DNA of 64,000 nucleotides from Candidatus Raymondbacteria bacterium RIFOXYA2_FULL_49_16 (GCA_001789205.1 MFYT01000058.1:1-64000), one strand, 5' to 3'; positions 1-64,000 are shown, numbered from the stretch's first letter. Notes: a model not told the origin generated them from the letters alone. Numbers and translations: made by a program.

Positions 1-89
1 AAGGAAAACAATACCCAAACGGTCTGTATGCTTATACACTTAAAACAAATGAATGGACTTATAGCCGCAAAATGCTGCTATTAAAATAG
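1..89 (+). CDS. 3' end of a secreted protein with a type IX-like C-terminal sorting signal (partial)
   Basis: An open frame enters from the left edge (first full codon at base 3) and stops at TAG 87-89, giving 28 visible residues. They read as the end of a Por/type IX secretion C-terminal domain: an NGLYAYTLKT strand, then YSRKMLLLK at the very end. This matches the usual 'sGvY.y.l......kkm.l.k' ending of type A sorting domains. The cargo domain lies outside the window. A PorV-like protein is encoded at 32711 and a FlgD-like Ig segment occurs in the 20028 protein, which is consistent with such a secretion route. The call rests on a short stretch only. Confidence 0.6.
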   Translation, partial: GKQYPNGLYAYTLKTNEWTYSRKMLLLK

Positions 90-149
90 TTTGAGTACTT
101 ATAAATAATTAAGGAGCGACCCTTCAAGGTCTGATCCCGCTGCATTTTA

Positions 150-179
150 TTGTTTCATAGAATTTCAAAAAAGTATATT
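150..179 (+). promoter_or_regulatory. candidate sigma70 promoter for the glycan genes
   Basis: TTGTTT (150-155), an 18-base spacer and TATATT (174-179), about 25 bases before the epimerase ATG. The surrounding 90-204 stretch is AT-rich and has no gene. Consensus match only. Confidence 0.4.
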
Positions 180-204
180 TTTCGCATATCAACCGGGAAA
201 GCAC

Positions 205-1257
205 ATGAATATCGTACTTGTTTCTGGTTCCGCTGGTCTTATCGGTTCCGAAACTGTCCGTTTTTTTTCAGAAAAAGGTTTTACCGTACTTGGAATTGAC
301 AACAACATGCGTCGTGACTTTTTCGGTGACGATGCCTCAACCTTGCCCATGCAGCGTAATCTTGAGGAAACGGTCAAAAACTACCGTCATGTCTCCGCTG
401 ACATTCGCGACCTTGTGTCTATCGACCGCGTCTTTGCCGAATACGGAACCGACATCCAGCTTGTGGTGCATACGGCGGCACAGCCTTCGCACGACTGGGC
501 AGCGCAGGCGCCCCAAATCGATTTTGGTGTCAATGCCAATGGTACTCTGAATATGCTCGAATCAACCCGGAAACACTGCCCAAAGGCGGTATTCATTTTT
601 ACGTCTACCAACAAAGTTTACGGCGACGCTCCCAATCGTCTGCCGCTGGTCGAATCAGATACCCGATGGGAAATTGAACGGTCGCATACATACTGGAATG
701 GCATCAATGAAAGCATGAGTATCGACCAGTGCCTGCACAGTCTCTTCGGTGTCTCAAAGGTCGCAGCCGATGTCCTGGTCCAGGAATACGGTAGATACTT
801 CGGCATGAGCACTGGTGTCTTCCGCGGTGGGTGCCTTACCGGGCCAGGCCATGCAGGCACTATGCTCCACGGCTTTCTGTCATACCTGGTAAAATGCGCT
901 ATATCGGGAGTACCCTATCGCATCCTGGGATACAAAGGCAAGCAGGTTCGCGACAATATCCACAGCTACGATCTTGTCAATGCCTTCTACCATTTCAGCC
1001 GCGCCCCCCGAGCAGGCGAAGTGTACAATATGGGTGGCAGCCGCCATAGCAACTGCTCGATACTCGAGGCCATCGCCCTGTGCGAAGAACTCACCGGAAA
1101 AAAAATCGCGTCCGCATATATGGATCAAAACCGGATTGGCGACCATATCTGGTACATCAGCGATGTGGGAAAATTCAAGCGTCACTATCCCGAATGGGCA
1201 TACAAATATTCCCTCCGCGATATTATGGTAGAAATCGTGAGGCACGCTACAACGTGA
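205..1257 (+). CDS. NAD-dependent sugar epimerase/dehydratase (extended SDR, CDP-paratose 2-epimerase-like)
   Basis: 350 residues, normal for an extended short-chain dehydrogenase acting on nucleotide sugars. The N-terminal dinucleotide fold has G8-x-x-G11-x-x-G14, followed by an acidic D32 after the second strand. The substrate-side S/T is in FTSTNKVYG (132-140). The catalytic YxxxK is F181-G-V-S-K185, so the Tyr is replaced by Phe while the Lys stays; from memory, a subgroup of CDP-tyvelose-epimerase-like proteins shares this. [13 protein letters not shown] is the usual C-terminal motif. The stop overlaps the GTG of the glycosyltransferase, and a FkbM methyltransferase follows, so the role is probably surface polysaccharide synthesis. 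The exact substrate cannot be read from sequence. Confidence 0.85.
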
Positions 1258-2516
1258 ACATCACGCAGACACCAAAAAAACGGACGCGTATACTCTTCAT
1301 CTCCCAGACGCCGCTCCACTCCTCCTCGACAAACCGCTATGTCGCTCTCTGTCGAACCCTTATCGCCGAAGGGTTCGCCGTCACTCTGTTTTTCATCGGA
1401 AAAGGTAAGTCACCCGAAGACAGCGCCATAGTCTATCCCCGTGAAATTGATGGTATCGATATTCGTACAACAATGCCCATTCCCCCTTTCCTCTTAGGAA
1501 ATCAGGGTATTTTTTCAGCGCTAGCGGCCAGTATATACCTTCTAGCAACGTGCTTTCCCCTGCTTGCCGTTCATTGCCTGCGAACCGATATTGTTACTCT
1601 TGCGAAACCCTTGCCGTTTGGGGGTTTTCTTGCATTGCTTTGTACGGCTATCACACGAAAGCCGCTCGTTCTCGATTGTGATGACTGGGAGGGTGTAGGC
1701 GGGTTTGCAACCATCAAACAGGGCGGCAACGCCTTTGCAAAAGCGGTTATTACCTATTTTGAGGAACGCATCCCTGTCGCGTCACGTGCTGTTGTCGTGG
1801 TGAGCGCCATTCTGAAAAAACGGATGGAACTCTGCGGTATCCCTGATGACCGGATTCTCTATCTGCCACCCGGAGCCGACATCAGCCGTTTCTCACCTGC
1901 TGTTTCCGGTGATGTGGTCAGGTCCCGCTTTGGCCTGAATGACGCCTTGGTCATCTGTTACCTGGGCCTTTTCAAACCCGGCGGTGCCAATTGGCAGTTT
2001 ATCATAGATATATTCGCTGGTATTACCTGTAAAGAGGCTCGCGCACGGTTGTTCGTTATTGGACATGGCGTAGAACTGGAAACAGCCCGAGCCTATGCCG
2101 AACGCCTGGGGTGTGCGGATAAAATCGTCTTTGCCGGAAAGGTAGAGCATGCTGATGTTCCCTCATATCTCGCCGCTGCGGATATATTTATTCTTCCCTA
2201 CTCCGACGAATTTCCGCATACGCTCCTAAATATCGGTCGCGCATCGCAAAAACTCTACGAATACATGGCCATGGGAAAACCGGTCGTTGCCTCTGACATC
2301 GGGGAGGTCCGCGAATCGCTCAAAGACGGCGGTGGGGTCCTTGTTCCAGGGAACACAGCCGACCCTTTTAGTGACCACATCATAGCTCTGCTTGCATCAC
2401 CCAATACCATGACAGCGCTTGGCAGTGAAGCGCGGCGCAGAACAGAGAACACCTATAACTACGGATCTTTGGGCAGAAAGCTTGCAGCCCTGTACCGTAA
2501 GATTCTGGAGACCTGA
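1254..2516 (+). CDS. GT4-family glycosyltransferase
   Basis: 420 residues from the GTG at 1254, which overlaps the stop of the epimerase; the open frame extends further left but that part is antisense-like filler inside the epimerase. It has the two-domain GT-B layout: an N-terminal acceptor domain starting [18 protein letters not shown] and a C-terminal donor domain with the GT4 signature [20 protein letters not shown] and a GGVLVP loop. [11 protein letters not shown] precedes the donor site. A hydrophobic stretch around the [16 protein letters not shown] segment suggests membrane association. It transfers a sugar from an activated donor to a growing glycan or lipid; donor and acceptor are unknown. 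Translationally coupled to both neighbours. Confidence 0.88.
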
Positions 2517-2517
2517 C

Positions 2518-3300
2518 ATGAACCCAGTTGTACGCTTTATCAGACGCTATACGGAAAATTTCTCTTACACCGTACGGTGGGGTATTGCGCGGGGCATGAA
2601 GCGCAAAGGCGGGCTCCAGTTCATCCCGCAAATCACCCGGTTGCGAGCCGAAGAAAAACTCCTCATGGGACTCAATCTCACAGGAAAGACAATCTATGAT
2701 ATTGGAGGATTTGAAGGCATCTTCACGCTTTATTTCTCCCGTGCCGCCGGACCGGGCGGAAATGTCGTCACATTCGAACCAAATCCGGTCAATCAGAATA
2801 AAATCAATGCGAACCTCTCCCTCAATGGCATAACCAACGTGCGTTTGCTGCGGAAAGGCGTCGGATCCGGACCAGGTACCTTTACGCTGGTTGTTCCTTC
2901 AGGAGAACGCGAATCCGGCACCGTGCATGCAAAAGCGCAAGAGCGATACGCTTTTCCCGGAAAAAAAGACACCGAATATACAATCAGCGTAGATTCACTC
3001 GACAATATGTTGGCTCAGGAAAACCTTCGGCCTCCCCACCTGATGAAAATCGATATTGAGGGCTTCGAGAATGAGGCGCTCAGAGGGGCCCGGAACCTCA
3101 TTTCATCGCACAAACCGCAGCTCCACATTGAGGTTCATACGCATGTATTCGACGATGAAGAACAGAAGCGTTCGTATCTGACCGAACTTATCGGAATTCT
3201 ACACGGATATAATTACCGGATCACGTGCGTTGAAACAGGGGTGGAGGTGCGCGGAATCAATAACGGTCTTTTCGAGGAATCCCACTTCTACTGCGTTTGA
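2518..3300 (+). CDS. FkbM-family SAM-dependent methyltransferase
   Basis: 260 residues from ATG 2518, one base after the glycosyltransferase stop; an upstream in-frame ATG at 2419 lies inside the previous gene and is not chosen. The SAM-binding region reads IYDIGGFEGIFTLYFSR, then VVTFEPNPVNQNKI with the acidic residue that binds the ribose. The FkbM family signature appears as MKIDIEGFENEALRGA, followed by LHIEVH. FkbM proteins O-methylate sugars or polyketides; beside an epimerase and a GT4 enzyme, glycan methylation is the natural reading. The operon appears to end here, since queD converges two bases later. Confidence 0.88.
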   Translation: MNPVVRFIRRYTENFSYTVRWGIARGMKRKGGLQFIPQITRLRAEEKLLMGLNLTGKTIYDIGGFEGIFTLYFSRAAGPGGNVVTFEPNPVNQNKINANLSLNGITNVRLLRKGVGSGPGTFTLVVPSGERESGTVHAKAQERYAFPGKKDTEYTISVDSLDNMLAQENLRPPHLMKIDIEGFENEALRGARNLISSHKPQLHIEVHTHVFDDEEQKRSYLTELIGILHGYNYRITCVETGVEVRGINNGLFEESHFYCV

Positions 3301-3302
3301 CC

Positions 3303-3701
3303 TTATCCCTCGTACTCGGCCCAGTTCTGGTCCGACTCCGATATACGGATACGTGCAAGCTTGACCCGCGCGGGCATCTTTTGCTTCAACCGCTGCCAGA
3401 CCACCACAGCCAGATTCTCGACTGTCTGCGGCATGGTCCTGAACTCGGGAATATCGTGTTCAAAATCAGTGTGGTCGAAATAATCGACTACCTGCTCTTT
3501 TACAATGGCGGAGAGCTGCCGGAAGTCGATGACCATGCCCGAAGTCCGCTGCACCCTGCCCTCTACGGTCACATCAAGGATAAAGTTATGGCCGTGCTGC
3601 CGGTTGCATTTTCCAAACAGTCGGCTGTTACCCGCCGATGAAAGGCGCGGGTTGTACAGCCGGTGCGACGCGCAGAACTGAAAGCGTTTGGTTATCTTCA
3701 T
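3303..3701 (-). CDS. queD: 6-carboxy-5,6,7,8-tetrahydropterin synthase / 6-pyruvoyl-tetrahydropterin synthase family
   Basis: 132 residues. Zinc ligands H13 (ASHRL) and H36/H38 of the C32-N-R-Q-H-G-H motif are all present, with C32 as the catalytic Cys of the QueD-type CxxxHGH. GMVIDF, DHTDF and the TVEN motif also match. It converts dihydroneopterin triphosphate to carboxytetrahydropterin in the queuosine/preQ0 pathway. No other queuosine gene is in the window. ATG 3701 overlaps the stop of the small lipoprotein, so the two are probably translated together. A PTPS-type side activity cannot be ruled out. Confidence 0.87.
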   Translation of the reverse strand: MKITKRFQFCASHRLYNPRLSSAGNSRLFGKCNRQHGHNFILDVTVEGRVQRTSGMVIDFRQLSAIVKEQVVDYFDHTDFEHDIPEFRTMPQTVENLAVVVWQRLKQKMPARVKLARIRISESDQNWAEYEG

Positions 3702-4180
3702 GGTATGGCCCGCCCGGCAACAAATTCAGCGAGATACTTCTCATATTCGCCCGATGAAATACAATCGAGATTCCGGTCAACCTTGCCAAAAGAGTTCTTG
3801 TGCGCACCGGACATGCGGGTGGCAAACTTGAGCATGCCATCCTGGATGTCAATAACCACCTCTACGGACACTGTGGTAAGCGGGTCCTTGATGAATTCCT
3901 TGGTGTAATAGGCACCGCAATCGCACTCAGAAGGCTGCAGGTTCATCTGCTTGGGCATGGTCCGGATTTGTCCGCCCACCCTGTCCTGAATTACCACCTC
4001 AAAATCGAGCTGTGAAAGCGCATTGATGGCCTTGTCGAACAACCGGTCCTTGGTCCCGGCGATCTGATAGGAGAACGTGGCGGGCGCAAGCAGGGGCGGC
4101 CTATATCCCGACCCGCACGAGACCGTGAGAAACGCCAGTAAGGTCACGGCTGTCATTAGGCTGTTCATGGTCTTTCTCAT
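3698..4180 (-). CDS. small lipoprotein of unknown function
   Basis: 160 residues from ATG 4180 (an alternative ATG at 4168 would give 156); the longer frame upstream has no signal sequence at its start. A hydrophobic leader ends in the lipobox LTVSC with Cys22, so it is predicted to be lipidated and exported. The mature part reads ATFSYQIAGTKDRLFDKAINAL, a layout like periplasmic proteins that handle 'low-complexity input then a two-layer alpha-beta domain'; it contains four further Cys, including a C-D-C. I do not recognise the family. It sits between a PLD-like gene and queD with overlap to queD. Confidence 0.7.
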   Translation of the reverse strand: MRKTMNSLMTAVTLLAFLTVSCGSGYRPPLLAPATFSYQIAGTKDRLFDKAINALSQLDFEVVIQDRVGGQIRTMPKQMNLQPSECDCGAYYTKEFIKDPLTTVSVEVVIDIQDGMLKFATRMSGAHKNSFGKVDRNLDCISSGEYEKYLAEFVAGRAIP

Positions 4181-4211
4181 CCTTGCGTAAAAATAACAAA
4201 TCCCAGGCATC

Positions 4212-4727
4212 TCAGACAATCGGATCAACACATTCGTCCCTGCGCTTGCACTGGGGACAATGGTCGCCCCGCCAGATGCGGTCAAAATATTCCATGAGAT
4301 CATTGATGCGTGATGTATCATTGGTCAGGACGCCCGCTTCAAAGTTTCGGGTATGCGCTGATTTGGCCCCCAGTCCCGCGCCAGTGAGATTTGCGCTGCC
4401 CAGATAGGCCAGGACATTGTCGACAAGGACCAGCTTGGCATGGAGACGCGCGCACGGTTGCAGCTCAATGCCGCCGGAAATCAGGTTTTCATGTTCATCA
4501 AATGAATGCTTGAACCGGGACGATGGTTCGGCCCCATACAGGATCCTGATACACACCCCGCCTCCCGCCTTGCGCGCCAAATCATCGAGAAGAGGGTGCG
4601 AGCGGCCGCCGGACACAATGTGCAGGTCCTTCAGGTTTGCCGTGGCTATCCATATAAATGACCTCGCGCATAGTATACCCTGCTCAATCACCAGCGGGTA
4701 ATGATCGTCATCGAACAGGAATTTCAT
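4212..4727 (-). CDS. single-motif phospholipase D-like protein
   Basis: 171 residues with one HKD motif, H96-x-K98-x4-D103 (RLHAKLVLVD), followed by LGSANLTGAGLG, typical of PLD-superfamily nucleases and phosphotransferases. One-motif members such as Nuc act as dimers, so a single motif is not evidence of breakage. No signal peptide is seen. The C-terminus carries H156, C157, C160 and C166 (GDHCPQCKRRDEC), a possible metal-binding knuckle. First gene of a minus-strand trio. Nuclease and lipid-acting functions are both possible. Confidence 0.75.
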   Translation of the reverse strand: MKFLFDDDHYPLVIEQGILCARSFIWIATANLKDLHIVSGGRSHPLLDDLARKAGGGVCIRILYGAEPSSRFKHSFDEHENLISGGIELQPCARLHAKLVLVDNVLAYLGSANLTGAGLGAKSAHTRNFEAGVLTNDTSRINDLMEYFDRIWRGDHCPQCKRRDECVDPIV

Positions 4728-4741
4728 ACAGCCGTCCAGGG

Positions 4742-4770
4742 TTGCGTTTGCTCAATAAAATAGTTATCTT
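4742..4770 (+). promoter_or_regulatory. candidate sigma70 promoter for the TPR/propeller run
   Basis: TTGCGT (4742-4747), 17 bases, TATCTT (4765-4770). It lies in the 61-base gap between divergent genes and 18 bases before the ATG at 4789, so the leader would be very short. Consensus match only. Confidence 0.4.
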
Positions 4771-4788
4771 ACAATTTCCATAATATAT

Positions 4789-6546
4789 ATGCTTGTTATA
4801 CGCCTCTTCACCTATTTCTGTCTGCTGGCCGTTTGCGCTGCGTGCGCGGCCGACACTCTGAGCGTCGAGGACCGCAACAAGGCAAGACGTGACCTCAATA
4901 TACTTCTGGGCCTGGACGAGAACAAGGGTATCATCAAACCGGGCAACGGACCTGATTCAAACAAGGCCGCGTCGCTCAATCTCGCTTCTCCTTTATATCA
5001 AAAAGGCCTGCAGATCTACGAAGCCGCGCTTACCGCGTATATGCAAGGAGACTACGCAAGGGCCGTATATCTTCTCAAACAGGTCATAGAACTCGATCCG
5101 CTTCACAAAGACGCCTTCACCTATATGTTGAAGGCCCAGGACCTAATCAGAAAAGCGGAAGACCCCGAAGGCAAATTGCAGGCCGCTGAAACAATTCAGG
5201 GAGAGAGAAACGAACTGCTCTTTCAGCAGGGTCTTCACAAATATGTCAACAATGATTTCTCCGGTGCGCTTGAGTTCTGGCAAAAACTCATCCAACAGGC
5301 CCCCTATTTCACCAAGGCCTTCAAATTCATCAAAATGGCCGAGATAAAGCAAAACGAGATAGTAGACAATTTCCTGAACCAGGGCCTCTTTTATTACCAG
5401 CAGGGTGATGTATCCAAAGCCATGGCCGAATGGAAAAAGGGACTGCGGTACGCGCCTGACGATGAGCGGCTGAAGTCACAGTTTTCGCTGGCCGAGCAAC
5501 AATCAACGCTGGCAGTGGCTGAAATTACCCGCCAGGCCGATGAAAGCATGCGGACCGGCAAATTGGCTGACGCGGTGCGCATATTCAGCGAAGCGCTCGA
5601 AAAATTTCCCGACAACGTCTCGGTAAGGGAAAAGCTCCAGAAGACACGCGCAGCATCCCAGGAAACCGTGGAGAAAAAATTCAAGGAAGCCCAGGCGCTC
5701 CACGACTCGCACAAATATGGCCAGGCAGTTGCTGTGCTCAAAGAAGCGCTGGCGCTCAACCCTGACTACCTCCCCGGCTCGCAGTTGCTGGAGCTCTGCG
5801 AGAAAAAAGCAGATCAGGAACGCCAGCGCGCCACGCTCAAGGAATTTTTCGACGCTGGCATGGAGGCTCTTGCCCATGGCCGGTTCTATGAAGCACTGGA
5901 CAACTTCACCATGGTCAGGGAAAAGGATCCCGCATACCCCAACCTCTCCGAACAGATGAAAAAGGCCCAAGAGGCCATGAAGGGAGTTGAGGAGCGCAAG
6001 GACCTCACCATCACCTTTAACAAAGGGCTCGATTACTACAGCAAAGGGTATTACGAATCCGCGCTCAGGGAATGGGAGCAGATATCCGCAAAAGACCCTG
6101 ATAACGAAATCGTGAAACAATACATCCAAACCCTCAAGGGACGCATGCAGGAGGCCAAGGAACTCCAGAAGAAGAAGACCCTCGACGAGAAAAAGGCCTT
6201 TGACTTAAACAATCGGGCCATTGAATTCTACCGGAAAAAGAACTTCCGCGAATCATACAAGGTAATACAGGAGGCCACGGAACTCGATCCTGAAAACACC
6301 TCCATCAGAAAAGGACTGGTCGCGGCCCGCAAAGAAGTCCTGAAAGCCGACGAAGCGAACCAACCCGCGACTGAACGAAAAGCGAATGAACTGTTCCATA
6401 AGGGAATAACCTTCTACCGCAACGGGGAATACGCAAAGGCCATTGAATGCTGGAAAAAGGTCGTTGAATGCAAGCCTGACCATCAGAAGGCGCAGAAATA
6501 CATTGAATCAGTCAGCCAGAAACTGGCCAAAATAGAGAAGATTTAA
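4789..6546 (+). CDS. exported TPR-repeat protein
   Basis: 585 residues beginning with a signal sequence (FCLLAVCAACAAD; the Cys could also be lipidated). The mature chain is almost all tetratricopeptide repeats: blocks such as AYMQGDYARAVYLLKQVIEL and YRNGEYAKAIECWKKVVEC, about ten in all, with Lys/Glu-rich linkers. TPR arrays are protein-protein scaffolds, here most likely periplasmic. It is the first gene of a tight run, 6 bases from the propeller-LysM gene, so it probably organises that envelope assembly. A similar TPR-plus-propeller pairing recurs at 40360-43941. Confidence 0.85.
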   Translation: MLVIRLFTYFCLLAVCAACAADTLSVEDRNKARRDLNILLGLDENKGIIKPGNGPDSNKAASLNLASPLYQKGLQIYEAALTAYMQGDYARAVYLLKQVIELDPLHKDAFTYMLKAQDLIRKAEDPEGKLQAAETIQGERNELLFQQGLHKYVNNDFSGALEFWQKLIQQAPYFTKAFKFIKMAEIKQNEIVDNFLNQGLFYYQQGDVSKAMAEWKKGLRYAPDDERLKSQFSLAEQQSTLAVAEITRQADESMRTGKLADAVRIFSEALEKFPDNVSVREKLQKTRAASQETVEKKFKEAQALHDSHKYGQAVAVLKEALALNPDYLPGSQLLELCEKKADQERQRATLKEFFDAGMEALAHGRFYEALDNFTMVREKDPAYPNLSEQMKKAQEAMKGVEERKDLTITFNKGLDYYSKGYYESALREWEQISAKDPDNEIVKQYIQTLKGRMQEAKELQKKKTLDEKKAFDLNNRAIEFYRKKNFRESYKVIQEATELDPENTSIRKGLVAARKEVLKADEANQPATERKANELFHKGITFYRNGEYAKAIECWKKVVECKPDHQKAQKYIESVSQKLAKIEKI

Positions 6547-6552
6547 AAACCC

Positions 6553-9315
6553 ATGAAGGCACAAACAAAATATATCATCGCCCTTTGCACAATCCTTGTG
6601 TGCGCGTTGTGCGTGCGCGCCCAGGAAAAGTGGGCCTGTTACCGGGCGCCCGACATGGGGCTCCCCTCAAACTTCGTCAAATCCCTCGAACGCGTGGGGG
6701 ATGTTCTCTACGCGGTAACGGACCAGGGAATCTGCTACATGTCGCTGACAAAAGACTCGAGCGGCATACTCGACACCAACGCGGTGCCACCGCGGTTTGC
6801 ACGCGAAATACGGCGCATCGGCGACTCCCTCTGGATCGCAGGAGCGGGCATCTGCGTCATGGACCTAAAAAATGGGACCATCAGCCGCTTGTCAGAACGA
6901 ACAACCGGCATCAACAGCCCGGTCCAGAGCATAACAGCGACAGGCAGTGAAATCTGGTTTGGCACGCTGGACGCGGGCGCCTTCCTCTTCCACCGCGGCA
7001 CGGGAAAATGGCAGCGCATCAGTACCAACAGCGGCCTGGTGAGCAACCGGATCAACGATATCCTCGCGGAGGGCGATTCCATCTGGTTCGCCACCGCGGA
7101 CAAAGGCCTGGCCCTCTATGTCCGCGACCAGGACAAATGGGTCTCCTTCAATTACTACGATGGCCTGAGCAACAACGCGGTCAACCGCATGATGAAGGCC
7201 GAGGACCGCATCTATCTCTGCACCAACTACGGCATCTCGATATACGACAAGAAAATTGAGGATTTCCTCAATAAATACGAGACCAACGGTATTGCCGACA
7301 ATACAGTCATCAGCTGCGCGCAGGACGGCCAATACATGTGGTTCGGCGGCATGGGCGGCATCACCCGGTACGATTGCCGCACCGGGGCCATTGAGAAAAT
7401 GACCGAAAGCGACAACGTGCCCCTTGAATTCATCAGCTCACTCGCTGTCTACGGCAACTACCTCTACGTAGGAACAGACGGCAGGGGGCTCGCACGCCTC
7501 GACAAGGGCGCCCCCTCGGCCTGTATCGATCAGGTCGAACTCACCGGGAAAGAGGTCAAAATATTCGGAAACGCCTTTACTGTCCGGGGCGAATCGAGCT
7601 ACAAGATCATGTACGCCGCCGCCGCGTTCCCCGATATGCAGTTCGGCAAGGGCGTCCAGCTTCTTGGCTCTAACATCAAAGATGGGCTGCTGGCGATATG
7701 GAACCTCGACAAGGTGCTCGACGGCCGGTATGTCATCGAACTCTCTGTCAAGAGTGACCGCACCAGCGTCAATTCCTTCACCTATCTTCTTGACACCGAT
7801 ACCTTTGACCCCGAATTGGCGCTCGATTCCATTCCCGCCTGCACCAACAAAAAAACGCTCCCCATTTCAGGGACTTTCAGGGAGAAAAACCTGGCAAAGA
7901 TAATCCTGACGCCGGGCAATGTGATGGCGAACAGCGATCTAATGAAAAAACAGTTTGCCGGCACTGTTTCCCTTGCCGAAGGGAAAAACATCGTCCGGGT
8001 AATCATTTACGACATGGCCGGCCGTTCCACCGAACTGCGGCGCACGGTCGTCTATTCGGAAAAACTGCTCGACTTCGACATTCCCGCGCTTCCCGCAAGC
8101 ACCAACAAACGGACCATTTCCATTACCGGCATGGTGACCTCTGTGTCGCCGGTCAAGGAATTCCGCATCATGCCCAATGCCGGTAATGTGACCTTCAACA
8201 ACACAACCGGCGCCTTTTCAGCGCAGCTTTCCCTCCTGGCCGATGGCGAAAACATGTTTGTCGCCTCAGTGCGCGATTCAGCGGGCAATACAGCCACCAG
8301 GAAGCTGACCATTGTATTTGACAACCAGGGTCCGGACTTGCAGCTCACCCGCGTTCCCTTGTATACAACAGATTCGGCCATCACCATCAGCGGCACAATG
8401 AATGACGGTTCCGTGAAAAAGATAACCTTAACACCGGGAAACATTGCCGTAGCGGTTGATCCTGCCACTGGCGCGTTTGTCCATTTCCAGAAACTCAGAA
8501 ATGGAAAAAACAATTTCACGATAGCCGCGGCCGACAGCGTGGGCAACCAGAGCCAGGTCGCCTTCTGCGTCACTCGTGATGTTATCCCACCGCAGCTCGC
8601 CTCGCTCATCCTTCCCCAGACCGTGAATACCCCGCTCTACACGCTTGCCGGACGGGTCGACGAACAAAACATCGAGAGCATTATTGTTGAACCAGGCGGG
8701 TTCTTGGCCGCACTGTCGCCCGACAGTTTATCATATACCGTGCAGCTTCCCTTGAAAAATGGGACAAACCGTTTTACTGTTACGGCAAAAGATCGCGCTG
8801 GCAATACCGCGGTGCTCCGAACCGCCATTAACGCCAACCTTGGCGAAGGGGACAAGATCATCCTGCTCCTGCGCAATGAAATCGCCTCTATGCAAAAGAC
8901 CGTGGACAGCCTGCAGCGCCTGTCGGGCAACGGACCAGCCATCTCATTCGACGAAATGCTCTCGATCAAAGATGACCTTTCCCGGCTTGCGTCTGAGAAA
9001 GCGGACCTTCTCTCCCGCCTCGAATACCTGAAAAAAGAGCTGGGGTCAGGAAAGACGCCCGATACCCGGGGCCTCATTTCGACCATAGAACAGGGATCGT
9101 ACACCCAGATCTCAAAGGGAAAGATCATCTACACCGCCCGTAAAGGAGACACGCTGAAAAAGATAGCCGTGCGCTTCTATGGTAATGCTGAGAAATACCT
9201 CTTCCTGGCACAGCACAACAATCTCGCCGATGCGGACACGCTCGCTCCAGGCACGCGCATCGAAATCCCGGTGACGGGTGATATTTATATTGAGGGAACA
9301 GGAGCTGGCCAATGA
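6553..9315 (+). CDS. exported beta-propeller / Ig-like repeat / LysM protein
   Basis: 920 residues with a signal peptide (about 1-23). Residues 25-325 hold repeats of the two-component-regulator propeller kind, each with a core like DSIWFATADKGLALY or YMWFGGMGGITRYD. Residues 425-765 are four Ig-like repeats, each ending in a 'D.aGN.t' turn. A coiled stretch (770-830) leads to a C-terminal LysM motif, TARKGDTLKKIAVRFYGN with the N-LADADTLAPGTRIEIP half. LysM binds peptidoglycan, so the protein likely tethers a propeller to the cell wall. No kinase or transmembrane module follows the propeller. The stop overlaps the next start (ATGA). Confidence 0.85.
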   Translation: MKAQTKYIIALCTILVCALCVRAQEKWACYRAPDMGLPSNFVKSLERVGDVLYAVTDQGICYMSLTKDSSGILDTNAVPPRFAREIRRIGDSLWIAGAGICVMDLKNGTISRLSERTTGINSPVQSITATGSEIWFGTLDAGAFLFHRGTGKWQRISTNSGLVSNRINDILAEGDSIWFATADKGLALYVRDQDKWVSFNYYDGLSNNAVNRMMKAEDRIYLCTNYGISIYDKKIEDFLNKYETNGIADNTVISCAQDGQYMWFGGMGGITRYDCRTGAIEKMTESDNVPLEFISSLAVYGNYLYVGTDGRGLARLDKGAPSACIDQVELTGKEVKIFGNAFTVRGESSYKIMYAAAAFPDMQFGKGVQLLGSNIKDGLLAIWNLDKVLDGRYVIELSVKSDRTSVNSFTYLLDTDTFDPELALDSIPACTNKKTLPISGTFREKNLAKIILTPGNVMANSDLMKKQFAGTVSLAEGKNIVRVIIYDMAGRSTELRRTVVYSEKLLDFDIPALPASTNKRTISITGMVTSVSPVKEFRIMPNAGNVTFNNTTGAFSAQLSLLADGENMFVASVRDSAGNTATRKLTIVFDNQGPDLQLTRVPLYTTDSAITISGTMNDGSVKKITLTPGNIAVAVDPATGAFVHFQKLRNGKNNFTIAAADSVGNQSQVAFCVTRDVIPPQLASLILPQTVNTPLYTLAGRVDEQNIESIIVEPGGFLAALSPDSLSYTVQLPLKNGTNRFTVTAKDRAGNTAVLRTAINANLGEGDKIILLLRNEIASMQKTVDSLQRLSGNGPAISFDEMLSIKDDLSRLASEKADLLSRLEYLKKELGSGKTPDTRGLISTIEQGSYTQISKGKIIYTARKGDTLKKIAVRFYGNAEKYLFLAQHNNLADADTLAPGTRIEIPVTGDIYIEGTGAGQ

Positions 9316-9830
9316 CATGCACTCTGTGCCTGTGTATGGCCGCCCTGTTCGCGCTGCTGGCGCTGCCCGCGCCCTGCCAGACAACCGAGGACATTCAGAA
9401 GGAACGCGCGCTACTCGATGTAAAAAAGAAGCTTCTTGACCAGGAGATCGACCGGTTCAAGTCCGAGCGCCGCGAATGGGAACTGCGCAAAGAAACCGAA
9501 TCCACCATCAGGAGCGCCGCCGGCCTCACCGAAGCTGACCTTGACGCGGAAGCGCGCAAAAAAAACGTCATTAACAAGGTCATTGCCGGAGGTTTTGCCG
9601 GCTTCCTGGAAAAGTTTGGCCGCACTGGGTCGCGCTGCCGGGTTGTTATGGTCACCATCACCATAGCCGCGGACGGCGATATAGAAAACGCGAAGATAGA
9701 GGATCCCGCGCCCGCGAAGGAGATTTCCGAAAAAATCCTCAAGATCGCGCGTTCTCTCGATTTTTCCGCGCTCACCCCTGCGTCCGGACCAGTGACCCAT
9801 ACCTTTCCATTGCTCATTGCGCAGGAGTAA
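9312..9830 (+). CDS. exported coiled-coil protein with a TonB-C/AgmX-like C-terminal domain
   Basis: 172 residues: signal peptide (1-22), a charged coiled coil (about 27-65), and a C-terminal domain whose strands read VVMVTITIAADGDIENAKI and an ILKIARSLDFSAL helix. That pattern resembles the small TonB-like domain at the end of AgmX/PglI-type proteins, where a bacterial-cell-wall-spanning protein contacts an outer-membrane partner. There is no proline-rich linker or retained N-terminal anchor, so it is not a classic TonB. ATG overlaps the stop of the propeller-LysM gene. Confidence 0.65.
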   Translation: MTCTLCLCMAALFALLALPAPCQTTEDIQKERALLDVKKKLLDQEIDRFKSERREWELRKETESTIRSAAGLTEADLDAEARKKNVINKVIAGGFAGFLEKFGRTGSRCRVVMVTITIAADGDIENAKIEDPAPAKEISEKILKIARSLDFSALTPASGPVTHTFPLLIAQE

Positions 9831-9838
9831 CCGCACCC

Positions 9839-10558
9839 ATGTTTCGCATCATCATCTTCCTGGCCGCCTGCTGCCTCCATGGACAAAGCATCCTCAAAGG
9901 CGTGGAATTTTCAGATTGGGGTCCGGATGAAACCTATTTCCTGAAATTCGATAAAACACCTAACGTCTATTATCCTATCACAAAAAACAGCGCATGCAGG
10001 GTCCACTTTATGAATACCTCGGTCTCCAAGGAATGCCTTGAGTCTGTCCGTTCCCTGAAAAGAGCCATACTGCTGTCAGCCGATTCCGGATGCATGGCCA
10101 GCGTATCCGTGGCAATACCTCTTGTTGACAATGACTGGCATTGGGAGACCCTCCCCTTTCCCGGGACCTTTGTCATTACCGTTCGTCCCGATGACCTTGA
10201 AAAAATATGGGAAAAATCCTTTACGCGCCAGCAAACCGCGCCCGCGGCAATGCGGCTCTTCGAGCGGAACAAAACCGAGTATTTTTTCTGGTCCTTTGAC
10301 ACGGCCATTGCCAGCGTGCTCGTCCACACCCGTCCGGGTGTTGTCTCGGTAGAGCTGTACGGAAACAGCGCGCCACCGAACGCCTCAGAGGAAAAGATAA
10401 AATCAAGATTTATCAAGACCCTGTCCTGGGCAACGGCATCCGCTGACTCACTGCGCGGTACCGCGGTCTCCTGGTTCGACATCACCACTCGCAAAGACCC
10501 CCTGGTAGTCTGGGACTTTTCGGGAAACACGCTCAAAATAACCTTTAAAAAAGGATAG
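9839..10558 (+). CDS. exported protein of unknown function
   Basis: 239 residues with a short signal sequence (FRIIIFLAACCLHGQS) and an AGGAG Shine-Dalgarno before ATG 9839. The mature chain is strand-rich, with no motif I recognise; the ending FSGNTLKITFKKG looks like a beta-sandwich edge. It sits 8 bases after the coiled-coil gene and 6 before the phosphatase gene, so it is in the same operon. Function unknown; a periplasmic partner of the propeller-LysM protein is the plain guess. Confidence 0.65.
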   Translation: MFRIIIFLAACCLHGQSILKGVEFSDWGPDETYFLKFDKTPNVYYPITKNSACRVHFMNTSVSKECLESVRSLKRAILLSADSGCMASVSVAIPLVDNDWHWETLPFPGTFVITVRPDDLEKIWEKSFTRQQTAPAAMRLFERNKTEYFFWSFDTAIASVLVHTRPGVVSVELYGNSAPPNASEEKIKSRFIKTLSWATASADSLRGTAVSWFDITTRKDPLVVWDFSGNTLKITFKKG

Positions 10559-10564
10559 CACAGC

Positions 10565-12118
10565 GTGCGCAAACGGACGCCATCACCCCTTCAGGCAATA
10601 GACCTCATGCAGGTCATTTCCGTTGACCGCATGCCCATCAAGTTCCAGTTCGGCCTCTTCCTGGTGCTTTTTTCCGTGCTCCTGGTCTCAGCAATCGGCT
10701 ACTTTGTCATTAAGGAGGAAAAACAGGAACTCACCCGCCAGCGCATCTACCTTGGTGAAATCCTCGCCAGCAACCTCGCCTCAGGCAGCAGGGACGGCAT
10801 CATTATGGACGACGAACTCCTTATATTCGAAATGATCGACGGCATTCTGAAAAAAGACACAAAGAACGACATAGCCTATGTATTCATCACTGATCCCGCG
10901 GGAAAAATCATTGCCCACAACAAAAGCGAGCTCATGGGAACGGTATTCTCGGACGCGATCACCAATTTCGCCTGCGCCCTCAATCAGCCCGCCTGGCAGC
11001 AGACCGAGGTCAACGGCGCCACGGTCCTCGATTTTTCAAACCCCATTTTTGAAAAAGTGACCAAAAAAAAGATAGGCGTTGCGCGCATTGGTCTCTCCTA
11101 CCAGTCCATAACCCGCACGGTCGAGAGCGCGGTCAGCAAAATCCTCACTATATTCATTTCCGCGCTGGTCTTGGGCATTATCGCCTCGATCATCTGGGTG
11201 CGCCTGGTCACCAGGCCCATTTCCGATCTGGCAAAAGGGGCTGAAATCATCGGCGCCGGCGACCTCACGTACCGCTTTACGGTAAAAAGTAAAAACGAGA
11301 TTGGTGAACTGGCTGAAATTTTCAACAAAATGACCATTGATCTGGCGGCCGCCCAAGATGAACTCATTGCCAAGCGCCAGCTCGAACACGAGATCGAACT
11401 TGCCCGCGCCATTCAGGCGACCCTTCTGCCAAAGACCATTCCCGAGACGCCCACGGTGCGTATCGCGGCCTTTTACCAGTCGGCCATGGAAGTCGGCGGC
11501 GATTATTACGATTTTATTGAAGTCGATGACACGCACCTTGGCGTGCTGGTCGCTGATGTGTCGGGAAAAGGCATTGCCGGCGCCTTTATCATGGGCATCA
11601 CGCGCGCCATTTTCAGGATCATGGCAAGCGGTAACCACTCGCCCGCCCAGGTGCTCTCGCGCGTCAACGGCGCGCTTGGCCTTCACATGAAAAAGGGCAT
11701 GTTCGTGACCATGCTCTACTGCATCATCAATACCAAGGACCGCCGCATGCGTGTTGCCAGCGCTGGCCACGATCCCCTGCTCTATCTAAAGCCGGGGGAA
11801 TGTTCGGTCAAAGGCGTCAATCCCGATGGTTTCGCCATTGGCATTAGGGCGGGCCGCGAGTTCGATACCCGTATCAAAGAGGAAAATCTTGTGTTGGGCC
11901 CAGGCGATTTTTTAGCTTTAACTACTGACGGAGTCACCGAGGCCATGAACGCGGGCGGCGAGGAGTTCGGCGAACAGAGATTGTTCGATTTTATGGTGAA
12001 AAACGCGGAAAAAGAAACCGCCATTTTCCGGGACGGGCTGGTCAACGCCATCCGGGAGTTCACGGGCGACATGGACCAAAGCGACGACATCACCATGGTG
12101 GTCATCAAGATCGCCTGA
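10565..12118 (+). CDS. membrane SpoIIE/RsbU-type PP2C phosphatase with HAMP domain
   Basis: 517 residues from GTG 10565 (AAGGA nine bases upstream). Order: TM1 about 28-49, an extracytoplasmic sensor of about 140 residues (single-Cache-like size), TM2 about 192-212, HAMP 213-266, a coiled linker with LARAIQATLLPK, and the PP2C catalytic domain 297-515. Metal ligands are present as D313 (GGDYYD), D331 (ADVSGKG), D455 (TTDG) and D508 (QSDDITM). Such enzymes dephosphorylate STAS anti-anti-sigma proteins in response to an envelope signal. The STAS and kinase partners follow directly, completing a partner-switching module. Confidence 0.92.
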   Translation: MRKRTPSPLQAIDLMQVISVDRMPIKFQFGLFLVLFSVLLVSAIGYFVIKEEKQELTRQRIYLGEILASNLASGSRDGIIMDDELLIFEMIDGILKKDTKNDIAYVFITDPAGKIIAHNKSELMGTVFSDAITNFACALNQPAWQQTEVNGATVLDFSNPIFEKVTKKKIGVARIGLSYQSITRTVESAVSKILTIFISALVLGIIASIIWVRLVTRPISDLAKGAEIIGAGDLTYRFTVKSKNEIGELAEIFNKMTIDLAAAQDELIAKRQLEHEIELARAIQATLLPKTIPETPTVRIAAFYQSAMEVGGDYYDFIEVDDTHLGVLVADVSGKGIAGAFIMGITRAIFRIMASGNHSPAQVLSRVNGALGLHMKKGMFVTMLYCIINTKDRRMRVASAGHDPLLYLKPGECSVKGVNPDGFAIGIRAGREFDTRIKEENLVLGPGDFLALTTDGVTEAMNAGGEEFGEQRLFDFMVKNAEKETAIFRDGLVNAIREFTGDMDQSDDITMVVIKIA

Positions 12119-12143
12119 GATCTGACCGGGAAGGAGAAGCAAC

Positions 12144-12506
12144 ATGCCTCAATTGAACATTACCGAGCGTCTGGCTGGCGCAAATGGCGCTGTTTTTGTC
12201 CTTTCGCTCAACGGCAGCATCGACGCCTATAATTCGGAACTGCTCGCGCAGAAACTGGAGAGCGTCTTCTCGCGGATGCGCTTCCAGATCATCGTTGACT
12301 GCCGCGAACTCCTATTCATTTCAAGCTCGGGCATGGGCGTTTTCCTGAGCATAGAAGACCAGCTGCTGCAAAACAACGGCGGCCTGAAATTTATAAACGT
12401 TTCCGAAAAAATACTGAACGTATTCCAGAAAGTCGGCATCGCCGACATCTTTAAAATCTATGACCGGGAAGCCGATGCATTGCAGGACCTTGAAAAAGGC
12501 GTGTAA
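12144..12506 (+). CDS. STAS-domain anti-sigma factor antagonist
   Basis: 120 residues, a single STAS domain preceded by a good Shine-Dalgarno (GGAAGGAG). The conserved helix start is FISSSGMGVFLS, and Ser61/Ser62 is the expected phosphorylation site. In the unphosphorylated form such proteins bind the anti-sigma kinase and free its target. Upstream phosphatase and downstream HATPase are its expected partners. No sigma factor gene is in the window, so the final target could be a sigma factor elsewhere or a non-sigma partner. Confidence 0.9.
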   Translation: MPQLNITERLAGANGAVFVLSLNGSIDAYNSELLAQKLESVFSRMRFQIIVDCRELLFISSSGMGVFLSIEDQLLQNNGGLKFINVSEKILNVFQKVGIADIFKIYDREADALQDLEKGV

Positions 12507-12509
12507 TCC

Positions 12510-12923
12510 ATGCAGAAAGCACTCACCTTCCCCTGCTCCCTGAAGGTACTCGATACACTCAGGGCCGAAACCGAAACCTTCTGCCGCACTGCGGGAATGG
12601 ACGCAATTGCCAGCGGTGAAATAGAACTGGCGATCAACGAGGCATGTACCAATATTGTCCGCCACAGCGGCCTCCCCGGGGCAGCGACCTTCAGCGTGGT
12701 TCTTTCCGTTGAAAATGGCGTGCTTACGGCCGTTATTGCGGACAAGGGGAAACCCTTCGATTTCGACCAGGCCCGGACAATCAAGGACACCAGCGACCTT
12801 AAAACAAAAAAACCAGCGTCAGGCATGGGCGTCTTTTTCATCCGCAAGCTGGTCGATACAGTCGAATACCGCAGGCTGCCAGGCGGATCAAATGAATTAA
12901 CCCTGAAGAAAAAGATCCAATAG
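12510..12923 (+). CDS. RsbW/SpoIIAB-like serine kinase (anti-sigma HATPase)
   Basis: 137 residues of the GHKL ATPase fold. The N box reads ELAINEACTNIVRHSG, the G1 box VIADKGKPFD, and the G2 box SGMGVFFIRKLVD. It should phosphorylate the STAS protein next door and release or hold a partner accordingly. ATG lies 3 bases after the STAS stop, so the two are coupled. The length is typical for stand-alone anti-sigma kinases. Confidence 0.9.
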   Translation: MQKALTFPCSLKVLDTLRAETETFCRTAGMDAIASGEIELAINEACTNIVRHSGLPGAATFSVVLSVENGVLTAVIADKGKPFDFDQARTIKDTSDLKTKKPASGMGVFFIRKLVDTVEYRRLPGGSNELTLKKKIQ

Positions 12924-12931
12924 CACGCACC

Positions 12932-13780
12932 ATGAGCGCCTCCACCGCATATATTGAAACAAAAACGAAGGAAATAATTGTCCACGGCGACCTTATGGGA
13001 AATTTCAGCGCTGATAGGCCTCTGGTTGTACGGCAGCACATTTTGCCCGGGTCTATGATCAGGGCCTTATCCGACGTCAGTGTGTATGGCAATATATCAG
13101 GGGCAAACCTTATCGCAGGCGGCAACCTCTCGGTTGAAGGCAGCGTGGCTGGCGACAATACCACCCGCATCAAGGCAAACGGCGCCATTGTGGCCGCCTC
13201 GCTCCAGAACATTATCGTCGAGGCGGGCCGCTCTATAACCGTCTCCGGATCCATCGTAGGCTCGCAAACCAAGGCCAAACAGCACATCGATGTTGGCTGC
13301 GCGATAATCGGCGGCGAAACCTTCGCGGCGCACGCGATCAAGGCACAAACAATCGGCGACGAGGCTGGCACCGAAACCAAGGTGGGGGCGGGAACCGATT
13401 TCAAGCTCAAGCTGGTGCTCGATGAAATGCTCGCTGAAATTAGCGAGGTCATGGGCAATGTCGATGGCATACGCAAAGGCATCGCTGACCTGGAAAAACG
13501 GGACCGTGAGTGCTATTCAGGCCTGCCCTACAAGGACAAAAAAATTATGAAAACCTCGAAAGAATCCCTTGCCGTACTGGAAAGACAACTCGAGGGCCTG
13601 ATAGACAGAAAGAAAAAGCTCGAAGCAAAAGTGCAGACAACGCTGCAATCGTACATCGATGTTGGGGAAAAGGTGTTTCCCAACACATGGATCTCCATCC
13701 AGAACCGCTATGTTATTACAAAAAAAGAGCTGCCCCTGGGTAAATATACCATCAAGAACGATAAAATAGTCAAACTGTAG
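12932..13780 (+). CDS. FapA/DUF342-like polymer-forming protein
   Basis: 282 residues. The first 170 form a parallel beta-helix rich in G/A/V turns (SVYGNISGANLIAGGNLSVE, VSGSIVGSQTKAKQHIDVG), the FapA/DUF342 pattern. Residues 170-230 are a coiled coil, and the end (YVITKKELPLGKYTIKND) returns to strands. It matches the C-terminal part of DUF342 proteins; the usual N-terminal domain is absent. No signal peptide, so it is cytoplasmic. It closes the partner-switching run, 8 bases after the kinase; a role in scaffolding or in envelope-linked signalling is guesswork. Confidence 0.75.
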   Translation: MSASTAYIETKTKEIIVHGDLMGNFSADRPLVVRQHILPGSMIRALSDVSVYGNISGANLIAGGNLSVEGSVAGDNTTRIKANGAIVAASLQNIIVEAGRSITVSGSIVGSQTKAKQHIDVGCAIIGGETFAAHAIKAQTIGDEAGTETKVGAGTDFKLKLVLDEMLAEISEVMGNVDGIRKGIADLEKRDRECYSGLPYKDKKIMKTSKESLAVLERQLEGLIDRKKKLEAKVQTTLQSYIDVGEKVFPNTWISIQNRYVITKKELPLGKYTIKNDKIVKL

Positions 13781-13783
13781 GCC

Positions 13784-13813
13784 TTGCCCTTGCCCGTATG
13801 CCTAAATTATATT
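13784..13813 (+). promoter_or_regulatory. candidate promoter of tRNA-Gln
   Basis: TTGCCC (13784-13789), 18 bases, TATATT (13808-13813), ending 11 bases before the mature tRNA 5' end. Confidence 0.45.
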
Positions 13814-13824
13814 TTTCACCCAAT

Positions 13825-13898
13825 TGGGGTGTCGTCCAACGGTAGGACATGCGGCTCTGGACCGTAGTATCGAGGTTCAAATCCTTGCACCCCAGCCA
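13825..13898 (+). tRNA. tRNA-Gln (anticodon CTG)
   Basis: 74 nt with encoded CCA. Acceptor TGGGGTG pairs with CACCCCA, discriminator G, then CCA. Anticodon stem TGCGG/CCGTA encloses CTCTGGA, anticodon CTG, reading CAG. T stem CGAGG/CCTTG encloses TTCAAAT. All arms close. Confidence 0.95.
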
Positions 13899-13899
13899 C

Positions 13900-13955
13900 A
13901 AGCAGCCGGATGCCGGGTTCTTTCCAAAGGATTTTCGCACCGGCTGCTTCTGTTT
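13900..13955 (+). terminator. candidate terminator after tRNA-Gln
   Basis: A 10-bp stem, AAGCAGCCGG (13900-13909) with CCGGCTGCTT (13940-13949), around a 30-base loop and followed by a weak T tract (CTGTTTT). It also lies just beyond the end of the converging GH3 gene. Confidence 0.5.
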
Positions 13956-13977
13956 TATCACCGTACAAACCAGCACA

Positions 13978-15081
13978 CTATTGGTGAGGCGATACAAGGA
14001 GCCCGAGTGTCTGTTTGGCAATCAAGACCCTGCGCACGGATTCGTCCATGCGTTGCCTGGCCAGGGGGTCCTGGGTCACCAGACGTAAAAGCGTCTGCTG
14101 GATAATCCTCACCTTTTCAGGATAGGTGATCATCAGCAGATCGTTTCCAGCCCAAAACGCCATGGAAACCAATTGCGCGAAATCAGCGTCAGGATAGTGC
14201 GCTGACCCAAGGTTTTTTCCCTGGCTCACAAAGCTCCGGAGCGCGGTCCCCCACAGGTCGTCGGTGACCACCAGCTTGTCACCGCAGATGCGCCGGGCAA
14301 GACCGACCATTTTTTCGGAAAAAACCGCGGGTTTTTTTGAAAATGCCGAAAAATGGATGCTTGACATTAGTATTCCGCCCAGATCACCTATGGCCGCGTC
14401 AAATATTTTGATATGTTCATAGACCGCCGTGGAATCAGCGCCGCTCACGGCAATGGCCTCGTCGCTGTTTGTGTACACATCGTATCCGGGAAAATGCTTG
14501 GCAATGCACATGATCCCATGGCGCGAGAATCCCCGCACAAACGCACGCGCAGGAGGCAGAATATCCTTATAGCCCCTGCCGAATGAACGTTCGCGTACGG
14601 ACATAAAGGTCTCCTCGCCCTTCCAGTTGCGCGACGGATCGAGGACCGGGGCAAGGTTGACGTTCACCTGCAGGGCCTTCAACTGCAATGCAATGGCCGC
14701 GGCCTGTTGCTCAATGGAATCAAGGGACATGGCCGCCAGTTCACGGGCGGACGACGCGGGAATCCGGTCCGCAAGATGGGACAGCCGGTTGACCTTGCCC
14801 CCTTCCTGGTCAATGGTGACCAGCAGGCCGATGGGCATGCGTTCCTGCGCAGCCTTGATCTCGCGCGCAAGCGCGCCAGGATCCTTGAGCATACTCGACA
14901 TAATAAGTACGCCGCCCACATTATATTCGCGGAGAAATTCATATGGAGAATGGTACACCAGGATCATCTGGCCAATTTTTTCTCGGTCCGACAAAGCGGC
15001 CATGAGGCTGTCAATGGCGCTCGCGGCAACAATGCGCCACGCGCATAGCATGCAGAATAGCACAACCGGCAGTCTTACCAT
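13978..15081 (-). CDS. exported glycoside hydrolase family 3 protein (NagZ-like, catalytic dyad altered)
   Basis: 367 residues with a signal peptide (about 1-20), then one GH3 TIM-barrel: VGGVLIMS, VTIDQEGGKVNRL, LNLAP-type strand VNLAPVLDPSRNW, KHFPGYDVYTNSDEAIAV and nucleophile motif VTDDLWG. NagZ enzymes cleave N-acetylglucosamine from peptidoglycan or chitin fragments using an Asp-His acid/base dyad in KHFPGHG...DSH. Here that stretch reads KHFPGYD...SDE, so His and Asp are replaced by Glu and Ser. It may use Glu like other GH3 enzymes, or be a binding protein. An exported location also differs from cytoplasmic enterobacterial NagZ. Confidence 0.85.
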   Translation of the reverse strand: MVRLPVVLFCMLCAWRIVAASAIDSLMAALSDREKIGQMILVYHSPYEFLREYNVGGVLIMSSMLKDPGALAREIKAAQERMPIGLLVTIDQEGGKVNRLSHLADRIPASSARELAAMSLDSIEQQAAAIALQLKALQVNVNLAPVLDPSRNWKGEETFMSVRERSFGRGYKDILPPARAFVRGFSRHGIMCIAKHFPGYDVYTNSDEAIAVSGADSTAVYEHIKIFDAAIGDLGGILMSSIHFSAFSKKPAVFSEKMVGLARRICGDKLVVTDDLWGTALRSFVSQGKNLGSAHYPDADFAQLVSMAFWAGNDLLMITYPEKVRIIQQTLLRLVTQDPLARQRMDESVRRVLIAKQTLGLLVSPHQ

Positions 15082-15113
15082 GCGTACACCGCAAAAAATG
15101 GATAAAGAAAAAG

Positions 15114-15195
15114 CGGAGGATGAGGGACTCGAACCCCCATGTCCTTACGGACGCCGGTTTTCAAGACCGGTGCCTTACCATTAGGCTAATCCTCC
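15114..15195 (-). tRNA. tRNA-Ser (anticodon TGA)
   Basis: 82 nt on the minus strand. Acceptor GGAGGAT pairs with ATCCTCC, discriminator G; CCA is not encoded. Anticodon stem CCGGT/ACCGG encloses CTTGAAA, anticodon TGA, reading TCA. The long variable arm (CGTCC-GTAA-GGAC) fits class II tRNA-Ser. It lies between two minus-strand genes, 36 bases from the lipoprotein gene. Confidence 0.94.
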
Positions 15196-15230
15196 GAAAT
15201 CGTGAAAGAGAATGGGAAAAATAACTTGTT

Positions 15231-16295
15231 TTACCTGGTCCGTACAACCCTGAATCCCATAAACGGTTCAAGCCGGCTGGGTTCGAGGTAGTCTCTGTTC
15301 GATGAACGCTGCTCGCGCGCATCGTCCATATAGCTGCCGCCCCTTATGACCATGGTTGGGCCAGTTGCAGTATTGACCGGATTGTGTACGCCTGCGGCCA
15401 GGGAGGTATAAAAGGACGCGGCATAGAAATCAGCGCACCATTCCCAGGCATTGCCCGCAAGGTTGTAGATGCTGTCCGGGTTTGGCGGATACGCATTGAC
15501 CGCCGCAAGTGCGCGTTCGTTCAACTGACGGTAATTTGCCGTGTGCAGGCTTATGGTGTTGCCTGTTGGATAGAACGAAGAATTGTACGGCAGTCCGGCC
15601 CTTGCCGCAGCCTCCCACTCCGCTTCTCTGGGAAGCCGGTACTGAGAACTATCGGGCGACAGGCTGTCCTTTGCGCTCTTTGCATCGCAGAAAAACTGCG
15701 CGCCATACCAGCTCACCTGCACCACCGGATAGTTGATATAGGAGTTTACCGGTGTTAGTGTCAATGCAGTGATATATTTTTTTCTCTCAGTACGATTCGA
15801 ACTCATGGTGGAGTCTAGAGTATAAACAGTATCAGGCGTAAAATAAGCTAGATCCAGAAGTATCAGCGGCAATCCCGCATGATATACCGTGTCACCAGAA
15901 ATGGCCATGCTGTCCACCCTTATGAGTTCATAAACAGTGCTTATGACCGTATCGCTTCCAAAACTGGTATCCGTATGTACAATGCGCTGAGAAGAATCAG
16001 GATTCGTGCTCATGATCCAGTTCATGACTTCGGCAAACTCACCATTGGTTACCTCAAATGTTTCCATGGCAAAGGAATCGAGCCTGACACTGTGTTTGGG
16101 CGCTTCATCAATATCGCCCGAATCAGAACCAAGCCAGACCGAATCGAGCGCGGCAACTTCGCGAAGGTTGTTGGCAAGCGCTTTGACCGTTGCGGACCCA
16201 GTGCCAGACCCCGTTGCCGATGATGCGCTGTTGTTGCTGCACCCGCACCAAAGACCCAGACAGCCGCACAAAACAACCAAGACTAGCTTTTTCAT
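15231..16295 (-). CDS. lipoprotein of the formylglycine-generating-enzyme (SUMF1) family
   Basis: 354 residues from ATG 16295; the open frame extends to 16679 but that part is antisense to nifS. A lipobox ends in LWCGC. The SUMF1 fold is clear: METFEVTNGEFAEVMNWI, VVQVSWYGAQFFCDAKS, YRLPREAEWEAAAR, NLAGNAWEWCADFY, VIRGGSYMDD and FMGFRVVRTR at the end. True formylglycine enzymes use two Cys in the C-terminal region; here there is no such pair, so it is likely a binding or structural member. A long insertion (about 95-175) with many D/T/Y residues is unusual. Divergent from nifS. Confidence 0.85.
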   Translation of the reverse strand: MKKLVLVVLCGCLGLWCGCSNNSASSATGSGTGSATVKALANNLREVAALDSVWLGSDSGDIDEAPKHSVRLDSFAMETFEVTNGEFAEVMNWIMSTNPDSSQRIVHTDTSFGSDTVISTVYELIRVDSMAISGDTVYHAGLPLILLDLAYFTPDTVYTLDSTMSSNRTERKKYITALTLTPVNSYINYPVVQVSWYGAQFFCDAKSAKDSLSPDSSQYRLPREAEWEAAARAGLPYNSSFYPTGNTISLHTANYRQLNERALAAVNAYPPNPDSIYNLAGNAWEWCADFYAASFYTSLAAGVHNPVNTATGPTMVIRGGSYMDDAREQRSSNRDYLEPSRLEPFMGFRVVRTR

Positions 16296-16325
16296 AGTGT
16301 TTAAATATAGTATTTTTCCACAGTG

Positions 16326-16355
16326 TTGCACATCTTTACTCCTCTTTAATATCTT
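16326..16355 (+). promoter_or_regulatory. candidate promoter for nifS-nifU
   Basis: TTGCAC (16326-16331), 18 bases, TATCTT (16350-16355), ten bases before the nifS ATG. No Shine-Dalgarno precedes that ATG, so nifS may be translated from a near-leaderless message. Confidence 0.4.
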
Positions 16356-16364
16356 TTTACTGAC

Positions 16365-17543
16365 ATGAAGCAAGAACGCATATACCTCGACAATAACGCG
16401 ACCACCATGGTCGCGCCTGAAGCGCGTGATGCCATGCTTCCCTTCCTGGGAGAAAAATATGGCAACCCCTCCAGCCTTCACGCATTTGGCGGCGAAATTC
16501 GCCATCACCTTGCCGAGGCCCACGACCATGTGTACGACCTTATCGACGCACTCGACCAAGACGACGTGGTCATTAACTCCTGCGCTACTGAAGGAAACAA
16601 TACCGTACTCCAGGGAGTGTATCATACAGTGGTCAGAAACAACGCGAAAAACCACATCATAACGTCCAACGTCGAACATCCCTCGGTTTTAAATACGTGT
16701 AAATTCCTGGAAACGCTCGGAGTCCAAGTCACCTATCTGCCCGTGAACAAGGAAGGCATTGTGACCGCGGAACAGGTCGCAAACGCGATCATAGACCGCA
16801 CTGCCCTGGTCTCCATTATGTGGGCGAACAACGAGACCGGTGCTGTGTTTCCTGTTGAAGCGATCGCACAGGCGGCAAAGGCGCGCGGCGTGCTCTTCCA
16901 CACAGACGCAACCCAGGTCATTGGCAAACTCCCGGTAAGCGTCAGGGACCGGTCCATCGACTTCCTCACGCTTTCCGGCCACAAATTCCATGCGCCAAAA
17001 GGCGTGGGAGCGCTCTTTGTCAAAGCCGGTGTCAGGCTGCCGCCACTGCTTTTTGGCGGCGAACAAATGGGCGGCCTGCGCGGAGGCACGCACGATGTAC
17101 ATAATATGATTGGCCTGGGAATGGCCGCATTGCTGGCGAAAAAAGGCATTACTGATGAACAAACCCGGATCAGGGCCCTGCGCGACAAACTCGAATCAAC
17201 AGTGCTCAGAGAGATCTCAGACACCGGGGTGAATGGCGGCACGCAACATCGCACGCCCAACACGGCGAACATCTGGTTCAAAGGCGTTGAGGGCGAGGCT
17301 GTATTGTGGGACCTTAACGAACACGGCATTGCCGCATCCACGGGTTCTGCGTGCGCCTCCGGAAACGAGAAGGCCTCATATGTGCTGCTTGCGCTCGGCA
17401 TTGGACCCGAGATCGCCCATTCATCCATACGCTTCTCTTTATCGCGATACACAACCGAGGCGGAAATAGACACTGCGCTGGAAACTATCCGGACCGTTAT
17501 CGAACGGCTGCGCAACATTTCCTTCACCTACAAGAAAGGATAG
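16365..17543 (+). CDS. nifS: cysteine desulfurase
   Basis: 392 residues. Family start IYLDNNATTMVAPEA; PLP-binding Lys in LTLSGHKFHAPKGVGALF; persulfide Cys in TGSACASGNEKAS. RGGTHDVHNMIG replaces the usual RSGTEN motif nearby, a mild variation. It takes sulfur from cysteine for Fe-S cluster assembly on the scaffold encoded next. Six bases separate it from nifU. The short loop around the active Cys fits the NifS/IscS group, not SufS. Confidence 0.93.
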   Translation: MKQERIYLDNNATTMVAPEARDAMLPFLGEKYGNPSSLHAFGGEIRHHLAEAHDHVYDLIDALDQDDVVINSCATEGNNTVLQGVYHTVVRNNAKNHIITSNVEHPSVLNTCKFLETLGVQVTYLPVNKEGIVTAEQVANAIIDRTALVSIMWANNETGAVFPVEAIAQAAKARGVLFHTDATQVIGKLPVSVRDRSIDFLTLSGHKFHAPKGVGALFVKAGVRLPPLLFGGEQMGGLRGGTHDVHNMIGLGMAALLAKKGITDEQTRIRALRDKLESTVLREISDTGVNGGTQHRTPNTANIWFKGVEGEAVLWDLNEHGIAASTGSACASGNEKASYVLLALGIGPEIAHSSIRFSLSRYTTEAEIDTALETIRTVIERLRNISFTYKKG

Positions 17544-17549
17544 CCAGAC

Positions 17550-18515
17550 ATGGCAAAAGAAACCCTGCTTTCAAAAGGCATGTGGGAACAATATTCGGAA
17601 AAGGTGCGCGACCGCATGAACAAGCCCGGACACTTTGGTGAAATAACCAAGGACGAGGCCCACAAAGCCAATCTGAAACTGGTGGATGTCATCCACGGCA
17701 GCGAGGCGTGCGGAGACGCGGTCCAGCTCTTCCTGCTTGTTGACAAGGACAATGTCATTAAAAAGGCCCGTTTCAAGTCCTTTGGATGCGGCACGGCCAT
17801 CGCCGCCTCGGACATGATGGCGGAGCTGTGCGTGGGTAAGACCATTGACCAGGCCCTGCGTATAACAAACCTTGATGTGGAGCGCGCGCTGCGCGACAAT
17901 CCGGAAACTCCCGCCGTACCGGGCCAGAAGATGCATTGCAGCGTCATGGCGTACGATGTCATAAAAAAAGCCGTTGCATCGTATAAAAACGTCGATATCA
18001 AGGAATTTGATGAGGCGGAAATCGTCTGCCACTGCGGTCGCATCACGCGCAAGCAGATCGAGAAGGCGATCATTGAAAAAAACCTGACAACCGTGGAACA
18101 GGTTATTGAGGCCACCGGCGCGGGAAGTTATTGCGGGTCGTGCATACGCCCTGGCGGCCACGAGGAAAAAAACGTGTACCTTGTCAACATACTCGACGAT
18201 GTGTTGCGACGCACGGGAAAAAAAGAGGAGGCGTCAGTGACAACCGGCGTGCGCGATATTCCCTTCAGCGAACTAAAAATGCCGCAAAAGCTTAAAAAAA
18301 TAGAGGCGGTCCTCGACCAAATAGTGCGTCCCGCCCTGGCCGCCGACCACGGCGGCCTTGAGGTCATGGACCTGGAAAATACGACTGTATTTATAAGTTA
18401 TACAGGTTCTTGCGCAGGATGTGCTGGCGCCCTGCACGGCACCTTGGACTTTATCCAGAAGACCTTGCAAGAGAAGCTCAATGCCTCTATTACGGTAAAA
18501 CCCTTTCAGGGGTAA
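17550..18515 (+). CDS. nifU: three-domain NifU Fe-S cluster scaffold
   Basis: 321 residues in three domains. Residues 1-135 form an IscU-like scaffold with Cys in SEACGDAV, FGCGTAIAASD and MHCSVMAY. Residues 157-215 form a BFD-like [2Fe-2S] domain (CHCGRITRKQIE ... GSYCGSC). Residues 245-320 form the NifU C-terminal domain with GSCAGC. The full-length layout is the classic NifU type. It receives sulfur from NifS and hands clusters to apoproteins. No nitrogenase gene is seen, so this pair probably serves general Fe-S assembly, as in some epsilonproteobacteria and anaerobes. Confidence 0.94.
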   Translation: MAKETLLSKGMWEQYSEKVRDRMNKPGHFGEITKDEAHKANLKLVDVIHGSEACGDAVQLFLLVDKDNVIKKARFKSFGCGTAIAASDMMAELCVGKTIDQALRITNLDVERALRDNPETPAVPGQKMHCSVMAYDVIKKAVASYKNVDIKEFDEAEIVCHCGRITRKQIEKAIIEKNLTTVEQVIEATGAGSYCGSCIRPGGHEEKNVYLVNILDDVLRRTGKKEEASVTTGVRDIPFSELKMPQKLKKIEAVLDQIVRPALAADHGGLEVMDLENTTVFISYTGSCAGCAGALHGTLDFIQKTLQEKLNASITVKPFQG

Positions 18516-18561
18516 CCTTGGTTTTTGCGCCAGTCTGGTTTTTCATCATACCATAGAATCC

Positions 18562-18616
18562 CTTGTAGGGGCGGGTTTGAAACCCGCCCCTACAAGGTGA
18601 AACCCGCCCCTACAAG
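18562..18616. repeat. three-copy 17-bp inverted/direct repeat
   Basis: The unit CTTGTAGGGGCGGGTTT occurs at 18562-18578, then inverted at 18580-18596 with a single G between the arms, then inverted again at 18600-18616 after GTG. The first two copies form a near-perfect 35-base palindrome that could fold as a hairpin after nifU. It resembles the G+C-rich intergenic repeats scattered through many genomes. Flanking 18516-18775 has no gene. Confidence 0.85.
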
Positions 18617-18687
18617 AATAAATCGTACGTAAATGACGCCCCCACTATCGGCTTTGCGGTTTTTAAAGGCAACTCTGATGAAATTTC

Positions 18688-18717
18688 TTGACTGCCCATT
18701 TATAATTAACGTAAATT
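18688..18717 (+). promoter_or_regulatory. candidate promoter for the outer-membrane protein gene
   Basis: TTGACT (18688-18693), 18 bases, TAAATT (18712-18717), about 58 bases before the ATG, which has a strong AAGGAGG Shine-Dalgarno. Confidence 0.45.
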
Positions 18718-18775
18718 ATCGAGAATCAAAGAACATACCAATCCAATTATTGTCTACCACAAAAAGGAGGTTTCT

Positions 18776-19885
18776 ATGGTAAGAAGGTTCTCGATCCAGA
18801 CCGCGTTGGTCGCATGCTTCATGCTTGTTTTCGCTTCAAGCGTTAAGGCCGACCTGCAGGAAGACATCACAAAACTCGTGGGCGACAATGCCACCAGCTA
18901 CATCCACCCTATCACCAACTCCCTGGGTGTTGGCATGAACAGCGGCTGGTACAACTCTTCAAAGAGCTATAAACTTTTCGGCCTTCCTATTGGCCTACAG
19001 GCAAACTTTGGCATGGGCGTGTCCATGACCAACGACGACCTTCGCAAGTACGATTTTGAAGGTGAAATCAATGTTGACGGCGTACCCGGGCTCTCAGGAA
19101 TATTCTCCGCTCTGAACACAGAGCTCCAGGCCGCGGGTTACGACACCCTGCCAAGCAAAATATCGCTGAACAAAGCTGATGTTCCCACTATTGTTGGTGC
19201 TGAAGAGGCCCCTGTCTTTACTCTGGCAAACCTGCTTCCAGCCACATCGGTTGCCGACATGCGCACATTTAACGTTACTGCAAACGGTTTTGGTCAGGAC
19301 ACTATTCCGCTCGATGATACACTTTTCGCACTTCCTCCGGGCCTCAACCTTGAAGCTGTCCCCTATATTCCAAACGTAGGAATCAATATCGGCCTGCCCT
19401 TCAAAGTGCAGCTTGGACTCAGGTATTTTCCAACCACCAGTGTTCCTGATTTCGGCGATGTCGGCCTTCTGGGTCTCAAAGTCCAGTACGAATTCACCGA
19501 ATGGGTTCCCGTGGTGAATAACCTCCCGTTGCTGCATACCTCTGCGTTTTGGGCAATGAACAACCTTGAAATGGGCGTGCTCGAACTCAATAACTGGATC
19601 AGCATGGTAAACGTATCAGCTGATTTTAAATTCTTGATCGGCCTTGGCATCTACGGTGGTATTGGCATTGAAAGCTCGACCATGAATCTCAATTATACGG
19701 TCAACGCGCCCGGCACTGCCCTCGACGGCCAAAAGGTCAGCCTCTCGGACGAAGGCGACAACTTTTTCAGGGCCCAGGCAGGTGTGAGGCTTTCTTTGCT
19801 TATTTTCGACATTTTCGCCGACGCCAACTTCGGAGAGACAACCTCCTACAACCTTGGGATTGGCATTGGCTTAAACGGTCTGTAA
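18776..19885 (+). CDS. exported outer-membrane-type beta-barrel protein (DUF6588-like)
   Basis: 369 residues with a signal peptide ending around VKA (25) and AAGGAGG before the ATG. The chain is full of alternating hydrophobic strands: NSLGVGMNSGWYN, LPFKVQLGLRYFP, and an end SYNLGIGIGLNGL with aromatic/hydrophobic last strand. This looks like a family of exported proteins found in Fibrobacter-like bacteria that I recall as DUF6588; the assignment is from memory. The strong ribosome site and its own promoter and terminator suggest a stand-alone, well-expressed gene. Confidence 0.7.
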   Translation: MVRRFSIQTALVACFMLVFASSVKADLQEDITKLVGDNATSYIHPITNSLGVGMNSGWYNSSKSYKLFGLPIGLQANFGMGVSMTNDDLRKYDFEGEINVDGVPGLSGIFSALNTELQAAGYDTLPSKISLNKADVPTIVGAEEAPVFTLANLLPATSVADMRTFNVTANGFGQDTIPLDDTLFALPPGLNLEAVPYIPNVGINIGLPFKVQLGLRYFPTTSVPDFGDVGLLGLKVQYEFTEWVPVVNNLPLLHTSAFWAMNNLEMGVLELNNWISMVNVSADFKFLIGLGIYGGIGIESSTMNLNYTVNAPGTALDGQKVSLSDEGDNFFRAQAGVRLSLLIFDIFADANFGETTSYNLGIGIGLNGL

Positions 19886-19914
19886 ACAATCCGGATACCT
19901 GGTTCCTGATAGTT

Positions 19915-19944
19915 TAAAAAACCCGTCTAAACGACGGGTTTTTT
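19915..19944 (+). terminator. rho-independent terminator
   Basis: AAAAAACCCGTC, loop TAAAC, GACGGGTTTTTT: a 12-bp A-to-T-flanked stem running into T residues, 30 bases after the outer-membrane gene. Clear. Confidence 0.9.
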
Positions 19945-20027
19945 ATTATATTCTTGAAAGCCCAATTGCGTATAAATTAATTTTATAGATTATTAATCGC
20001 ATAAAAAAAAACACCAGTAAATAACTC

Positions 20028-21941
20028 ATGGCGCTCGGAAGAAAAGAAACCGATAAAAAAGCAAAACGGCTGTCACTGTTGATCGCCGTTGGCGTGCATC
20101 TTCTGCTCATTTGGATCTTCTGGCAGGCCGCAGTGCCCCAGGAATATAAAGACCGCGTTGTTGAAATCTTCACGGGAAAAAACGCGGCGCCCCCTCCGCC
20201 TCCAAAACCAAAAGTAAAACTCGCCGCTATCAAGCAGCCTACATCGTTCAAGCCCAAGTTCGAGGTCAAATCATCGGTCAAGGTAGACCCCAAATTCAAC
20301 CCCAATTTCAAGGTCATGGCCAATTTCAACGCTGACGTATCAATGCCCGACTTCACCAGCATGGCCCAGACATATTCGGTAAAGACATTCAGTCTGGACA
20401 AGTCACAAATCCAGAACGTCACTACCGACATCCTTAATGTAATCGGCGTGGGCGATCTCATGGACGAAGGACGCGGCACCAAGGTCTCGGGACGCGGCAA
20501 GCGTATGCGCGCGCGCCTCAACCTCTGCATCGTCAGCACGCCGGGCATCACTCAACTCGACTTTGGCGGCACGGGCCGCTGGGACTACGTGTTCACGGCC
20601 TTTAAATCCATTGAACGTACCCGAGCATGGCTCAAGGAAAACACGCAAATCCAGGTCACGGAAAACACCATCACCATTCCCTGCGAATACGATTTCACCG
20701 AGTGGGTGCAGAAGATCAAGACCAAGGGCGCGCTTGCCGTCGACAGCTCCTCGTACTACCAGGAGCGCACCGCCTTGCTCAAACTCGAACAGTCAATCGA
20801 GCAGATGGAGACCGACCGCATTGCCGGGCGCAGGCAGTTTGTCCGCACCGTCAAAGCAACGGCCTACAGCTACCTGAATAAAAAATACGCCATCGAAGAC
20901 ATTGATCTCCTCAAGCCCGACATGATCATCAAAAAGATTGAAGAGCAATTCCTGCTGCGCGAGTGGCGGAAAAAAGGCATACAGACCATGCTCGAAGTGG
21001 TGAACAATCTCGACGAAAACTGGCCCGAGGACCGGCTCGTCAACGCGATCAAACCCGTATATTCTTTCCTGCGCAATGCCATGGTCCTCGAAAATCCGCT
21101 CCTCATTATCGCCAATCTGGTAGGACTCGAAAAACTGAGCGACGAAAACCTCCAGTTGCTCCGTACCTATGTGACAAACGGCGGATTCATCTGGATAGAC
21201 GACACCGGTATTGCCGGGGCAAACATCCCCGACCAGTACATCGCGGCGCGCGGGTTCATATCCAACCTCATGCCCTCAGCCGACAAGCTTTCTGAAAAGG
21301 AACAGGAGACCTTCAACAAGCTTTCAGCGGACGATAAAACCGTCCAGGGTTTTGATTTGGGCAAACCCTTCCCGCCCTTTGCCCATCCACAGGTCTTTAT
21401 TCCCATGGCCGTGCCGCGCGATGTACCGGTCGACGTCCGCATCTTTAATAGATTGGGTATTCTCGTCAAGCAGTTTTCGTGGGATAAAAACAAACCCATG
21501 AAGGCGGGCAGTTATGTTACCAAGGAAAAGGCGCTGGTATGGAATTGCGACAACAATGCGGGCGAACCGGTTGAAAGCGGCAATTTCTTCCTCCAAATGC
21601 AATCCGGTCTTTTCCAGAGAACACGGCTTATCACCGTGGGCAAACTCCGCATGATCGACGAGAAGCATCCGCTCATGAGCGTTGTCCATAATTTCCGGAA
21701 CGTCCCTGTCTGCGTCATCGGCAGCGGCAACGCCAACTGGAAAACCCGCCCCTACGGCAACGCAGCGTTCGGGTATTATTACGAAGGCCGCATGATTCTC
21801 CTCTACACCGAAGGCGCGGGCGTCATCGCGGGACTAGGCGATCTCAACAGCGCCGTGGTCCGGGACCAGGCCAACAAATTCCTCAACAATGTCATTGCCT
21901 TTGTTCTAAGCGACGAAGACGGCGTTGCCATCAGGCCCTGA
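20028..21941 (+). CDS. TonB-like membrane-anchored protein with DUF4159-like and FlgD-like Ig regions
   Basis: 637 residues. Residues 17-35 are a membrane helix after a Lys-rich start, then a proline/lysine-rich linker (APPPPPKPKVK), the layout of TonB/TolA anchors. After a glycine-rich segment, RARLNLCIVS starts a domain like that used to measure TonB C-termini. The DUF4159-like core reads PLLIIANLVGLEKLSDENLQ and GGFIWIDDTG; the FlgD-like Ig part runs from VDVRIFNRLGILVKQFSW to ESGNFFLQM. The end again shows ILLYTEGAGVIAGL. It is the only TonB-like anchor in the window, and could partner the ExbB/ExbD motor at 43965-46033, although 24 kb away. Confidence 0.7.
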   Translation: MALGRKETDKKAKRLSLLIAVGVHLLLIWIFWQAAVPQEYKDRVVEIFTGKNAAPPPPPKPKVKLAAIKQPTSFKPKFEVKSSVKVDPKFNPNFKVMANFNADVSMPDFTSMAQTYSVKTFSLDKSQIQNVTTDILNVIGVGDLMDEGRGTKVSGRGKRMRARLNLCIVSTPGITQLDFGGTGRWDYVFTAFKSIERTRAWLKENTQIQVTENTITIPCEYDFTEWVQKIKTKGALAVDSSSYYQERTALLKLEQSIEQMETDRIAGRRQFVRTVKATAYSYLNKKYAIEDIDLLKPDMIIKKIEEQFLLREWRKKGIQTMLEVVNNLDENWPEDRLVNAIKPVYSFLRNAMVLENPLLIIANLVGLEKLSDENLQLLRTYVTNGGFIWIDDTGIAGANIPDQYIAARGFISNLMPSADKLSEKEQETFNKLSADDKTVQGFDLGKPFPPFAHPQVFIPMAVPRDVPVDVRIFNRLGILVKQFSWDKNKPMKAGSYVTKEKALVWNCDNNAGEPVESGNFFLQMQSGLFQRTRLITVGKLRMIDEKHPLMSVVHNFRNVPVCVIGSGNANWKTRPYGNAAFGYYYEGRMILLYTEGAGVIAGLGDLNSAVVRDQANKFLNNVIAFVLSDEDGVAIRP

Positions 21942-21954
21942 TCCTGTTTCCTCA

Positions 21955-22419
21955 ATGGACCAGGCTTTCCTCGGTTTCATCCTTCCGGTAGCAAGCATTG
22001 TCCCGGTAACGGTTTTTGACCTTAAATATCGCATCATTCCCGACTGGCTCACCCTTCCCCTGCTGACCGCAGGCCTGGCCTTCTCATGCGCACCCCAAGG
22101 CATCACCCCATACCTCGCTCTGGCAGGCGTTTTCTGCGGCGGCGGCACCTTGTGGGCCATAGAATGGATCGGCCGCCATGTTACGGGCAAGGAAGGCATG
22201 GGTGGAGGCGATATTAAATACATGGCAGCCCTGGGCGCCTTCATCGGCCCAATTCCCGCGCTTGCGCTGCTCTTTATCGCCTCAATAACGGCGCTGCTTT
22301 TTTCAGCAGGCCGCGCATGCAGGACACGGCAATTTCTGGGGGCCACACTTCCGTTTGGCCCTTTTCTTTGCGCAGGACTCATTTGTACTCTGGTTCTTAT
22401 GAAAAAAGGTATCTTTTAA
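21955..22419 (+). CDS. type IV prepilin peptidase (A24), peptidase domain only
   Basis: 154 residues from ATG 21955. Two catalytic Asp motifs: DLKYRIIPDWLTLPLL and MGGGDIKYMAALGAFIG (a GGGD form of GxGD). Five or six membrane helices. The N-terminal methylase domain of PilD is absent, as in TadV/CpaA-type short peptidases. It processes type IV pilin-like leader peptides. Only one weak pilin-like protein (30055) is in the window. It lies 13 bases after the TonB-like gene and upstream of thiS, so its operon context is mixed. Confidence 0.87.
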   Translation: MDQAFLGFILPVASIVPVTVFDLKYRIIPDWLTLPLLTAGLAFSCAPQGITPYLALAGVFCGGGTLWAIEWIGRHVTGKEGMGGGDIKYMAALGAFIGPIPALALLFIASITALLFSAGRACRTRQFLGATLPFGPFLCAGLICTLVLMKKGIF

Positions 22420-22421
22420 CC

Positions 22422-22622
22422 GTGACAATACAGCTCAATGGGAAAATAGAATCCATCGCAGAGGGGACCTCTGTGTCCGCGCTGCTCGCGCTCAAGAGTA
22501 TTGTTCCCGCGCACGTGGTGGTGGAAAAAAACAGCGTCATTGTGGCCCGCGACGCGTACCCCATCACAATATTGAATACCGGCGACACGCTCGAGCTTCT
22601 CAGATTTGTCGGAGGCGGATGA
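22422..22622 (+). CDS. thiS: sulfur-carrier protein ThiS
   Basis: 66 residues from GTG 22422, two bases after the peptidase stop. Beta-grasp fold starting [20 protein letters not shown] and ending RFVGGG; the C-terminal Gly-Gly is thiocarboxylated and donates sulfur to the thiazole of thiamine. Too short to be called by length alone, but the next genes are thiG and thiH. No thiF adenylyltransferase is in the window. Confidence 0.9.
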
Positions 22623-22623
22623 C

Positions 22624-23391
22624 ATGGATTCCCTTGCCATAGCAGGGCGGACAGTACGGTCGCGCCTCATTACCGGATCGGGAAAATACCAGGACGAGGC
22701 GCTCATTCCCGCCATTCTCGCCGCAGCCGAGTGCGATATCATTACCGTGGCTCTCCGCCGCGTGGATTTTGACCGGCCCGCCGACAATATCCTTCGCCAC
22801 ATTCCAGAGGGAAAAATACTGCTTCCCAATACTTCGGGGGCGCGGAACGCTGATGAGGCCGTGCGTATCGCGCATCTTTCGCGGGCCATGGGCTGCGGTG
22901 ACTGGATAAAAGTTGAGGTCATCAACGACCAGAAATACCTCCTTCCGGACAACGCAGAGACCATCCGGGCAACGGAAATACTGGCGCGTGAAGGGTTCAT
23001 CGTGCTTCCTTATATGAGTCCTGACCTTGCGGCTGCGCGGAGTCTGGTGAGGGCGGGCGCCGCCGCAATCATGCCGCTCGGTTCTCCCATCGGGTCAAAT
23101 CAGGGACTCAAAACGCTCTCCCTGCTCGAAATCATGATCGCGGAGATCGATCTTCCCATTATTATCGATGCGGGTATTGGCGCTCCGTCGCACGCTGCAC
23201 AGGCCATGGAGATCGGCGCTGACGCAGTGCTCCTTAACACAGCCATAGCCACAAGCGACAACCCCGTGCTCATGGCCGAGGCCTTCAAGCACGCGGTAAG
23301 GGCCGGAAGACTGGCCTACCTGGCAGGATGCGGACCCGTATCTTCTGGTGCACAGCCTTCCTCCCCCTTAACTGGTTTTCTGCATTCCTAA
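22624..23391 (+). CDS. thiG: thiazole synthase ThiG
   Basis: 255 residues from ATG 22624, one base after the thiS stop; an upstream in-frame ATG at 22606 overlaps thiS and is less likely. Family marks: [83 protein letters not shown] and [16 protein letters not shown]. It forms the thiazole phosphate ring from deoxyxylulose phosphate, dehydroglycine and ThiS thiocarboxylate. Operon order thiS-thiG-thiH is standard for anaerobes. Confidence 0.95.
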
Positions 23392-23398
23392 GGCCGGT

Positions 23399-24517
23399 AT
23401 GCCGTTCTACGAATACAGAAAACAATACACGGGAATCAATTTCAATCATGTTTTTTCCCATGCAACCAGCGCTGATGTCGACGCGGTCCTTGCCAAGCAA
23501 TCCATTGACACGAACGACTACCTGGTCCTTCTCTCCGATGCCGCGGCCGCAAGGCTCGAAGACCTTGCCCAAAAGACCCGCACACTGACCCAACGGCACT
23601 TTGGCAACGCCGTGGTCATGTACACGCCGCTCTACCTGTCGAACCACTGTGTCAACGAATGCGCTTACTGTTCCTTCTCAAAGCGCCACGCCATAGAACG
23701 CCGCACCCTTTCGTTCGACGATGTGGGCAGAGAGGCGGAGGAAATCGCGCGCACTGGCATGCGCCATGTGCTCATCCTCACCGGCGAATCACGGAAACAC
23801 ACACCGCCCCGGTTTGTCGGGGAATGCGTTGCCATACTCAGGGACTATTTCGCCTCAATCACCATTGAGATCTATGCACTATCGGCTGAAGAATATGGCG
23901 ATCTCATTGACGCAGGCGTCGATGGCCTCACTATATACCAGGAAACCTATGACGAGAAGCTCTATGCTGACCTGCACGCGGGCGGGCCAAAGGCCGACTA
24001 CCGTTTCAGGATCGAAGCGCCCGAACGGGCACTGTCTCAAAACATCCGTTCAGTAAATATTGGCGCGCTTCTCGGCCTCCACGACCCCCGGATCGACGCC
24101 TTTTTCACAGGCCTGCACGCGGCCTATTTGCAAAAAACCTTTCCCGCTGCTGAAGTGGCTGTTTCGTTTCCCCGGTTACGGCCCCTGGTAAGCGAATTCT
24201 CAGGGGCCCGCACTGTTGCTGACCCTCTTTTTGTGCAGCTCCTGTGCGCTTTCAGGCTCTTCTGCACTTCCGCAGGAATCACCATCTCAACCCGCGAAAG
24301 CAGCCGGTTCCGCGGCAATATTCTGCCTCTTGGCGTCACCCGTATGTCCGCGGGATCGAGTACGGCCGTGGGGGGAAGAATCGGGGAAGCAACCGTCGGA
24401 CAATTCGAAATCGCGGACACCCGGAGCGTTGCAGAGGTACGGGACGAGCTTGTGCGGTTGGGATATCAACCGGTCATGCACGATTGGAATAATAAAATGT
24501 ACGGGGAACGCGTATAG
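23399..24517 (+). CDS. thiH: 2-iminoacetate synthase (radical SAM) ThiH
   Basis: 372 residues. The radical SAM cluster motif is C84-x3-C88-x2-C91 (CVNECAYC), followed by VLILTGES and IEIYALSAEEYGDL. It cleaves tyrosine to dehydroglycine and p-cresol, feeding ThiG. The use of ThiH instead of the oxygen-dependent ThiO suggests anaerobic or microaerobic growth. Seven bases after thiG. The end has SRFRGNILPLGVTRMSAGSS, typical of the family. Confidence 0.95.
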   Translation: MPFYEYRKQYTGINFNHVFSHATSADVDAVLAKQSIDTNDYLVLLSDAAAARLEDLAQKTRTLTQRHFGNAVVMYTPLYLSNHCVNECAYCSFSKRHAIERRTLSFDDVGREAEEIARTGMRHVLILTGESRKHTPPRFVGECVAILRDYFASITIEIYALSAEEYGDLIDAGVDGLTIYQETYDEKLYADLHAGGPKADYRFRIEAPERALSQNIRSVNIGALLGLHDPRIDAFFTGLHAAYLQKTFPAAEVAVSFPRLRPLVSEFSGARTVADPLFVQLLCAFRLFCTSAGITISTRESSRFRGNILPLGVTRMSAGSSTAVGGRIGEATVGQFEIADTRSVAEVRDELVRLGYQPVMHDWNNKMYGERV

Positions 24518-24534
24518 AAAAAAGCCGCTGGCCG

Positions 24535-25080
24535 TTACGGGTTCTTCGCTTTCGAACCGGTCTTCTTTGTTTTTCCCGGGACGGCCTTTGCATCCTGGCA
24601 TGTTCCGGTTTTTTTCATGTAATCGTCGAACGATACCTGCTTTTCGTAACATTCGTCATCGACATAGGAGAGAATGTTGATGAAAGTCTCCGGGGGAATG
24701 TATCCAGGAAGCATGGTGATAAAATCACCCTTCTTGTTTATGAACGCTATGGCGGGAAATCCACGCACACCCAGGGCGCCGGCGAACTCCATGGGGGTAT
24801 AGACCTTGCCCTGGTAAGTAATGACCTCTTTGGAGGTTTCGGGATTTATTCGTATTGACACAAAACGCCCCATGAGCTTCTTTTTTACTTCAGGATCGTT
24901 GAAGGTTTTCTGGTCCATGACCTTGCACCAGTGGCACCAATCCGTATAAAAATCGATAATGCCCGCTTTTTTCTGCCCTTTGATCTTGGCGTAGCCGTCG
25001 GTGAAATTGTTCCAGGAAAGGTCGCCGGCATGGCCAAACCCCGCGGCAACGGCCAGTACGATACAGATGAAAATCTTCAT
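24535..25080 (-). CDS. exported thioredoxin-fold protein
   Basis: 181 residues with a signal peptide (about 1-18). Thioredoxin fold with redox motif C-H-W-C in YTDWCHWCKVMD, then FVSIRINPE and the cis-Pro strand GVRGFPAIAFINKKG. The CHWC pair and DUF255-like wording fit periplasmic thiol-disulfide proteins rather than cytoplasmic thioredoxin. The C-terminal 35 residues are Lys-rich, with one extra Cys. It converges with thiH and has no obvious partner nearby; a TlpA-like protein is at 28365. Confidence 0.85.
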   Translation of the reverse strand: MKIFICIVLAVAAGFGHAGDLSWNNFTDGYAKIKGQKKAGIIDFYTDWCHWCKVMDQKTFNDPEVKKKLMGRFVSIRINPETSKEVITYQGKVYTPMEFAGALGVRGFPAIAFINKKGDFITMLPGYIPPETFINILSYVDDECYEKQVSFDDYMKKTGTCQDAKAVPGKTKKTGSKAKNP

Positions 25081-25139
25081 GGGTATAATATATTAAGAAA
25101 CCATTGAATAAATCAAACGCCGGAATTATATTTTAAGCA

Positions 25140-25373
25140 ATGTGGCTCTACGCGTTCATCGTCGTTTTCCTCATTGTGCTGGTCATTTTTCTCAGCAACA
25201 TCGCGATCCAGTTCCTTCGGCTCGAACGCAGTATCGAAAAGACGGTGGAAGTGCTCGAGGCTGAGATAACCGATGTGTTCGGATCTCATTCAGTGAAAAA
25301 AGAGGGGGAAGCCGCCATGGGCGGGGACAAAAAGCCCAATGCAGAAAAACCATTGACATCGCCCGCCAAATGA
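25140..25373 (+). CDS. small single-pass membrane protein
   Basis: 77 residues: one membrane helix at 3-24 (WLYAFIVVFLIVLVIFL), a coiled stretch (RLERSIEKTVEVLEAEI) and a Lys/Pro-rich tail. No family recognised and no Shine-Dalgarno. Kept because the hydrophobic-then-charged layout is coherent. It could be a short gene in front of rho. Confidence 0.45.
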   Translation: MWLYAFIVVFLIVLVIFLSNIAIQFLRLERSIEKTVEVLEAEITDVFGSHSVKKEGEAAMGGDKKPNAEKPLTSPAK

Positions 25374-25507
25374 ATGTAGTTTTTTAGTAATCACTGTAAG
25401 GAATATTTCCCGCAACAACCCAATACTATTCTTGGCAAAACCTTTGGTTTCAGGCAAATTTTAAATATATATCCTTATATCCATTCACCTATCACGGTAA
25501 AGGAACT

Positions 25508-26926
25508 ATGGCACCAAGACCACGAACCACCGATCGGAATGCCGAGGAAAACACTTTTCCTGTGGCAGAAGCCCCTGTTGCCCCTGCCCCCGTCTCAGTC
25601 CCAGCCCCAGCTTCCCTGCCTCAAGAGGCTGAAAGCGCCAAACCAGTTGAACAGCCCCGCAAGGCAAACGGGGTTGAGCTCAACCTGAAGGACCTCAAGA
25701 AAAAAAGTATCGAAGAACTTATGCAAATGGTCAACGATCTTGACATTCCCGAATGCCGGACGCTCAAAAAACAGTCCCTCATCTACAAGCTGCTCGAATC
25801 CACGGCCCTGAAAGGCGGTCAGATTTTCGCCGAGGGCGTACTCGAGATAATGCCCGACGGCTTCGGTTTCCTCCGCTCTCCCGAAAACGACTATATGGCG
25901 GGTTCTGACGATATCTATGTATCACCTTCGCAGATCAAGCGGTTCAACCTCCGCACCGGTGATACCGTGGCCGGCCAGATCAGGCCGCCCAAGGAACCCG
26001 AGCGCTATTTCGCCCTGTTGCGCGTCGAGCACATCAACTACGAAGATCCCGAGGCCTGCAAACGAAAAATCGCCTTTGACGCGCTTACCCCGCTCTTCCC
26101 CTTTCAGCGTATCAATCTCGAATGGAAGAACAGCGAGCTTTCTACCCGCATCATGCATCTGCTCACCCCCCTGGGCAAAGGACAGCGCGGCCTCATCGTG
26201 GCGCCGCCGCGCGCGGGCAAAACCGTGCTGCTGCAGAATATCGCGAACGCCATCGCCACCAACCACTCGGAAATCAGGCTCATGGTCCTTCTCATCGATG
26301 AGCGTCCCGAGGAAGTCACGGAAATGGAGCGCATGGTAAAAGGCGAGGTCATTGCCTCCACGTTTGACGAACCTCCGGAGCGGCACGTCCAGATCGCCGA
26401 GATGGTCATTGAACGCGCCAAACGGCTGGTTGAGCACAATAATGACGTGGTCATTCTGCTCGATTCCATCACCCGTCTGGCCCGCGCTTACAACAACGTG
26501 GTGCCTCACAGCGGAAAGATCCTCTCCGGCGGCGTGGATTCAACGGCGCTCCAAAAACCAAAACGGTTTTTTGGCGCTGCGCGCAAAATCGAACACGGCG
26601 GCAGTCTCACCATCATCGGCACCGCCTTGGTCGAAACCGGCAGCCGTATGGACGAAGTCATTTTCGAAGAGTTCAAGGGCACAGGCAACATGGAGCTGAA
26701 TCTTGACAGGCAGATATCCAACCGCCGCGTCTACCCAGCCATTGACATCAACAAGAGCGGTACGCGCAAGGAAGAGCGCCTGCTGACCGATGAAGAGGTA
26801 AACCGTGTCTTCATTCTCAGGAAATATATGCAGGACCTCACCCCGCTTGAGGCCATTGAGTTCCTCATCGACCGCATGGGTTCCACCAAATCGAACAATG
26901 AATTCCTCGCGTCCATGAACCGGTGA
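25508..26926 (+). CDS. rho: transcription termination factor Rho
   Basis: 472 residues. An Ala/Pro/Glu-rich leader (1-55) precedes [17 protein letters not shown], the Rho N-terminal helices. The cold-shock RNA-binding fold follows ([17 protein letters not shown] ... [19 protein letters not shown]). Walker A is APPRAGKT, Walker [17 protein letters not shown], and the end [20 protein letters not shown] to [11 protein letters not shown] matches. Length is somewhat above the usual 420 because of the leader. It is an RNA-dependent helicase that releases transcripts. proC follows 6 bases later. Confidence 0.96.
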
Positions 26927-26932
26927 TCGCCC

Positions 26933-27724
26933 ATGGACCTTTCCCGGGCAACCGTCCTCTTCATCGGATGCGGCAATATGGGTTCGGCGCTTGTGCTTGG
27001 ACTCAAGAAGCTTCATGTGGGCCGCGTCCTTCTCTTCGATATTGACCAGGAAAAAACGCGTGCGCTGGCCGCTTTGAGCGGAGCGGAGATTGCCGATGAT
27101 CTTGTCCGTGGGGTTGGCGCGGCAAACATGATCGTGCTCGCCATAAAACCGCAGCACCTTAAACCATTCCTGGCAAGCCACGCACCCCTTCTCAGACCCG
27201 ATCAAATCCTGATTTCGATCCTCGCAGGCATCAAAACCGCTTCTTTGCGCGCCTCCCTGTCCTGCCGCCTTGCCCGGGCAATGCCCAATACCCCGGCCCT
27301 TGCGGGCATGGGGTTCACGGCAATCTGCGGTCCCGATGCCGAGGCTGTCAACTGCGCCAATGCCATCTTTTCATGCGTGGGTACTGTCATCACTGTTGAT
27401 GAAGACGCCATGGACGCGGTCACAGCGCTCTCCGGAGCAGGGCCTGCCTATGTTTTCTATTTTGCTGAGATGTTCCAGAAAGCGGCGCGTGAGGCGGGCT
27501 TTGGCGCGGAAGAAGCCCGCACCTTGATGCAGCAGACTATGGCCGGTGCGCTACGACTGCTTGCCGATCCTGAAAAAACACCCGAGTCGTTACGCGCGCA
27601 GGTAACCTCTCCTGGGGGCGTTACCGAAGCCGCCATTGGAGAGATGAAACGGCTGGGATTTGAAAATAGCATCCTGCAAGGCATCATGCGCGGTATTGAA
27701 CGGTCAAAAGCGCTGGGAACATGA
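26933..27724 (+). CDS. proC: pyrroline-5-carboxylate reductase
   Basis: 263 residues, normal length. Rossmann motif FIGCGNMGSALVLGL, VLAIKPQ, RAMPNTPALAG and the C-terminal signature SPGGVTEAAIGEMKRLGF are all present. Last step of proline synthesis, reducing pyrroline-5-carboxylate with NAD(P)H. Its stop overlaps the hisH start (ATGA), so rho, proC and hisH are probably one transcript. Confidence 0.95.
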   Translation: MDLSRATVLFIGCGNMGSALVLGLKKLHVGRVLLFDIDQEKTRALAALSGAEIADDLVRGVGAANMIVLAIKPQHLKPFLASHAPLLRPDQILISILAGIKTASLRASLSCRLARAMPNTPALAGMGFTAICGPDAEAVNCANAIFSCVGTVITVDEDAMDAVTALSGAGPAYVFYFAEMFQKAAREAGFGAEEARTLMQQTMAGALRLLADPEKTPESLRAQVTSPGGVTEAAIGEMKRLGFENSILQGIMRGIERSKALGT

Positions 27725-28320
27725 TCGCTATCATCGACTATAATATCGGGAACATCGGATCGGTCTGCAAGGCCTTTGAACGTTTTGGCCACGATGTACG
27801 GCTTATCAACGACCCCCGCGGCATTGCCGCTGCTGATAAAGTCGTACTCCCCGGTGTGGGCGCTTTCGGCGACTCCATGGGCAATCTCTCCCGCCTCGGC
27901 TTTGTCACCCCTCTCCGGGAATACATCGCTACCGGAAAACCATTTTTGGGCATCTGCGTAGGCCTTCAACTGCTGCTCACCGAAAGCGAGGAAAAAGGGA
28001 TGCATCCCGGTCTCAATATCATTCCGGGCCAGGTACTCCGCTTTCCAGAAGGGGAAAAAATCCCCCAAATAGGCTGGAACCAGGTGCGCATCGTGAAACA
28101 GGGACCGCTCTTCAGGGGTATCCCTGACAACGCCTATTTTTATTTTGTCCATTCTTTCTACGCGAGGCCCGGCAGCCCTTCGGACGCCGCGGGCCTTACC
28201 GCGTATGGCGTCGAATACGCAAGCGTTCTCCAACGGGAAAATATCTTTGGCGTCCAGTTTCACCCTGAAAAGAGCCAAAAAACCGGGCTTAAACTCATCG
28301 AGAACTTTTGCAGTTTCTGA
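27721..28320 (+). CDS. hisH: imidazole glycerol phosphate synthase, glutaminase subunit
   Basis: 199 residues. Glutamine amidotransferase class I: oxyanion strand VLPGVGAFGDSM, nucleophile elbow FLGICVGLQLLL, and the His/Glu pair in GVQFHPEKSQKTGL. It supplies ammonia to HisF in histidine synthesis. No hisF or other his gene is nearby, so it is split from its operon. ATGA overlap with proC. Confidence 0.94.
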   Translation: MIAIIDYNIGNIGSVCKAFERFGHDVRLINDPRGIAAADKVVLPGVGAFGDSMGNLSRLGFVTPLREYIATGKPFLGICVGLQLLLTESEEKGMHPGLNIIPGQVLRFPEGEKIPQIGWNQVRIVKQGPLFRGIPDNAYFYFVHSFYARPGSPSDAAGLTAYGVEYASVLQRENIFGVQFHPEKSQKTGLKLIENFCSF

Positions 28321-28364
28321 TGCAATTTCGTATTTTCTATACTCAGATAAAACGGAGGATGCCA

Positions 28365-29102
28365 ATGAGAAAATTAATGGCTTTTGGCGCGCTGCTCTGC
28401 ATGCTGCATGGCCTGCCGGGCGCTGAGAAGATTGTGCCCATCATCGAAAACGGCACGGCCGCGCCCATTTTCATGCTTCCCAGCGTCGACGGCAAACGGG
28501 TCAGTCTGCGCGACTATTGCGGCGTCCTCAGAAACCAGTGGAAAAACGCCGAAAAACAAATTGTCGTCCTCAGCTTCTGCGCCTCGTACTGCGTTCCCTG
28601 CAGGCGTGAAATTCCCCAACTCGAGGCCTTTGCGCAGACCGCGCCAAAGGACGTAAAAGTTGTATTCATCAGTGTCGATTCCCTGGGTGAACAAGCCGCG
28701 GCTCCTTTCCAAAAAGAGATGAATATGAAGCAGACGCTGCTTGTTGACCGCTATGGGCAGGTCATGAAAAAATACGGGGTCAAAAAACTGCCATCGCTCT
28801 TCATCATCGACAAAGACGGCAACATGCAATTCCAGTCACTCAACGGCTTTCCCGAAGGCCTCGACCTAGCCAAAGCACTCGCTGAGAAAATTGAGGAGAT
28901 CCGGAAACAGGACGGTTCCACTGTATCAGCCCCGCAGCCTGTTGCCCAGCCGAGCGCGCGCGACCGGAAGATCCAAGCCCTTACCCTGCTCTTTGCCGGA
29001 AAAAATGGGGAGGAAATCCTGAGGGAAACAGGGCTGTCGCCGGCTGAATACGAAGCGATAAAAAAAGAAGCTCTTTCACTGCTCATGGAAAACCTGAACT
29101 AA
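28365..29102 (+). CDS. exported TlpA/ResA-like thioredoxin
   Basis: 245 residues from ATG 28365 with GGAGG seven bases upstream; an earlier in-frame ATG overlaps hisH. A signal sequence (about 1-18) leads to an AhpC/TSA-like fold with redox motif C-V-P-C in FCASYCVPCRREIPQLE, then KKLPSLFIIDKDGN with the cis-Pro. An extra C-terminal segment (200-245) carries an unknown helical tail. Likely a periplasmic thiol-disulfide oxidoreductase, for example in cytochrome maturation. It follows hisH by 44 bases. Confidence 0.87.
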   Translation: MRKLMAFGALLCMLHGLPGAEKIVPIIENGTAAPIFMLPSVDGKRVSLRDYCGVLRNQWKNAEKQIVVLSFCASYCVPCRREIPQLEAFAQTAPKDVKVVFISVDSLGEQAAAPFQKEMNMKQTLLVDRYGQVMKKYGVKKLPSLFIIDKDGNMQFQSLNGFPEGLDLAKALAEKIEEIRKQDGSTVSAPQPVAQPSARDRKIQALTLLFAGKNGEEILRETGLSPAEYEAIKKEALSLLMENLN

Positions 29103-29121
29103 CCCGCCAGGCGCGGCCCCA

Positions 29122-30024
29122 ATGAATTTGTCTAATAAGACCGTCGGATATATCACCATCGCTTTTTTATTTCTTTTTTTCCTTTTTTCCTCCGTATATG
29201 TCTACTATTCCCAAATCTATCTCTGGTGTTTCAGGACCGCTTATGCCGATGACATCGGCAATCTGAAAATCGACAATGCAATCAAGGTAAGCGGCATTAT
29301 CGTGGGAAAGGTCCATGCGGTTTTACGCGAAAATAACCAGGCGAAAATCGTCATAAAGATGAGGAAAGACATAGAAGTAAAACGCGACTACGCGCTGTTG
29401 AACATCGACATCGGCCTCATGGGCGACCGGTGTTTAATGTTGGTTCCCGGTTTTTCCGATCAAACCATACCGGTTACCGAACCGCTTGCCATGGAGTTTG
29501 TACCCGGCATAGCGGAGGGTATCAGCAACGCTTCCTCGCTCAAATACATCGTGCGTGACCTGACGGAGCTCTTTGCGGCCTATGCGCAGGTCGACTCAAC
29601 CAACGACACCCTCTTTACAACGCAATTTCACACAGTCCTGCATGCCATTGACAAAGCAACATTGAAAATCGAAGACATACTCATCGCGTACGAACCTTCG
29701 CTCAGGAAAAACATTTCCCAGGCGGCCTCTCTTTCGCGCCAGGGAAGGGTCCTTGTTTCCGCAAACAGAGAAACGGTGCAGCATACGCTTGTAAAAACAG
29801 AAGACATATCCCACCAGGCCTGTGAACTCATGGAAAAACTACAGCCGCAGATGGACCGTTTGGCAACGCTTCTCGATGAAACCAACAAGGGTAAAAACAG
29901 CGTGGGGAAATTGCTGGCCGACAAAAAACTCTATACCGAAACGCTGGACACCATCCTCAAAGTGCGTGAACTGCTGAAAATCATGGAATCAGACGGCATT
30001 CAACTTGATATCGACCTGTTCTGA
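29122..30024 (+). CDS. MCE (MlaD-like) domain protein
   Basis: 300 residues with an N-terminal membrane helix (about 8-30). A single MCE domain follows: DDIGNLKIDNAIKVSGIIVG, KIVIKMRKDIEV and SDQTIPVTEPLAME. The rest (150-300) is helical and coiled, as in MlaD partners that form hexameric lipid-transfer rings. It would bind phospholipid or another lipid in the periplasm. The ATPase and permease parts (MlaE/MlaF) are not in the window. A Shine-Dalgarno is weak. Last gene of the rho-to-MCE run. Confidence 0.8.
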   Translation: MNLSNKTVGYITIAFLFLFFLFSSVYVYYSQIYLWCFRTAYADDIGNLKIDNAIKVSGIIVGKVHAVLRENNQAKIVIKMRKDIEVKRDYALLNIDIGLMGDRCLMLVPGFSDQTIPVTEPLAMEFVPGIAEGISNASSLKYIVRDLTELFAAYAQVDSTNDTLFTTQFHTVLHAIDKATLKIEDILIAYEPSLRKNISQAASLSRQGRVLVSANRETVQHTLVKTEDISHQACELMEKLQPQMDRLATLLDETNKGKNSVGKLLADKKLYTETLDTILKVRELLKIMESDGIQLDIDLF

Positions 30025-30054
30025 AAGGCGGGGAGGCGGTAGGCGTAAGCAGCT

Positions 30055-30462
30055 CTACTGACGCTTGCCGTATTCAATGGCGCCATTGGCGTAGCCGATG
30101 AAATACTCGTTACCCGGAATAGCGTCTCCAAACGAATCGAAGAGTGAATTCTCCTTGGCGACAATCGAGTACTCGTTCAAGGACGAGACAAGAAACTCAA
30201 CGGCATTATTTGGAAAGGGGTTGACAAAACCAATTTCATCGAGCGTTCCATAACGGCCATGGTCTTTCCTGAACTGCTTTTCCTTGACCAGAATTTCCTG
30301 GATTGTGCGTTTGGCCTTGCCTCGGTTCATAATCTGTCCAATATAGGAAAACCGGACAATGACAAAGACCGCGAGAAAAATGATGGTAGTAAACAAGATC
30401 AGAAAGTCCTTGAGTTCCACCTGGCCCTTCCGCCGGTCGCTGCGGTACGCAATGGTCTCCAC
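30055..30462 (-). CDS. membrane protein with pseudopilin-like layout
   Basis: 135 residues. A charged start (METIAYRSDRRKGQVELKD) precedes one membrane helix (about 21-40), then AKRTIQEILVKEKQFRKDHGRYGTLDEIG, which resembles the N-terminal region of type IV pilins and pseudopilins where the helix continues and 'Y....G.Y' follows. A classical leader peptide site is not evident, so the call is weak. Next to two other small membrane proteins; the prepilin peptidase at 21955 could be relevant. Confidence 0.5.
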   Translation of the reverse strand: METIAYRSDRRKGQVELKDFLILFTTIIFLAVFVIVRFSYIGQIMNRGKAKRTIQEILVKEKQFRKDHGRYGTLDEIGFVNPFPNNAVEFLVSSLNEYSIVAKENSLFDSFGDAIPGNEYFIGYANGAIEYGKRQ

Positions 30463-30695
30463 TACTTCACCTCATTGAGTTTCTGGTTGAGTTCCTGGAC
30501 CCTCCGCTGAAGGAGTTCGCGACGGCCTTCGCGCTGTTTGAAGTAGGTTCGAATGATCATAGCGATGATAAAGAGGTACATTATCTGTTCTATGAGCACC
30601 GAAAAACTGTAGTATATCCAATTACTGTGGTCAACCACATCGATGATAATTTTTAGAATGGCAAGACTGCAAAGAGAATAGACAAGAATTGTCAT
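30462..30695 (-). CDS. small two-helix membrane protein with coiled-coil tail
   Basis: 77 residues: two hydrophobic helices (about 1-22 and 31-48), then RTYFKQREGRRELLQRRVQE, a basic coiled-coil tail. Shares this layout with the next gene upstream, so the two may be distant paralogues. Its stop touches the start of the pilin-like gene. No family recognised. Confidence 0.55.
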   Translation of the reverse strand: MTILVYSLCSLAILKIIIDVVDHSNWIYYSFSVLIEQIMYLFIIAMIIRTYFKQREGRRELLQRRVQELNQKLNEVK

Positions 30696-30705
30696 GAGAT
30701 GTTCC

Positions 30706-31005
30706 CTATTGTCCGTTCAATCTGTTTTCTATCTTTCGCATGCGTTTCTCAAGATCATCTATGTTACGCCAAATAGTTTCCGTGCGCTGATTCTCGATCC
30801 GATGAGAAAGATCGTCAATCTGGATCTCAAGATGTTCTAGAAGCCCTTGATTTTCCTTACCTTTAACGCGTACGAAAAGCATAACCCCAAGGCCCAGAAG
30901 CAACAAATCCCAAATATGCCTGAACACGGAAAAAGAAAGCCAGCCGATATCAATAGAAAGGCTTAAGAAAGCAAAGACAACTAAGATAAGGCACCAGAAT
31001 AACAT
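30706..31005 (-). CDS. small two-helix membrane protein with coiled-coil tail
   Basis: 99 residues: helices at about 1-22 and 31-48, then LLEHLEIQIDDLSHRIENQR and RNIDDLEKRMRKIENRL, a long heptad-like tail. Same plan as the 77-residue neighbour, but sequences differ. First gene of the minus-strand trio. No family recognised. Confidence 0.55.
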   Translation of the reverse strand: MLFWCLILVVFAFLSLSIDIGWLSFSVFRHIWDLLLLGLGVMLFVRVKGKENQGLLEHLEIQIDDLSHRIENQRTETIWRNIDDLEKRMRKIENRLNGQ

Positions 31006-31221
31006 GTTTTAAACAATAAAATATATTCACCTCCTCACCTAAGTCAAATAATATAACACAAATTTACAAATAGTTAATTATTGGGGGCCGGTGGCTCTTT
31101 TTGTGGTTATTGTAGTTTCTGGAGTTTTCGCTATTTCATAACGCATTTAACGCTTAAGGTATTGAGACCTTTTATTTTGTGTGTGTTTTATTGTCGAGCA
31201 CAAGATATTGGGTGGTGCCAC
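31006..31221. other. intergenic region without a gene
   Basis: Between divergent genes, 31006-31378 is 373 bases long and AT-rich with no convincing frame. The right part (31222-31378) holds the palindrome, promoter and leader listed separately; the left part shows only poly-T and a short GGGGGCCGG run. No promoter for the minus-strand trio could be identified. Confidence 0.6.
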
Positions 31222-31239
31222 TCCAGTAAACTTACTGGA
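31222..31239. repeat. 18-bp palindrome, possible operator
   Basis: TCCAGTAA, AC, TTACTGGA: perfect 8-bp arms with a 2-base centre, ending 11 bases before the -35 box at 31251. The position fits an activator or repressor site, but no regulator is known. Confidence 0.5.
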
Positions 31240-31250
31240 CATGAAAATTA

Positions 31251-31279
31251 TTGACTTTCACGGTTTTTAAAGGTATAAT
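31251..31279 (+). promoter_or_regulatory. strong sigma70-type promoter
   Basis: TTGACT (31251-31256), exactly 17 bases, TATAAT (31274-31279). It faces the M23 peptidase gene, whose ATG lies 100 bases downstream, leaving a roughly 90-base untranslated leader with no gene. Confidence 0.75.
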
Positions 31280-31378
31280 TATAATGTATTACCCGAAGCA
31301 AAGGGACGTAAAGTTTTAAAGATGTTTGAGTTGCAAAACAACCATAGTCTCACTGGTTTTCTATAACATAAATACCAA

Positions 31379-32302
31379 ATGAACAGAACAACCATCTTTT
31401 TCTCTCCAATCAAAGGTAAAGGGGGTCAAAAACGCTATCTGCTCCTCCCCTCAACCATCTGGTTATTTGGTATTGTGATTTCTATTTCCTTTCTCTTTGC
31501 TATCAACGCCTTTGTCGATCTTTCCCAATATACCTTCAACCGAATTTCGTATGCTCATTCATTGCTGAAAAACAGGGAACTAAAAGCCGATCTGAAAATG
31601 TTTCAGACGCTCTCAAACCAAACCGAACGGGACGTCAGAAACCTTTTCACGTTTGAAGACCGGGTCCGCCTCTACTATGGTTTAGAAGCAGTCAATACTG
31701 ACATCAGGGAAGTGGGCATTGGCGGTCCTGAAACAGATGCCTTGAATACTACTGTCGCGACCCTGTTCAACGACCGCCTGCACAACAACCTGGAAAATCT
31801 GCAGATCAAGATCGAAAAACAGATCCGCCAGGCTGACTTTGAAACAGAAAGTTTTGCCAGCATGTTTGAAGAGATTGTTTCCATCAAAAAAAAGCTCCGG
31901 CGTACCCCTTCAATTCTTCCCACCTTTGGCCGGATAACCTCAGGGTTTGGAATAAGAATACACCCTATTGAACACCAGGAAGCATACCACTGGGGTATCG
32001 ACATTGCCAACCGTATCTGGACCCCCCTCTATGCCACTGCTGACGGCATTGTCGAATTCGCGGAATATTCGTCAGGTTTCGGCAATCTTGTTATTCTAAA
32101 ACACGGCTTCGGATACAGCACCTTCTATGGTCATTTACAAAGTTTTACGGTTAATCCAGGCGCCTTTGTCGCACGCGGGGACCTCGTAGGATTCCTGGGG
32201 ACCAGCGGTCGGACCACCGGCCCCCATGTTCACTACGAAATCCGCAGAAACAACAAACCCATCGATCCTCTTGAATCCATTTATCCGGTTGCCATGTTCT
32301 AG
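31379..32302 (+). CDS. M23-family peptidoglycan endopeptidase, membrane anchored
   Basis: 307 residues. One membrane helix near 25-45, a coiled region (60-150), then the M23/LytM domain: GRITSGFGIRIHPI, AYHWGIDIAN with the first His and Asp, GYSTFYGHL and GPHVHYEIRRN with the His-x-His. All zinc ligands are kept, so it is probably active against peptidoglycan cross-links. Layout (helix, coil, LytM) resembles bactofilin-linked M23 proteins and EnvC/MepM-type proteins. Expressed from the strong promoter at 31251. Confidence 0.9.
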   Translation: MNRTTIFFSPIKGKGGQKRYLLLPSTIWLFGIVISISFLFAINAFVDLSQYTFNRISYAHSLLKNRELKADLKMFQTLSNQTERDVRNLFTFEDRVRLYYGLEAVNTDIREVGIGGPETDALNTTVATLFNDRLHNNLENLQIKIEKQIRQADFETESFASMFEEIVSIKKKLRRTPSILPTFGRITSGFGIRIHPIEHQEAYHWGIDIANRIWTPLYATADGIVEFAEYSSGFGNLVILKHGFGYSTFYGHLQSFTVNPGAFVARGDLVGFLGTSGRTTGPHVHYEIRRNNKPIDPLESIYPVAMF

Positions 32303-32315
32303 GCCCAGGCGTTCC

Positions 32316-32714
32316 ATGCTGGTCAAACGATCCATTACCACTTCCCGTCGCAATGAGTTCATCGATATCACCTCCCTGGTCCGTGAAGCTATCTATGAGA
32401 GCGCATTGGTGGATGGGGTTGCCATTGTGTTCTGCCCCCATACCACAGCGGCCATTACCATCAACGAGAACGCGGACCCCGGCGTAACGGCCGATATTCT
32501 GCAAAAACTCTCTTCCCTAGTCCCTCTTCGTGACGGCTACAGTCATGCCGAGGGAAACTCTGACGCGCATGTGAAATCAAGCCTGGTTGGCGCCTCGGAA
32601 ACGGTCATCATTGAACAGGGAACCCTTGTTCTTGGCGTCTGGCAGAGCATATATTTCTGTGAGTTCGACGGTCCCCGTTCGCGGAACGTCTATATACAAA
32701 CCCTCGCCGCATGA
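32316..32714 (+). CDS. YjbQ/UPF0047 family protein
   Basis: 132 residues from ATG 32316; the longer frame starts inside the M23 gene. The family signature is clear: FCPHTTAAITINENADPGV, a Gly-rich YSHAEGNSDAHVKSSL and GVWQSIYFCEFDGPR. YjbQ proteins are small enzymes linked with weak thiamine-phosphate synthase activity in vitro; the real role is unsettled. A thi cluster lies 9 kb upstream but not in the same operon. Its stop overlaps the next start (ATGA). Confidence 0.9.
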   Translation: MLVKRSITTSRRNEFIDITSLVREAIYESALVDGVAIVFCPHTTAAITINENADPGVTADILQKLSSLVPLRDGYSHAEGNSDAHVKSSLVGASETVIIEQGTLVLGVWQSIYFCEFDGPRSRNVYIQTLAA

Positions 32715-33751
32715 AAAATATTTTTCTCTTTTGCGTTGCCCTCTTTGCCGCGTATGTTCCGGGCAGCACCATCCGCAGTTCGGAATACGAATACCTTCCC
32801 CAAGGCGCCCGTTCCGACGCCATGGGCGGCATTGGCTGCGCTTCCTCCCGCGATGCCTACTGCCAATTTTACAACCCGGCGCTCATGGCCCTGTCCAAAA
32901 ACATCCAATGCAATGTCGAATACACGCCTATCTGGAACCTGGGCGATGACTTTACCACCGGAAGCGCGGTCCTTCCGCTGAAAAACGACCTTGCTTTCGG
33001 CATCGCCTACTCGCGTCTTGAAATCAATGGTATCCCCTATTTCGATGAACTCGATGGGTCCTCTTTCCAAGACCGGAAAGATAACCTCGCGTACCGTTCT
33101 ACGGGAAGACCCCTCGGCTCTTTCAGCACTGTATACGACCTTGCCGGATTTTCCATTGCCAAGTGGTACCGGACTACCTTTTCACGCGAAGCCTTCTATA
33201 AGTTGACCATACCCGTCTGTCTCAGTTTCGGGGCAAAGATAAAGTTCTATCGCCAGTCGTTCTATTTCCCATCATCACTCAAGCAGCAGGATTTCGAAGG
33301 ACACGCCTCTGACATGGATGGGGGTATGCTGCTCAGGTTCACCATCGACCGCGATCTTGCCACGGGAAAAGAAACCAAGGTGTTTACCGCGGGATACAGC
33401 ATCAAGAACATCCTTAAAAGCAACGTGGCGTACAATACGGACCGGAAATACGAAGATAGCGGTGAACGGATCAGGACGCTCGGTTTCGCCTACCAGCAGG
33501 AAATCACATTACTGCGGGGAAGCATCGTGGCCGCGGTCGATCTGCTGAAACGGTGGTACGAAACGCAGACCTACCGGTACGGCGTCGAATACGGATATAA
33601 AAACCTCCTTTTCATCAGAAGCGGCTGGTGCGATGGAAGCTGGTCCGCGGGCGCCGGTTTCTCGTACAAATGGATCACGGTCGATTACTCATTCAGACAG
33701 CACGAACTCTCCGCAACCCCCTACCGCATCGGCCTTGGGCTGACCTTTTAA
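32711..33751 (+). CDS. PorV/PorQ-like outer-membrane beta-barrel protein
   Basis: 346 residues with a signal peptide (about 1-18). The start of the mature protein, LPQGARSDAMGGIGCASS then YCQFYNPALMALS, is the mark of the UPF0164/PorV group, FadL-like barrels. PorV shuttles type IX cargo with sorting signals to the surface. Many barrel strands follow, ending in YRIGLGLTF with a terminal Phe. It lies in an otherwise housekeeping operon (YjbQ, tilS, ftsH). It could serve the sorted protein whose tail is at 1-89. Confidence 0.75.
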   Translation: MKNIFLFCVALFAAYVPGSTIRSSEYEYLPQGARSDAMGGIGCASSRDAYCQFYNPALMALSKNIQCNVEYTPIWNLGDDFTTGSAVLPLKNDLAFGIAYSRLEINGIPYFDELDGSSFQDRKDNLAYRSTGRPLGSFSTVYDLAGFSIAKWYRTTFSREAFYKLTIPVCLSFGAKIKFYRQSFYFPSSLKQQDFEGHASDMDGGMLLRFTIDRDLATGKETKVFTAGYSIKNILKSNVAYNTDRKYEDSGERIRTLGFAYQQEITLLRGSIVAAVDLLKRWYETQTYRYGVEYGYKNLLFIRSGWCDGSWSAGAGFSYKWITVDYSFRQHELSATPYRIGLGLTF

Positions 33752-35139
33752 TGGCCTGTTCCTTTCTCCAGCGCATACTGCGATATGTGGAAAAACACGC
33801 CATGTTGAAACAGGGCGATCGTGTGTTGCTCGCTGTTTCAGGCGGCGCTGATTCGGTTGCCATGGCGTTTCTCTTCACTTTTTACCTAAAAAAACGTTTC
33901 TCACTCGAATTGGGCATTGCCCACCTAAACCATGCCATGCGCGGCGCACATTCGGACCGCGACCAGGACTTTGTCAAATCCCTCGCCGAAAAACTGGGTC
34001 TTTCCCTCTACAGTGCAACACATCCCGTGAAAAAGATACGCGGCCGCTCAATCGAAGAAATCGCCCGGGAGGTCCGGTATGCATTCCTCAACGCTACCGC
34101 GCGAAAGTATCGCTTTTCCCGCATTGCCACCGCGCACCACTGCAATGACCAGGCCGAAACCGTGCTCATGCGCCTCTGTTCAGGATGCGGCACTACCGGT
34201 CTTGCCGGCATCCGGCCCGTAAACGGCATGACGATACGCCCCCTTCTTCCGGTTTTGAAAAGCGAACTCCTGGCGTTCCTGCGCGCGCACGGCCACCGGT
34301 TCCGCCATGATGAGAGTAATGACGATTGCGCGCTCATGCGCAATAAAATCCGGCATACTGTTCTCCCGTATCTTGAAAAAACGCTGGGCCCATCATTGTG
34401 CCGCCGTATCTCCCGGACAGCGGAAAGCATATTCAGCGACTTTGCCAATCCACCACAGTTCTTCGCACTCCTGGTCCGTCTGCTCAGGAGACCCTACACC
34501 CTCCCTGGAATGGCTTTCACCAGATCTGATCTAGCACAGCTCCCCCCCTCCGTACTTAAAGGAGTCATCGAAGAAGCGCTCCGTACGTTTGAGGGACCGA
34601 CCCTGTCCGCGGCGCACCTCGAATCCATCCAGGGCCTTGTTGCTAAGGGAAAGCCAAGCAGCAGCCTGCACCTGCCCGGCACTTTCAGGGCCCGCTGCGT
34701 CTATGATTCCATTGTCCTGGAAAAAACAAGACCAACAGCAAAAAAAAGTTCAGGTATTACGGTTAAAAAAATGCCCGGCGCCTACAGGGACAAGGTATTG
34801 GGTCATGCGATTATCATCACTATTGGGAAACACACAAAAGGTATCCAATTTCCGGCAAGTGGAGAAATGACCGCCATGTTCGACTATGATTCATTGCCAA
34901 AAACCATGTCGCTGCGTACGCGGAAAGAGGGCGACCGTTTCTTTCCTCTCGGCGCTCCGGGTGAAAAAAAACTGAAGGATTTCCTGATCAACTGCAAGGT
35001 ACCGGCCGCGTCCAGGGATGCATTGCTTCTTCTGTGCCATGCCCAAGAGGTCATCTGGGTCCCAGGCCTGCGGATAAGCGACCGCTACCGGGTACGGCCT
35101 GGAAAAGGGAAAATAGTCGTAGTCAAATTGGTAAATTAA
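33751..35139 (+). CDS. tilS: tRNA(Ile)-lysidine synthase TilS
   Basis: 462 residues from ATG 33751, overlapping the barrel gene stop (TAATG). PP-loop motif LLAVSGGADSVAMAFL, then LNHAMRGAHSDRDQDFV, TAHHCNDQAETVLMRL and RFRHDESNDD. The C-terminal TilS_C domain reads LRTRKEGDRFFPLGAPGEKK. It adds lysine to C34 of tRNA-Ile(CAU), letting it read AUA. Next to ftsH and folP, as in many bacteria. Confidence 0.94.
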   Translation: MACSFLQRILRYVEKHAMLKQGDRVLLAVSGGADSVAMAFLFTFYLKKRFSLELGIAHLNHAMRGAHSDRDQDFVKSLAEKLGLSLYSATHPVKKIRGRSIEEIAREVRYAFLNATARKYRFSRIATAHHCNDQAETVLMRLCSGCGTTGLAGIRPVNGMTIRPLLPVLKSELLAFLRAHGHRFRHDESNDDCALMRNKIRHTVLPYLEKTLGPSLCRRISRTAESIFSDFANPPQFFALLVRLLRRPYTLPGMAFTRSDLAQLPPSVLKGVIEEALRTFEGPTLSAAHLESIQGLVAKGKPSSSLHLPGTFRARCVYDSIVLEKTRPTAKKSSGITVKKMPGAYRDKVLGHAIIITIGKHTKGIQFPASGEMTAMFDYDSLPKTMSLRTRKEGDRFFPLGAPGEKKLKDFLINCKVPAASRDALLLLCHAQEVIWVPGLRISDRYRVRPGKGKIVVVKLVN

Positions 35140-35185
35140 TATATTATAGTGTTTACCAGACCCAAACATAGTGGATGGAGGACGC

Positions 35186-37264
35186 GTGGCGGATAACAAG
35201 AGACAACCCAAAAAGACCCCTGCCAATAAACCCGTGAAAAATTCAGGAAAAAAGGTCAAATCCCTCGCCTTTTTTGTCTTATTGGCGCTGTTCACAATCT
35301 ACGCGTTCAAGGTGTCGGAACAGCTGAGCCCCGCCGCAATGCCCATCGCCTATCCCGAATTCGCTAAGTTGATTAAAAGCGATAATATCAGGATTTCCCG
35401 CGCATGGGTCGAAAAAAACAGCCAAGGCGTTGAATTCAAAGGTAAAATCAGCAAAACCGACCTGGCCGATCCTACCTACCGGAAACAACTCGAAGACGTG
35501 GTCCATATGCCCATGACCGACGACAAAGATTTTCTCTTTTCCACCTTTCTCCCGCAGGTTACCCAGGACATGCTCAACGATTGGGAGGAACGGGGCATTC
35601 CATTCGAATTTAAACCGGAAAAAACAAACTTCCTATCAGTCTTTCTGTCAATGCTCCCCTGGATCCTCATGATCCTTTTCTGGATATTCATTTTCAGGCA
35701 GATGCAGGGAGGAGGCGGAGCAGGCGGCGGATCGCGCGGCATATTCTCGTTCGGCAAAAGCCGGGCGCGTCTCATGGCCCCTGACCTTCCAAAAACCACC
35801 TTTGAAGACGTGGCAGGCGCTGACGAGGCCAAAGTGGAGCTCGATGAAGTCATCGAATTCCTAAAAGACCCCAAAAAATTTCAGGCCTTGGGTGGAAAAA
35901 TCCCCAAAGGCGTTCTACTCCTCGGCGCTCCGGGTACCGGTAAAACGCTCCTTGCACGCGCCGTTGCCGGCGAAGCGGGCGTTCCCTTTTTCTCCATGAG
36001 CGGTTCAGATTTCGTGGAGATGTTCGTAGGTGTTGGCGCAAGCCGCGTCAGGGACCTTTTTGAACAGGGAAAAAAAAGCGCACCCTGCATTATTTTTATC
36101 GATGAAATTGACGCTGTCGGCCGCCACCGCGGCGCAGGCCTTGGCGGCGGCCACGATGAACGCGAACAAACACTCAATCAGCTCCTGGTTGAAATGGACG
36201 GGTTCGAACCAAACGCGGGCGTCATTCTTATCGCTGCTACCAACCGGCCCGATGTGCTCGATCCCGCCCTGCTGCGTCCTGGCCGTTTCGACCGCCAGAT
36301 CGTTGTCGACCGGCCCGACATCAGGGGCCGCGTAGGCATTTTAAAGGTGCATACAAGGACCGTTCCCATAGCCAAAGACGTGGACCTTTCCATTATCGCG
36401 CGCGGAACACCCGGCCTTTCGGGCGCCGACCTTGCCAATATGGTGAACGAGGCGGCGCTGCTGGCGGCTCGCTACGGACAAAAAGAAGTCACCATGCTCG
36501 ATTTCGAGGAGGCCAAGGACAAAGTCATGATGGGCACGGAGCGCAGGAGCATGCTTATCAGCGATAAAGAGAAAAAAATAATTTCATACCACGAGGCGGG
36601 CCACGCCCTTACGGGAAAATTCTGTAAAAACGCCGATCCAGTGCATAAGGTCACCATTATTCCCCGGGGTCTTGCCCTTGGCGTCACCTTTCACCTTCCC
36701 GGCGAGGATAAGCACATTAATTCCAAGGCCTATTATCTCGATGAGATCTCTGTCCTCTTTGGCGGACGTGTTGCCGAAGAGCTGGTCTTTTCCGAAGTCA
36801 CCACCGGTGCCAGTAACGACATTGAACGCGCAACTGAAATCGCCCGGAAAATGATCTGCAGTTGGGGCATGAGTGACCGCATGGGTCCCATATCGTATGG
36901 AAAAAAAGAGGAACAGATCTTTCTGGGCCGGGAAATCGCCCAGCACCGCGACTATAGCGAGGAAACAGCCCAGGCAATCGACGCGGAAGTTAAAAGCCTC
37001 CTCGAAGAGCAGCTTGCGTTCACCCGGAAGGTGCTGTCAGAAAATATCGACAAGCTCCACGCCCTGGCGCTAGCGGTACTTGAACACGAATATCTCGACT
37101 CAGAGGAAATTGCCAAGGTTCTGGATGGCAACAAGCTCGAGACCACCCGGAAACCGCGCGTCATGCCCGAGCGCCGCAAGAAAAAACAAGCCGCCGCAGA
37201 CCAGACCAAAACGCCTGAGGAAGAAGACGCGGTAAAAGGAACGAAAATAGACACACAGGCCTAA
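35186..37264 (+). CDS. ftsH: ATP-dependent zinc metalloprotease FtsH
   Basis: 692 residues from GTG 35186 with GGAGGA just before; a GTG at 35171 in the same frame has no ribosome site and would add 5. Order: N-terminal membrane helix (about 20-37), periplasmic loop, second helix ([18 protein letters not shown]), AAA domain with Walker A GAPGTGKT and Walker [35 protein letters not shown], and the zinc site in [12 protein letters not shown] Gly-rich stretch follows helix two. It degrades membrane and misfolded proteins. Basic C-terminal tail. Confidence 0.96.
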
Positions 37265-37275
37265 AGGACGCCCCA

Positions 37276-38136
37276 ATGTTCATAGGCAAAAAAGAATTCC
37301 CAGCAGGAAATAGACCGTATCTGGTCGGTATCCTCAATGCTACACCCGACTCTTTTTACGACAACGGCAGCCACGAAATGTCTGACGACTGTGCCGCCCG
37401 AATCCAGGTCCTGGCCCGCGAAGGGGCCGATATTATCGATATTGGTGGCGAATCAAGCAGACCGGGAAGCCGGCCTGTTGACGAATCCATCGAGCTAGCC
37501 CGCGTACTCCCCGCAATTGCCATGGCAGTTAAAACCAGTACCATTCCCGTGTCAATCGACACCTGCAAGGCTTCTGTTGCCGCACAGGCGCTGCGCGCGG
37601 GCGCGGTAATGGTCAACGATATCAGCGCCCTCAGGGCAGACCCCCGCATGACCGATCTTGTCCGCGAGGCCAGGGTACCTGTGGTGCTCATGCACATACA
37701 GGGCACGCCCGCAACCATGCAGGACAACCCTTTGTATACGGACCCAGTGCGCGAAGTAAGCGATTTTCTGCTCTCCCGGGCAGCCACTGCAGAGCAAGAA
37801 GGCATTGCCGCGGAAAACATTATTCTCGATCCTGGCATCGGCTTTGGTAAGCGGCTTGAGGACAATCTTCTGCTGCTCAAGGGATTTTGCGCCTATATTA
37901 ACAACCGGTATCCAGTACTCATCGGCCACTCACGCAAAAGTTTCATCGGCGCGGTACTCAATAGACCGAAACCAGCCGGCCGCCTGTTCGGCAGTATCGG
38001 TGCCGCGCTTGCCGCTGTCCAAAATGGCGCGGCTTTTCTCCGCGTACACGATGTGCAGGCTACTCGCGACGCCCTTGCGGTGTACGGCCGGATAACCATG
38101 GCAGGCATAGAGGAGACTATTAATGGAATTGTTTAA
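37276..38136 (+). CDS. folP: dihydropteroate synthase
   Basis: 286 residues. Motifs: GILNATPDSFYDNG, DIGGESSRPGS, VSIDTCKASVA, MVNDISALRADPRM, VLMHIQGTPATMQ, ILDPGIGFGKRLEDN and IGHSRKSFIG, which together define the family. It joins p-aminobenzoate to dihydropterin pyrophosphate in folate synthesis. The 14-base overlap with the diadenylate cyclase gene suggests coupling; the ftsH-folP-cdaA order is common in several phyla. Confidence 0.96.
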   Translation: MFIGKKEFPAGNRPYLVGILNATPDSFYDNGSHEMSDDCAARIQVLAREGADIIDIGGESSRPGSRPVDESIELARVLPAIAMAVKTSTIPVSIDTCKASVAAQALRAGAVMVNDISALRADPRMTDLVREARVPVVLMHIQGTPATMQDNPLYTDPVREVSDFLLSRAATAEQEGIAAENIILDPGIGFGKRLEDNLLLLKGFCAYINNRYPVLIGHSRKSFIGAVLNRPKPAGRLFGSIGAALAAVQNGAAFLRVHDVQATRDALAVYGRITMAGIEETINGIV

Positions 38137-38890
38137 GATCAGCTTCCTGACCGTCACTCTGTACGATGTCGCGGACATCACCATTGTCGCTGGTATCATT
38201 TATATGATCATCCGGTGGCTTAAAGGCAGCCGTTCGGTCCAAATGTTCTTTGCCATAATCTTTCTCTTCATAGTCTCTCTTATTGCGGACTGGCTTAACC
38301 TTCACGGTCTTGGCTGGATCATGTCAAACATCAAGACCATCGGCCTGGTGGCTTTCTTCATCGTCTTCCAGCCTGAGATCCGAAGCGCGCTGATCAATGT
38401 GGGCAACATTGGCATGGGCGACCTCTTTTTTAAAAAGCAGAAGGGCCGCATTCCCGTTGACGCGATCATTGCAGGCGCGGTCGAACTTTCAAAACGCGGA
38501 CTTGGGGGGCTGACGGTAATCGAAAAAAAGGTGGGGCTCAGAAACGTGCTCGAATCGGGAAAGCCGCTTGATGCTGATGTGACCCCTGAGCTCATCACTA
38601 CCATCTTTTCAAAAAACACACCGCTGCACGATGGCGCCATTGTCATACGGGGAAACAAAATTGTCGCCGCGGCGTGCGTGCTCCCGCTGTTGCAAAATCC
38701 CGGTCTTGAAGAGCGTCAATACGGCATGCGTCACCGGGCTGGCCTGGGCATTGCGGCCGAAACCGACGCTGTTGTTGTCATGGTTTCCGAGCAGTCGCGC
38801 GAAATATCCATTAGCTATGGAAAAGATTTTATCCGCGGGGTTTCGGTCAAGGAATTAAAAAGCAAGATTGAATACTATTTAAACCAGTGA
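38123..38890 (+). CDS. cdaA: diadenylate cyclase (DisA_N domain, CdaA type)
   Basis: 255 residues. Three membrane helices at the start (about 14-80), then the DAC catalytic domain: FSKNTPLHDGAIVIRGNKI with the DGA motif and GMRHRAGLGIAAETDAVVV with RHR. Coiled segment at the end. It makes c-di-AMP from two ATP and is usually paired with a CdaR regulator; here the gene after it encodes a formylglycine-enzyme-like protein, not CdaR. Overlaps both neighbours. Confidence 0.94.
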   Translation: MELFKISFLTVTLYDVADITIVAGIIYMIIRWLKGSRSVQMFFAIIFLFIVSLIADWLNLHGLGWIMSNIKTIGLVAFFIVFQPEIRSALINVGNIGMGDLFFKKQKGRIPVDAIIAGAVELSKRGLGGLTVIEKKVGLRNVLESGKPLDADVTPELITTIFSKNTPLHDGAIVIRGNKIVAAACVLPLLQNPGLEERQYGMRHRAGLGIAAETDAVVVMVSEQSREISISYGKDFIRGVSVKELKSKIEYYLNQ

Positions 38891-39939
38891 AAAACGGCAG
38901 ACGCTCAGCCCTGCGGATAGCCGGGCTCACCATTCTCTTCATAGCGTTTTTCCTTGCATTGAACCTTTTTTTCTGCAATGACCGCATTGAGCCCATTGAC
39001 CTATCAATGCCCGTTTTCACTCACGTTGCGGCGCCGTCCAGTCCGTCCGACCTGGCAAGTCAAAGAAATTCAACCGTTTTAAAACCTGTGAAAAAAGAAA
39101 AACAGACAATACCAGCGCCACCGGAAGCAATCGCCGCATCTGAAGACAGCGCCACCGCAGCGGATCCGGGTGTGAATCTCGATAAGAAACCTCCTTTTGT
39201 GTGGGCTGACCCTGGGCCGGGAATACACAACAAACCTCTTTCCATTGCGTTGTATGCCGATGAACCCGCTGATATTGAATTGATGCTGGGTTCAGCCGGA
39301 GAATGGGTTCCCTATGAAAAACCTATTCCAGTGACCGATTCACTGCGTCTTGCTTTCAGGGGCACTGACCGTGCGGGAAACCGTTCCGACCCAATAGTCC
39401 GGCATTATTTCATCCGTGCGGCCCCGGCGCTTCGGTGCGCTGACGCCATGGTGTTCGTTGAAACCAGCGCCAGGACCTTCTGCATCGACCAATACGAATG
39501 GCCGAATAAGAAGGGGACTTTCCCACTGGGATTTGTCAATTGGTATATGGCCTATGATTCGTGCCGCGCCACTGGAAAAAGACTCTGTACCGCAGTGGAA
39601 TGGGAAGACGCGTGCGCGGGCAGAAACAACACGCAATATCCCTATGGCAACGTCTACGAGGCCCGCACCTGTAATACCGAAAATGATAAGGCATACACTT
39701 CAGGCGCCTATGGCGAATGCCGCAGCTTTGCGGGCGCATACGATATGTCAGGAAACCTGAGGGAATGGACCGCATCACATTCAGAACAAAACCCAAGGTA
39801 CTATCAAGTCTATGGCGGTTTCTGGGAAAACAGGGGCGCTTCCACCTGCAGATCAGCTCAATATAGCTTTTATCCTCAGAACAAGTTTGTTTCAATAGGG
39901 TTTAGATGCTGCGGAGATACCCTGCAGCCAAGGCGTTAG
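38887..39939 (+). CDS. membrane-anchored protein with formylglycine-generating-enzyme-like domain
   Basis: 350 residues from GTG 38887, overlapping the cdaA stop. N-terminal membrane helix (about 12-29), a Pro/Ala-rich linker, an Ig-like region (PGPGIHNKPLSIALYAD ... RAGNRSDP), and a C-terminal SUMF1 fold: CIDQYEWPNKKG, AYDSCRATGKRLCTAVEWED, YDMSGNLREWTAS and FVSIGFRCC. Several Cys are present, including CIDQ, LCT, C-AG and the end FRCC. True formylglycine enzymes have two active-site Cys; identity here is uncertain. A second such protein is at 15231. Likely periplasmic and linked to c-di-AMP only by position. Confidence 0.78.
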   Translation: MKNGRRSALRIAGLTILFIAFFLALNLFFCNDRIEPIDLSMPVFTHVAAPSSPSDLASQRNSTVLKPVKKEKQTIPAPPEAIAASEDSATAADPGVNLDKKPPFVWADPGPGIHNKPLSIALYADEPADIELMLGSAGEWVPYEKPIPVTDSLRLAFRGTDRAGNRSDPIVRHYFIRAAPALRCADAMVFVETSARTFCIDQYEWPNKKGTFPLGFVNWYMAYDSCRATGKRLCTAVEWEDACAGRNNTQYPYGNVYEARTCNTENDKAYTSGAYGECRSFAGAYDMSGNLREWTASHSEQNPRYYQVYGGFWENRGASTCRSAQYSFYPQNKFVSIGFRCCGDTLQPRR

Positions 39940-40178
39940 GCGGAAAAAAGTTTTGCGAATTTATCGGACAGGTCATCAAGAACCGCATCGGAATTATAAT
40001 AGCGGTTCCTGATTTTTGCCTTGACCGATTCGAGCGCCCTGTTGCCCAAAACTGACGAAGAAATTTCCACACTGTCCCGAGCACCAATAGCGGTCTTTTT
40101 TAGCGAGGTATTTGCGGAGGAGGAGGCCTTTTTAGCCTGTTCTACTGTCTGTGGATGCATTGCTGCTTGGATTTTCAT
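39936..40178 (-). CDS. FlgM-like small protein
   Basis: 80 residues with AAAGG six bases before the ATG. The C-terminal half, DSVEISSSVLGNRALESVKA then NRYYNSDAVLDDLSDKFAKLF, matches the pattern of FlgM anti-sigma-28 proteins (VE-S, a VK-KI helix, 'Y..d...iAdkLl'). The N-terminal half is Ala/Lys-rich and disordered. No flagellar gene is in the window. The stop codons of this gene and the formylglycine-like gene overlap inside TTAG. Confidence 0.5.
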   Translation of the reverse strand: MKIQAAMHPQTVEQAKKASSSANTSLKKTAIGARDSVEISSSVLGNRALESVKAKIRNRYYNSDAVLDDLSDKFAKLFSA

Positions 40179-40359
40179 AGTATGCCTTTAGCACTCAAGT
40201 ACTTCCTTGGAACAGCCGATATTAAATATGCAAATCGGTGTTTCACCATAAAAGGGGCCGGAAAAAACGAATTTCTGGTCCTTTTTTATTTAATCCATGC
40301 AGAAAAGCCTGGAAACCAGACTCCCTCTATAACCAATATCGGCAGATTATCGCAGGACT

Positions 40360-41937
40360 TTAGGGATTTCTGGAAGTGGAATCGGGCTGCTGGCCCCGCT
40401 GCTGCTTGGCGGCAATGATATCGATGGACTTGTTTATATAGTCCCGCTTCGGATGTTTTGAATCGAGATCTAGGGCCTTACGGAAATAGGCAAGACACTC
40501 CTGGTATTTCTCGGTTAATCGGTTGCGAAAATAAAAATCAGCGGCTTCAAAATACGCGTCCGGGTTGGTCTTTGCCGCTGTAATGCCCTTCAGAAAATAT
40601 TGCTCAGCATCGCTGAGACGCGACAATTGTTCGCACGACCTGCCGGCATAGACATACCCGTCAAGACGGGTCGGATCAATCTCCACTGCTTCCTGAAATT
40701 GCGCCAACGCCTCGTCCCGCCGCTTTAGCTTGAGATACGCCTGTCCCAGATATAGCCGGCCATCAAAAAGATAGGGGTTTTTTCCAATAGCATCCTCAAG
40801 CAACGGCAGCGCTGTTGTGTTCTTGTTTTGCACGACATAGAGAATCCCTAAATGCATTTTCGCCGATCCAAAGTCCGGGTTTGTTTCGAGCGCATTTTTC
40901 AAATAGAATTCCGCCTTGTCATAGTTCTGCAGGAAGGTATAGGCAACACCCAACAGGTCCGCGACCGCCGGGTTCTTCTTTCCCGATTCAATCGCTTCCT
41001 TGAGCACATCACGCGCGTCGAAATATTTCCCCTGGGCAATAAGCAGTCCCCCGAACCGGAGACGATATTCGACTGAGCCTGGGTTCTGCGCCACTGCCTG
41101 CGAATAGCACTGGAGCGCGTCGCCATAGCGCTGCATGCTCTCGTATAGGCTACCCAAACTCGCCTGGACCGAAGGATTAAACCCCATGCGCGATAGCGCC
41201 ATCTTGTATTCGTAGAGCGCCATCTCGTTGTCCGCCTTGAGCCGGTAGATATCGCCTAGTACTTCGTGAGGAGAAGCCAGGTTCGGATCGACCGTTGTAG
41301 CGGCCTGGGCCTCGTCCTGAGCACGGTTAAAATCTCCTGCTGTGAGATAAAAGCGGGCGAGACTTACCCGGGGCTTTCCATTGGCCGGCGCCACTTTAAT
41401 TGCCTTTTGAAACATTTCCTTTGCCTCGGCAGGTTTTCCCATCAACTCGTACACTTCCCCCAGGCCGGTCATATATTCAGCATCCTCTGGCTTAAGATCG
41501 AGGGCCCGGGAATACTGCTGTTGGGCTTTGGTGAGATCACCGGAAAAACGGCAGGCGACCGCCAGATTATACAGAATATCAGCGTTGTTTCCCTGCGTAT
41601 TCAGCAGCTTTTCGTAGAGGGGGATGGCGCGCGCATGGTCACCAACGGCAGAATAGGCGCTGGCAAGGTTGATCGCGGCTTCTTTGACTTCAGGATTTAT
41701 TTCAATGCATTTCTCGTACAGGGCGATTGCCCGGTTGGGTTGCCCGGAAAGAAAATAGGCGTTCCCCAAATACAGGATATTTTCGTACCGGTCGGGCCGT
41801 TCTTTCAGGGATTTTTCGAGGGTAAGAATGGCGCGTTTGTAGTCGCGTATGGCAATGAACATCTTTGCCTCGGAAACCGCGTCAGCAAAAAGGGCGGCCG
41901 CAAGGCATGCAATAAGCAGAAGAACGATGTGTTTCAT
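40360..41937 (-). CDS. exported TPR-repeat protein (last gene of the large operon)
   Basis: 525 residues with a signal peptide (about 1-20) ending near AVSEA. The mature chain carries about 13 tetratricopeptide repeats, e.g. YLGNAYFLSGQPNRAIALYE and YLGQAYLKLKRRDEALAQFQ, with consensus G/Y/A/P positions well kept. A short Gln/Pro-rich tail follows. It is 12 bases after the propeller gene. TPR scaffolds here probably bring together periplasmic parts of the machine. A 182-base gene-free gap, with only a weak hairpin, separates it from the FlgM-like gene. Confidence 0.87.
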   Translation of the reverse strand: MKHIVLLLIACLAAALFADAVSEAKMFIAIRDYKRAILTLEKSLKERPDRYENILYLGNAYFLSGQPNRAIALYEKCIEINPEVKEAAINLASAYSAVGDHARAIPLYEKLLNTQGNNADILYNLAVACRFSGDLTKAQQQYSRALDLKPEDAEYMTGLGEVYELMGKPAEAKEMFQKAIKVAPANGKPRVSLARFYLTAGDFNRAQDEAQAATTVDPNLASPHEVLGDIYRLKADNEMALYEYKMALSRMGFNPSVQASLGSLYESMQRYGDALQCYSQAVAQNPGSVEYRLRFGGLLIAQGKYFDARDVLKEAIESGKKNPAVADLLGVAYTFLQNYDKAEFYLKNALETNPDFGSAKMHLGILYVVQNKNTTALPLLEDAIGKNPYLFDGRLYLGQAYLKLKRRDEALAQFQEAVEIDPTRLDGYVYAGRSCEQLSRLSDAEQYFLKGITAAKTNPDAYFEAADFYFRNRLTEKYQECLAYFRKALDLDSKHPKRDYINKSIDIIAAKQQRGQQPDSTSRNP

Positions 41938-41949
41938 GGTTTCGCGTTC

Positions 41950-43941
41950 CTAGAACCGGATATTGAGAAGCGTTTCCGCATACCCGCGATGGTACCGGGA
42001 AACACCTCCATAACATCCAATAAAAACATATGATGGGGTGGCGCATATTGACCGGACCTGCCCGGAAACAAGTCCATCGCTTGCCATCAGCCGTCTCCAT
42101 TCACCAGCGCTTGTATCATAAATATAACATCCCGCATCATGGGTTCCAACCCAAAGCGTCTTCCCTATCGCCCGCATTGCAGTAATGGTATTCCGTTCTT
42201 CTCGAGCCATGCCGTACACACTGTCCGGAGTGATAGGCAGGGCGACAAAATCCCTTCCTGCGCCTTTGCTGACAAAAACACCTTGGGTCTTAAAAGCGGC
42301 ATACACGTCCTGCCCAATATGTGTAACTGCAACGGCTCCAGGCTTATCGTCAAGAAATGACCCTATGACGCTATCGCGTGAAAAGTCGAACCGTTTCAGG
42401 CCATTACCCAATGTGCCGATCCAGAGGCCAGCACTATCGGCGCATAGAGCAGTAACCCGCCAGGACTTTGTTCCGGCAAGCAACGAGAAGGTCTCTTGTT
42501 CCCTGTGAAAACAGATGACCCCCGCGGGACTTCCCAGGAAAAAATCGGTCCGGTCCGCCAGTTTTTCGATGCAGGAAATATCGTAGAGGGAGCGGCCATC
42601 ATTGGTTTTAGTAAAAAATGCGTATGCATCCGCTTTGCAGTCCGCATACCCGAAACCATGATACCCGCTATAAAACAGCAATCCCCGATCGAACAGAAGC
42701 GCGGTAATGTTCGGTTCCAACACATCGAACCGGTCGTCAAGATGGGACGCTAGCTGGAATTGCTCCACACTGAAAAGATCGCAATACCCGCCCTGATACC
42801 CATACCCCGCGCACACAAGGCTGTCGGTAGCGGTTATAACCGACATGTTTTGCCGGGAAAGACCGGCGCGCATGGGAACAAATTCAACCTCTTTTTTGCG
42901 GATAACACCGGCACCGCTGTTTTTATCGCCATACCAGATGGAATCGGGAAAATTGAGCATGCACTGGATTTGGAGTTCGTCGATGCCACGTCTCCGCTCG
43001 CTGACAAACTGGATCCACACATCCTCACGATCGTGATACCGCCACAACCCAAACGGGGTTCCGCACCACATGCCGTCAGTCTCTTCCTCAAAGACATAGG
43101 CGCCCCTGGTTGGAAAATTGCGTGCGATGGTCGCCGTGTCCCCGCCTGCGCCGCACCGCCATACCCCAAAATCAGAGGTGGCTATCCAGAGCTGCCCTTT
43201 GCGGTCCATGACATCCCAAATACTGGTATTCTTGTCCAATATCCGGTTAAAAAAGATCTGTCTGAATGAGTTGCTCTGTTTGTCGGGGGTATAGAAAAAA
43301 AGCTGCCCGCCTTCGAACCCTATATAGAGCCCATTGCCATGCGACTTTAAACAGGTAATCCGCGTCTTTGACCTGACACCGGGGACATGGAAAGGAATAA
43401 ACACATGTGAGCTCTCTGGTCTCAGAAAAATCGAACCGTTTTCAAACGCGCAGAACAATCCCCTGCCTGGTAAATACTCCACAGCGAGTGCGCGGCCTGA
43501 ATCGCCTGCCGGAAAGACCGGTTCGCGAAAAAAAGACCGGGATTGAGCATTGAACCGGGCGCACCCCCTTTCCGTACCCACCCACAGTTCTCCCTTGGCC
43601 ATACACAGGTCGTACACTTCTTCCGATGGTAACCCATGATCGAGTCCAAACCTTGTCCAGATACCTGTCCTCGGGTAGTATTGCCGCAGGCCTTCGGCTG
43701 AAGCAAGCCAGAGGGGCCCTTTTTCTCCTTCAGGAGCCAGCATTGCGTAGACCCTGCTCATTTCAAGAAACCGGACACATTGCGATGTATCAAAGTTTAT
43801 ATTCCGCGAGGGTGGGACAGAAAAAACGCCGAAGAGGATGTACAAGATAATGATGAGAAGAGCTGCGGATATCCCGATGAAGAACGCCGTGACCGACCGC
43901 CGGCGCCTGCTTTGTTTTCTATACGCGGCGAAAAATTCCAT
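41950..43941 (-). CDS. membrane-anchored beta-propeller protein
   Basis: 663 residues. A basic start (RKQSRRRRS) and one membrane helix (about 18-42) put the rest in the periplasm. The rest is propeller blades of the two-component-regulator type: GPLWLASAEGLRQYYP, GELWVGTERGCARFN, GQLWIATSDFGVWR, KTLWVGTHDAGCYIYD, and SYVFIGCYGGVSRYH. No kinase, Y_Y_Y or DNA-binding domain follows. The 920-residue propeller at 6553 has the same blade type, so the two are probably related. Likely a sensor or docking subunit next to the ExbD/ExbB motor. Confidence 0.85.
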   Translation of the reverse strand: MEFFAAYRKQSRRRRSVTAFFIGISAALLIIILYILFGVFSVPPSRNINFDTSQCVRFLEMSRVYAMLAPEGEKGPLWLASAEGLRQYYPRTGIWTRFGLDHGLPSEEVYDLCMAKGELWVGTERGCARFNAQSRSFFREPVFPAGDSGRALAVEYLPGRGLFCAFENGSIFLRPESSHVFIPFHVPGVRSKTRITCLKSHGNGLYIGFEGGQLFFYTPDKQSNSFRQIFFNRILDKNTSIWDVMDRKGQLWIATSDFGVWRCGAGGDTATIARNFPTRGAYVFEEETDGMWCGTPFGLWRYHDREDVWIQFVSERRRGIDELQIQCMLNFPDSIWYGDKNSGAGVIRKKEVEFVPMRAGLSRQNMSVITATDSLVCAGYGYQGGYCDLFSVEQFQLASHLDDRFDVLEPNITALLFDRGLLFYSGYHGFGYADCKADAYAFFTKTNDGRSLYDISCIEKLADRTDFFLGSPAGVICFHREQETFSLLAGTKSWRVTALCADSAGLWIGTLGNGLKRFDFSRDSVIGSFLDDKPGAVAVTHIGQDVYAAFKTQGVFVSKGAGRDFVALPITPDSVYGMAREERNTITAMRAIGKTLWVGTHDAGCYIYDTSAGEWRRLMASDGLVSGQVRSICATPSYVFIGCYGGVSRYHRGYAETLLNIRF

Positions 43942-43964
43942 GAGAGGGGATCACCGTTCGCGCA

Positions 43965-44453
43965 TCAGGAGGGCGGGATGAGGGAGAACCCTTTCATGCC
44001 CACGGCCTTGGCGCGATCAATGACCTGCATGATCTTTTCGTGATAGGTAGTAATGTCGCCCTGGACGATCAGGACGTCCTTTTTGTAGCCCTGCTTGATA
44101 CACTCACTAATGCGGTATTGCAAATAATCAAACGCCTTCTTTCGTTCTTCGTCCCATTTGCTCCGGTCTTCTGACGCAGTGAGCGCAAACTCCTCGCCGT
44201 TGATTTTCACCAGGCCGTCGCGCACAAGATAGTGGTCTTTTTCAATAAGATCGGCGCCGACGAACACGACAATATCTTTCTCCTTCTTTTCATCGCCGCC
44301 CGCCTTCTTGCTTCCTCCTATGGGAAACTTGATGGCAACACCGTAGATATAGGTGGCCGACATGATGACCATGAAAAAAATGATGAGGGTAGTAATACAA
44401 TCGACGAGGGAATTAATATTAACAGTATCTTCGGTATCGGTTCTGAGTTTCAT
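43965..44453 (-). CDS. ExbD/TolR-like protein
   Basis: 162 residues. A short cytoplasmic start, one membrane helix at about 15-38 with the key Asp, D18, in VNINSLVDCITTLIIFF, then a periplasmic domain (DIVVFVGADLIEKDHYLVRD ... DVLIVQGDITTYHEKIMQVI) of normal ExbD plan. Asp in this position carries protons in ExbD/TolR/MotB. It should pair with ExbB at 45299. A second ExbD-like protein next to it lacks this Asp, so this one is probably the proton-conducting partner. Confidence 0.87.
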   Translation of the reverse strand: MKLRTDTEDTVNINSLVDCITTLIIFFMVIMSATYIYGVAIKFPIGGSKKAGGDEKKEKDIVVFVGADLIEKDHYLVRDGLVKINGEEFALTASEDRSKWDEERKKAFDYLQYRISECIKQGYKKDVLIVQGDITTYHEKIMQVIDRAKAVGMKGFSLIPPS

Positions 44454-44469
44454 ATGATTTTTCGCCTTA

Positions 44470-45279
44470 TTATTTTGCTATTTTTTTTGCCTTCGTGTCT
44501 GTATCTGTTTTTTTCACCACGTCGATAGAAGCGTCGGAACGGGTTACAAAAACAAATTTGGAGATGGCGCACGAGGTGTCTTTGGCCATGTATACCACCT
44601 CAAGGATTCGCCCGTAAAACGCCTTATTGTCAGCCTTGATCATAAGAGGAATGTTGTCGCTTATTTTTTTCTCGTCCTCGGCGGTAAGACGGGGTTTTTT
44701 TAACCGGTCCCGCGAATAGTTCTCTCCAAGCACCATTTCATCGACGATCTCTTTCTTGCGTTTCTTCAGGGCCTCGGGTATCTGGTCGAGCCGCAGATAG
44801 GGGCTTATCTCGGTCTTGCACCTGCTACAGGAATATGCCGGAGGCCGAACGGCTATCTTGGTCGTCTTTGCCTTTTCCTCATCAATCTCGATTTTAAGGT
44901 CTGGGAGCGGCTTTCCCGACATATCGGTGAGGGAATTCGGCACATAATCACCCTGATCGGACCTGAAGGGCAGTGCGCAATTCGGACATTGACGCGGCAC
45001 GCTCCCCTTGCCGGAAAAGGCCACCAGCCCGGTGGAATCGCCAACCACGTTACCGCCCGCACCTACTTTTGCGGGAAGAATATATATCTCGAGATTGGTG
45101 GTGTCTTGTTTTGCGGAATACAATACCGGCGGAAGCTGAAGGATCTGATCGAGTGATGCCTCCTTTTTCATGGAAAGGGAAATGATGGCAAGGGCCATGA
45201 GAATGAGCGCCGAGATGTTGATCATCGGCGTCAGATTCACATTGTCGGCCTTCTGCTGCGCGCGTCCCTTGAATTTCAT
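44470..45279 (-). CDS. ExbD-like protein with Asn at the proton site and a four-Cys insertion
   Basis: 269 residues, about 120 more than a normal ExbD. The membrane helix starts NLTPMINISALILM: the essential intramembrane Asp of ExbD (LTP-L-I-D) is N21 here. The periplasmic part has an insertion with C98-x2-C101 (RQCPNCALPF) and C151-x2-C154 (SCSRCKTEI), the spacing of a zinc ribbon, and long charged linkers. The last third (IPLMIKADNKAFYGRILEVV) returns to the ExbD fold. It likely works as a non-conducting structural subunit beside the normal ExbD at 43965. Cys pairs in the periplasm could instead be disulfides. Confidence 0.8.
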   Translation of the reverse strand: MKFKGRAQQKADNVNLTPMINISALILMALAIISLSMKKEASLDQILQLPPVLYSAKQDTTNLEIYILPAKVGAGGNVVGDSTGLVAFSGKGSVPRQCPNCALPFRSDQGDYVPNSLTDMSGKPLPDLKIEIDEEKAKTTKIAVRPPAYSCSRCKTEISPYLRLDQIPEALKKRKKEIVDEMVLGENYSRDRLKKPRLTAEDEKKISDNIPLMIKADNKAFYGRILEVVYMAKDTSCAISKFVFVTRSDASIDVVKKTDTDTKAKKIAK

Positions 45280-45298
45280 TTCACTCCCCTGCCGTTAA

Positions 45299-46033
45299 TT
45301 ATGCGGTAAGCGCATCAATAAGAATGGTGACTGTTTCCTCGATCTGGAGAACATAGTTCTCGATCATGGACTTTATCCAATTGAACAGGACCAGCGATGG
45401 AATGGCCACCAATAAACCGCCTGCGGTGGTAATAAGGGCGACCGAGATACCACCCGCCATTTCATCGGCCTTGATGCCGCCGGGAGAATTAGCGATGGAC
45501 ATGAAGGACTCGATGAGACCCCAAACTGTTCCTAAAAGACCCAGAAGGGTCGCAATGTTCGATATGACCGCAATGGCGCCAAGATGGGTCTCGAGGGCCG
45601 GGATTTCACTACTCGCCTTTGTCTCGGTTCCCTGGAGCATCCACTGTTTAAGATCGACAACGTTTAAGCCCTTGGCCACGCCATCCTTGTACTTTGCCAG
45701 TGTGGTACCCAGGATAGAGGCAACCAATCCGCCCTTTTTCTGCGCAAGGGCCTCCATTTCAGCGACAATGGCGTTTTTATCGCCGTTGTTGTTTTTTACC
45801 GACTCCTCAAGGGTCTTAACAAACTCAGTGGGTTTGAGCTTGAGCTTCTGGAGGACAATAACTAAAAGCCGCTCAACCGTGATATACAGCGCAATGACTG
45901 AAAGACCCAGGATGGGGTGCATGACCCAACCGCCTGCCTTGTACATTTCTATTGGGTTGAGTGCATGACAGAACCCGGCCATGAACAGGACCAGGACAAC
46001 CACGCGTGAAAACATCCTCTGGATTGTCGGCAT
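45299..46033 (-). CDS. ExbB/TolQ/MotA-family proton channel protein
   Basis: 244 residues. A signal-like helix (about 8-24) precedes the usual three helices: WVMHPILGLSVIALYITVER, then LETHLGAIAVISNIATLLGL followed by GTVWGLIESF, and MAGGISVALITTAGGLLVAI with NWI. The ETHLGAIAVISNIA to LGLLGTVWG stretch is the family core. With ExbD subunits it makes a proton-driven motor in the inner membrane. Two ExbD-like genes follow, but no TonB or TolA. An extra signal peptide in front is seen in some ExbB subgroups. Confidence 0.9.
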   Translation of the reverse strand: MPTIQRMFSRVVVLVLFMAGFCHALNPIEMYKAGGWVMHPILGLSVIALYITVERLLVIVLQKLKLKPTEFVKTLEESVKNNNGDKNAIVAEMEALAQKKGGLVASILGTTLAKYKDGVAKGLNVVDLKQWMLQGTETKASSEIPALETHLGAIAVISNIATLLGLLGTVWGLIESFMSIANSPGGIKADEMAGGISVALITTAGGLLVAIPSLVLFNWIKSMIENYVLQIEETVTILIDALTA

Positions 46034-46064
46034 TGTGATTCCTCCTTACGTTTGTCTCAGTGTA

Positions 46065-49000
46065 TTAATGTTTAACATTGATCGATTGTATCTGTTTTTT
46101 CGCGAACTCCTTGGCCTCGCGGTCGCAGGCGCCGCCGGTGCGCACATCTTCGTAGAACTCCTTGGCCTTGCGCCAGGTGCCTTCCTTATCATAGCAGAAG
46201 GCCAGATAGTTTTTGGTCCAGCACATCATGGGAAAATCGGGATATTCGGTCAAAACGCGGGTATAGTACTTTTTCGCCACAGACCAGTTCTCATTACCCC
46301 ATTCGATCGTGCCAATCTGGAAAAGGGCATTGGCAACCAGCTGGCTCTTGGGGTGGGTTTGCATGAAAAAATTGAACTCCTTGACCGCATTGGCCTGGTC
46401 CTTCATTGAAAGAAGGCACTCCGCCCGCTGGTATAAGGCCACTTCGGCAAGAGCGCCGCTGCTATCGAGTTCCATGACCTGTTTAAACACATCGCGCGCC
46501 TTCCTGAAGTCCTTTTGGGCGTAGTACGCGTTTGCCTTGAAATAATAGGCGTTGATAGTGAACTTACTATCGGGAAAATCACGGATCATACGGTCGGCCC
46601 ATTTAATGACATCAGCTATTTTCTCGGCATTGTTAAGCGCCTCGATGAGCTTAATAATGGCAGCAGCGCGGAGATCGGGCTCGGCGGTGGTATACTGTTC
46701 GTATACAACTCGGTACGATTCAACCGCATCCATGTACTTCTTTTGCGCAACATACACATCGCCGATACCCATGCGCGCAATAATCTTGTCCGCCACATCG
46801 TTGCTGGAGGACTCTATCTTTTCATAGTTCTGGATGGCGCCTTCGGGGTCGGTTTTCGCCTTGATTGAGCCGATTTCTCCCTGGGAGGCGCGGAAATACT
46901 CAACATCGGCCTTTTTCACTTTTTCATAGGCCTCAATGGCCTTGGCGTCGTTGCCTTTTTTCGCGTACAACGATCCAAGCTGATAGGCTGAGGCTGAGAG
47001 AAGGTAATTTTCGGAAAACTTGAGCATCTTTTCCAAATACTCGATGGCAGCATCGTCGTCCTGGAGACCGGTGCGGTAGATTTCAGCTATTTTAAAATAA
47101 AAATTGGGCGCCGAGGGGATACCGGGTCTTTTTTTCATGAACTCAAGCGCGTAGGTGATCGCTTCCTTGCTTTTACCTTCGCCTTCCAGCGCCTCAACAT
47201 ATCCCAAACCTGCGCCGTCGACTTGGTCAGAAGAGTCAAATTGTGTAAAAATTTTATTGTACATATCGCGCGCTTTGCCATAATCGCCGTTCTGGCTGTA
47301 CGATTTACCAAGCAGATAAACGGCGGCTGAGGTAAGGGCGTGAGACGGGTTTTTCTCGATGAACTTGGTGAACGCGGCAATGGCCTCGGGATACATCTTG
47401 TCGCGGAAAAAGGATTCCGCGATCCTGAAATTGATCTGGATCGCCCGCACCTCCTCGCACCGCGGATTGTCAAGGATTTCGTCCTTGAATATGGCGCGCG
47501 CCCGCTTGTACTCACCCTTGCGGATATAGCAATCCGCCAGTTCGCCAAAGGCGGTCATGAGTGTCACTGAGTCTTGCGCCAGCCCGATGGCCTCGTTAAA
47601 GGTGGCAATGGCGCTATCGGTGAGGTTCATCTCCTCGCCCTTGAGTTTGCGGCCTATTTCAATGAGGATCTGCGCCTTGGCCTGGTTGTCGGTAAGCACC
47701 TTCAACTGCTCGGTGTAATCATTGACTATTGAGGAGTCAGAGCCTTCAACGCCCAGAATACGATATTTTTCGACCAGGGCGGTCTCGCTCTTGAGACCGC
47801 CAAGCGTGGTACGGGCCTGCTCCTTGAGTCCCAACTTCATATAGCACTCACCAATGGCAAGAGTTGACTTCTCGATCCAGTCGCGCGCCTGGTCGTAGTT
47901 GCTGATGAGCTTGTCAAATTCTTCGATGGCAAGCCGGTATTTCATGCTTGCGTCAGAGGAATCGACCCCTTCGGCAAGATACATATAAATCCGGCCCAGC
48001 AGATACTGGGTCTGCGCGGCAACCGGGCTATCTGGAAACCGGCTGATGCTCTGTCTGAGAAACTGCTGCGCCTTGCCATAATTTTTCTGGTCTATATAGT
48101 ATTTGCCGATTTTAAAAGCCGAGCCTGGATAAAACGCCGATGATCTGAAGTTCTCGCACACATCGTTATACGCCTTGATAGACTCAAGCGTATCGCCCTT
48201 CGCTTCATAGCACGAGGCAAGCAGGTATTGGGCGTTGGCCGCGTATTCGGTGGTGGAATAGTTCTGCAGCACCTTGGCGTAGCTTTCAACGGCATCGTCC
48301 CACTTCTTCTCCTCGAAGTAGTAGTTGCCGATGTCGAGCTGCACGCGCGCCTGGTCTTCGATTACCTTGATGGAATTTATCGCCTTGGAAAATATCTCGT
48401 AGGCCTTTTTTGATTCATTGACCTTGAAATAGACGCCGCCCAGTTTGATGGACACCTTGCTGATAAGGTCGCTCTGGTGGTAAACATTGACGAATTTCAG
48501 ATAGGTCTCAATGGCGCTGTTGTACAGGACCAGGGCTTTTTGGCGGAGTTCGTCCCTGGCTGCGCCATCACCCTCACCTTCGGCTTTCTGCATGAGCTGG
48601 TTCGCCTCTTCCTCGTACGAATCGCCAATATATTTCTGTGCATCGTCGACCAGGTCTGATTCCTGAAAAAAGTCGAGTATAAGCTGGTATTGTTCGCGCG
48701 CCTTGCCGCCTTCGCCAAGCTTGGCGTAACACTGGCCGATGAGCAGCACCACGTCGGAAAGAAGCTGCGCCTTGACTTGGGTGGTGTCGGTCGCCATTTC
48801 GCGCATCATCTCAGCGCGGGTATAGAGCTGTTTGGAGAGGTCACGATTGACCTCCTTCACCTTGCCCCTGTCGATGTTAAAATAGGTCCCGGGTTTGAGC
48901 TCCGTCTGCCTGTATTTGGGAAAATTCATGGATTCGGGACGGTTCTGTTCTATTTTCTCGAGGTTTGCTATGGCCTGCCTATAGCTGCGCTTGGAATCGT

Positions 49001-49406
49001 GCCCGATGTCGCCCATCTCAATGTAGCATTTAGCGATCATGTAGAACACCTGTTCGGCAACCATTGTGTTTGGATATTTCTTAAGCAATTTGTCAAATTC
49101 GTAGATGGCGCTCTCAAATTCGGAACGGCTGATGGCGTTCTGCTTGTAGTTTGCCGCAAGTTGGAACATACCCAACTGTGCGGTAATGGTGCTTATCTCA
49201 TCGGTGTTGTTTGAAAAGTATTCAATGAGAGAATGCAGGCTGTCACGCGCCGCCTTGGCTTGGCCCATGGCCTGGAGGTTCTGCACCTCGGCAAAACGGT
49301 TACCCGCCTCGCGCCGCATTTCAGAAAGGTTTTTGATGTGGAAATAGTGCTCATTCACATAAGGAACGCTAAGCACCGCGGCTACAAGAAGGATTGCAAT
49401 AATCAT
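46065..49406 (-). CDS. giant exported TPR protein
   Basis: 1113 residues. It starts with a single helix (MIIAILLVAAVLSVPY), probably an uncleaved anchor or signal, then about 25 TPR-like repeats of the YbgF/BamD kind: YDKLLKKYPNTM-like blocks and FYMIAKCYIEMG helices, with FPDS- and P-xS- turns. Many repeats resemble the Tol-Pal coordinator (CpoB/YbgF), and their length would span tens of nanometres in the periplasm. It could connect the ExbB/ExbD motor to outer-membrane partners. Directly upstream of exbB (31 bases). Confidence 0.85.
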   Translation of the reverse strand: MIIAILLVAAVLSVPYVNEHYFHIKNLSEMRREAGNRFAEVQNLQAMGQAKAARDSLHSLIEYFSNNTDEISTITAQLGMFQLAANYKQNAISRSEFESAIYEFDKLLKKYPNTMVAEQVFYMIAKCYIEMGDIGHDSKRSYRQAIANLEKIEQNRPESMNFPKYRQTELKPGTYFNIDRGKVKEVNRDLSKQLYTRAEMMREMATDTTQVKAQLLSDVVLLIGQCYAKLGEGGKAREQYQLILDFFQESDLVDDAQKYIGDSYEEEANQLMQKAEGEGDGAARDELRQKALVLYNSAIETYLKFVNVYHQSDLISKVSIKLGGVYFKVNESKKAYEIFSKAINSIKVIEDQARVQLDIGNYYFEEKKWDDAVESYAKVLQNYSTTEYAANAQYLLASCYEAKGDTLESIKAYNDVCENFRSSAFYPGSAFKIGKYYIDQKNYGKAQQFLRQSISRFPDSPVAAQTQYLLGRIYMYLAEGVDSSDASMKYRLAIEEFDKLISNYDQARDWIEKSTLAIGECYMKLGLKEQARTTLGGLKSETALVEKYRILGVEGSDSSIVNDYTEQLKVLTDNQAKAQILIEIGRKLKGEEMNLTDSAIATFNEAIGLAQDSVTLMTAFGELADCYIRKGEYKRARAIFKDEILDNPRCEEVRAIQINFRIAESFFRDKMYPEAIAAFTKFIEKNPSHALTSAAVYLLGKSYSQNGDYGKARDMYNKIFTQFDSSDQVDGAGLGYVEALEGEGKSKEAITYALEFMKKRPGIPSAPNFYFKIAEIYRTGLQDDDAAIEYLEKMLKFSENYLLSASAYQLGSLYAKKGNDAKAIEAYEKVKKADVEYFRASQGEIGSIKAKTDPEGAIQNYEKIESSSNDVADKIIARMGIGDVYVAQKKYMDAVESYRVVYEQYTTAEPDLRAAAIIKLIEALNNAEKIADVIKWADRMIRDFPDSKFTINAYYFKANAYYAQKDFRKARDVFKQVMELDSSGALAEVALYQRAECLLSMKDQANAVKEFNFFMQTHPKSQLVANALFQIGTIEWGNENWSVAKKYYTRVLTEYPDFPMMCWTKNYLAFCYDKEGTWRKAKEFYEDVRTGGACDREAKEFAKKQIQSINVKH

Positions 49407-49417
49407 GCGTTATGTTT

Positions 49418-51811
49418 CTACTTTATTTCGAGTTGGCGCACCGGCACCTTCCCGGTATTGGAGAGATACGGAGTACCATATGACGCATAGGGCGCAATGC
49501 CCCTGTTTCCCAAATTATCCTCAGTCTCGATCCACATGTCCCAGACCCCCTTTGCCCATCCGCTGCAATCTATGTTTTTAAACGCTATGCGGGAAAGAGA
49601 GTAGGAGACGCGCTCCGAGACGTATGAATAGAGCGACGCGGATTGGCCGCGAATGGTCTCTTCGGGAACATCGAAATATTTGTTCGGAGAAACATACGTA
49701 CGCTCCCCTGTAACAGGATTGGTACCCAGATAGTCGCTCCGGAAGTTGAAGGCAAGCCTGACTGATTTGATTTTACCAAAACCAGCATCGCGCACCGACG
49801 GCATGGAGGTGAATAAACCGCATCCTGATAGAAAAACGGAAAACGAACCCCCCAAGGAGGTAAGGTCTGATATCTTGTCATTGTTCGGGTCCACGGGGTC
49901 TTTGTAGTAGAGAGGCGCGTACTCCTCATCGGTCTTTGGGTTCCACAATGAGGAACGGGAATTATCACAGGTAATGCTCCAATTGAACTGCGGCGGAATA
50001 TGGTCCCATACATAGCTGTAGTCTGAGAAAAATTTTGAAATAAAGACACGCGGTTCGTTGAAAAATTTTCCCCGAGCATAGGCGCAAATGATAAATTCCT
50101 TTGTGCCCTCCTCAACAATCGCCTTTAAAACCTGCGCGGTAATCGGAAGGCCGCGCATGTCGTGCGGATAGAGACCGCCTTCGGGATCAAGGCAAAAATC
50201 AGAGGCAACCGCATGGTGATACCGGTCTGAAGCGGCAAGTCCGAAATAATCGTTCAGCGTGCCTGCCGCTTTAATGGAGGCGAAGCTCTTTGCGTAATGC
50301 CATCCAACCGAGGTTATTGCCGCGCCTAATGAATACCCGGCAGAGTCTGACCCGGCCCGAATTGTTTCTTCGACATACGAATCCAACCGTGAGAGACTGT
50401 ATCCCAGTATGGAACCGGGATTGACTAAAGAACCAAGGAGGCTGCCCATTCCCTGGTGTCTTACTATGCCGCCTAATTTCACGTTTAGAGTAAAGTCAGC
50501 GCTATTCAGCGTTGTGCCAGTCTGAGTGATTGCCGCAAGGGGTGAAACATGGTAGCCGGTTTTGTAGTCGAACTGGGTGCAAAGATCGGCATAGGCAATA
50601 CCTTTGTCAATGACAAACAGCTCTGGCATGGTCTCAAAAACGCAGTCGGGCCATTCGATTCCCTGGAAAGTGCTGACAGGCGCCTTTATTTGGCCCGGGG
50701 TTTCTTCATAAAACTTCGATCCCAACTTCCTTGTGGCGACCCAAAAAAGGACCGTGTCGTTGAAAGTGGTGTCGCCATAGGTATTGAAAATGACCGGGAT
50801 CGAATTGCTCAGGACACAATACTTTTTCTGCCGTTCGTCCTGTAAAATGGAACTGGAAGAGGAATTCAGGATGACCGAAGCGTTGTAGGGCATGATATCA
50901 ATGTCGTCATAGAGCGCCGTTCCAATCGGGTTTTCTATCCAATCATACATGGATAGTTTCACCCATTTTTTTCCCAGTCCGTTTTTTAGCGTATCGTTGC
51001 GGACAAAGGAAAGCATGTTTCCATTAACAGAGGAATTGCTAAAAAAGCCCGTGCGTAAAAGCTTGGCAAGCGTGTCCCGTACAATGGATTCTCCGGTATC
51101 GCCAACGGAGGCCCCGGTACGGTAGTCGATAATGACAACTCCGGAAGTATCAAACGTGGCTGAAACGCGGACAATATTGGAAACAGTGTAGGTTTCGCTG
51201 TTGTTGAGCGTCAGGCGTACCAGTTGCCGTGATACGGATGAATGATAGGCGACAAAGCTGAATTCGCCCTCGCTTCCTGCGGAATACACTGCGGACACAG
51301 GGTCAAAGTCCAATTCTGTTACCGCTGCAACACCATACAAGGGTTCGTTGAGATCGCTTGCGTCCACCGGGTCGTAGACATGCATCCGATTGGCGTTTGG
51401 CAGTGTATCGAGGGACTGGTCAGCGTTCTGGTATACGATAGATCCGGAACCAATATTTTCCGAAGACCAGGCCACAACCTCTGTTTTCCCATTGCCCACC
51501 TTACGGTAGATTTTGTATAAAATAGGCCCGCTCTGGCTGGTTTGGTTCCAGGTCGCGGCAATGCGGCTGAAAGAGATCTTCAAATAGGGTTTGTATCCAG
51601 ACCCAGCAACAGAGGCTTCCACGGTATCCGTCCCGCTGGTCTTCTGATAGACCTCCTCAAGAGTCACATTCATTTTATTGGTTGTGGGCACAACAATACC
51701 AGGATCGACTGGCGTGGGGCCACCGCATGAAATGGCAAGAAGAAACACAGCGGCACATAGAGCGCAGCGCCAGGGCGAAAATATTTTTGTATCGTTTATA
51801 CGCCTATTCAA
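49418..51811 (-). CDS. large lipoprotein, paralogue 1 of three in tandem
   Basis: 797 residues. Lipobox LLAISCG near residue 29, so anchored by lipid. The N-terminal region has YLKISFSRIAATWNQ and LYKIYRKVGNG, like a fibronectin III or Ig domain. Two segments are shared with the next two genes: ARGKFFNEPRVFISKF near 570 and WDMWIETEDNLGNRGIAPY near the end. The rest is strand-rich. I recognise no family. Its start overlaps the end of the next gene by 8 bases. Likely an outer-membrane lipoprotein of the machine, exposed to the periplasm or surface. Confidence 0.8.
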   Translation of the reverse strand: MNRRINDTKIFSPWRCALCAAVFLLAISCGGPTPVDPGIVVPTTNKMNVTLEEVYQKTSGTDTVEASVAGSGYKPYLKISFSRIAATWNQTSQSGPILYKIYRKVGNGKTEVVAWSSENIGSGSIVYQNADQSLDTLPNANRMHVYDPVDASDLNEPLYGVAAVTELDFDPVSAVYSAGSEGEFSFVAYHSSVSRQLVRLTLNNSETYTVSNIVRVSATFDTSGVVIIDYRTGASVGDTGESIVRDTLAKLLRTGFFSNSSVNGNMLSFVRNDTLKNGLGKKWVKLSMYDWIENPIGTALYDDIDIMPYNASVILNSSSSSILQDERQKKYCVLSNSIPVIFNTYGDTTFNDTVLFWVATRKLGSKFYEETPGQIKAPVSTFQGIEWPDCVFETMPELFVIDKGIAYADLCTQFDYKTGYHVSPLAAITQTGTTLNSADFTLNVKLGGIVRHQGMGSLLGSLVNPGSILGYSLSRLDSYVEETIRAGSDSAGYSLGAAITSVGWHYAKSFASIKAAGTLNDYFGLAASDRYHHAVASDFCLDPEGGLYPHDMRGLPITAQVLKAIVEEGTKEFIICAYARGKFFNEPRVFISKFFSDYSYVWDHIPPQFNWSITCDNSRSSLWNPKTDEEYAPLYYKDPVDPNNDKISDLTSLGGSFSVFLSGCGLFTSMPSVRDAGFGKIKSVRLAFNFRSDYLGTNPVTGERTYVSPNKYFDVPEETIRGQSASLYSYVSERVSYSLSRIAFKNIDCSGWAKGVWDMWIETEDNLGNRGIAPYASYGTPYLSNTGKVPVRQLEIK

Positions 51812-54314
51812 TCTTTATCTCCCGTACAAAATAATTACCCAAAGCTGTTGAGAACTGTTTACCGCCATAGGGCGCCATTCCCCTGTTACCTAAATCGTCC
51901 TCTGTCTCGACCCACATTTCCCAGATACCGCTTGACCACTGGGTCGCATTGATGTTCAAAAAAGACGCCTCGCTAATGGCCCAGGTCTTTCTTTCCGATT
52001 TTGCTCCAAACAGGACCTGCTGTTGTCTAGTAAGCTGGTCTATTGATAAAACATACCGTTTAACCGGCGTTGCATTCGCTCCCGAGTATACACGCAACCC
52101 GGTGATTGGATCGGAAGTATAGTTGGTTGTCTTTGGATGAAAACAGAGTTCCACGGACACAATTTTTCCAGCACCAACATCCCTGATCCCTGTGCCAAGC
52201 CCTGCATTTCCCGCAGCAGTCTCGTCGGGCCGCAGAAAGACATCGAATATGTTACCGAGCTGGGTAAGATTGGTCGCCTTGGACGAGGTGTACAGAGGCG
52301 CATACTTGAGATCGGCCTTTGGATCGTATGACGGCGACCACGTGGCATGCGGGGCTACTTTGTCCCACATATATTTTGTGGCCGTGGAGAACGAAGAGAT
52401 GTAGACACGCGGTTCGTTAAAATATTTCCCTCGTGAAAAAGCGAGAAGCACAAATTCTTTTCCCCCATTTTTGATCCCTGATACGTGCAGAGGAAGATTT
52501 TGGAAAGGGTTTCTATAGACAGTATTGTCATAGGAACGCACTAATTCGGGAATAGCTGACTTGGTATTGTTTGTGACCATGGTAGCAGTATACGCGGCTA
52601 TTCGAGCTGGTGTTGTTGCTGATATATGCCATCCCGCGCTCAAAAAAGCAACCTTCAGACCACGGTCAGAGGCAAAGGAAAAAACCGTATCTGTTCCGAA
52701 CTGGTTGGTATCAGCCTCGCCGTATCCAAGAATGGAACCGGGTTTGACGCAGAGAGCAATATCAATAGGGTTAAGATTCCCACGTTCGGGAATATACGTG
52801 CCATTGCGCAGCTCGAGAGAAAAGACGCCGGTACCACTCTTCCGGGCAAGCGGCGAAACATGATAAAGCGTATCATTGACGGAAACAACCTGTTTGATCA
52901 CACCCAGTTCATCAATGAGATGTTTTTGGGGGGGCGTCTCAAAAATGCAATCGGCCAGAAGACTGTCGTAGGTACGGCCAATGGCGTGCACCTTGAACGA
53001 GTCTATCTGGAAACTGCCCGTGAAAAAGTTGGCCACGAGATTGCGCGTAGCGAGCCAGACCTGCACTGTATCCTGAAAGGTTGGATCTCCGAACGTATCG
53101 AAAAGAAAGGGGACTTCTTTGCCCAACAAAACCCATTTATCCTCGTACGAGTTTGTAATGATATTGCCCGCTGCGCGCAACCGATCAACCTTGATCTCGG
53201 CATAGGCGCTCCTGATGGAGATGTCATCGAAAAGCGGGGTCCATTGTTTTTTCCGGTAACTGCCAGGCCAGACACCCTTGACAACAACCCATTTCTTTCC
53301 CAATCCCGTGACCAGGGTATCGGTCTTTGCAAAAGAGACGGAACTTGCGCTGCCGGGTATTGGCATAAAGGAGCTGTCAAAAAAGGCGTTTAGCTGGTTT
53401 CCGGTATTGTACACAGTGTCAACTCTTCCGAGTCTGCCAAAGGCATAGAAATACGTCGCGGTTCCTTTGGTTTCGGAAAGAATGACGCTGGAATCGGCCC
53501 GCAGGTATACGGTGTTCGCGCCGATTTGGAAATTCTGATTGAAGCCCAAACTGTCCTTGTTCCTCACAATCCTGAAGAGATAAGTGGAAAGCGAGTCCAG
53601 GGGCAGGATTTCCGAATAGCGGCAGTAGACGATGGCGGACAGGCCCGCGGTATCAAACTGGCCAGTGATTACAGCCGCATTGTCAAAGGTATTGAGCGCA
53701 CCATTATTGATGATAAACCGCTCGGGAACCCCGCCGCCCAGAGGAGGCGAATAGGTGATGGCATTCTCCTGTCCGCGTGAAAAATCAGCATTCTCCATGC
53801 CAACGTTCAGGTTGGTCACGGCCCGCACCCCATATTGAATCCTTTCGAACGCATTGGTATTAAGGACGTCGTATACGTACGAGACGCTGTCGAACCACAC
53901 TGAATCAAGCTTACCGGAATGGGAACGGTAGGTGATAGCTGTATCTTTGTTTCTCCGGCCCGCTTTTTCCCCAAAACTGCGGGCAACCAAAATCCGGTTG
54001 TCGCTGTTTTCAGCTTTTTTATAGATATTGTACATGATGATGTCGCCGGCAATATCTGGGTCCCAGCCTGAGGCCCGGGTAAAAAATATTTTGAACGCGA
54101 CGTTCTCCTGCCAGACACGGCCGTCACCAACAGGCAGCACATCGCAAATGCTGTCAGTGGTCCCGTCAGTGTAATAATACGCAGGGACAACCGTCACCTG
54201 GACGCTGTTCGTATAATTTTCAGGATCGGGTTGCACGGGCGGCGGCACATCGCAAGAATTGAACGCCAGTATCCCTGCAAGCGCAATGACGATTACTTTT
54301 ATACGTGGTTCCAT
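51804..54314 (-). CDS. large lipoprotein, paralogue 2 of three in tandem
   Basis: 836 residues, lipobox ILAFNSC near residue 21. Shares with its two neighbours an Ig-like start (FKIFFTRASGWDPD, MYNIYKKAENS), a central GLGKKWVVVKGVW, the segment SRGKYFNEPRVYISSF and the end WEMWVETEDDLGNRGMAPYG. Overall similarity looks moderate: the shared marks are kept but the sequences between them differ strongly, so the duplications are old. Extracellular or periplasmic function unknown. Confidence 0.8.
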   Translation of the reverse strand: MEPRIKVIVIALAGILAFNSCDVPPPVQPDPENYTNSVQVTVVPAYYYTDGTTDSICDVLPVGDGRVWQENVAFKIFFTRASGWDPDIAGDIIMYNIYKKAENSDNRILVARSFGEKAGRRNKDTAITYRSHSGKLDSVWFDSVSYVYDVLNTNAFERIQYGVRAVTNLNVGMENADFSRGQENAITYSPPLGGGVPERFIINNGALNTFDNAAVITGQFDTAGLSAIVYCRYSEILPLDSLSTYLFRIVRNKDSLGFNQNFQIGANTVYLRADSSVILSETKGTATYFYAFGRLGRVDTVYNTGNQLNAFFDSSFMPIPGSASSVSFAKTDTLVTGLGKKWVVVKGVWPGSYRKKQWTPLFDDISIRSAYAEIKVDRLRAAGNIITNSYEDKWVLLGKEVPFLFDTFGDPTFQDTVQVWLATRNLVANFFTGSFQIDSFKVHAIGRTYDSLLADCIFETPPQKHLIDELGVIKQVVSVNDTLYHVSPLARKSGTGVFSLELRNGTYIPERGNLNPIDIALCVKPGSILGYGEADTNQFGTDTVFSFASDRGLKVAFLSAGWHISATTPARIAAYTATMVTNNTKSAIPELVRSYDNTVYRNPFQNLPLHVSGIKNGGKEFVLLAFSRGKYFNEPRVYISSFSTATKYMWDKVAPHATWSPSYDPKADLKYAPLYTSSKATNLTQLGNIFDVFLRPDETAAGNAGLGTGIRDVGAGKIVSVELCFHPKTTNYTSDPITGLRVYSGANATPVKRYVLSIDQLTRQQQVLFGAKSERKTWAISEASFLNINATQWSSGIWEMWVETEDDLGNRGMAPYGGKQFSTALGNYFVREIKIE

Positions 54315-54322
54315 ATACTCTT

Positions 54323-56902
54323 TTATTTAATCAATATCTGCCGTACGCTGATACTGCCGGATTGTATGCTGAAAGAATTTGTAGCGCTCAGATATGGGGC
54401 AACGCCCCGGTTCCCCAAATTATCCTCTGTTTCGATCCACATGTCCCAGATGCCGCGGTTCCATTGTTGCGCATTGATATTATAAAAGGCGATGTTTCCC
54501 AGGCTGTAGCTGACAGCGAATCCGTTGCTGTGGGGATTGTAGGCTTGCCGGGCAAGTACCGCAGGATCAATTTCATAATACATATTCGGTTTTTGGTAGG
54601 TCCGCATCCCGGTTACGGGATCGAGTGACTGGAACTCCAGGCTATAATTGAAACCAATGCGCACGGAGATTATTTTGCCAAATCCCACATCACGAACGGA
54701 ACAGTCTGCATTTTGGTCCGCAGGTTTTGACGAAAGAAAAACATTGAATATGTTGGGCATTGAAGTGGTCGAAAGGTCTGTGATCCGGTTGTCGGCAGGA
54801 GAAGAAGCGAGATAATACAATGGGGCATATTCGGTTGTAGAAGTAGACCAGTTTTCGTGCCAGGAAATGTGCGGTGGAATATAGTCCCACACATAAGTAT
54901 ACGGCGAGGTAAACGAAGAGATAAAGACCCGCGGCTCGTTAAAAAAGCGGCCGCGCGCATAAGCGATGAGCACAAATTCCTTTGAACCGCTATTACAATG
55001 CGCAACATGAAGCGGCATTGCCCTGAATGGATTTGTAAAGAGCTTCTCCCCTCCTCTGCCGGGAAAATAAAGATACTTTTTTCCGGATATGGTAGGCGAT
55101 GGCGCATAGAAATAGGCTGAGAAGATTGCATAGTAAGTGGGGTTGGCAACCGGTTGCGTGGAGGGGATGAGCTGAGCATTGTCAGCTTTGCTAAAATATT
55201 CTTGCAGCGCTTCGCTTGAATATGTATTGTTGTAGGTTGCGGCCGGGGAAACCTGTTCGAGAGGAACAAAGGTGAACCAGTTTGCCACTGGAATTTTCTT
55301 GAGAACTGACAAGATTTCAGTGTATACGGAATCTGGTTTTGAAAGATCGTTGAGTTTGGACTCCTGATGTCCAAGGATGGAGCCACGGGTCACCATCTGG
55401 TGAATATAAGACGAGTTTTTCCGGGTAGGTATATCCTTGGCGTCCGCATACTGGATTTGCATAAGCTGCGCCCCGGCACTATATAGGTGCGCCAATGGTG
55501 AAACACGGTAATTTGCGGTATAGTCCGGGGTAAATCCATCGCTGATGATACCACCTCTTGTTGTAAGGATACTGTTGATCGGCGGAGTCTCCAGAATGGC
55601 ATCGGGCCAGTCGCCACCATAGCCAACCGCATTGTGCGTGGCTTTTGTAATTGGCGTGGGAAAAGAACCATCGCCTGAAAGGAGGAACTGGTTATAGAGA
55701 TTTCGGGTCGCAATCCACACGGAAACAGTTTCGGCAAATGATGTATCGCCAAAGGTATCGAATAAAAAGGGAGTGTAGTCGTCTAAAAGATAAATTTTCT
55801 TTTCAACGCTGTTGATGGCAATGTTCGCCCGTGATTGGTCGAGGGAAATGGCGCCATTGAAAGACCATATATTAATATTGTCGTATAGGGGGGTGCTCCA
55901 CTTTGCGCTGGTTAAAAACGCCCATTTTTGTCCAAAACCGCTTACCAGGGTATCGGTCTTTTCAACTGATATCCACCCAGGATCATTGGCAACAGGCGTG
56001 ACTGAAAAATGATTTTGAAGATTGCCAATGGAAAATGCGACCTCACCCCCAAATTTTCCAATTGATATGCCTGCCTGCAGGACCGTTGAGTCTGATACCG
56101 CCAGACTATATCCGCCGGGAACCGTGACATAAACCGACTCAGCTGGCACGCGGTTTTTCAAAAGGGAATCGAGTGAAAAAATCGTGGCAAACGGGATAAA
56201 CTTGGTGCTGGAATACCGGAAATATCTTAGATTTGAGACTCCGGTTGTGTCGAAAGTTGCCCGGATTGTTGCGACATTGTTGACCGTATAATCGTCGTTG
56301 CTATTGATGCTGAAAGACTGGACAGTTCCCCCTCCCAGTACAGCCGCATGTCTGAGCGGGCTGTTTTCGAATCCCGAAGAAAAGAAGAAGCTGCTGCGCA
56401 GGGAAAGATTGGTAAGGGCGGTTGCCTCAAACTGGAATTGGGCCTTGTCCTCGGTTCCAGTGATTACCAGCACCCGAACCGTTGCATGGTGAGTAAGCGT
56501 ATCGACACGGCCTTTGCTATCGGTATAGTAGACAGTATCGCCCGCAATTATACCGCCACCGCCGCCATAGACCCTGCATACCAGGTTGTTCTGCCTGGTT
56601 TTAACATAATATTTGTACAGATTAAAAACTGCGGGGCTCTGGATAAGATCAGGATCCCACGTGGCGCTTTCTTTCCGGAATTCGACCACATAGGCCTTGC
56701 GGTTGTAGAAGGTATCGGGGCCAAAGGCAATGGTATCGAGAAGGGTATCGGCAACCGTGATCTGGACCTGGTTGGCATACCCGCCCTCATTGACCGGCTG
56801 CACCGCCTTTTCGCACGAGACAAAAAAAGCCATGCTCGCGGCCAACGCCGCAAACCCTATGCAAAGAAAAAATCGTGAAACCTTCATGCGCCTTTTACAC
56901 AT
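54323..56902 (-). CDS. large lipoprotein, paralogue 3 of three in tandem
   Basis: 859 residues from ATG 56902; an ATG at 56887 with AAAAGG before it is an equal choice. Lipobox ASMAFFVSC near residue 30. Has the shared set: WDPDLIQSPAVFNLYKYYV, SGFGQKWAFLTSAKWSTPLY, ARGRFFNEPRVFISSF and WDMWIETEDNLGNRGVAPY. It is the longest of the three and the first transcribed. The gene before it encodes a DUF5683-like membrane protein. Confidence 0.8.
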   Translation of the reverse strand: MCKRRMKVSRFFLCIGFAALAASMAFFVSCEKAVQPVNEGGYANQVQITVADTLLDTIAFGPDTFYNRKAYVVEFRKESATWDPDLIQSPAVFNLYKYYVKTRQNNLVCRVYGGGGGIIAGDTVYYTDSKGRVDTLTHHATVRVLVITGTEDKAQFQFEATALTNLSLRSSFFFSSGFENSPLRHAAVLGGGTVQSFSINSNDDYTVNNVATIRATFDTTGVSNLRYFRYSSTKFIPFATIFSLDSLLKNRVPAESVYVTVPGGYSLAVSDSTVLQAGISIGKFGGEVAFSIGNLQNHFSVTPVANDPGWISVEKTDTLVSGFGQKWAFLTSAKWSTPLYDNINIWSFNGAISLDQSRANIAINSVEKKIYLLDDYTPFLFDTFGDTSFAETVSVWIATRNLYNQFLLSGDGSFPTPITKATHNAVGYGGDWPDAILETPPINSILTTRGGIISDGFTPDYTANYRVSPLAHLYSAGAQLMQIQYADAKDIPTRKNSSYIHQMVTRGSILGHQESKLNDLSKPDSVYTEILSVLKKIPVANWFTFVPLEQVSPAATYNNTYSSEALQEYFSKADNAQLIPSTQPVANPTYYAIFSAYFYAPSPTISGKKYLYFPGRGGEKLFTNPFRAMPLHVAHCNSGSKEFVLIAYARGRFFNEPRVFISSFTSPYTYVWDYIPPHISWHENWSTSTTEYAPLYYLASSPADNRITDLSTTSMPNIFNVFLSSKPADQNADCSVRDVGFGKIISVRIGFNYSLEFQSLDPVTGMRTYQKPNMYYEIDPAVLARQAYNPHSNGFAVSYSLGNIAFYNINAQQWNRGIWDMWIETEDNLGNRGVAPYLSATNSFSIQSGSISVRQILIK

Positions 56903-56906
56903 ACCA

Positions 56907-57431
56907 TCAGAATGAATGATATACCTGCAATCCCTTATGCGAATCTTTCATGTAAAGCGAAAGCCCTGTTTTGGATAAAGAGGATTGCCCGGCCGATCCG
57001 TTCTGCATTTCCTTTTTCCCGGTAAACAAAAGAGCATCCACAATACCATATCCATAGACGGCAGCGGTAAGACCGAGAAACACATAGGACCATAGTTGGG
57101 CGTTCTGGTAGTTGTCGTACGCCTCGTCCCATTTGGTTTTGATGGCCTGCCGCTCGTCATAAAACTCGACCTGGTCATTTTTTGTATCGTAGGTCTGGGT
57201 TTGTTCCGCATAGCTTTCCTTGAGACTAATGAAGCGAATGGTGTTGTGAAGACACACCGTAAACCCTGCCATGATGCCCAGGCCCTTGAGCGTGTTTTTA
57301 TTAAGGAATTCGCCTGATCCCGCGGACAGCTGTCCCATGCCGGGCAGAATGGCGGATTTTATCCCGAGATCGGGATTGCCTCCAAAAACCAGCCCCGAGG
57401 CCAGAAGGGTGATGACGAGTATATATTTCAT
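56907..57431 (-). CDS. DUF5683-like membrane protein
   Basis: 174 residues with a signal peptide (about 1-17). GIKSAILPGMGQLSAGSGEF is the 'sallPG.GQ.y.g' motif of DUF5683, found mostly in Bacteroidota and relatives. Membrane segments follow (LKGLGIMAGFTVCLHNTI; LWSYVFLGLTAAVYGYGIVDALLF), with a charged coiled part between. Function unknown in general; often near cell-envelope genes. It lies between the barrel and lipoprotein genes. Confidence 0.75.
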   Translation of the reverse strand: MKYILVITLLASGLVFGGNPDLGIKSAILPGMGQLSAGSGEFLNKNTLKGLGIMAGFTVCLHNTIRFISLKESYAEQTQTYDTKNDQVEFYDERQAIKTKWDEAYDNYQNAQLWSYVFLGLTAAVYGYGIVDALLFTGKKEMQNGSAGQSSLSKTGLSLYMKDSHKGLQVYHSF

Positions 57432-57444
57432 GGCATATCCTCCT

Positions 57445-60400
57445 TTAGTTTCCCGCGTACACTTTTATAAAAAACTGCGTGTCCTTGCCGTCAAAAAGGT
57501 GGCCTGTCTGGAAAACAGTATCGTAGTTTAAAACATCGTAATCGTTGTTGACGAGGTTCATGCCAAGGATAAGCGTGACATTGTAGCCCGACACATTGTC
57601 CGTGCTGAGCATTTGGAACGTCTGGACCCTGCGGGAATCGCTCTCGGCGCGGATGAGGCGGTCGAAGCTCTTCTTCCACTGGACGCCGTATTGCAGCATG
57701 GTCTTTTCAGCCACCTTGAAATAGCAGCGCAGGATGGGGGTACTCGAGAATTCGTTGGTATTGTCCCTGCGATAACGGGCCCAATCAAGACGCAGGTTCG
57801 TGGAGTCTTCATCGCCAAGACGGGTAAGGGCATTGAAAGAATCGCGCGGATCGTCATTGGCGTCGCTGGAACTGTAGGACCAGGAAACCTTGAACTGGGG
57901 ATTGAAGGAAAGCCGGTTGAGAAAATTGAGGAAACGCATCCGGTTGCTGAAGTCAACGTTAAAATTGATGGAGTAGTCAAATTTGTTGACCAGGTAAAGC
58001 CGCTTGAGCATGGATGCTGTATAAGGCTCCCATCTGAATTCGTACTGAGTGGTATCGAGCGCCTGGTTGCGAAGCGTACGCATCGTATAGAAATTGCCGT
58101 CGAGACCCATGCGTTTTTCAAGACCAAGGGCGAGGCTTGCGGAATAAACGAAATTGGGGATATTATTGTAAGTGACTCCGCCAATGGCATTGCTGACCAC
58201 AGCGTTGCGGTATCGAAGTTCATCGGTCTGGTAATAATAATCCTGATAAAGATATTCTATGTCTTCGACCTCCTGAAGACGGATGACATCGTTCCGTATG
58301 TTGTCGCGCAGATACTGGACTTCGCCACCGGTAAAATAGGCAAGGCCCAAACTCCGCTTTACCACGTTGAGCATGGCCGAACCCTTGAGCGCAAAGGATC
58401 TGCTGTCGGAAAAATCTTCCGCAACCGACGTTCCATTGTCGTAGCCAATTGAGCCGTTGCCGATGAGACTGGGCTGATCAACCGAGGTGTCGCTCGCCCG
58501 GCTGAAATCGAGGTCAATGGCTTTTTCGTACAGGGCGCTTGCGCTGATTTCAAGGTTTTTTACGGGAGTATAAATTAATTTTGTATTTGCGCCGCGGATA
58601 CCCTGGCTCTTCCAACCATTTGAGGTTAGAACATACGAGGCCTTGATTCCTTTGGGAAGATCGGGATAGGGATCATCGTCTTCAACGTCCCAGACGCCAT
58701 TGTTGTCCATATCATTGTCGAGTGAAAAGATTGGCGGGTCTTTTTCGTATAGAAGGAAATCTTCCTTGTAGTCGACAATACCATTGTGATTGCGGTCGTA
58801 TTGGTCGACATAGACGCCGTCATCGTCACCATAGAAGGCATACAGACCATTGGGCAAGTAGGTATAGTTGGCCTTGCGGTTGTTGCGCTCGTTTTCGCGC
58901 GCGGACGCCTTGAAACTGGCAAAGGTGCCGTCGGCCGCCCATCTGCTTGAAGCGCTTCCGCTGCCGAGATCTCCGGGATAGATCATACGGTCGCTCTCAA
59001 TGTACAGGTCGTCGTCGTCGTTGTCGTCGAGCATATGAAAATTGTTGTTGAAGTGCTGGGGATACCAGAGATAGTCGGGAATATCGTAATCGTACTTGTT
59101 ATGATTCCGATCGTAGAGGCGCGAATAGGAAAAATGCTGGCTGACCAGGGGTATCTCGAGGGCTGGATCGTATTCCGGATCGACATTGTAGAACATGCCC
59201 CTGAGCATGAGCAGGTTCTTCAGTATGTCCCTGTCGTATTTCAGATATGCCGCGGTACGGTAGACAGGATCGAAGCGGTCGCCGCCAGGATAGATATAAT
59301 CCTTTGAATTGACAGCCACTTCGCCGCTAAAGGAGACGCCCAGGACTTTTCCCTTGAAATCAATGCCATAGGTAACACTGCCGCAATTGATTGAGTACGT
59401 ATAAGAATAGGTACGCTTGTTCGCCTGGTACACGGCTGTTTTTCCCGTACCTGTGGCATAGATGACCCGCGGTGATTTTGCTATATAATCGCCGAACCAT
59501 GAATTGCCGAACTGTTTAAAATCCCTTCCATGAAGGGGTCCGGTGATCGCCCTCACATCGCCCCATCCGGAAAGTGAAACATCCTCGTATGGGCTCCAGG
59601 TACCAGACTGCTGGGTCTGATAGGTACCGGTAATTGAACGGGTAAAGGGTTGGTCGAGTTGAACAACCTGGGTTTGATCGTTTCGCTGGCCCGCATAGCC
59701 GTACGCGACCATTTTATCAGTGGAGACAAAAACCAGATAATTGCCGGAGACGGTAAAGGAAAAGTCAATGCGCTTGACCTTGGTTGAATCGCCAAAATGG
59801 CGGCGCGCAGCGCTGGATGTATTGAACGCGACAATGATAGGGCTGTTTCCTGACCGCTCTACCGGAAGATTTGAAGAGACCAGCCGGAGATCTTCGCGTA
59901 CCAGATACGTTGCGCCTTCGCCATCGGCGCCAAGGTCTTCCCCGTTCATGGTCATGGTGACATTGTCAACGTAGACACCTGGATCGTCAGTGGTGTTGGG
60001 CGTCATATCGTAAAATTCAAAATGGATTTCAGTGGGAATATAATCGTTGGGAACGTCGCCGGAAAAGATATCTTCGCCTTTTTTAATGTCGCTGCGGTGG
60101 TGGTTGAGGTAGGTGACGCCAAGGTCGACAATGTTAGCGATGTTGGTTTTACCATGGAGACCCCAAAGAATGTCATAGTCGCCATAAATGGACTTGTTTG
60201 AATAGTCGCTGTATTTGTCGTATTGAAGGTTCCAACCCTGATCGGTAAAGGCGGTCATACCCCAGTTTTTAGTGATGTATTCGTCGTCGGGAAGCAGTTC
60301 GTCGGAAACCATGCCCTGCCAGTTGCGCATGTCTTCGCGGTAGTAGCCGATATAGGAACGGCCTGAACGGTCGTTCTGCGACATGACAAAAGGCCGCGTA

Positions 60401-60945
60401 CGGGAAATGAGCGTGGTAAACTTGAGCGCCGGGGTCCAGATGTCCCAGCGAACGCCCTGGAAATTGAGCTTGTTCATGGTGAGCGGGGTAAACCGGGTCT
60501 GGATCTGGGATCCAATGAGAAAAACCGATTTCATGTCGCCTAGACCATCCTGGGTCATAATGAGGTTGTTGAAATTTTCGGACACCAAGGAGGTTTGGAA
60601 CATATTGCTATAGGCGTTGACCGTGGAATCGCCGGTCTCAAGACCCGATGCGGGGTCGCGGAACTTGATGTTGCCGTCAGAGTCGAAATAGGTATTTCTC
60701 TCGGTCTCAAGACCATAGATGAGGTATCCGTTGACAATATGCCTTCCAAAATTATCATAATAAGGAATGACCTGCCGTTCGATCTCTTTTTTTGAATAGC
60801 CGGATATGCCGAAATTGTTATAATATTCCTCTTCCTCTTTCAGCGATTCGCTCAGGGATTCCTGGCCATATGCCGTGGAAAACAGCGGCCCCCCGCCCGC
60901 GCACCACAAGAGCAGCAATAGACTGAGTTTTAAGTGCTTAACCAT
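57445..60945 (-). CDS. giant exported outer-membrane beta-barrel-type protein
   Basis: 1166 residues, signal peptide (about 1-27), GGAGGT just before the ATG. The N-terminal part has YDNFGRHIVNGYLIYGLETE and SVFLIGSQIQTRFTPL, with Ig-like segments later (KVKRIDFSFTVSGNYLVFVS). About residues 715-765 hold EF-hand/thrombospondin-3-like Ca2+ loops, DRNHNGIVDYKED and DNDMDNNGVWDVEDDD. The C-terminal half is full of aromatic amphipathic strands (YQDYYYQTDELRYRN; NFNVDFSNRMRFLNFLN), typical of a large outer-membrane barrel. It recalls SprA-like giant barrels by architecture only. First gene of the operon. Confidence 0.8.
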   Translation of the reverse strand: MVKHLKLSLLLLLWCAGGGPLFSTAYGQESLSESLKEEEEYYNNFGISGYSKKEIERQVIPYYDNFGRHIVNGYLIYGLETERNTYFDSDGNIKFRDPASGLETGDSTVNAYSNMFQTSLVSENFNNLIMTQDGLGDMKSVFLIGSQIQTRFTPLTMNKLNFQGVRWDIWTPALKFTTLISRTRPFVMSQNDRSGRSYIGYYREDMRNWQGMVSDELLPDDEYITKNWGMTAFTDQGWNLQYDKYSDYSNKSIYGDYDILWGLHGKTNIANIVDLGVTYLNHHRSDIKKGEDIFSGDVPNDYIPTEIHFEFYDMTPNTTDDPGVYVDNVTMTMNGEDLGADGEGATYLVREDLRLVSSNLPVERSGNSPIIVAFNTSSAARRHFGDSTKVKRIDFSFTVSGNYLVFVSTDKMVAYGYAGQRNDQTQVVQLDQPFTRSITGTYQTQQSGTWSPYEDVSLSGWGDVRAITGPLHGRDFKQFGNSWFGDYIAKSPRVIYATGTGKTAVYQANKRTYSYTYSINCGSVTYGIDFKGKVLGVSFSGEVAVNSKDYIYPGGDRFDPVYRTAAYLKYDRDILKNLLMLRGMFYNVDPEYDPALEIPLVSQHFSYSRLYDRNHNKYDYDIPDYLWYPQHFNNNFHMLDDNDDDDLYIESDRMIYPGDLGSGSASSRWAADGTFASFKASARENERNNRKANYTYLPNGLYAFYGDDDGVYVDQYDRNHNGIVDYKEDFLLYEKDPPIFSLDNDMDNNGVWDVEDDDPYPDLPKGIKASYVLTSNGWKSQGIRGANTKLIYTPVKNLEISASALYEKAIDLDFSRASDTSVDQPSLIGNGSIGYDNGTSVAEDFSDSRSFALKGSAMLNVVKRSLGLAYFTGGEVQYLRDNIRNDVIRLQEVEDIEYLYQDYYYQTDELRYRNAVVSNAIGGVTYNNIPNFVYSASLALGLEKRMGLDGNFYTMRTLRNQALDTTQYEFRWEPYTASMLKRLYLVNKFDYSINFNVDFSNRMRFLNFLNRLSFNPQFKVSWSYSSSDANDDPRDSFNALTRLGDEDSTNLRLDWARYRRDNTNEFSSTPILRCYFKVAEKTMLQYGVQWKKSFDRLIRAESDSRRVQTFQMLSTDNVSGYNVTLILGMNLVNNDYDVLNYDTVFQTGHLFDGKDTQFFIKVYAGN

Positions 60946-61022
60946 CGTACCTCCACACTATCGAGAAAGAGAAATAAATCTCCTGTAAAAACTTAACCCC
61001 TCTAACTTTGGATTAAGGATTT

Positions 61023-61052
61023 AAAATAAAATAGTCGGGGAAGTAGAGTCAA
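61023..61052 (-). promoter_or_regulatory. candidate promoter of the large operon
   Basis: On the minus strand, TTGACT (61052-61047), 18 bases, TATTTT (61028-61023), about 78 bases before the barrel ATG at 60945. The only intergenic gap over 100 bases in the 40-64 kb minus-strand block, so it is the natural start of the operon. Confidence 0.5.
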
Positions 61053-61071
61053 TATACAATAGATACCAATA

Positions 61072-61899
61072 CTATTTTTCTATAATAATATATGCCTTGA
61101 ACCGTTCGCCAAGCTTCTCTTGGGCGAACTGGGCCGCTTTTTCACGCACATCAAAATCGCCAACCACCACCGCATACACGGTCTTTTTATCGTTGCCCGT
61201 CTTTTCCCTGATCTCCACATGGTGGTAGCGGACCCGAAGTTCGGCCAAGAGCCTTTTGGCATTGGCCCTGTCACCAAAGGCCCCTACCTGCACGCCAAAG
61301 GTTGCGTTTGTGATCGCAGGGGGCACCCTGGCCAGGCCCTGTGCAGGGGCGGACAACTCCTTTGCCAGCAACCTGGTCTCGAGCGCATGGGGAAATTCAA
61401 GAAGCAGCTTGCCTGCATATTCATCACTTTTTTCAATGTTTCCCATTTCCCAGAAGTTTTTCTGGAGCTGATAGTACCCTGAGCTGCGAAACGCGGTTTC
61501 GTTCAGGCTGAGCGCCTGGATGAGGCGGATGTTAGCTTCAGTGTATTTCCGCTGTGCGGAAAGGGCCATGCCAAGGCCAACCTGCGCTTTTAAAAATACA
61601 ATCCCGCTGGCGCCGGGTATGCTCTGGAAAACCGCGATCGCACTGTCGTATTGTGAGGCGGCCATATATGAGAATCCACCCCATAAAAGGGACCCTGGGT
61701 CAGAAGGAGTTTCCTGAACATTGCGGGTGAAAGAGGCGGCCGCACGGGCATAGTCGCCCATAGCGTAGAAACGCTGGCCTTCTTTGAACAGTCCCTGCGA
61801 TGAAAGGGGGCTTTCGGCAAAAAGAGGCGCACAACAAGCCAGAATGAATGCAATAGACGAGGACCAAACAGAAAACCGAAGCCCCTGCTCAGAGCGCAT
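61072..61899 (-). CDS. exported TPR and SPOR-domain protein
   Basis: 275 residues from ATG 61899; a GTG at 61914 in frame would overlap lapB more. A signal peptide ending near LFAESPL, three TPR-like repeats (FKEGQRFYAMGDYARAAASF; LWGGFSYMAASQYDSAIAVF), and a C-terminal SPOR domain: ATFGVQVGAFGDRANAKRLL then VYAVVVGDFDVREKAAQFAQ. SPOR binds denuded peptidoglycan at division sites. It overlaps the end of lapB by 11 bases. Confidence 0.87.
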   Translation of the reverse strand: MRSEQGLRFSVWSSSIAFILACCAPLFAESPLSSQGLFKEGQRFYAMGDYARAAASFTRNVQETPSDPGSLLWGGFSYMAASQYDSAIAVFQSIPGASGIVFLKAQVGLGMALSAQRKYTEANIRLIQALSLNETAFRSSGYYQLQKNFWEMGNIEKSDEYAGKLLLEFPHALETRLLAKELSAPAQGLARVPPAITNATFGVQVGAFGDRANAKRLLAELRVRYHHVEIREKTGNDKKTVYAVVVGDFDVREKAAQFAQEKLGERFKAYIIIEK

Positions 61900-62959
61900 T
61901 GGGTTCCCAGGCACCGCACGAAGAACAGCGCCAATGCGGTTTTGGCGCCTGTTTCCCGCATTTTACGCATAGGTAGGCTTTTTTTGCCGGGAAGTTATCG
62001 AGCAGGCCCTCAACCGCGGCCTTCAAAGCATCGCACCCTTCTGTGTGGTGCAAAAGTTGCCTGATGAGGATGTCGTTAGCGGCAAAAGATCTGGGCGCCA
62101 TCTCAACAGCGTTGCGGCTATAGGTAAGCGCTTCATCGATGTCGCCCTTCTTAAATAAATAGTTTGAAAGGGCGCACAACGCCTCGATTGACTGGGGCGC
62201 CCGTTCAACGATCTGGCGGTAGATGAGTCCTACCTCGCCATAGGCGCCGGTTTCAAAATAGTAACGCTCCACCTTGTCGAAAACAAGATAGGCTTTGGAA
62301 GGAAGGGTATCAAAAAGTTGGGACCAGAACTGCAGCGCATCATCAACGCGGTTTTCCGCAAAATAGGTATCGGCGATGAGGATGTAGGGCCACGGCGTAT
62401 TAGGATTGAGCTTCATGGCCTCCTTAAACTTGATGCGGGCGGCCCGGCCGTTCTTCCCGGCAATGGCATTGCCGCTTTCAAGGTAATAATATTCCAGGTT
62501 CTCGGATGAACCAGTTCCCTTCTGGCGATTTATCTCCATTTTCAGTTCAATGGCAGCGTCCCATTCAGCCGTTGCCTCGAATAGCTTAAGAAGTTCTTCC
62601 TTGAGCCAGAGACTGGCGTCGATTTTCACCGCCTCGGTTAACAACGCCTGGGCCTTGCGGACATTGCGCATGGCAAGATAATCGCGGATGAGCGCCCGTT
62701 TTACCTTGTTGACAAATTCCGCGGGAAGCGACGAGCGGTGCAGCAGATCGGTGTGGACTTTCTCGGCACGTTCATATTGCCCCCGTGCGCGGAAAATATT
62801 TCCTATATGATAATAGGCGTCGACAATCTCGGAATCCAGTTCCACGCATTCGCGGAACTGGCGCATGGCGTTGTCGAGGTTGCCATCGAGAAGAAGGTTG
62901 ATTCCGCGGTTATAAAAATCGGCGCCCGTAGGGTTTTTCTTGGTAAACGGCAGATTCAT
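61889..62959 (-). CDS. lapB: LapB/YciM-like TPR protein with C-terminal zinc ribbon
   Basis: 356 residues, about the length of LapB (389). Eight or so TPR repeats start at FYNRGINLLLDGNLDNAMRQ, and the end is a rubredoxin-like knuckle: CVKCGKQAPKPHWRCSSCGAW, two C-x2-C pairs. LapB regulates LPS synthesis through FtsH-mediated LpxC turnover; an ftsH gene is present at 35186. The N-terminal membrane anchor of E. coli LapB is absent here, as the chain starts with soluble sequence. ATGA overlap with lapA. Confidence 0.85.
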   Translation of the reverse strand: MNLPFTKKNPTGADFYNRGINLLLDGNLDNAMRQFRECVELDSEIVDAYYHIGNIFRARGQYERAEKVHTDLLHRSSLPAEFVNKVKRALIRDYLAMRNVRKAQALLTEAVKIDASLWLKEELLKLFEATAEWDAAIELKMEINRQKGTGSSENLEYYYLESGNAIAGKNGRAARIKFKEAMKLNPNTPWPYILIADTYFAENRVDDALQFWSQLFDTLPSKAYLVFDKVERYYFETGAYGEVGLIYRQIVERAPQSIEALCALSNYLFKKGDIDEALTYSRNAVEMAPRSFAANDILIRQLLHHTEGCDALKAAVEGLLDNFPAKKAYLCVKCGKQAPKPHWRCSSCGAWEPNAL

Positions 62960-63351
62960 AACGGTAGTTGGCCCTCGCTTTCCGGCCTGGGAACGCGCAG
63001 GGAAGCGCTCTCCTTGCCGTTGATGATCATGGTTTTTTCAAGATCGGACGCCCCTGCCTGGAGGGAGACATTGCGGTAATCGTTGAGCTCATCCTTGAGA
63101 TTTTTAATGACCTTGTTCTTGCCCGAAAGTTCGGTCTTCATCTTGAAATAATTGAACAGGGAAACGACAAACCAAGTCAGGAAACCTGCGCCAAAGGACA
63201 CCAGCATGAGAAAATAGGGTTTCCATTCAACCCTTTTGATCAGGAAGCTGATCTCAATGGGATCGCCTTCGAAGAGGTTGCGGTTCGACATGATGAACAC
63301 CACCGCGACAAACAGGATACCAACGATAAAAAACCACCGTATTGCCCACAT
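62956..63351 (-). CDS. lapA: LapA-domain membrane protein
   Basis: 131 residues from ATG 63351 (AAAGGAG upstream); the longer open frame has no start signal. Two membrane helices (about 3-22 and 47-66), FIMSNRNLFEGDPIEISFLI between, then a coiled tail (TELSGKNKVIKNLKDELND). This is the LapA/DUF1049 layout, usually next to LapB. It ends with a short Arg/Pro-rich tail. Overlaps lapB (ATGA). Confidence 0.83.
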   Translation of the reverse strand: MWAIRWFFIVGILFVAVVFIMSNRNLFEGDPIEISFLIKRVEWKPYFLMLVSFGAGFLTWFVVSLFNYFKMKTELSGKNKVIKNLKDELNDYRNVSLQAGASDLEKTMIINGKESASLRVPRPESEGQLPL

Positions 63352-63391
63352 ACCTTCTCCTTTGTTCGGACACGAGTTGAGTATCCGTGCG

Positions 63392-64000
63392 CTATGATAG
63401 AACCTCGCCCTGTAACGCCCAGCCTGTAGATCCGGTAATGCGCACGCGCAGTATTTTACCAATCAGGTCTGGAGCAGCCATAAATATAACATTTTTAAAA
63501 CCCCGTGTACGAGAAGTTACCTGATTGGGATCCCGCGGGCTGATACCCTCGACTAGCACCTCCTCTTCCCTGCCCACGCACGCCTGATTTTTGCGTTTGG
63601 TGATCTCCATCTGCAGGGCAATGATTTCATTGATACGTCTAACCTTTTCGGCCCTGTCAACATCGTCAGACAGTTCTGCGGCGTGCGTCCCCTTCCGGGG
63701 TGAATAGACAAACATGAAGGCCGAATCGAACAAGACCTCCCTGAGCAGATTGAGCGTTTCCCGGTGATCCTCCGCTGTTTCGCCGGGAAAGCCCGAAAGC
63801 ACATCGGTGGAAAGGGCAATATTAGGAACACGGTCCCGGAGTTTGCTAATGGTGCGTACATATGCGGTACGAGTGTATCCCCGGTTCATACGCGCAAGAA
63901 CACGGTCTGACCCAGACTGCATGGGAAGATGGAGGAATTCGCACAACGAGGGAAGCGCCCCGAAGCAGGCGATGACCTCGTCGGAAAGGTCCTTGGGGTG
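63392..64000 (-). CDS. miaB: tRNA-2-methylthio-N6-dimethylallyladenosine synthase (5' part outside)
   Basis: 202 visible residues; the frame is open to the right edge, so the N-terminal and radical SAM Cys motifs lie outside. Visible: FLHLPMQSGSDRVLARMNRGY, STDVLSGFPGETAEDHRETL, FMFVYSPRKGTHAAEL and a TRAM-like end (EEEVLVEGISPRDPNQVTSR). This is the MiaB pattern; MtaB and RimO are less likely since HLP-MQSGS and YSPR-GT are kept. It adds a methylthio group to i6A37 of tRNA. 40 bases separate it from lapA. Confidence 0.88.
   Translation of the reverse strand, partial: HPKDLSDEVIACFGALPSLCEFLHLPMQSGSDRVLARMNRGYTRTAYVRTISKLRDRVPNIALSTDVLSGFPGETAEDHRETLNLLREVLFDSAFMFVYSPRKGTHAAELSDDVDRAEKVRRINEIIALQMEITKRKNQACVGREEEVLVEGISPRDPNQVTSRTRGFKNVIFMAAPDLIGKILRVRITGSTGWALQGEVLS

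Follow-up and report, generated by a model that had tools for sequence, protein, structure and literature searches.

An eleven-gene cluster shared by seven Fibrobacterota genomes is a candidate proton-driven machine spanning the cell envelope

Eleven adjacent genes of Candidatus Raymondbacteria bacterium RIFOXYA2_FULL_49_16, found in the 64,000-nucleotide stretch of DNA analysed here (the window), quite possibly encode a single trans-envelope machine that is driven by the proton motive force (PMF) and acts on a surface complex of barrel and lipoproteins, although we hold this reading tentatively. The parts that the sequence supports are an ExbB/ExbD-type motor, a TPR rod and a propeller anchored in the inner membrane, a predicted outer-membrane barrel with calcium loops, and outer-membrane lipoproteins. 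To our knowledge, few machines relay proton energy across the envelope from inner to outer membrane: Ton, Tol, Agl-Glt and type IX secretion (T9SS)/Gld. A 2025 survey argues that further proton-driven transducing machines await discovery (PMC12204202). The locus described here is a compact and conserved candidate in which the outer-membrane parts lie within the same operon, and the inner and outer halves can be tested together.

Results

The eleven genes occupy positions 40360-60945 on the minus strand and are transcribed from 60945 to 40360. The open reading frames, their common strand and the spacing of at most 31 bases, all reported in a first-pass annotation of the window, were confirmed. 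In the order of transcription, the intergenic gaps are 13, 4, 8, −8, 11, 31, 19, 16, 23 and 12 bases, the widest lying between the long TPR gene and exbB. The genes and the two flanking signals are:

57445..60945, minus strand: giant predicted outer-membrane beta-barrel, 1166 aa, signal peptide (AF2 strand pattern and Foldseek class, low confidence)
56907..57431, minus strand: DUF5683-family protein, 174 aa, signal peptide, invariant PGMGQL motif (27.2 bits, cut-off 26.7)
54323..56902, minus strand: lipoprotein A, 859 aa, lipobox FVSC, predicted beta-rich multidomain protein
51804..54314, minus strand: lipoprotein B, 836 aa, lipobox FNSC
49418..51811, minus strand: lipoprotein C, 797 aa, TTG start, lipobox AISC, 8-base overlap with the lipoprotein B gene
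46065..49406, minus strand: TPR protein, 1113 aa, N-terminal membrane anchor, not a lipoprotein (TPR, Pfam)
45299..46033, minus strand: ExbB/TolQ-family motor subunit, 244 aa (PF01618, MotA_ExbB, 94.5 bits)
44470..45279, minus strand: ExbD1, 269 aa, enlarged periplasmic domain (ExbD family, Pfam)
43965..44453, minus strand: ExbD2, 162 aa, proton-carrying Asp D18 (ExbD family, Pfam)
41950..43941, minus strand: Reg_prop beta-propeller, 663 aa, N-terminal membrane anchor (Reg_prop, Pfam)
40360..41937, minus strand: last TPR protein, 525 aa, signal peptide (TPR, Pfam)
61023..61052, minus strand: promoter-like site, TTGACT-18-TATTTT, in the 126-bp gap upstream of the barrel gene (consensus match only)
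40250..40286, no strand assigned: terminator-like 15-bp hairpin with A/T-rich sides, just beyond the last gene and between convergent genes (consensus match only)

Pfam and NCBIfam searches of the cluster returned DUF5683, TPR, MotA_ExbB, two ExbD domains, a Reg_prop propeller and a second TPR protein, and found no TonB, TolA, Pal or FHA-TonB domain among the eleven proteins, in agreement with the first-pass statement that TonB, TolA and Pal are absent. The genes at 61072-63946 share the orientation of the cluster but form a separate group, set apart from the barrel gene by the 126-bp gap. As a side observation, this group encodes a SPOR/TPR protein, a LapB-like protein with a zinc ribbon, a LapA-like protein and an apparent MiaB, and it lies upstream of the cluster in the related genome G001 too. 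For the limits of the unit, the comparative evidence is stronger than the promoter and terminator consensus matches.

Conservation of gene order in Fibrobacterota had been set beforehand as the main test on which the first-pass reading could fail. Profile searches of 168 genomes of the phylum, and of about 224 genomes sampled as relatives outside it, found five components (barrel, lipoprotein, ExbD1, ExbD2 and propeller) in the identical seven of the 168 Fibrobacterota genomes, which include the window genome (G000), G001, G033, G055, G057 and G070. The seven genomes are spread over five taxonomic families. Wherever contigs allow the order to be read, it is barrel, DUF5683, lipoprotein(s), TPR, ExbB, ExbD1, ExbD2, an accessory gene in some cases, propeller and TPR. 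The run from barrel to ExbD2 is whole on a single contig in G000 and G057, contig pieces of the other genomes are consistent with it, and the DUF5683 gene holds the equivalent place in G001, G055, G057 and G070. The propeller is found in all seven genomes, at one locus each, with the G033 copy split across two contig ends and the G055 gene on a separate contig. The flanks differ: the upstream MiaB/LapA/LapB/SPOR-type group is shared by G000 and G001, other genes stand there in G057 and G033, and the downstream neighbours vary between genomes. On this genome comparison, the co-occurrence and kept order of the cluster genes exceed chance. Because the five parts co-occur and keep their order amid differing flanks, the reading of the cluster as one machine is strengthened, and the idea that these are merely co-transcribed envelope genes with separate jobs, to which the unlinked G055 propeller lends some colour, becomes the least probable of those considered here.

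The relatives that carry the cluster are Fibrobacteres and Chitinivibrionales metagenome-assembled genomes (MAGs), and the analysis turned up no cultured strain with it. In G033 and G057 an extra Reg_prop protein follows ExbD2, the G033 protein being Fn3-like. These additional genes lie between ExbD2 and the propeller (L065, 508-2304; L030, 2967-5150), and the L065 protein resembles a lipoprotein that bears an Fn3-like domain.

The barrel has no Pfam, NCBIfam or PHROG family and no meaningful sequence relative in the PDB. The AF2 model has a pLDDT of 44.5 overall and about two dozen long predicted strands, and its top Foldseek matches are nearly all outer-membrane barrels, with TM-scores of at most about 0.33. 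Together with the signal peptide, these results support the first-pass proposal of a giant barrel at the level of class, while naming no relative. Conserved features include an N-terminal segment (residues 30-75) and two EF-hand-like calcium loops (residues 717-728 and 745-756), and these loops are kept in each of the seven barrel sequences long enough to include them. A beta-rich insert spans residues 306-433, the first part of which was modelled with a pLDDT near 70. Barrel orthologues in six genomes are 35-60% identical.

More distant barrels were also seen. Shorter relatives are present in two further genomes of the phylum, G007 and G019, unaccompanied by the motor genes (L034, 16624-18969; L032, 15763-18156). 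Tandem barrel-like proteins of ∼900 aa in Latescibacterota/Gemmatimonadetes MAGs (L040-L044) are distantly related to the cluster barrel, and the two tested had no Pfam family; we rejected the Latescibacterota barrels as the same system on the grounds that the match is distant and partial and that no ExbB gene was recognised nearby.

The three lipoproteins had been proposed to be paralogues, and this holds: B and C are 33-35% identical to A, and each of the three has a lipobox cysteine. They match no Pfam, NCBIfam or PHROG family and have no meaningful PDB sequence relative. The model of a lipoprotein, with a pLDDT of 54.5, is rich in beta structure, and its matches are mostly Ig- or Fn3-type multidomain proteins, with low scores. 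The window genome carries three copies and G001 apparently three, compared with one each in G055, G057 and G070, which points to a lineage-specific expansion.

A hydropathy scan found one N-terminal hydrophobic segment each on the barrel, the long TPR protein, the propeller and the last TPR protein; judged by its sequence context, the segment anchors the long TPR protein and the propeller in the membrane, whereas the barrel and the last TPR protein have it as a signal peptide. Both TPR proteins keep the family given to them at first pass, with the correction that the long one is predicted to be membrane-anchored and the last one exported. The predicted anchors, signal peptides and lipoboxes agree with the placement originally suggested, in which the motor is in the inner membrane, the TPR and propeller parts are in the periplasm and the lipoproteins and barrel are in the outer membrane. 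By sequence inspection, the membrane segments of the long TPR protein and propeller lack a histidine of the TonB/TolA docking type (PMC12204202).

Pfam confirmed the presence of one ExbB and two ExbD-like proteins, and one of the latter, ExbD1, lacks the normal aspartate. ExbB retains the pore-type motifs GLLGTV and ALITTA, and its profile matches solved TolQ/ExbB structures in the PDB, as that of ExbD2 matches solved ExbD. An extra, signal-peptide-like N-terminal hydrophobic segment is present on the window and G001 ExbB proteins and missing from the orthologues in the other taxonomic families. The ExbD2 aspartate, D18, is present in all six aligned sequences. By its ExbB pore segments and this aspartate, the predicted motor belongs to the MotAB/ExbBD/TolQR/AglRQS family. 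In M. xanthus, proton conductance is lost and the machine comes to a halt when AglQ carries the D28N substitution (PMC3858216); by analogy, the ExbD2 aspartate is predicted to be the critical residue of the cluster motor.

At the proton-carrying position of ExbD1, the window protein has Asn (codon AAC), compared with Asp in all six orthologues. The genome is a draft, and the codon could conceivably reflect an error of sequencing or assembly. The periplasmic insert of ExbD1 has CxxC motifs at residues 98 and 151; across the ExbD1 sequences of the seven genomes, the motif at residue 98 is present in 7 of 7 and a second one near residue 150 in 6 of 7. These motifs could bind metal or form disulfides. 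The insert has no meaningful PDB sequence relative, and the full-length ExbD1 profile is confined to the seven genomes among the 392 searched. No weak ExbD1 match outside the seven has the full-length insert, and the two that were inspected (G374 and G073) lie in ordinary ExbB/ExbD settings and were rejected as the same system.

Nine PF01618 genes are present in the window genome. By sequence inspection, a MotA of the flagellar type lies beside a MotB-like gene on contig C39, a tolQ-tolR-like set with a TonB/TolA-like gene on C97 and a Ton-like set on C11. The SprA gene (PF14349) is on C61, outside the cluster. On C73, an operon has the order TPR, TPR, ExbB, ExbD, STAS, ExbD, TonB, in which Pfam confirms ExbB, both ExbDs and TonB_C and the STAS domain was recognised by eye. 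In its layout this operon corresponds to the Agl/Glt core complex of Fibrobacter and Myxococcus (PMC3169522), and it further resembles FSU_2397-2403 of F. succinogenes, a locus with parts that increase on cellulose (PMC6851124). Its ExbD has matches in 148 of the 168 genomes (E<=1e-8), many of which reflect general ExbD similarity. In an ExbB tree, taken without M. xanthus sequences, the C73 protein joins those of C23, C48 and C80 (98/100) in a group that includes neither the window ExbB nor its orthologues. Since the genome has TolQR-, Ton-, SprA- and Agl/Glt-like loci of its own elsewhere, the window cluster appears to be an additional and distinct machine. This agrees with the first-pass expectation that the set is not a known one under another name: it is distinct from Tol-Pal, Ton, T9SS and Agl/Glt, and no earlier description of the conserved cluster was found in the open-access literature searched.

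Discussion

In the machine that we propose, an ExbB pentamer would enclose a mixed ExbD1/ExbD2 pair, which proton flow would move. The force would cross the periplasm by way of the enlarged head of ExbD1, the TPR rod and the propeller and so reach a complex of barrel, DUF5683 protein and lipoproteins. Held by the lipoproteins, the cargo, which could be a surface polymer, an adhesin or a substrate, would be moved along or across the outer membrane. A precedent is Agl-Nfs, which shows that surface glycan can be moved by means of one ExbB-type subunit and two of the ExbD type (PMC3858216). Counting against a single machine are the weak structure models (pLDDT 44.5 and 54.5), the lack of a membrane-segment histidine, the loss of the ExbD1 aspartate in the window genome and the unlinked propeller of G055. 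A solo barrel that is 70% identical to the cluster barrel, encoded in the same genome without lipoproteins or motor (L023, C100:13789-17208), suggests that the barrel may also have a motor-independent role. The solo barrel gene adjoins genes for a PAS/STAS histidine kinase and a response-regulator-like protein.

Comparison with known systems bears on how force might be passed on. The survey mentioned above proposes TPR-tolQ-tolR-tolR-vWA loci, which it describes in the PVC group, as candidates for transducing force (PMC12204202), and in layout the cluster is alike, with a TPR protein, a tolQ-like gene, two different tolR-like genes and a large periplasmic protein on a single-pass anchor. The anchored protein of the PVC loci, however, is a vWA protein with an SHLS/His docking motif, whereas here it is a Reg_prop propeller that lacks the motif, and the cluster adds a giant barrel and lipoproteins. 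By its position in this layout, the propeller would be the best transducer candidate, even though it lacks the docking motif.

Among the alternatives, an energised importer fares best, although we think it unlikely. Here the barrel and lipoproteins would resemble SusC/SusD or BtuB/BtuG, the motor would open the barrel to a large oligomer, and the TPR rod or propeller would replace TonB. Like Ton systems with receptors of these types, the cluster combines an ExbBD-type motor with a barrel and large surface lipoproteins, in this case within one operon; BtuB-BtuG and SusCD barrels are among the low-confidence Foldseek matches of the barrel; and Reg_prop propellers serve carbohydrate-sensing regulators as their sensor domains. 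The phylum, moreover, lives on polymers (PMC4704652). Yet the barrel matches no TonB-dependent-receptor or plug family in Pfam, NCBIfam or PDB sequence searches, the cluster encodes no TonB and no polysaccharide-degrading genes, and barrel copies number only one or two per genome, unlike substrate-specialised receptors. The single copy per genome leans slightly toward a general surface-transport or secretion machine over substrate-specific importers.

A protein-secretion machine, in which the giant barrel would be a motor-powered translocon by analogy with T9SS (SprA, the TPR lipoprotein SprE and GldLM), seems rather improbable. The giant barrel, long TPR protein and PMF motor are in common with type IX secretion and Gld gliding, and NCBIfam gave a PorW/SprE match, but this match is weak and generic (107.5 bits, cut-off 250). 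The SprA gene of the genome, moreover, lies elsewhere, on C61, for which reason T9SS identity was rejected, and the cluster barrel has no SprA match by sequence.

Membership in the Agl/Glt family, which would make the cluster a gliding or surface-transport motor, has a small chance. The Agl-Glt (Agl-Nfs) systems of M. xanthus and the Fibrobacter core share with it one ExbB and two ExbDs, TPR proteins, an outer-membrane barrel and lipoproteins (PMC3169522, PMC3858216). In contrast, the cluster has no GltG-type TonB/FHA protein, its barrel and lipoproteins have no sequence kin in any Pfam or PDB family, the operon with Agl/Glt core layout and TonB_C is the separate one on C73, and the window ExbB belongs to another clade in the tree described above; membership was rejected on all of these grounds except the second. 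The AglRQS parallel drawn at first pass therefore stands for subunit number and fails for kinship. Most likely, the cluster machine works like Agl-Glt or Ton and belongs to neither.

A Tol-Pal-like tether, pulling the outer membrane toward the wall or inner membrane, is very unlikely: the ExbB closest in the PDB to TolQ/ExbB, the propeller, the TPR proteins and the lipoproteins loosely recall TolQ, TolB, CpoB and Pal, but the cluster lacks TolA and any Pal/OmpA peptidoglycan-binding domain and has two ExbDs and a giant barrel, and a tolQ-tolR-like set lies on C97. Phage origin was rejected after six cluster proteins gave no PHROG match, and a Zorya-like defence role was rejected after PADLOC returned only generic TPR matches.

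With less assurance than the proposal of a single machine, we suggest that the cluster may represent a class apart among PMF-driven outer-membrane machines, marked by a giant calcium-loop barrel and a lipoprotein family peculiar to it, a mixed ExbD pair, an enlarged head with cysteine motifs on one subunit of the pair and, in this lineage, only one Asp-bearing subunit. The Asp/Asn pair is a natural variant for asking if the motor runs on one proton site. In nearly all Glt-like operons inspected in the phylum (L068, which is C73:95000-108000 of the window genome; L115-L121, L123, L125 and L126), an ExbD with Asn at the proton site is paired with an Asp-bearing one; since these operons have an Asn/Asp pairing of their own, the window pair probably arose by another route. 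Most of the Glt-like operons have a short gene between the two ExbDs, which looks STAS-like by eye in the window genome, and several then carry a gene that by eye resembles those for polysaccharide export (Wza-type).
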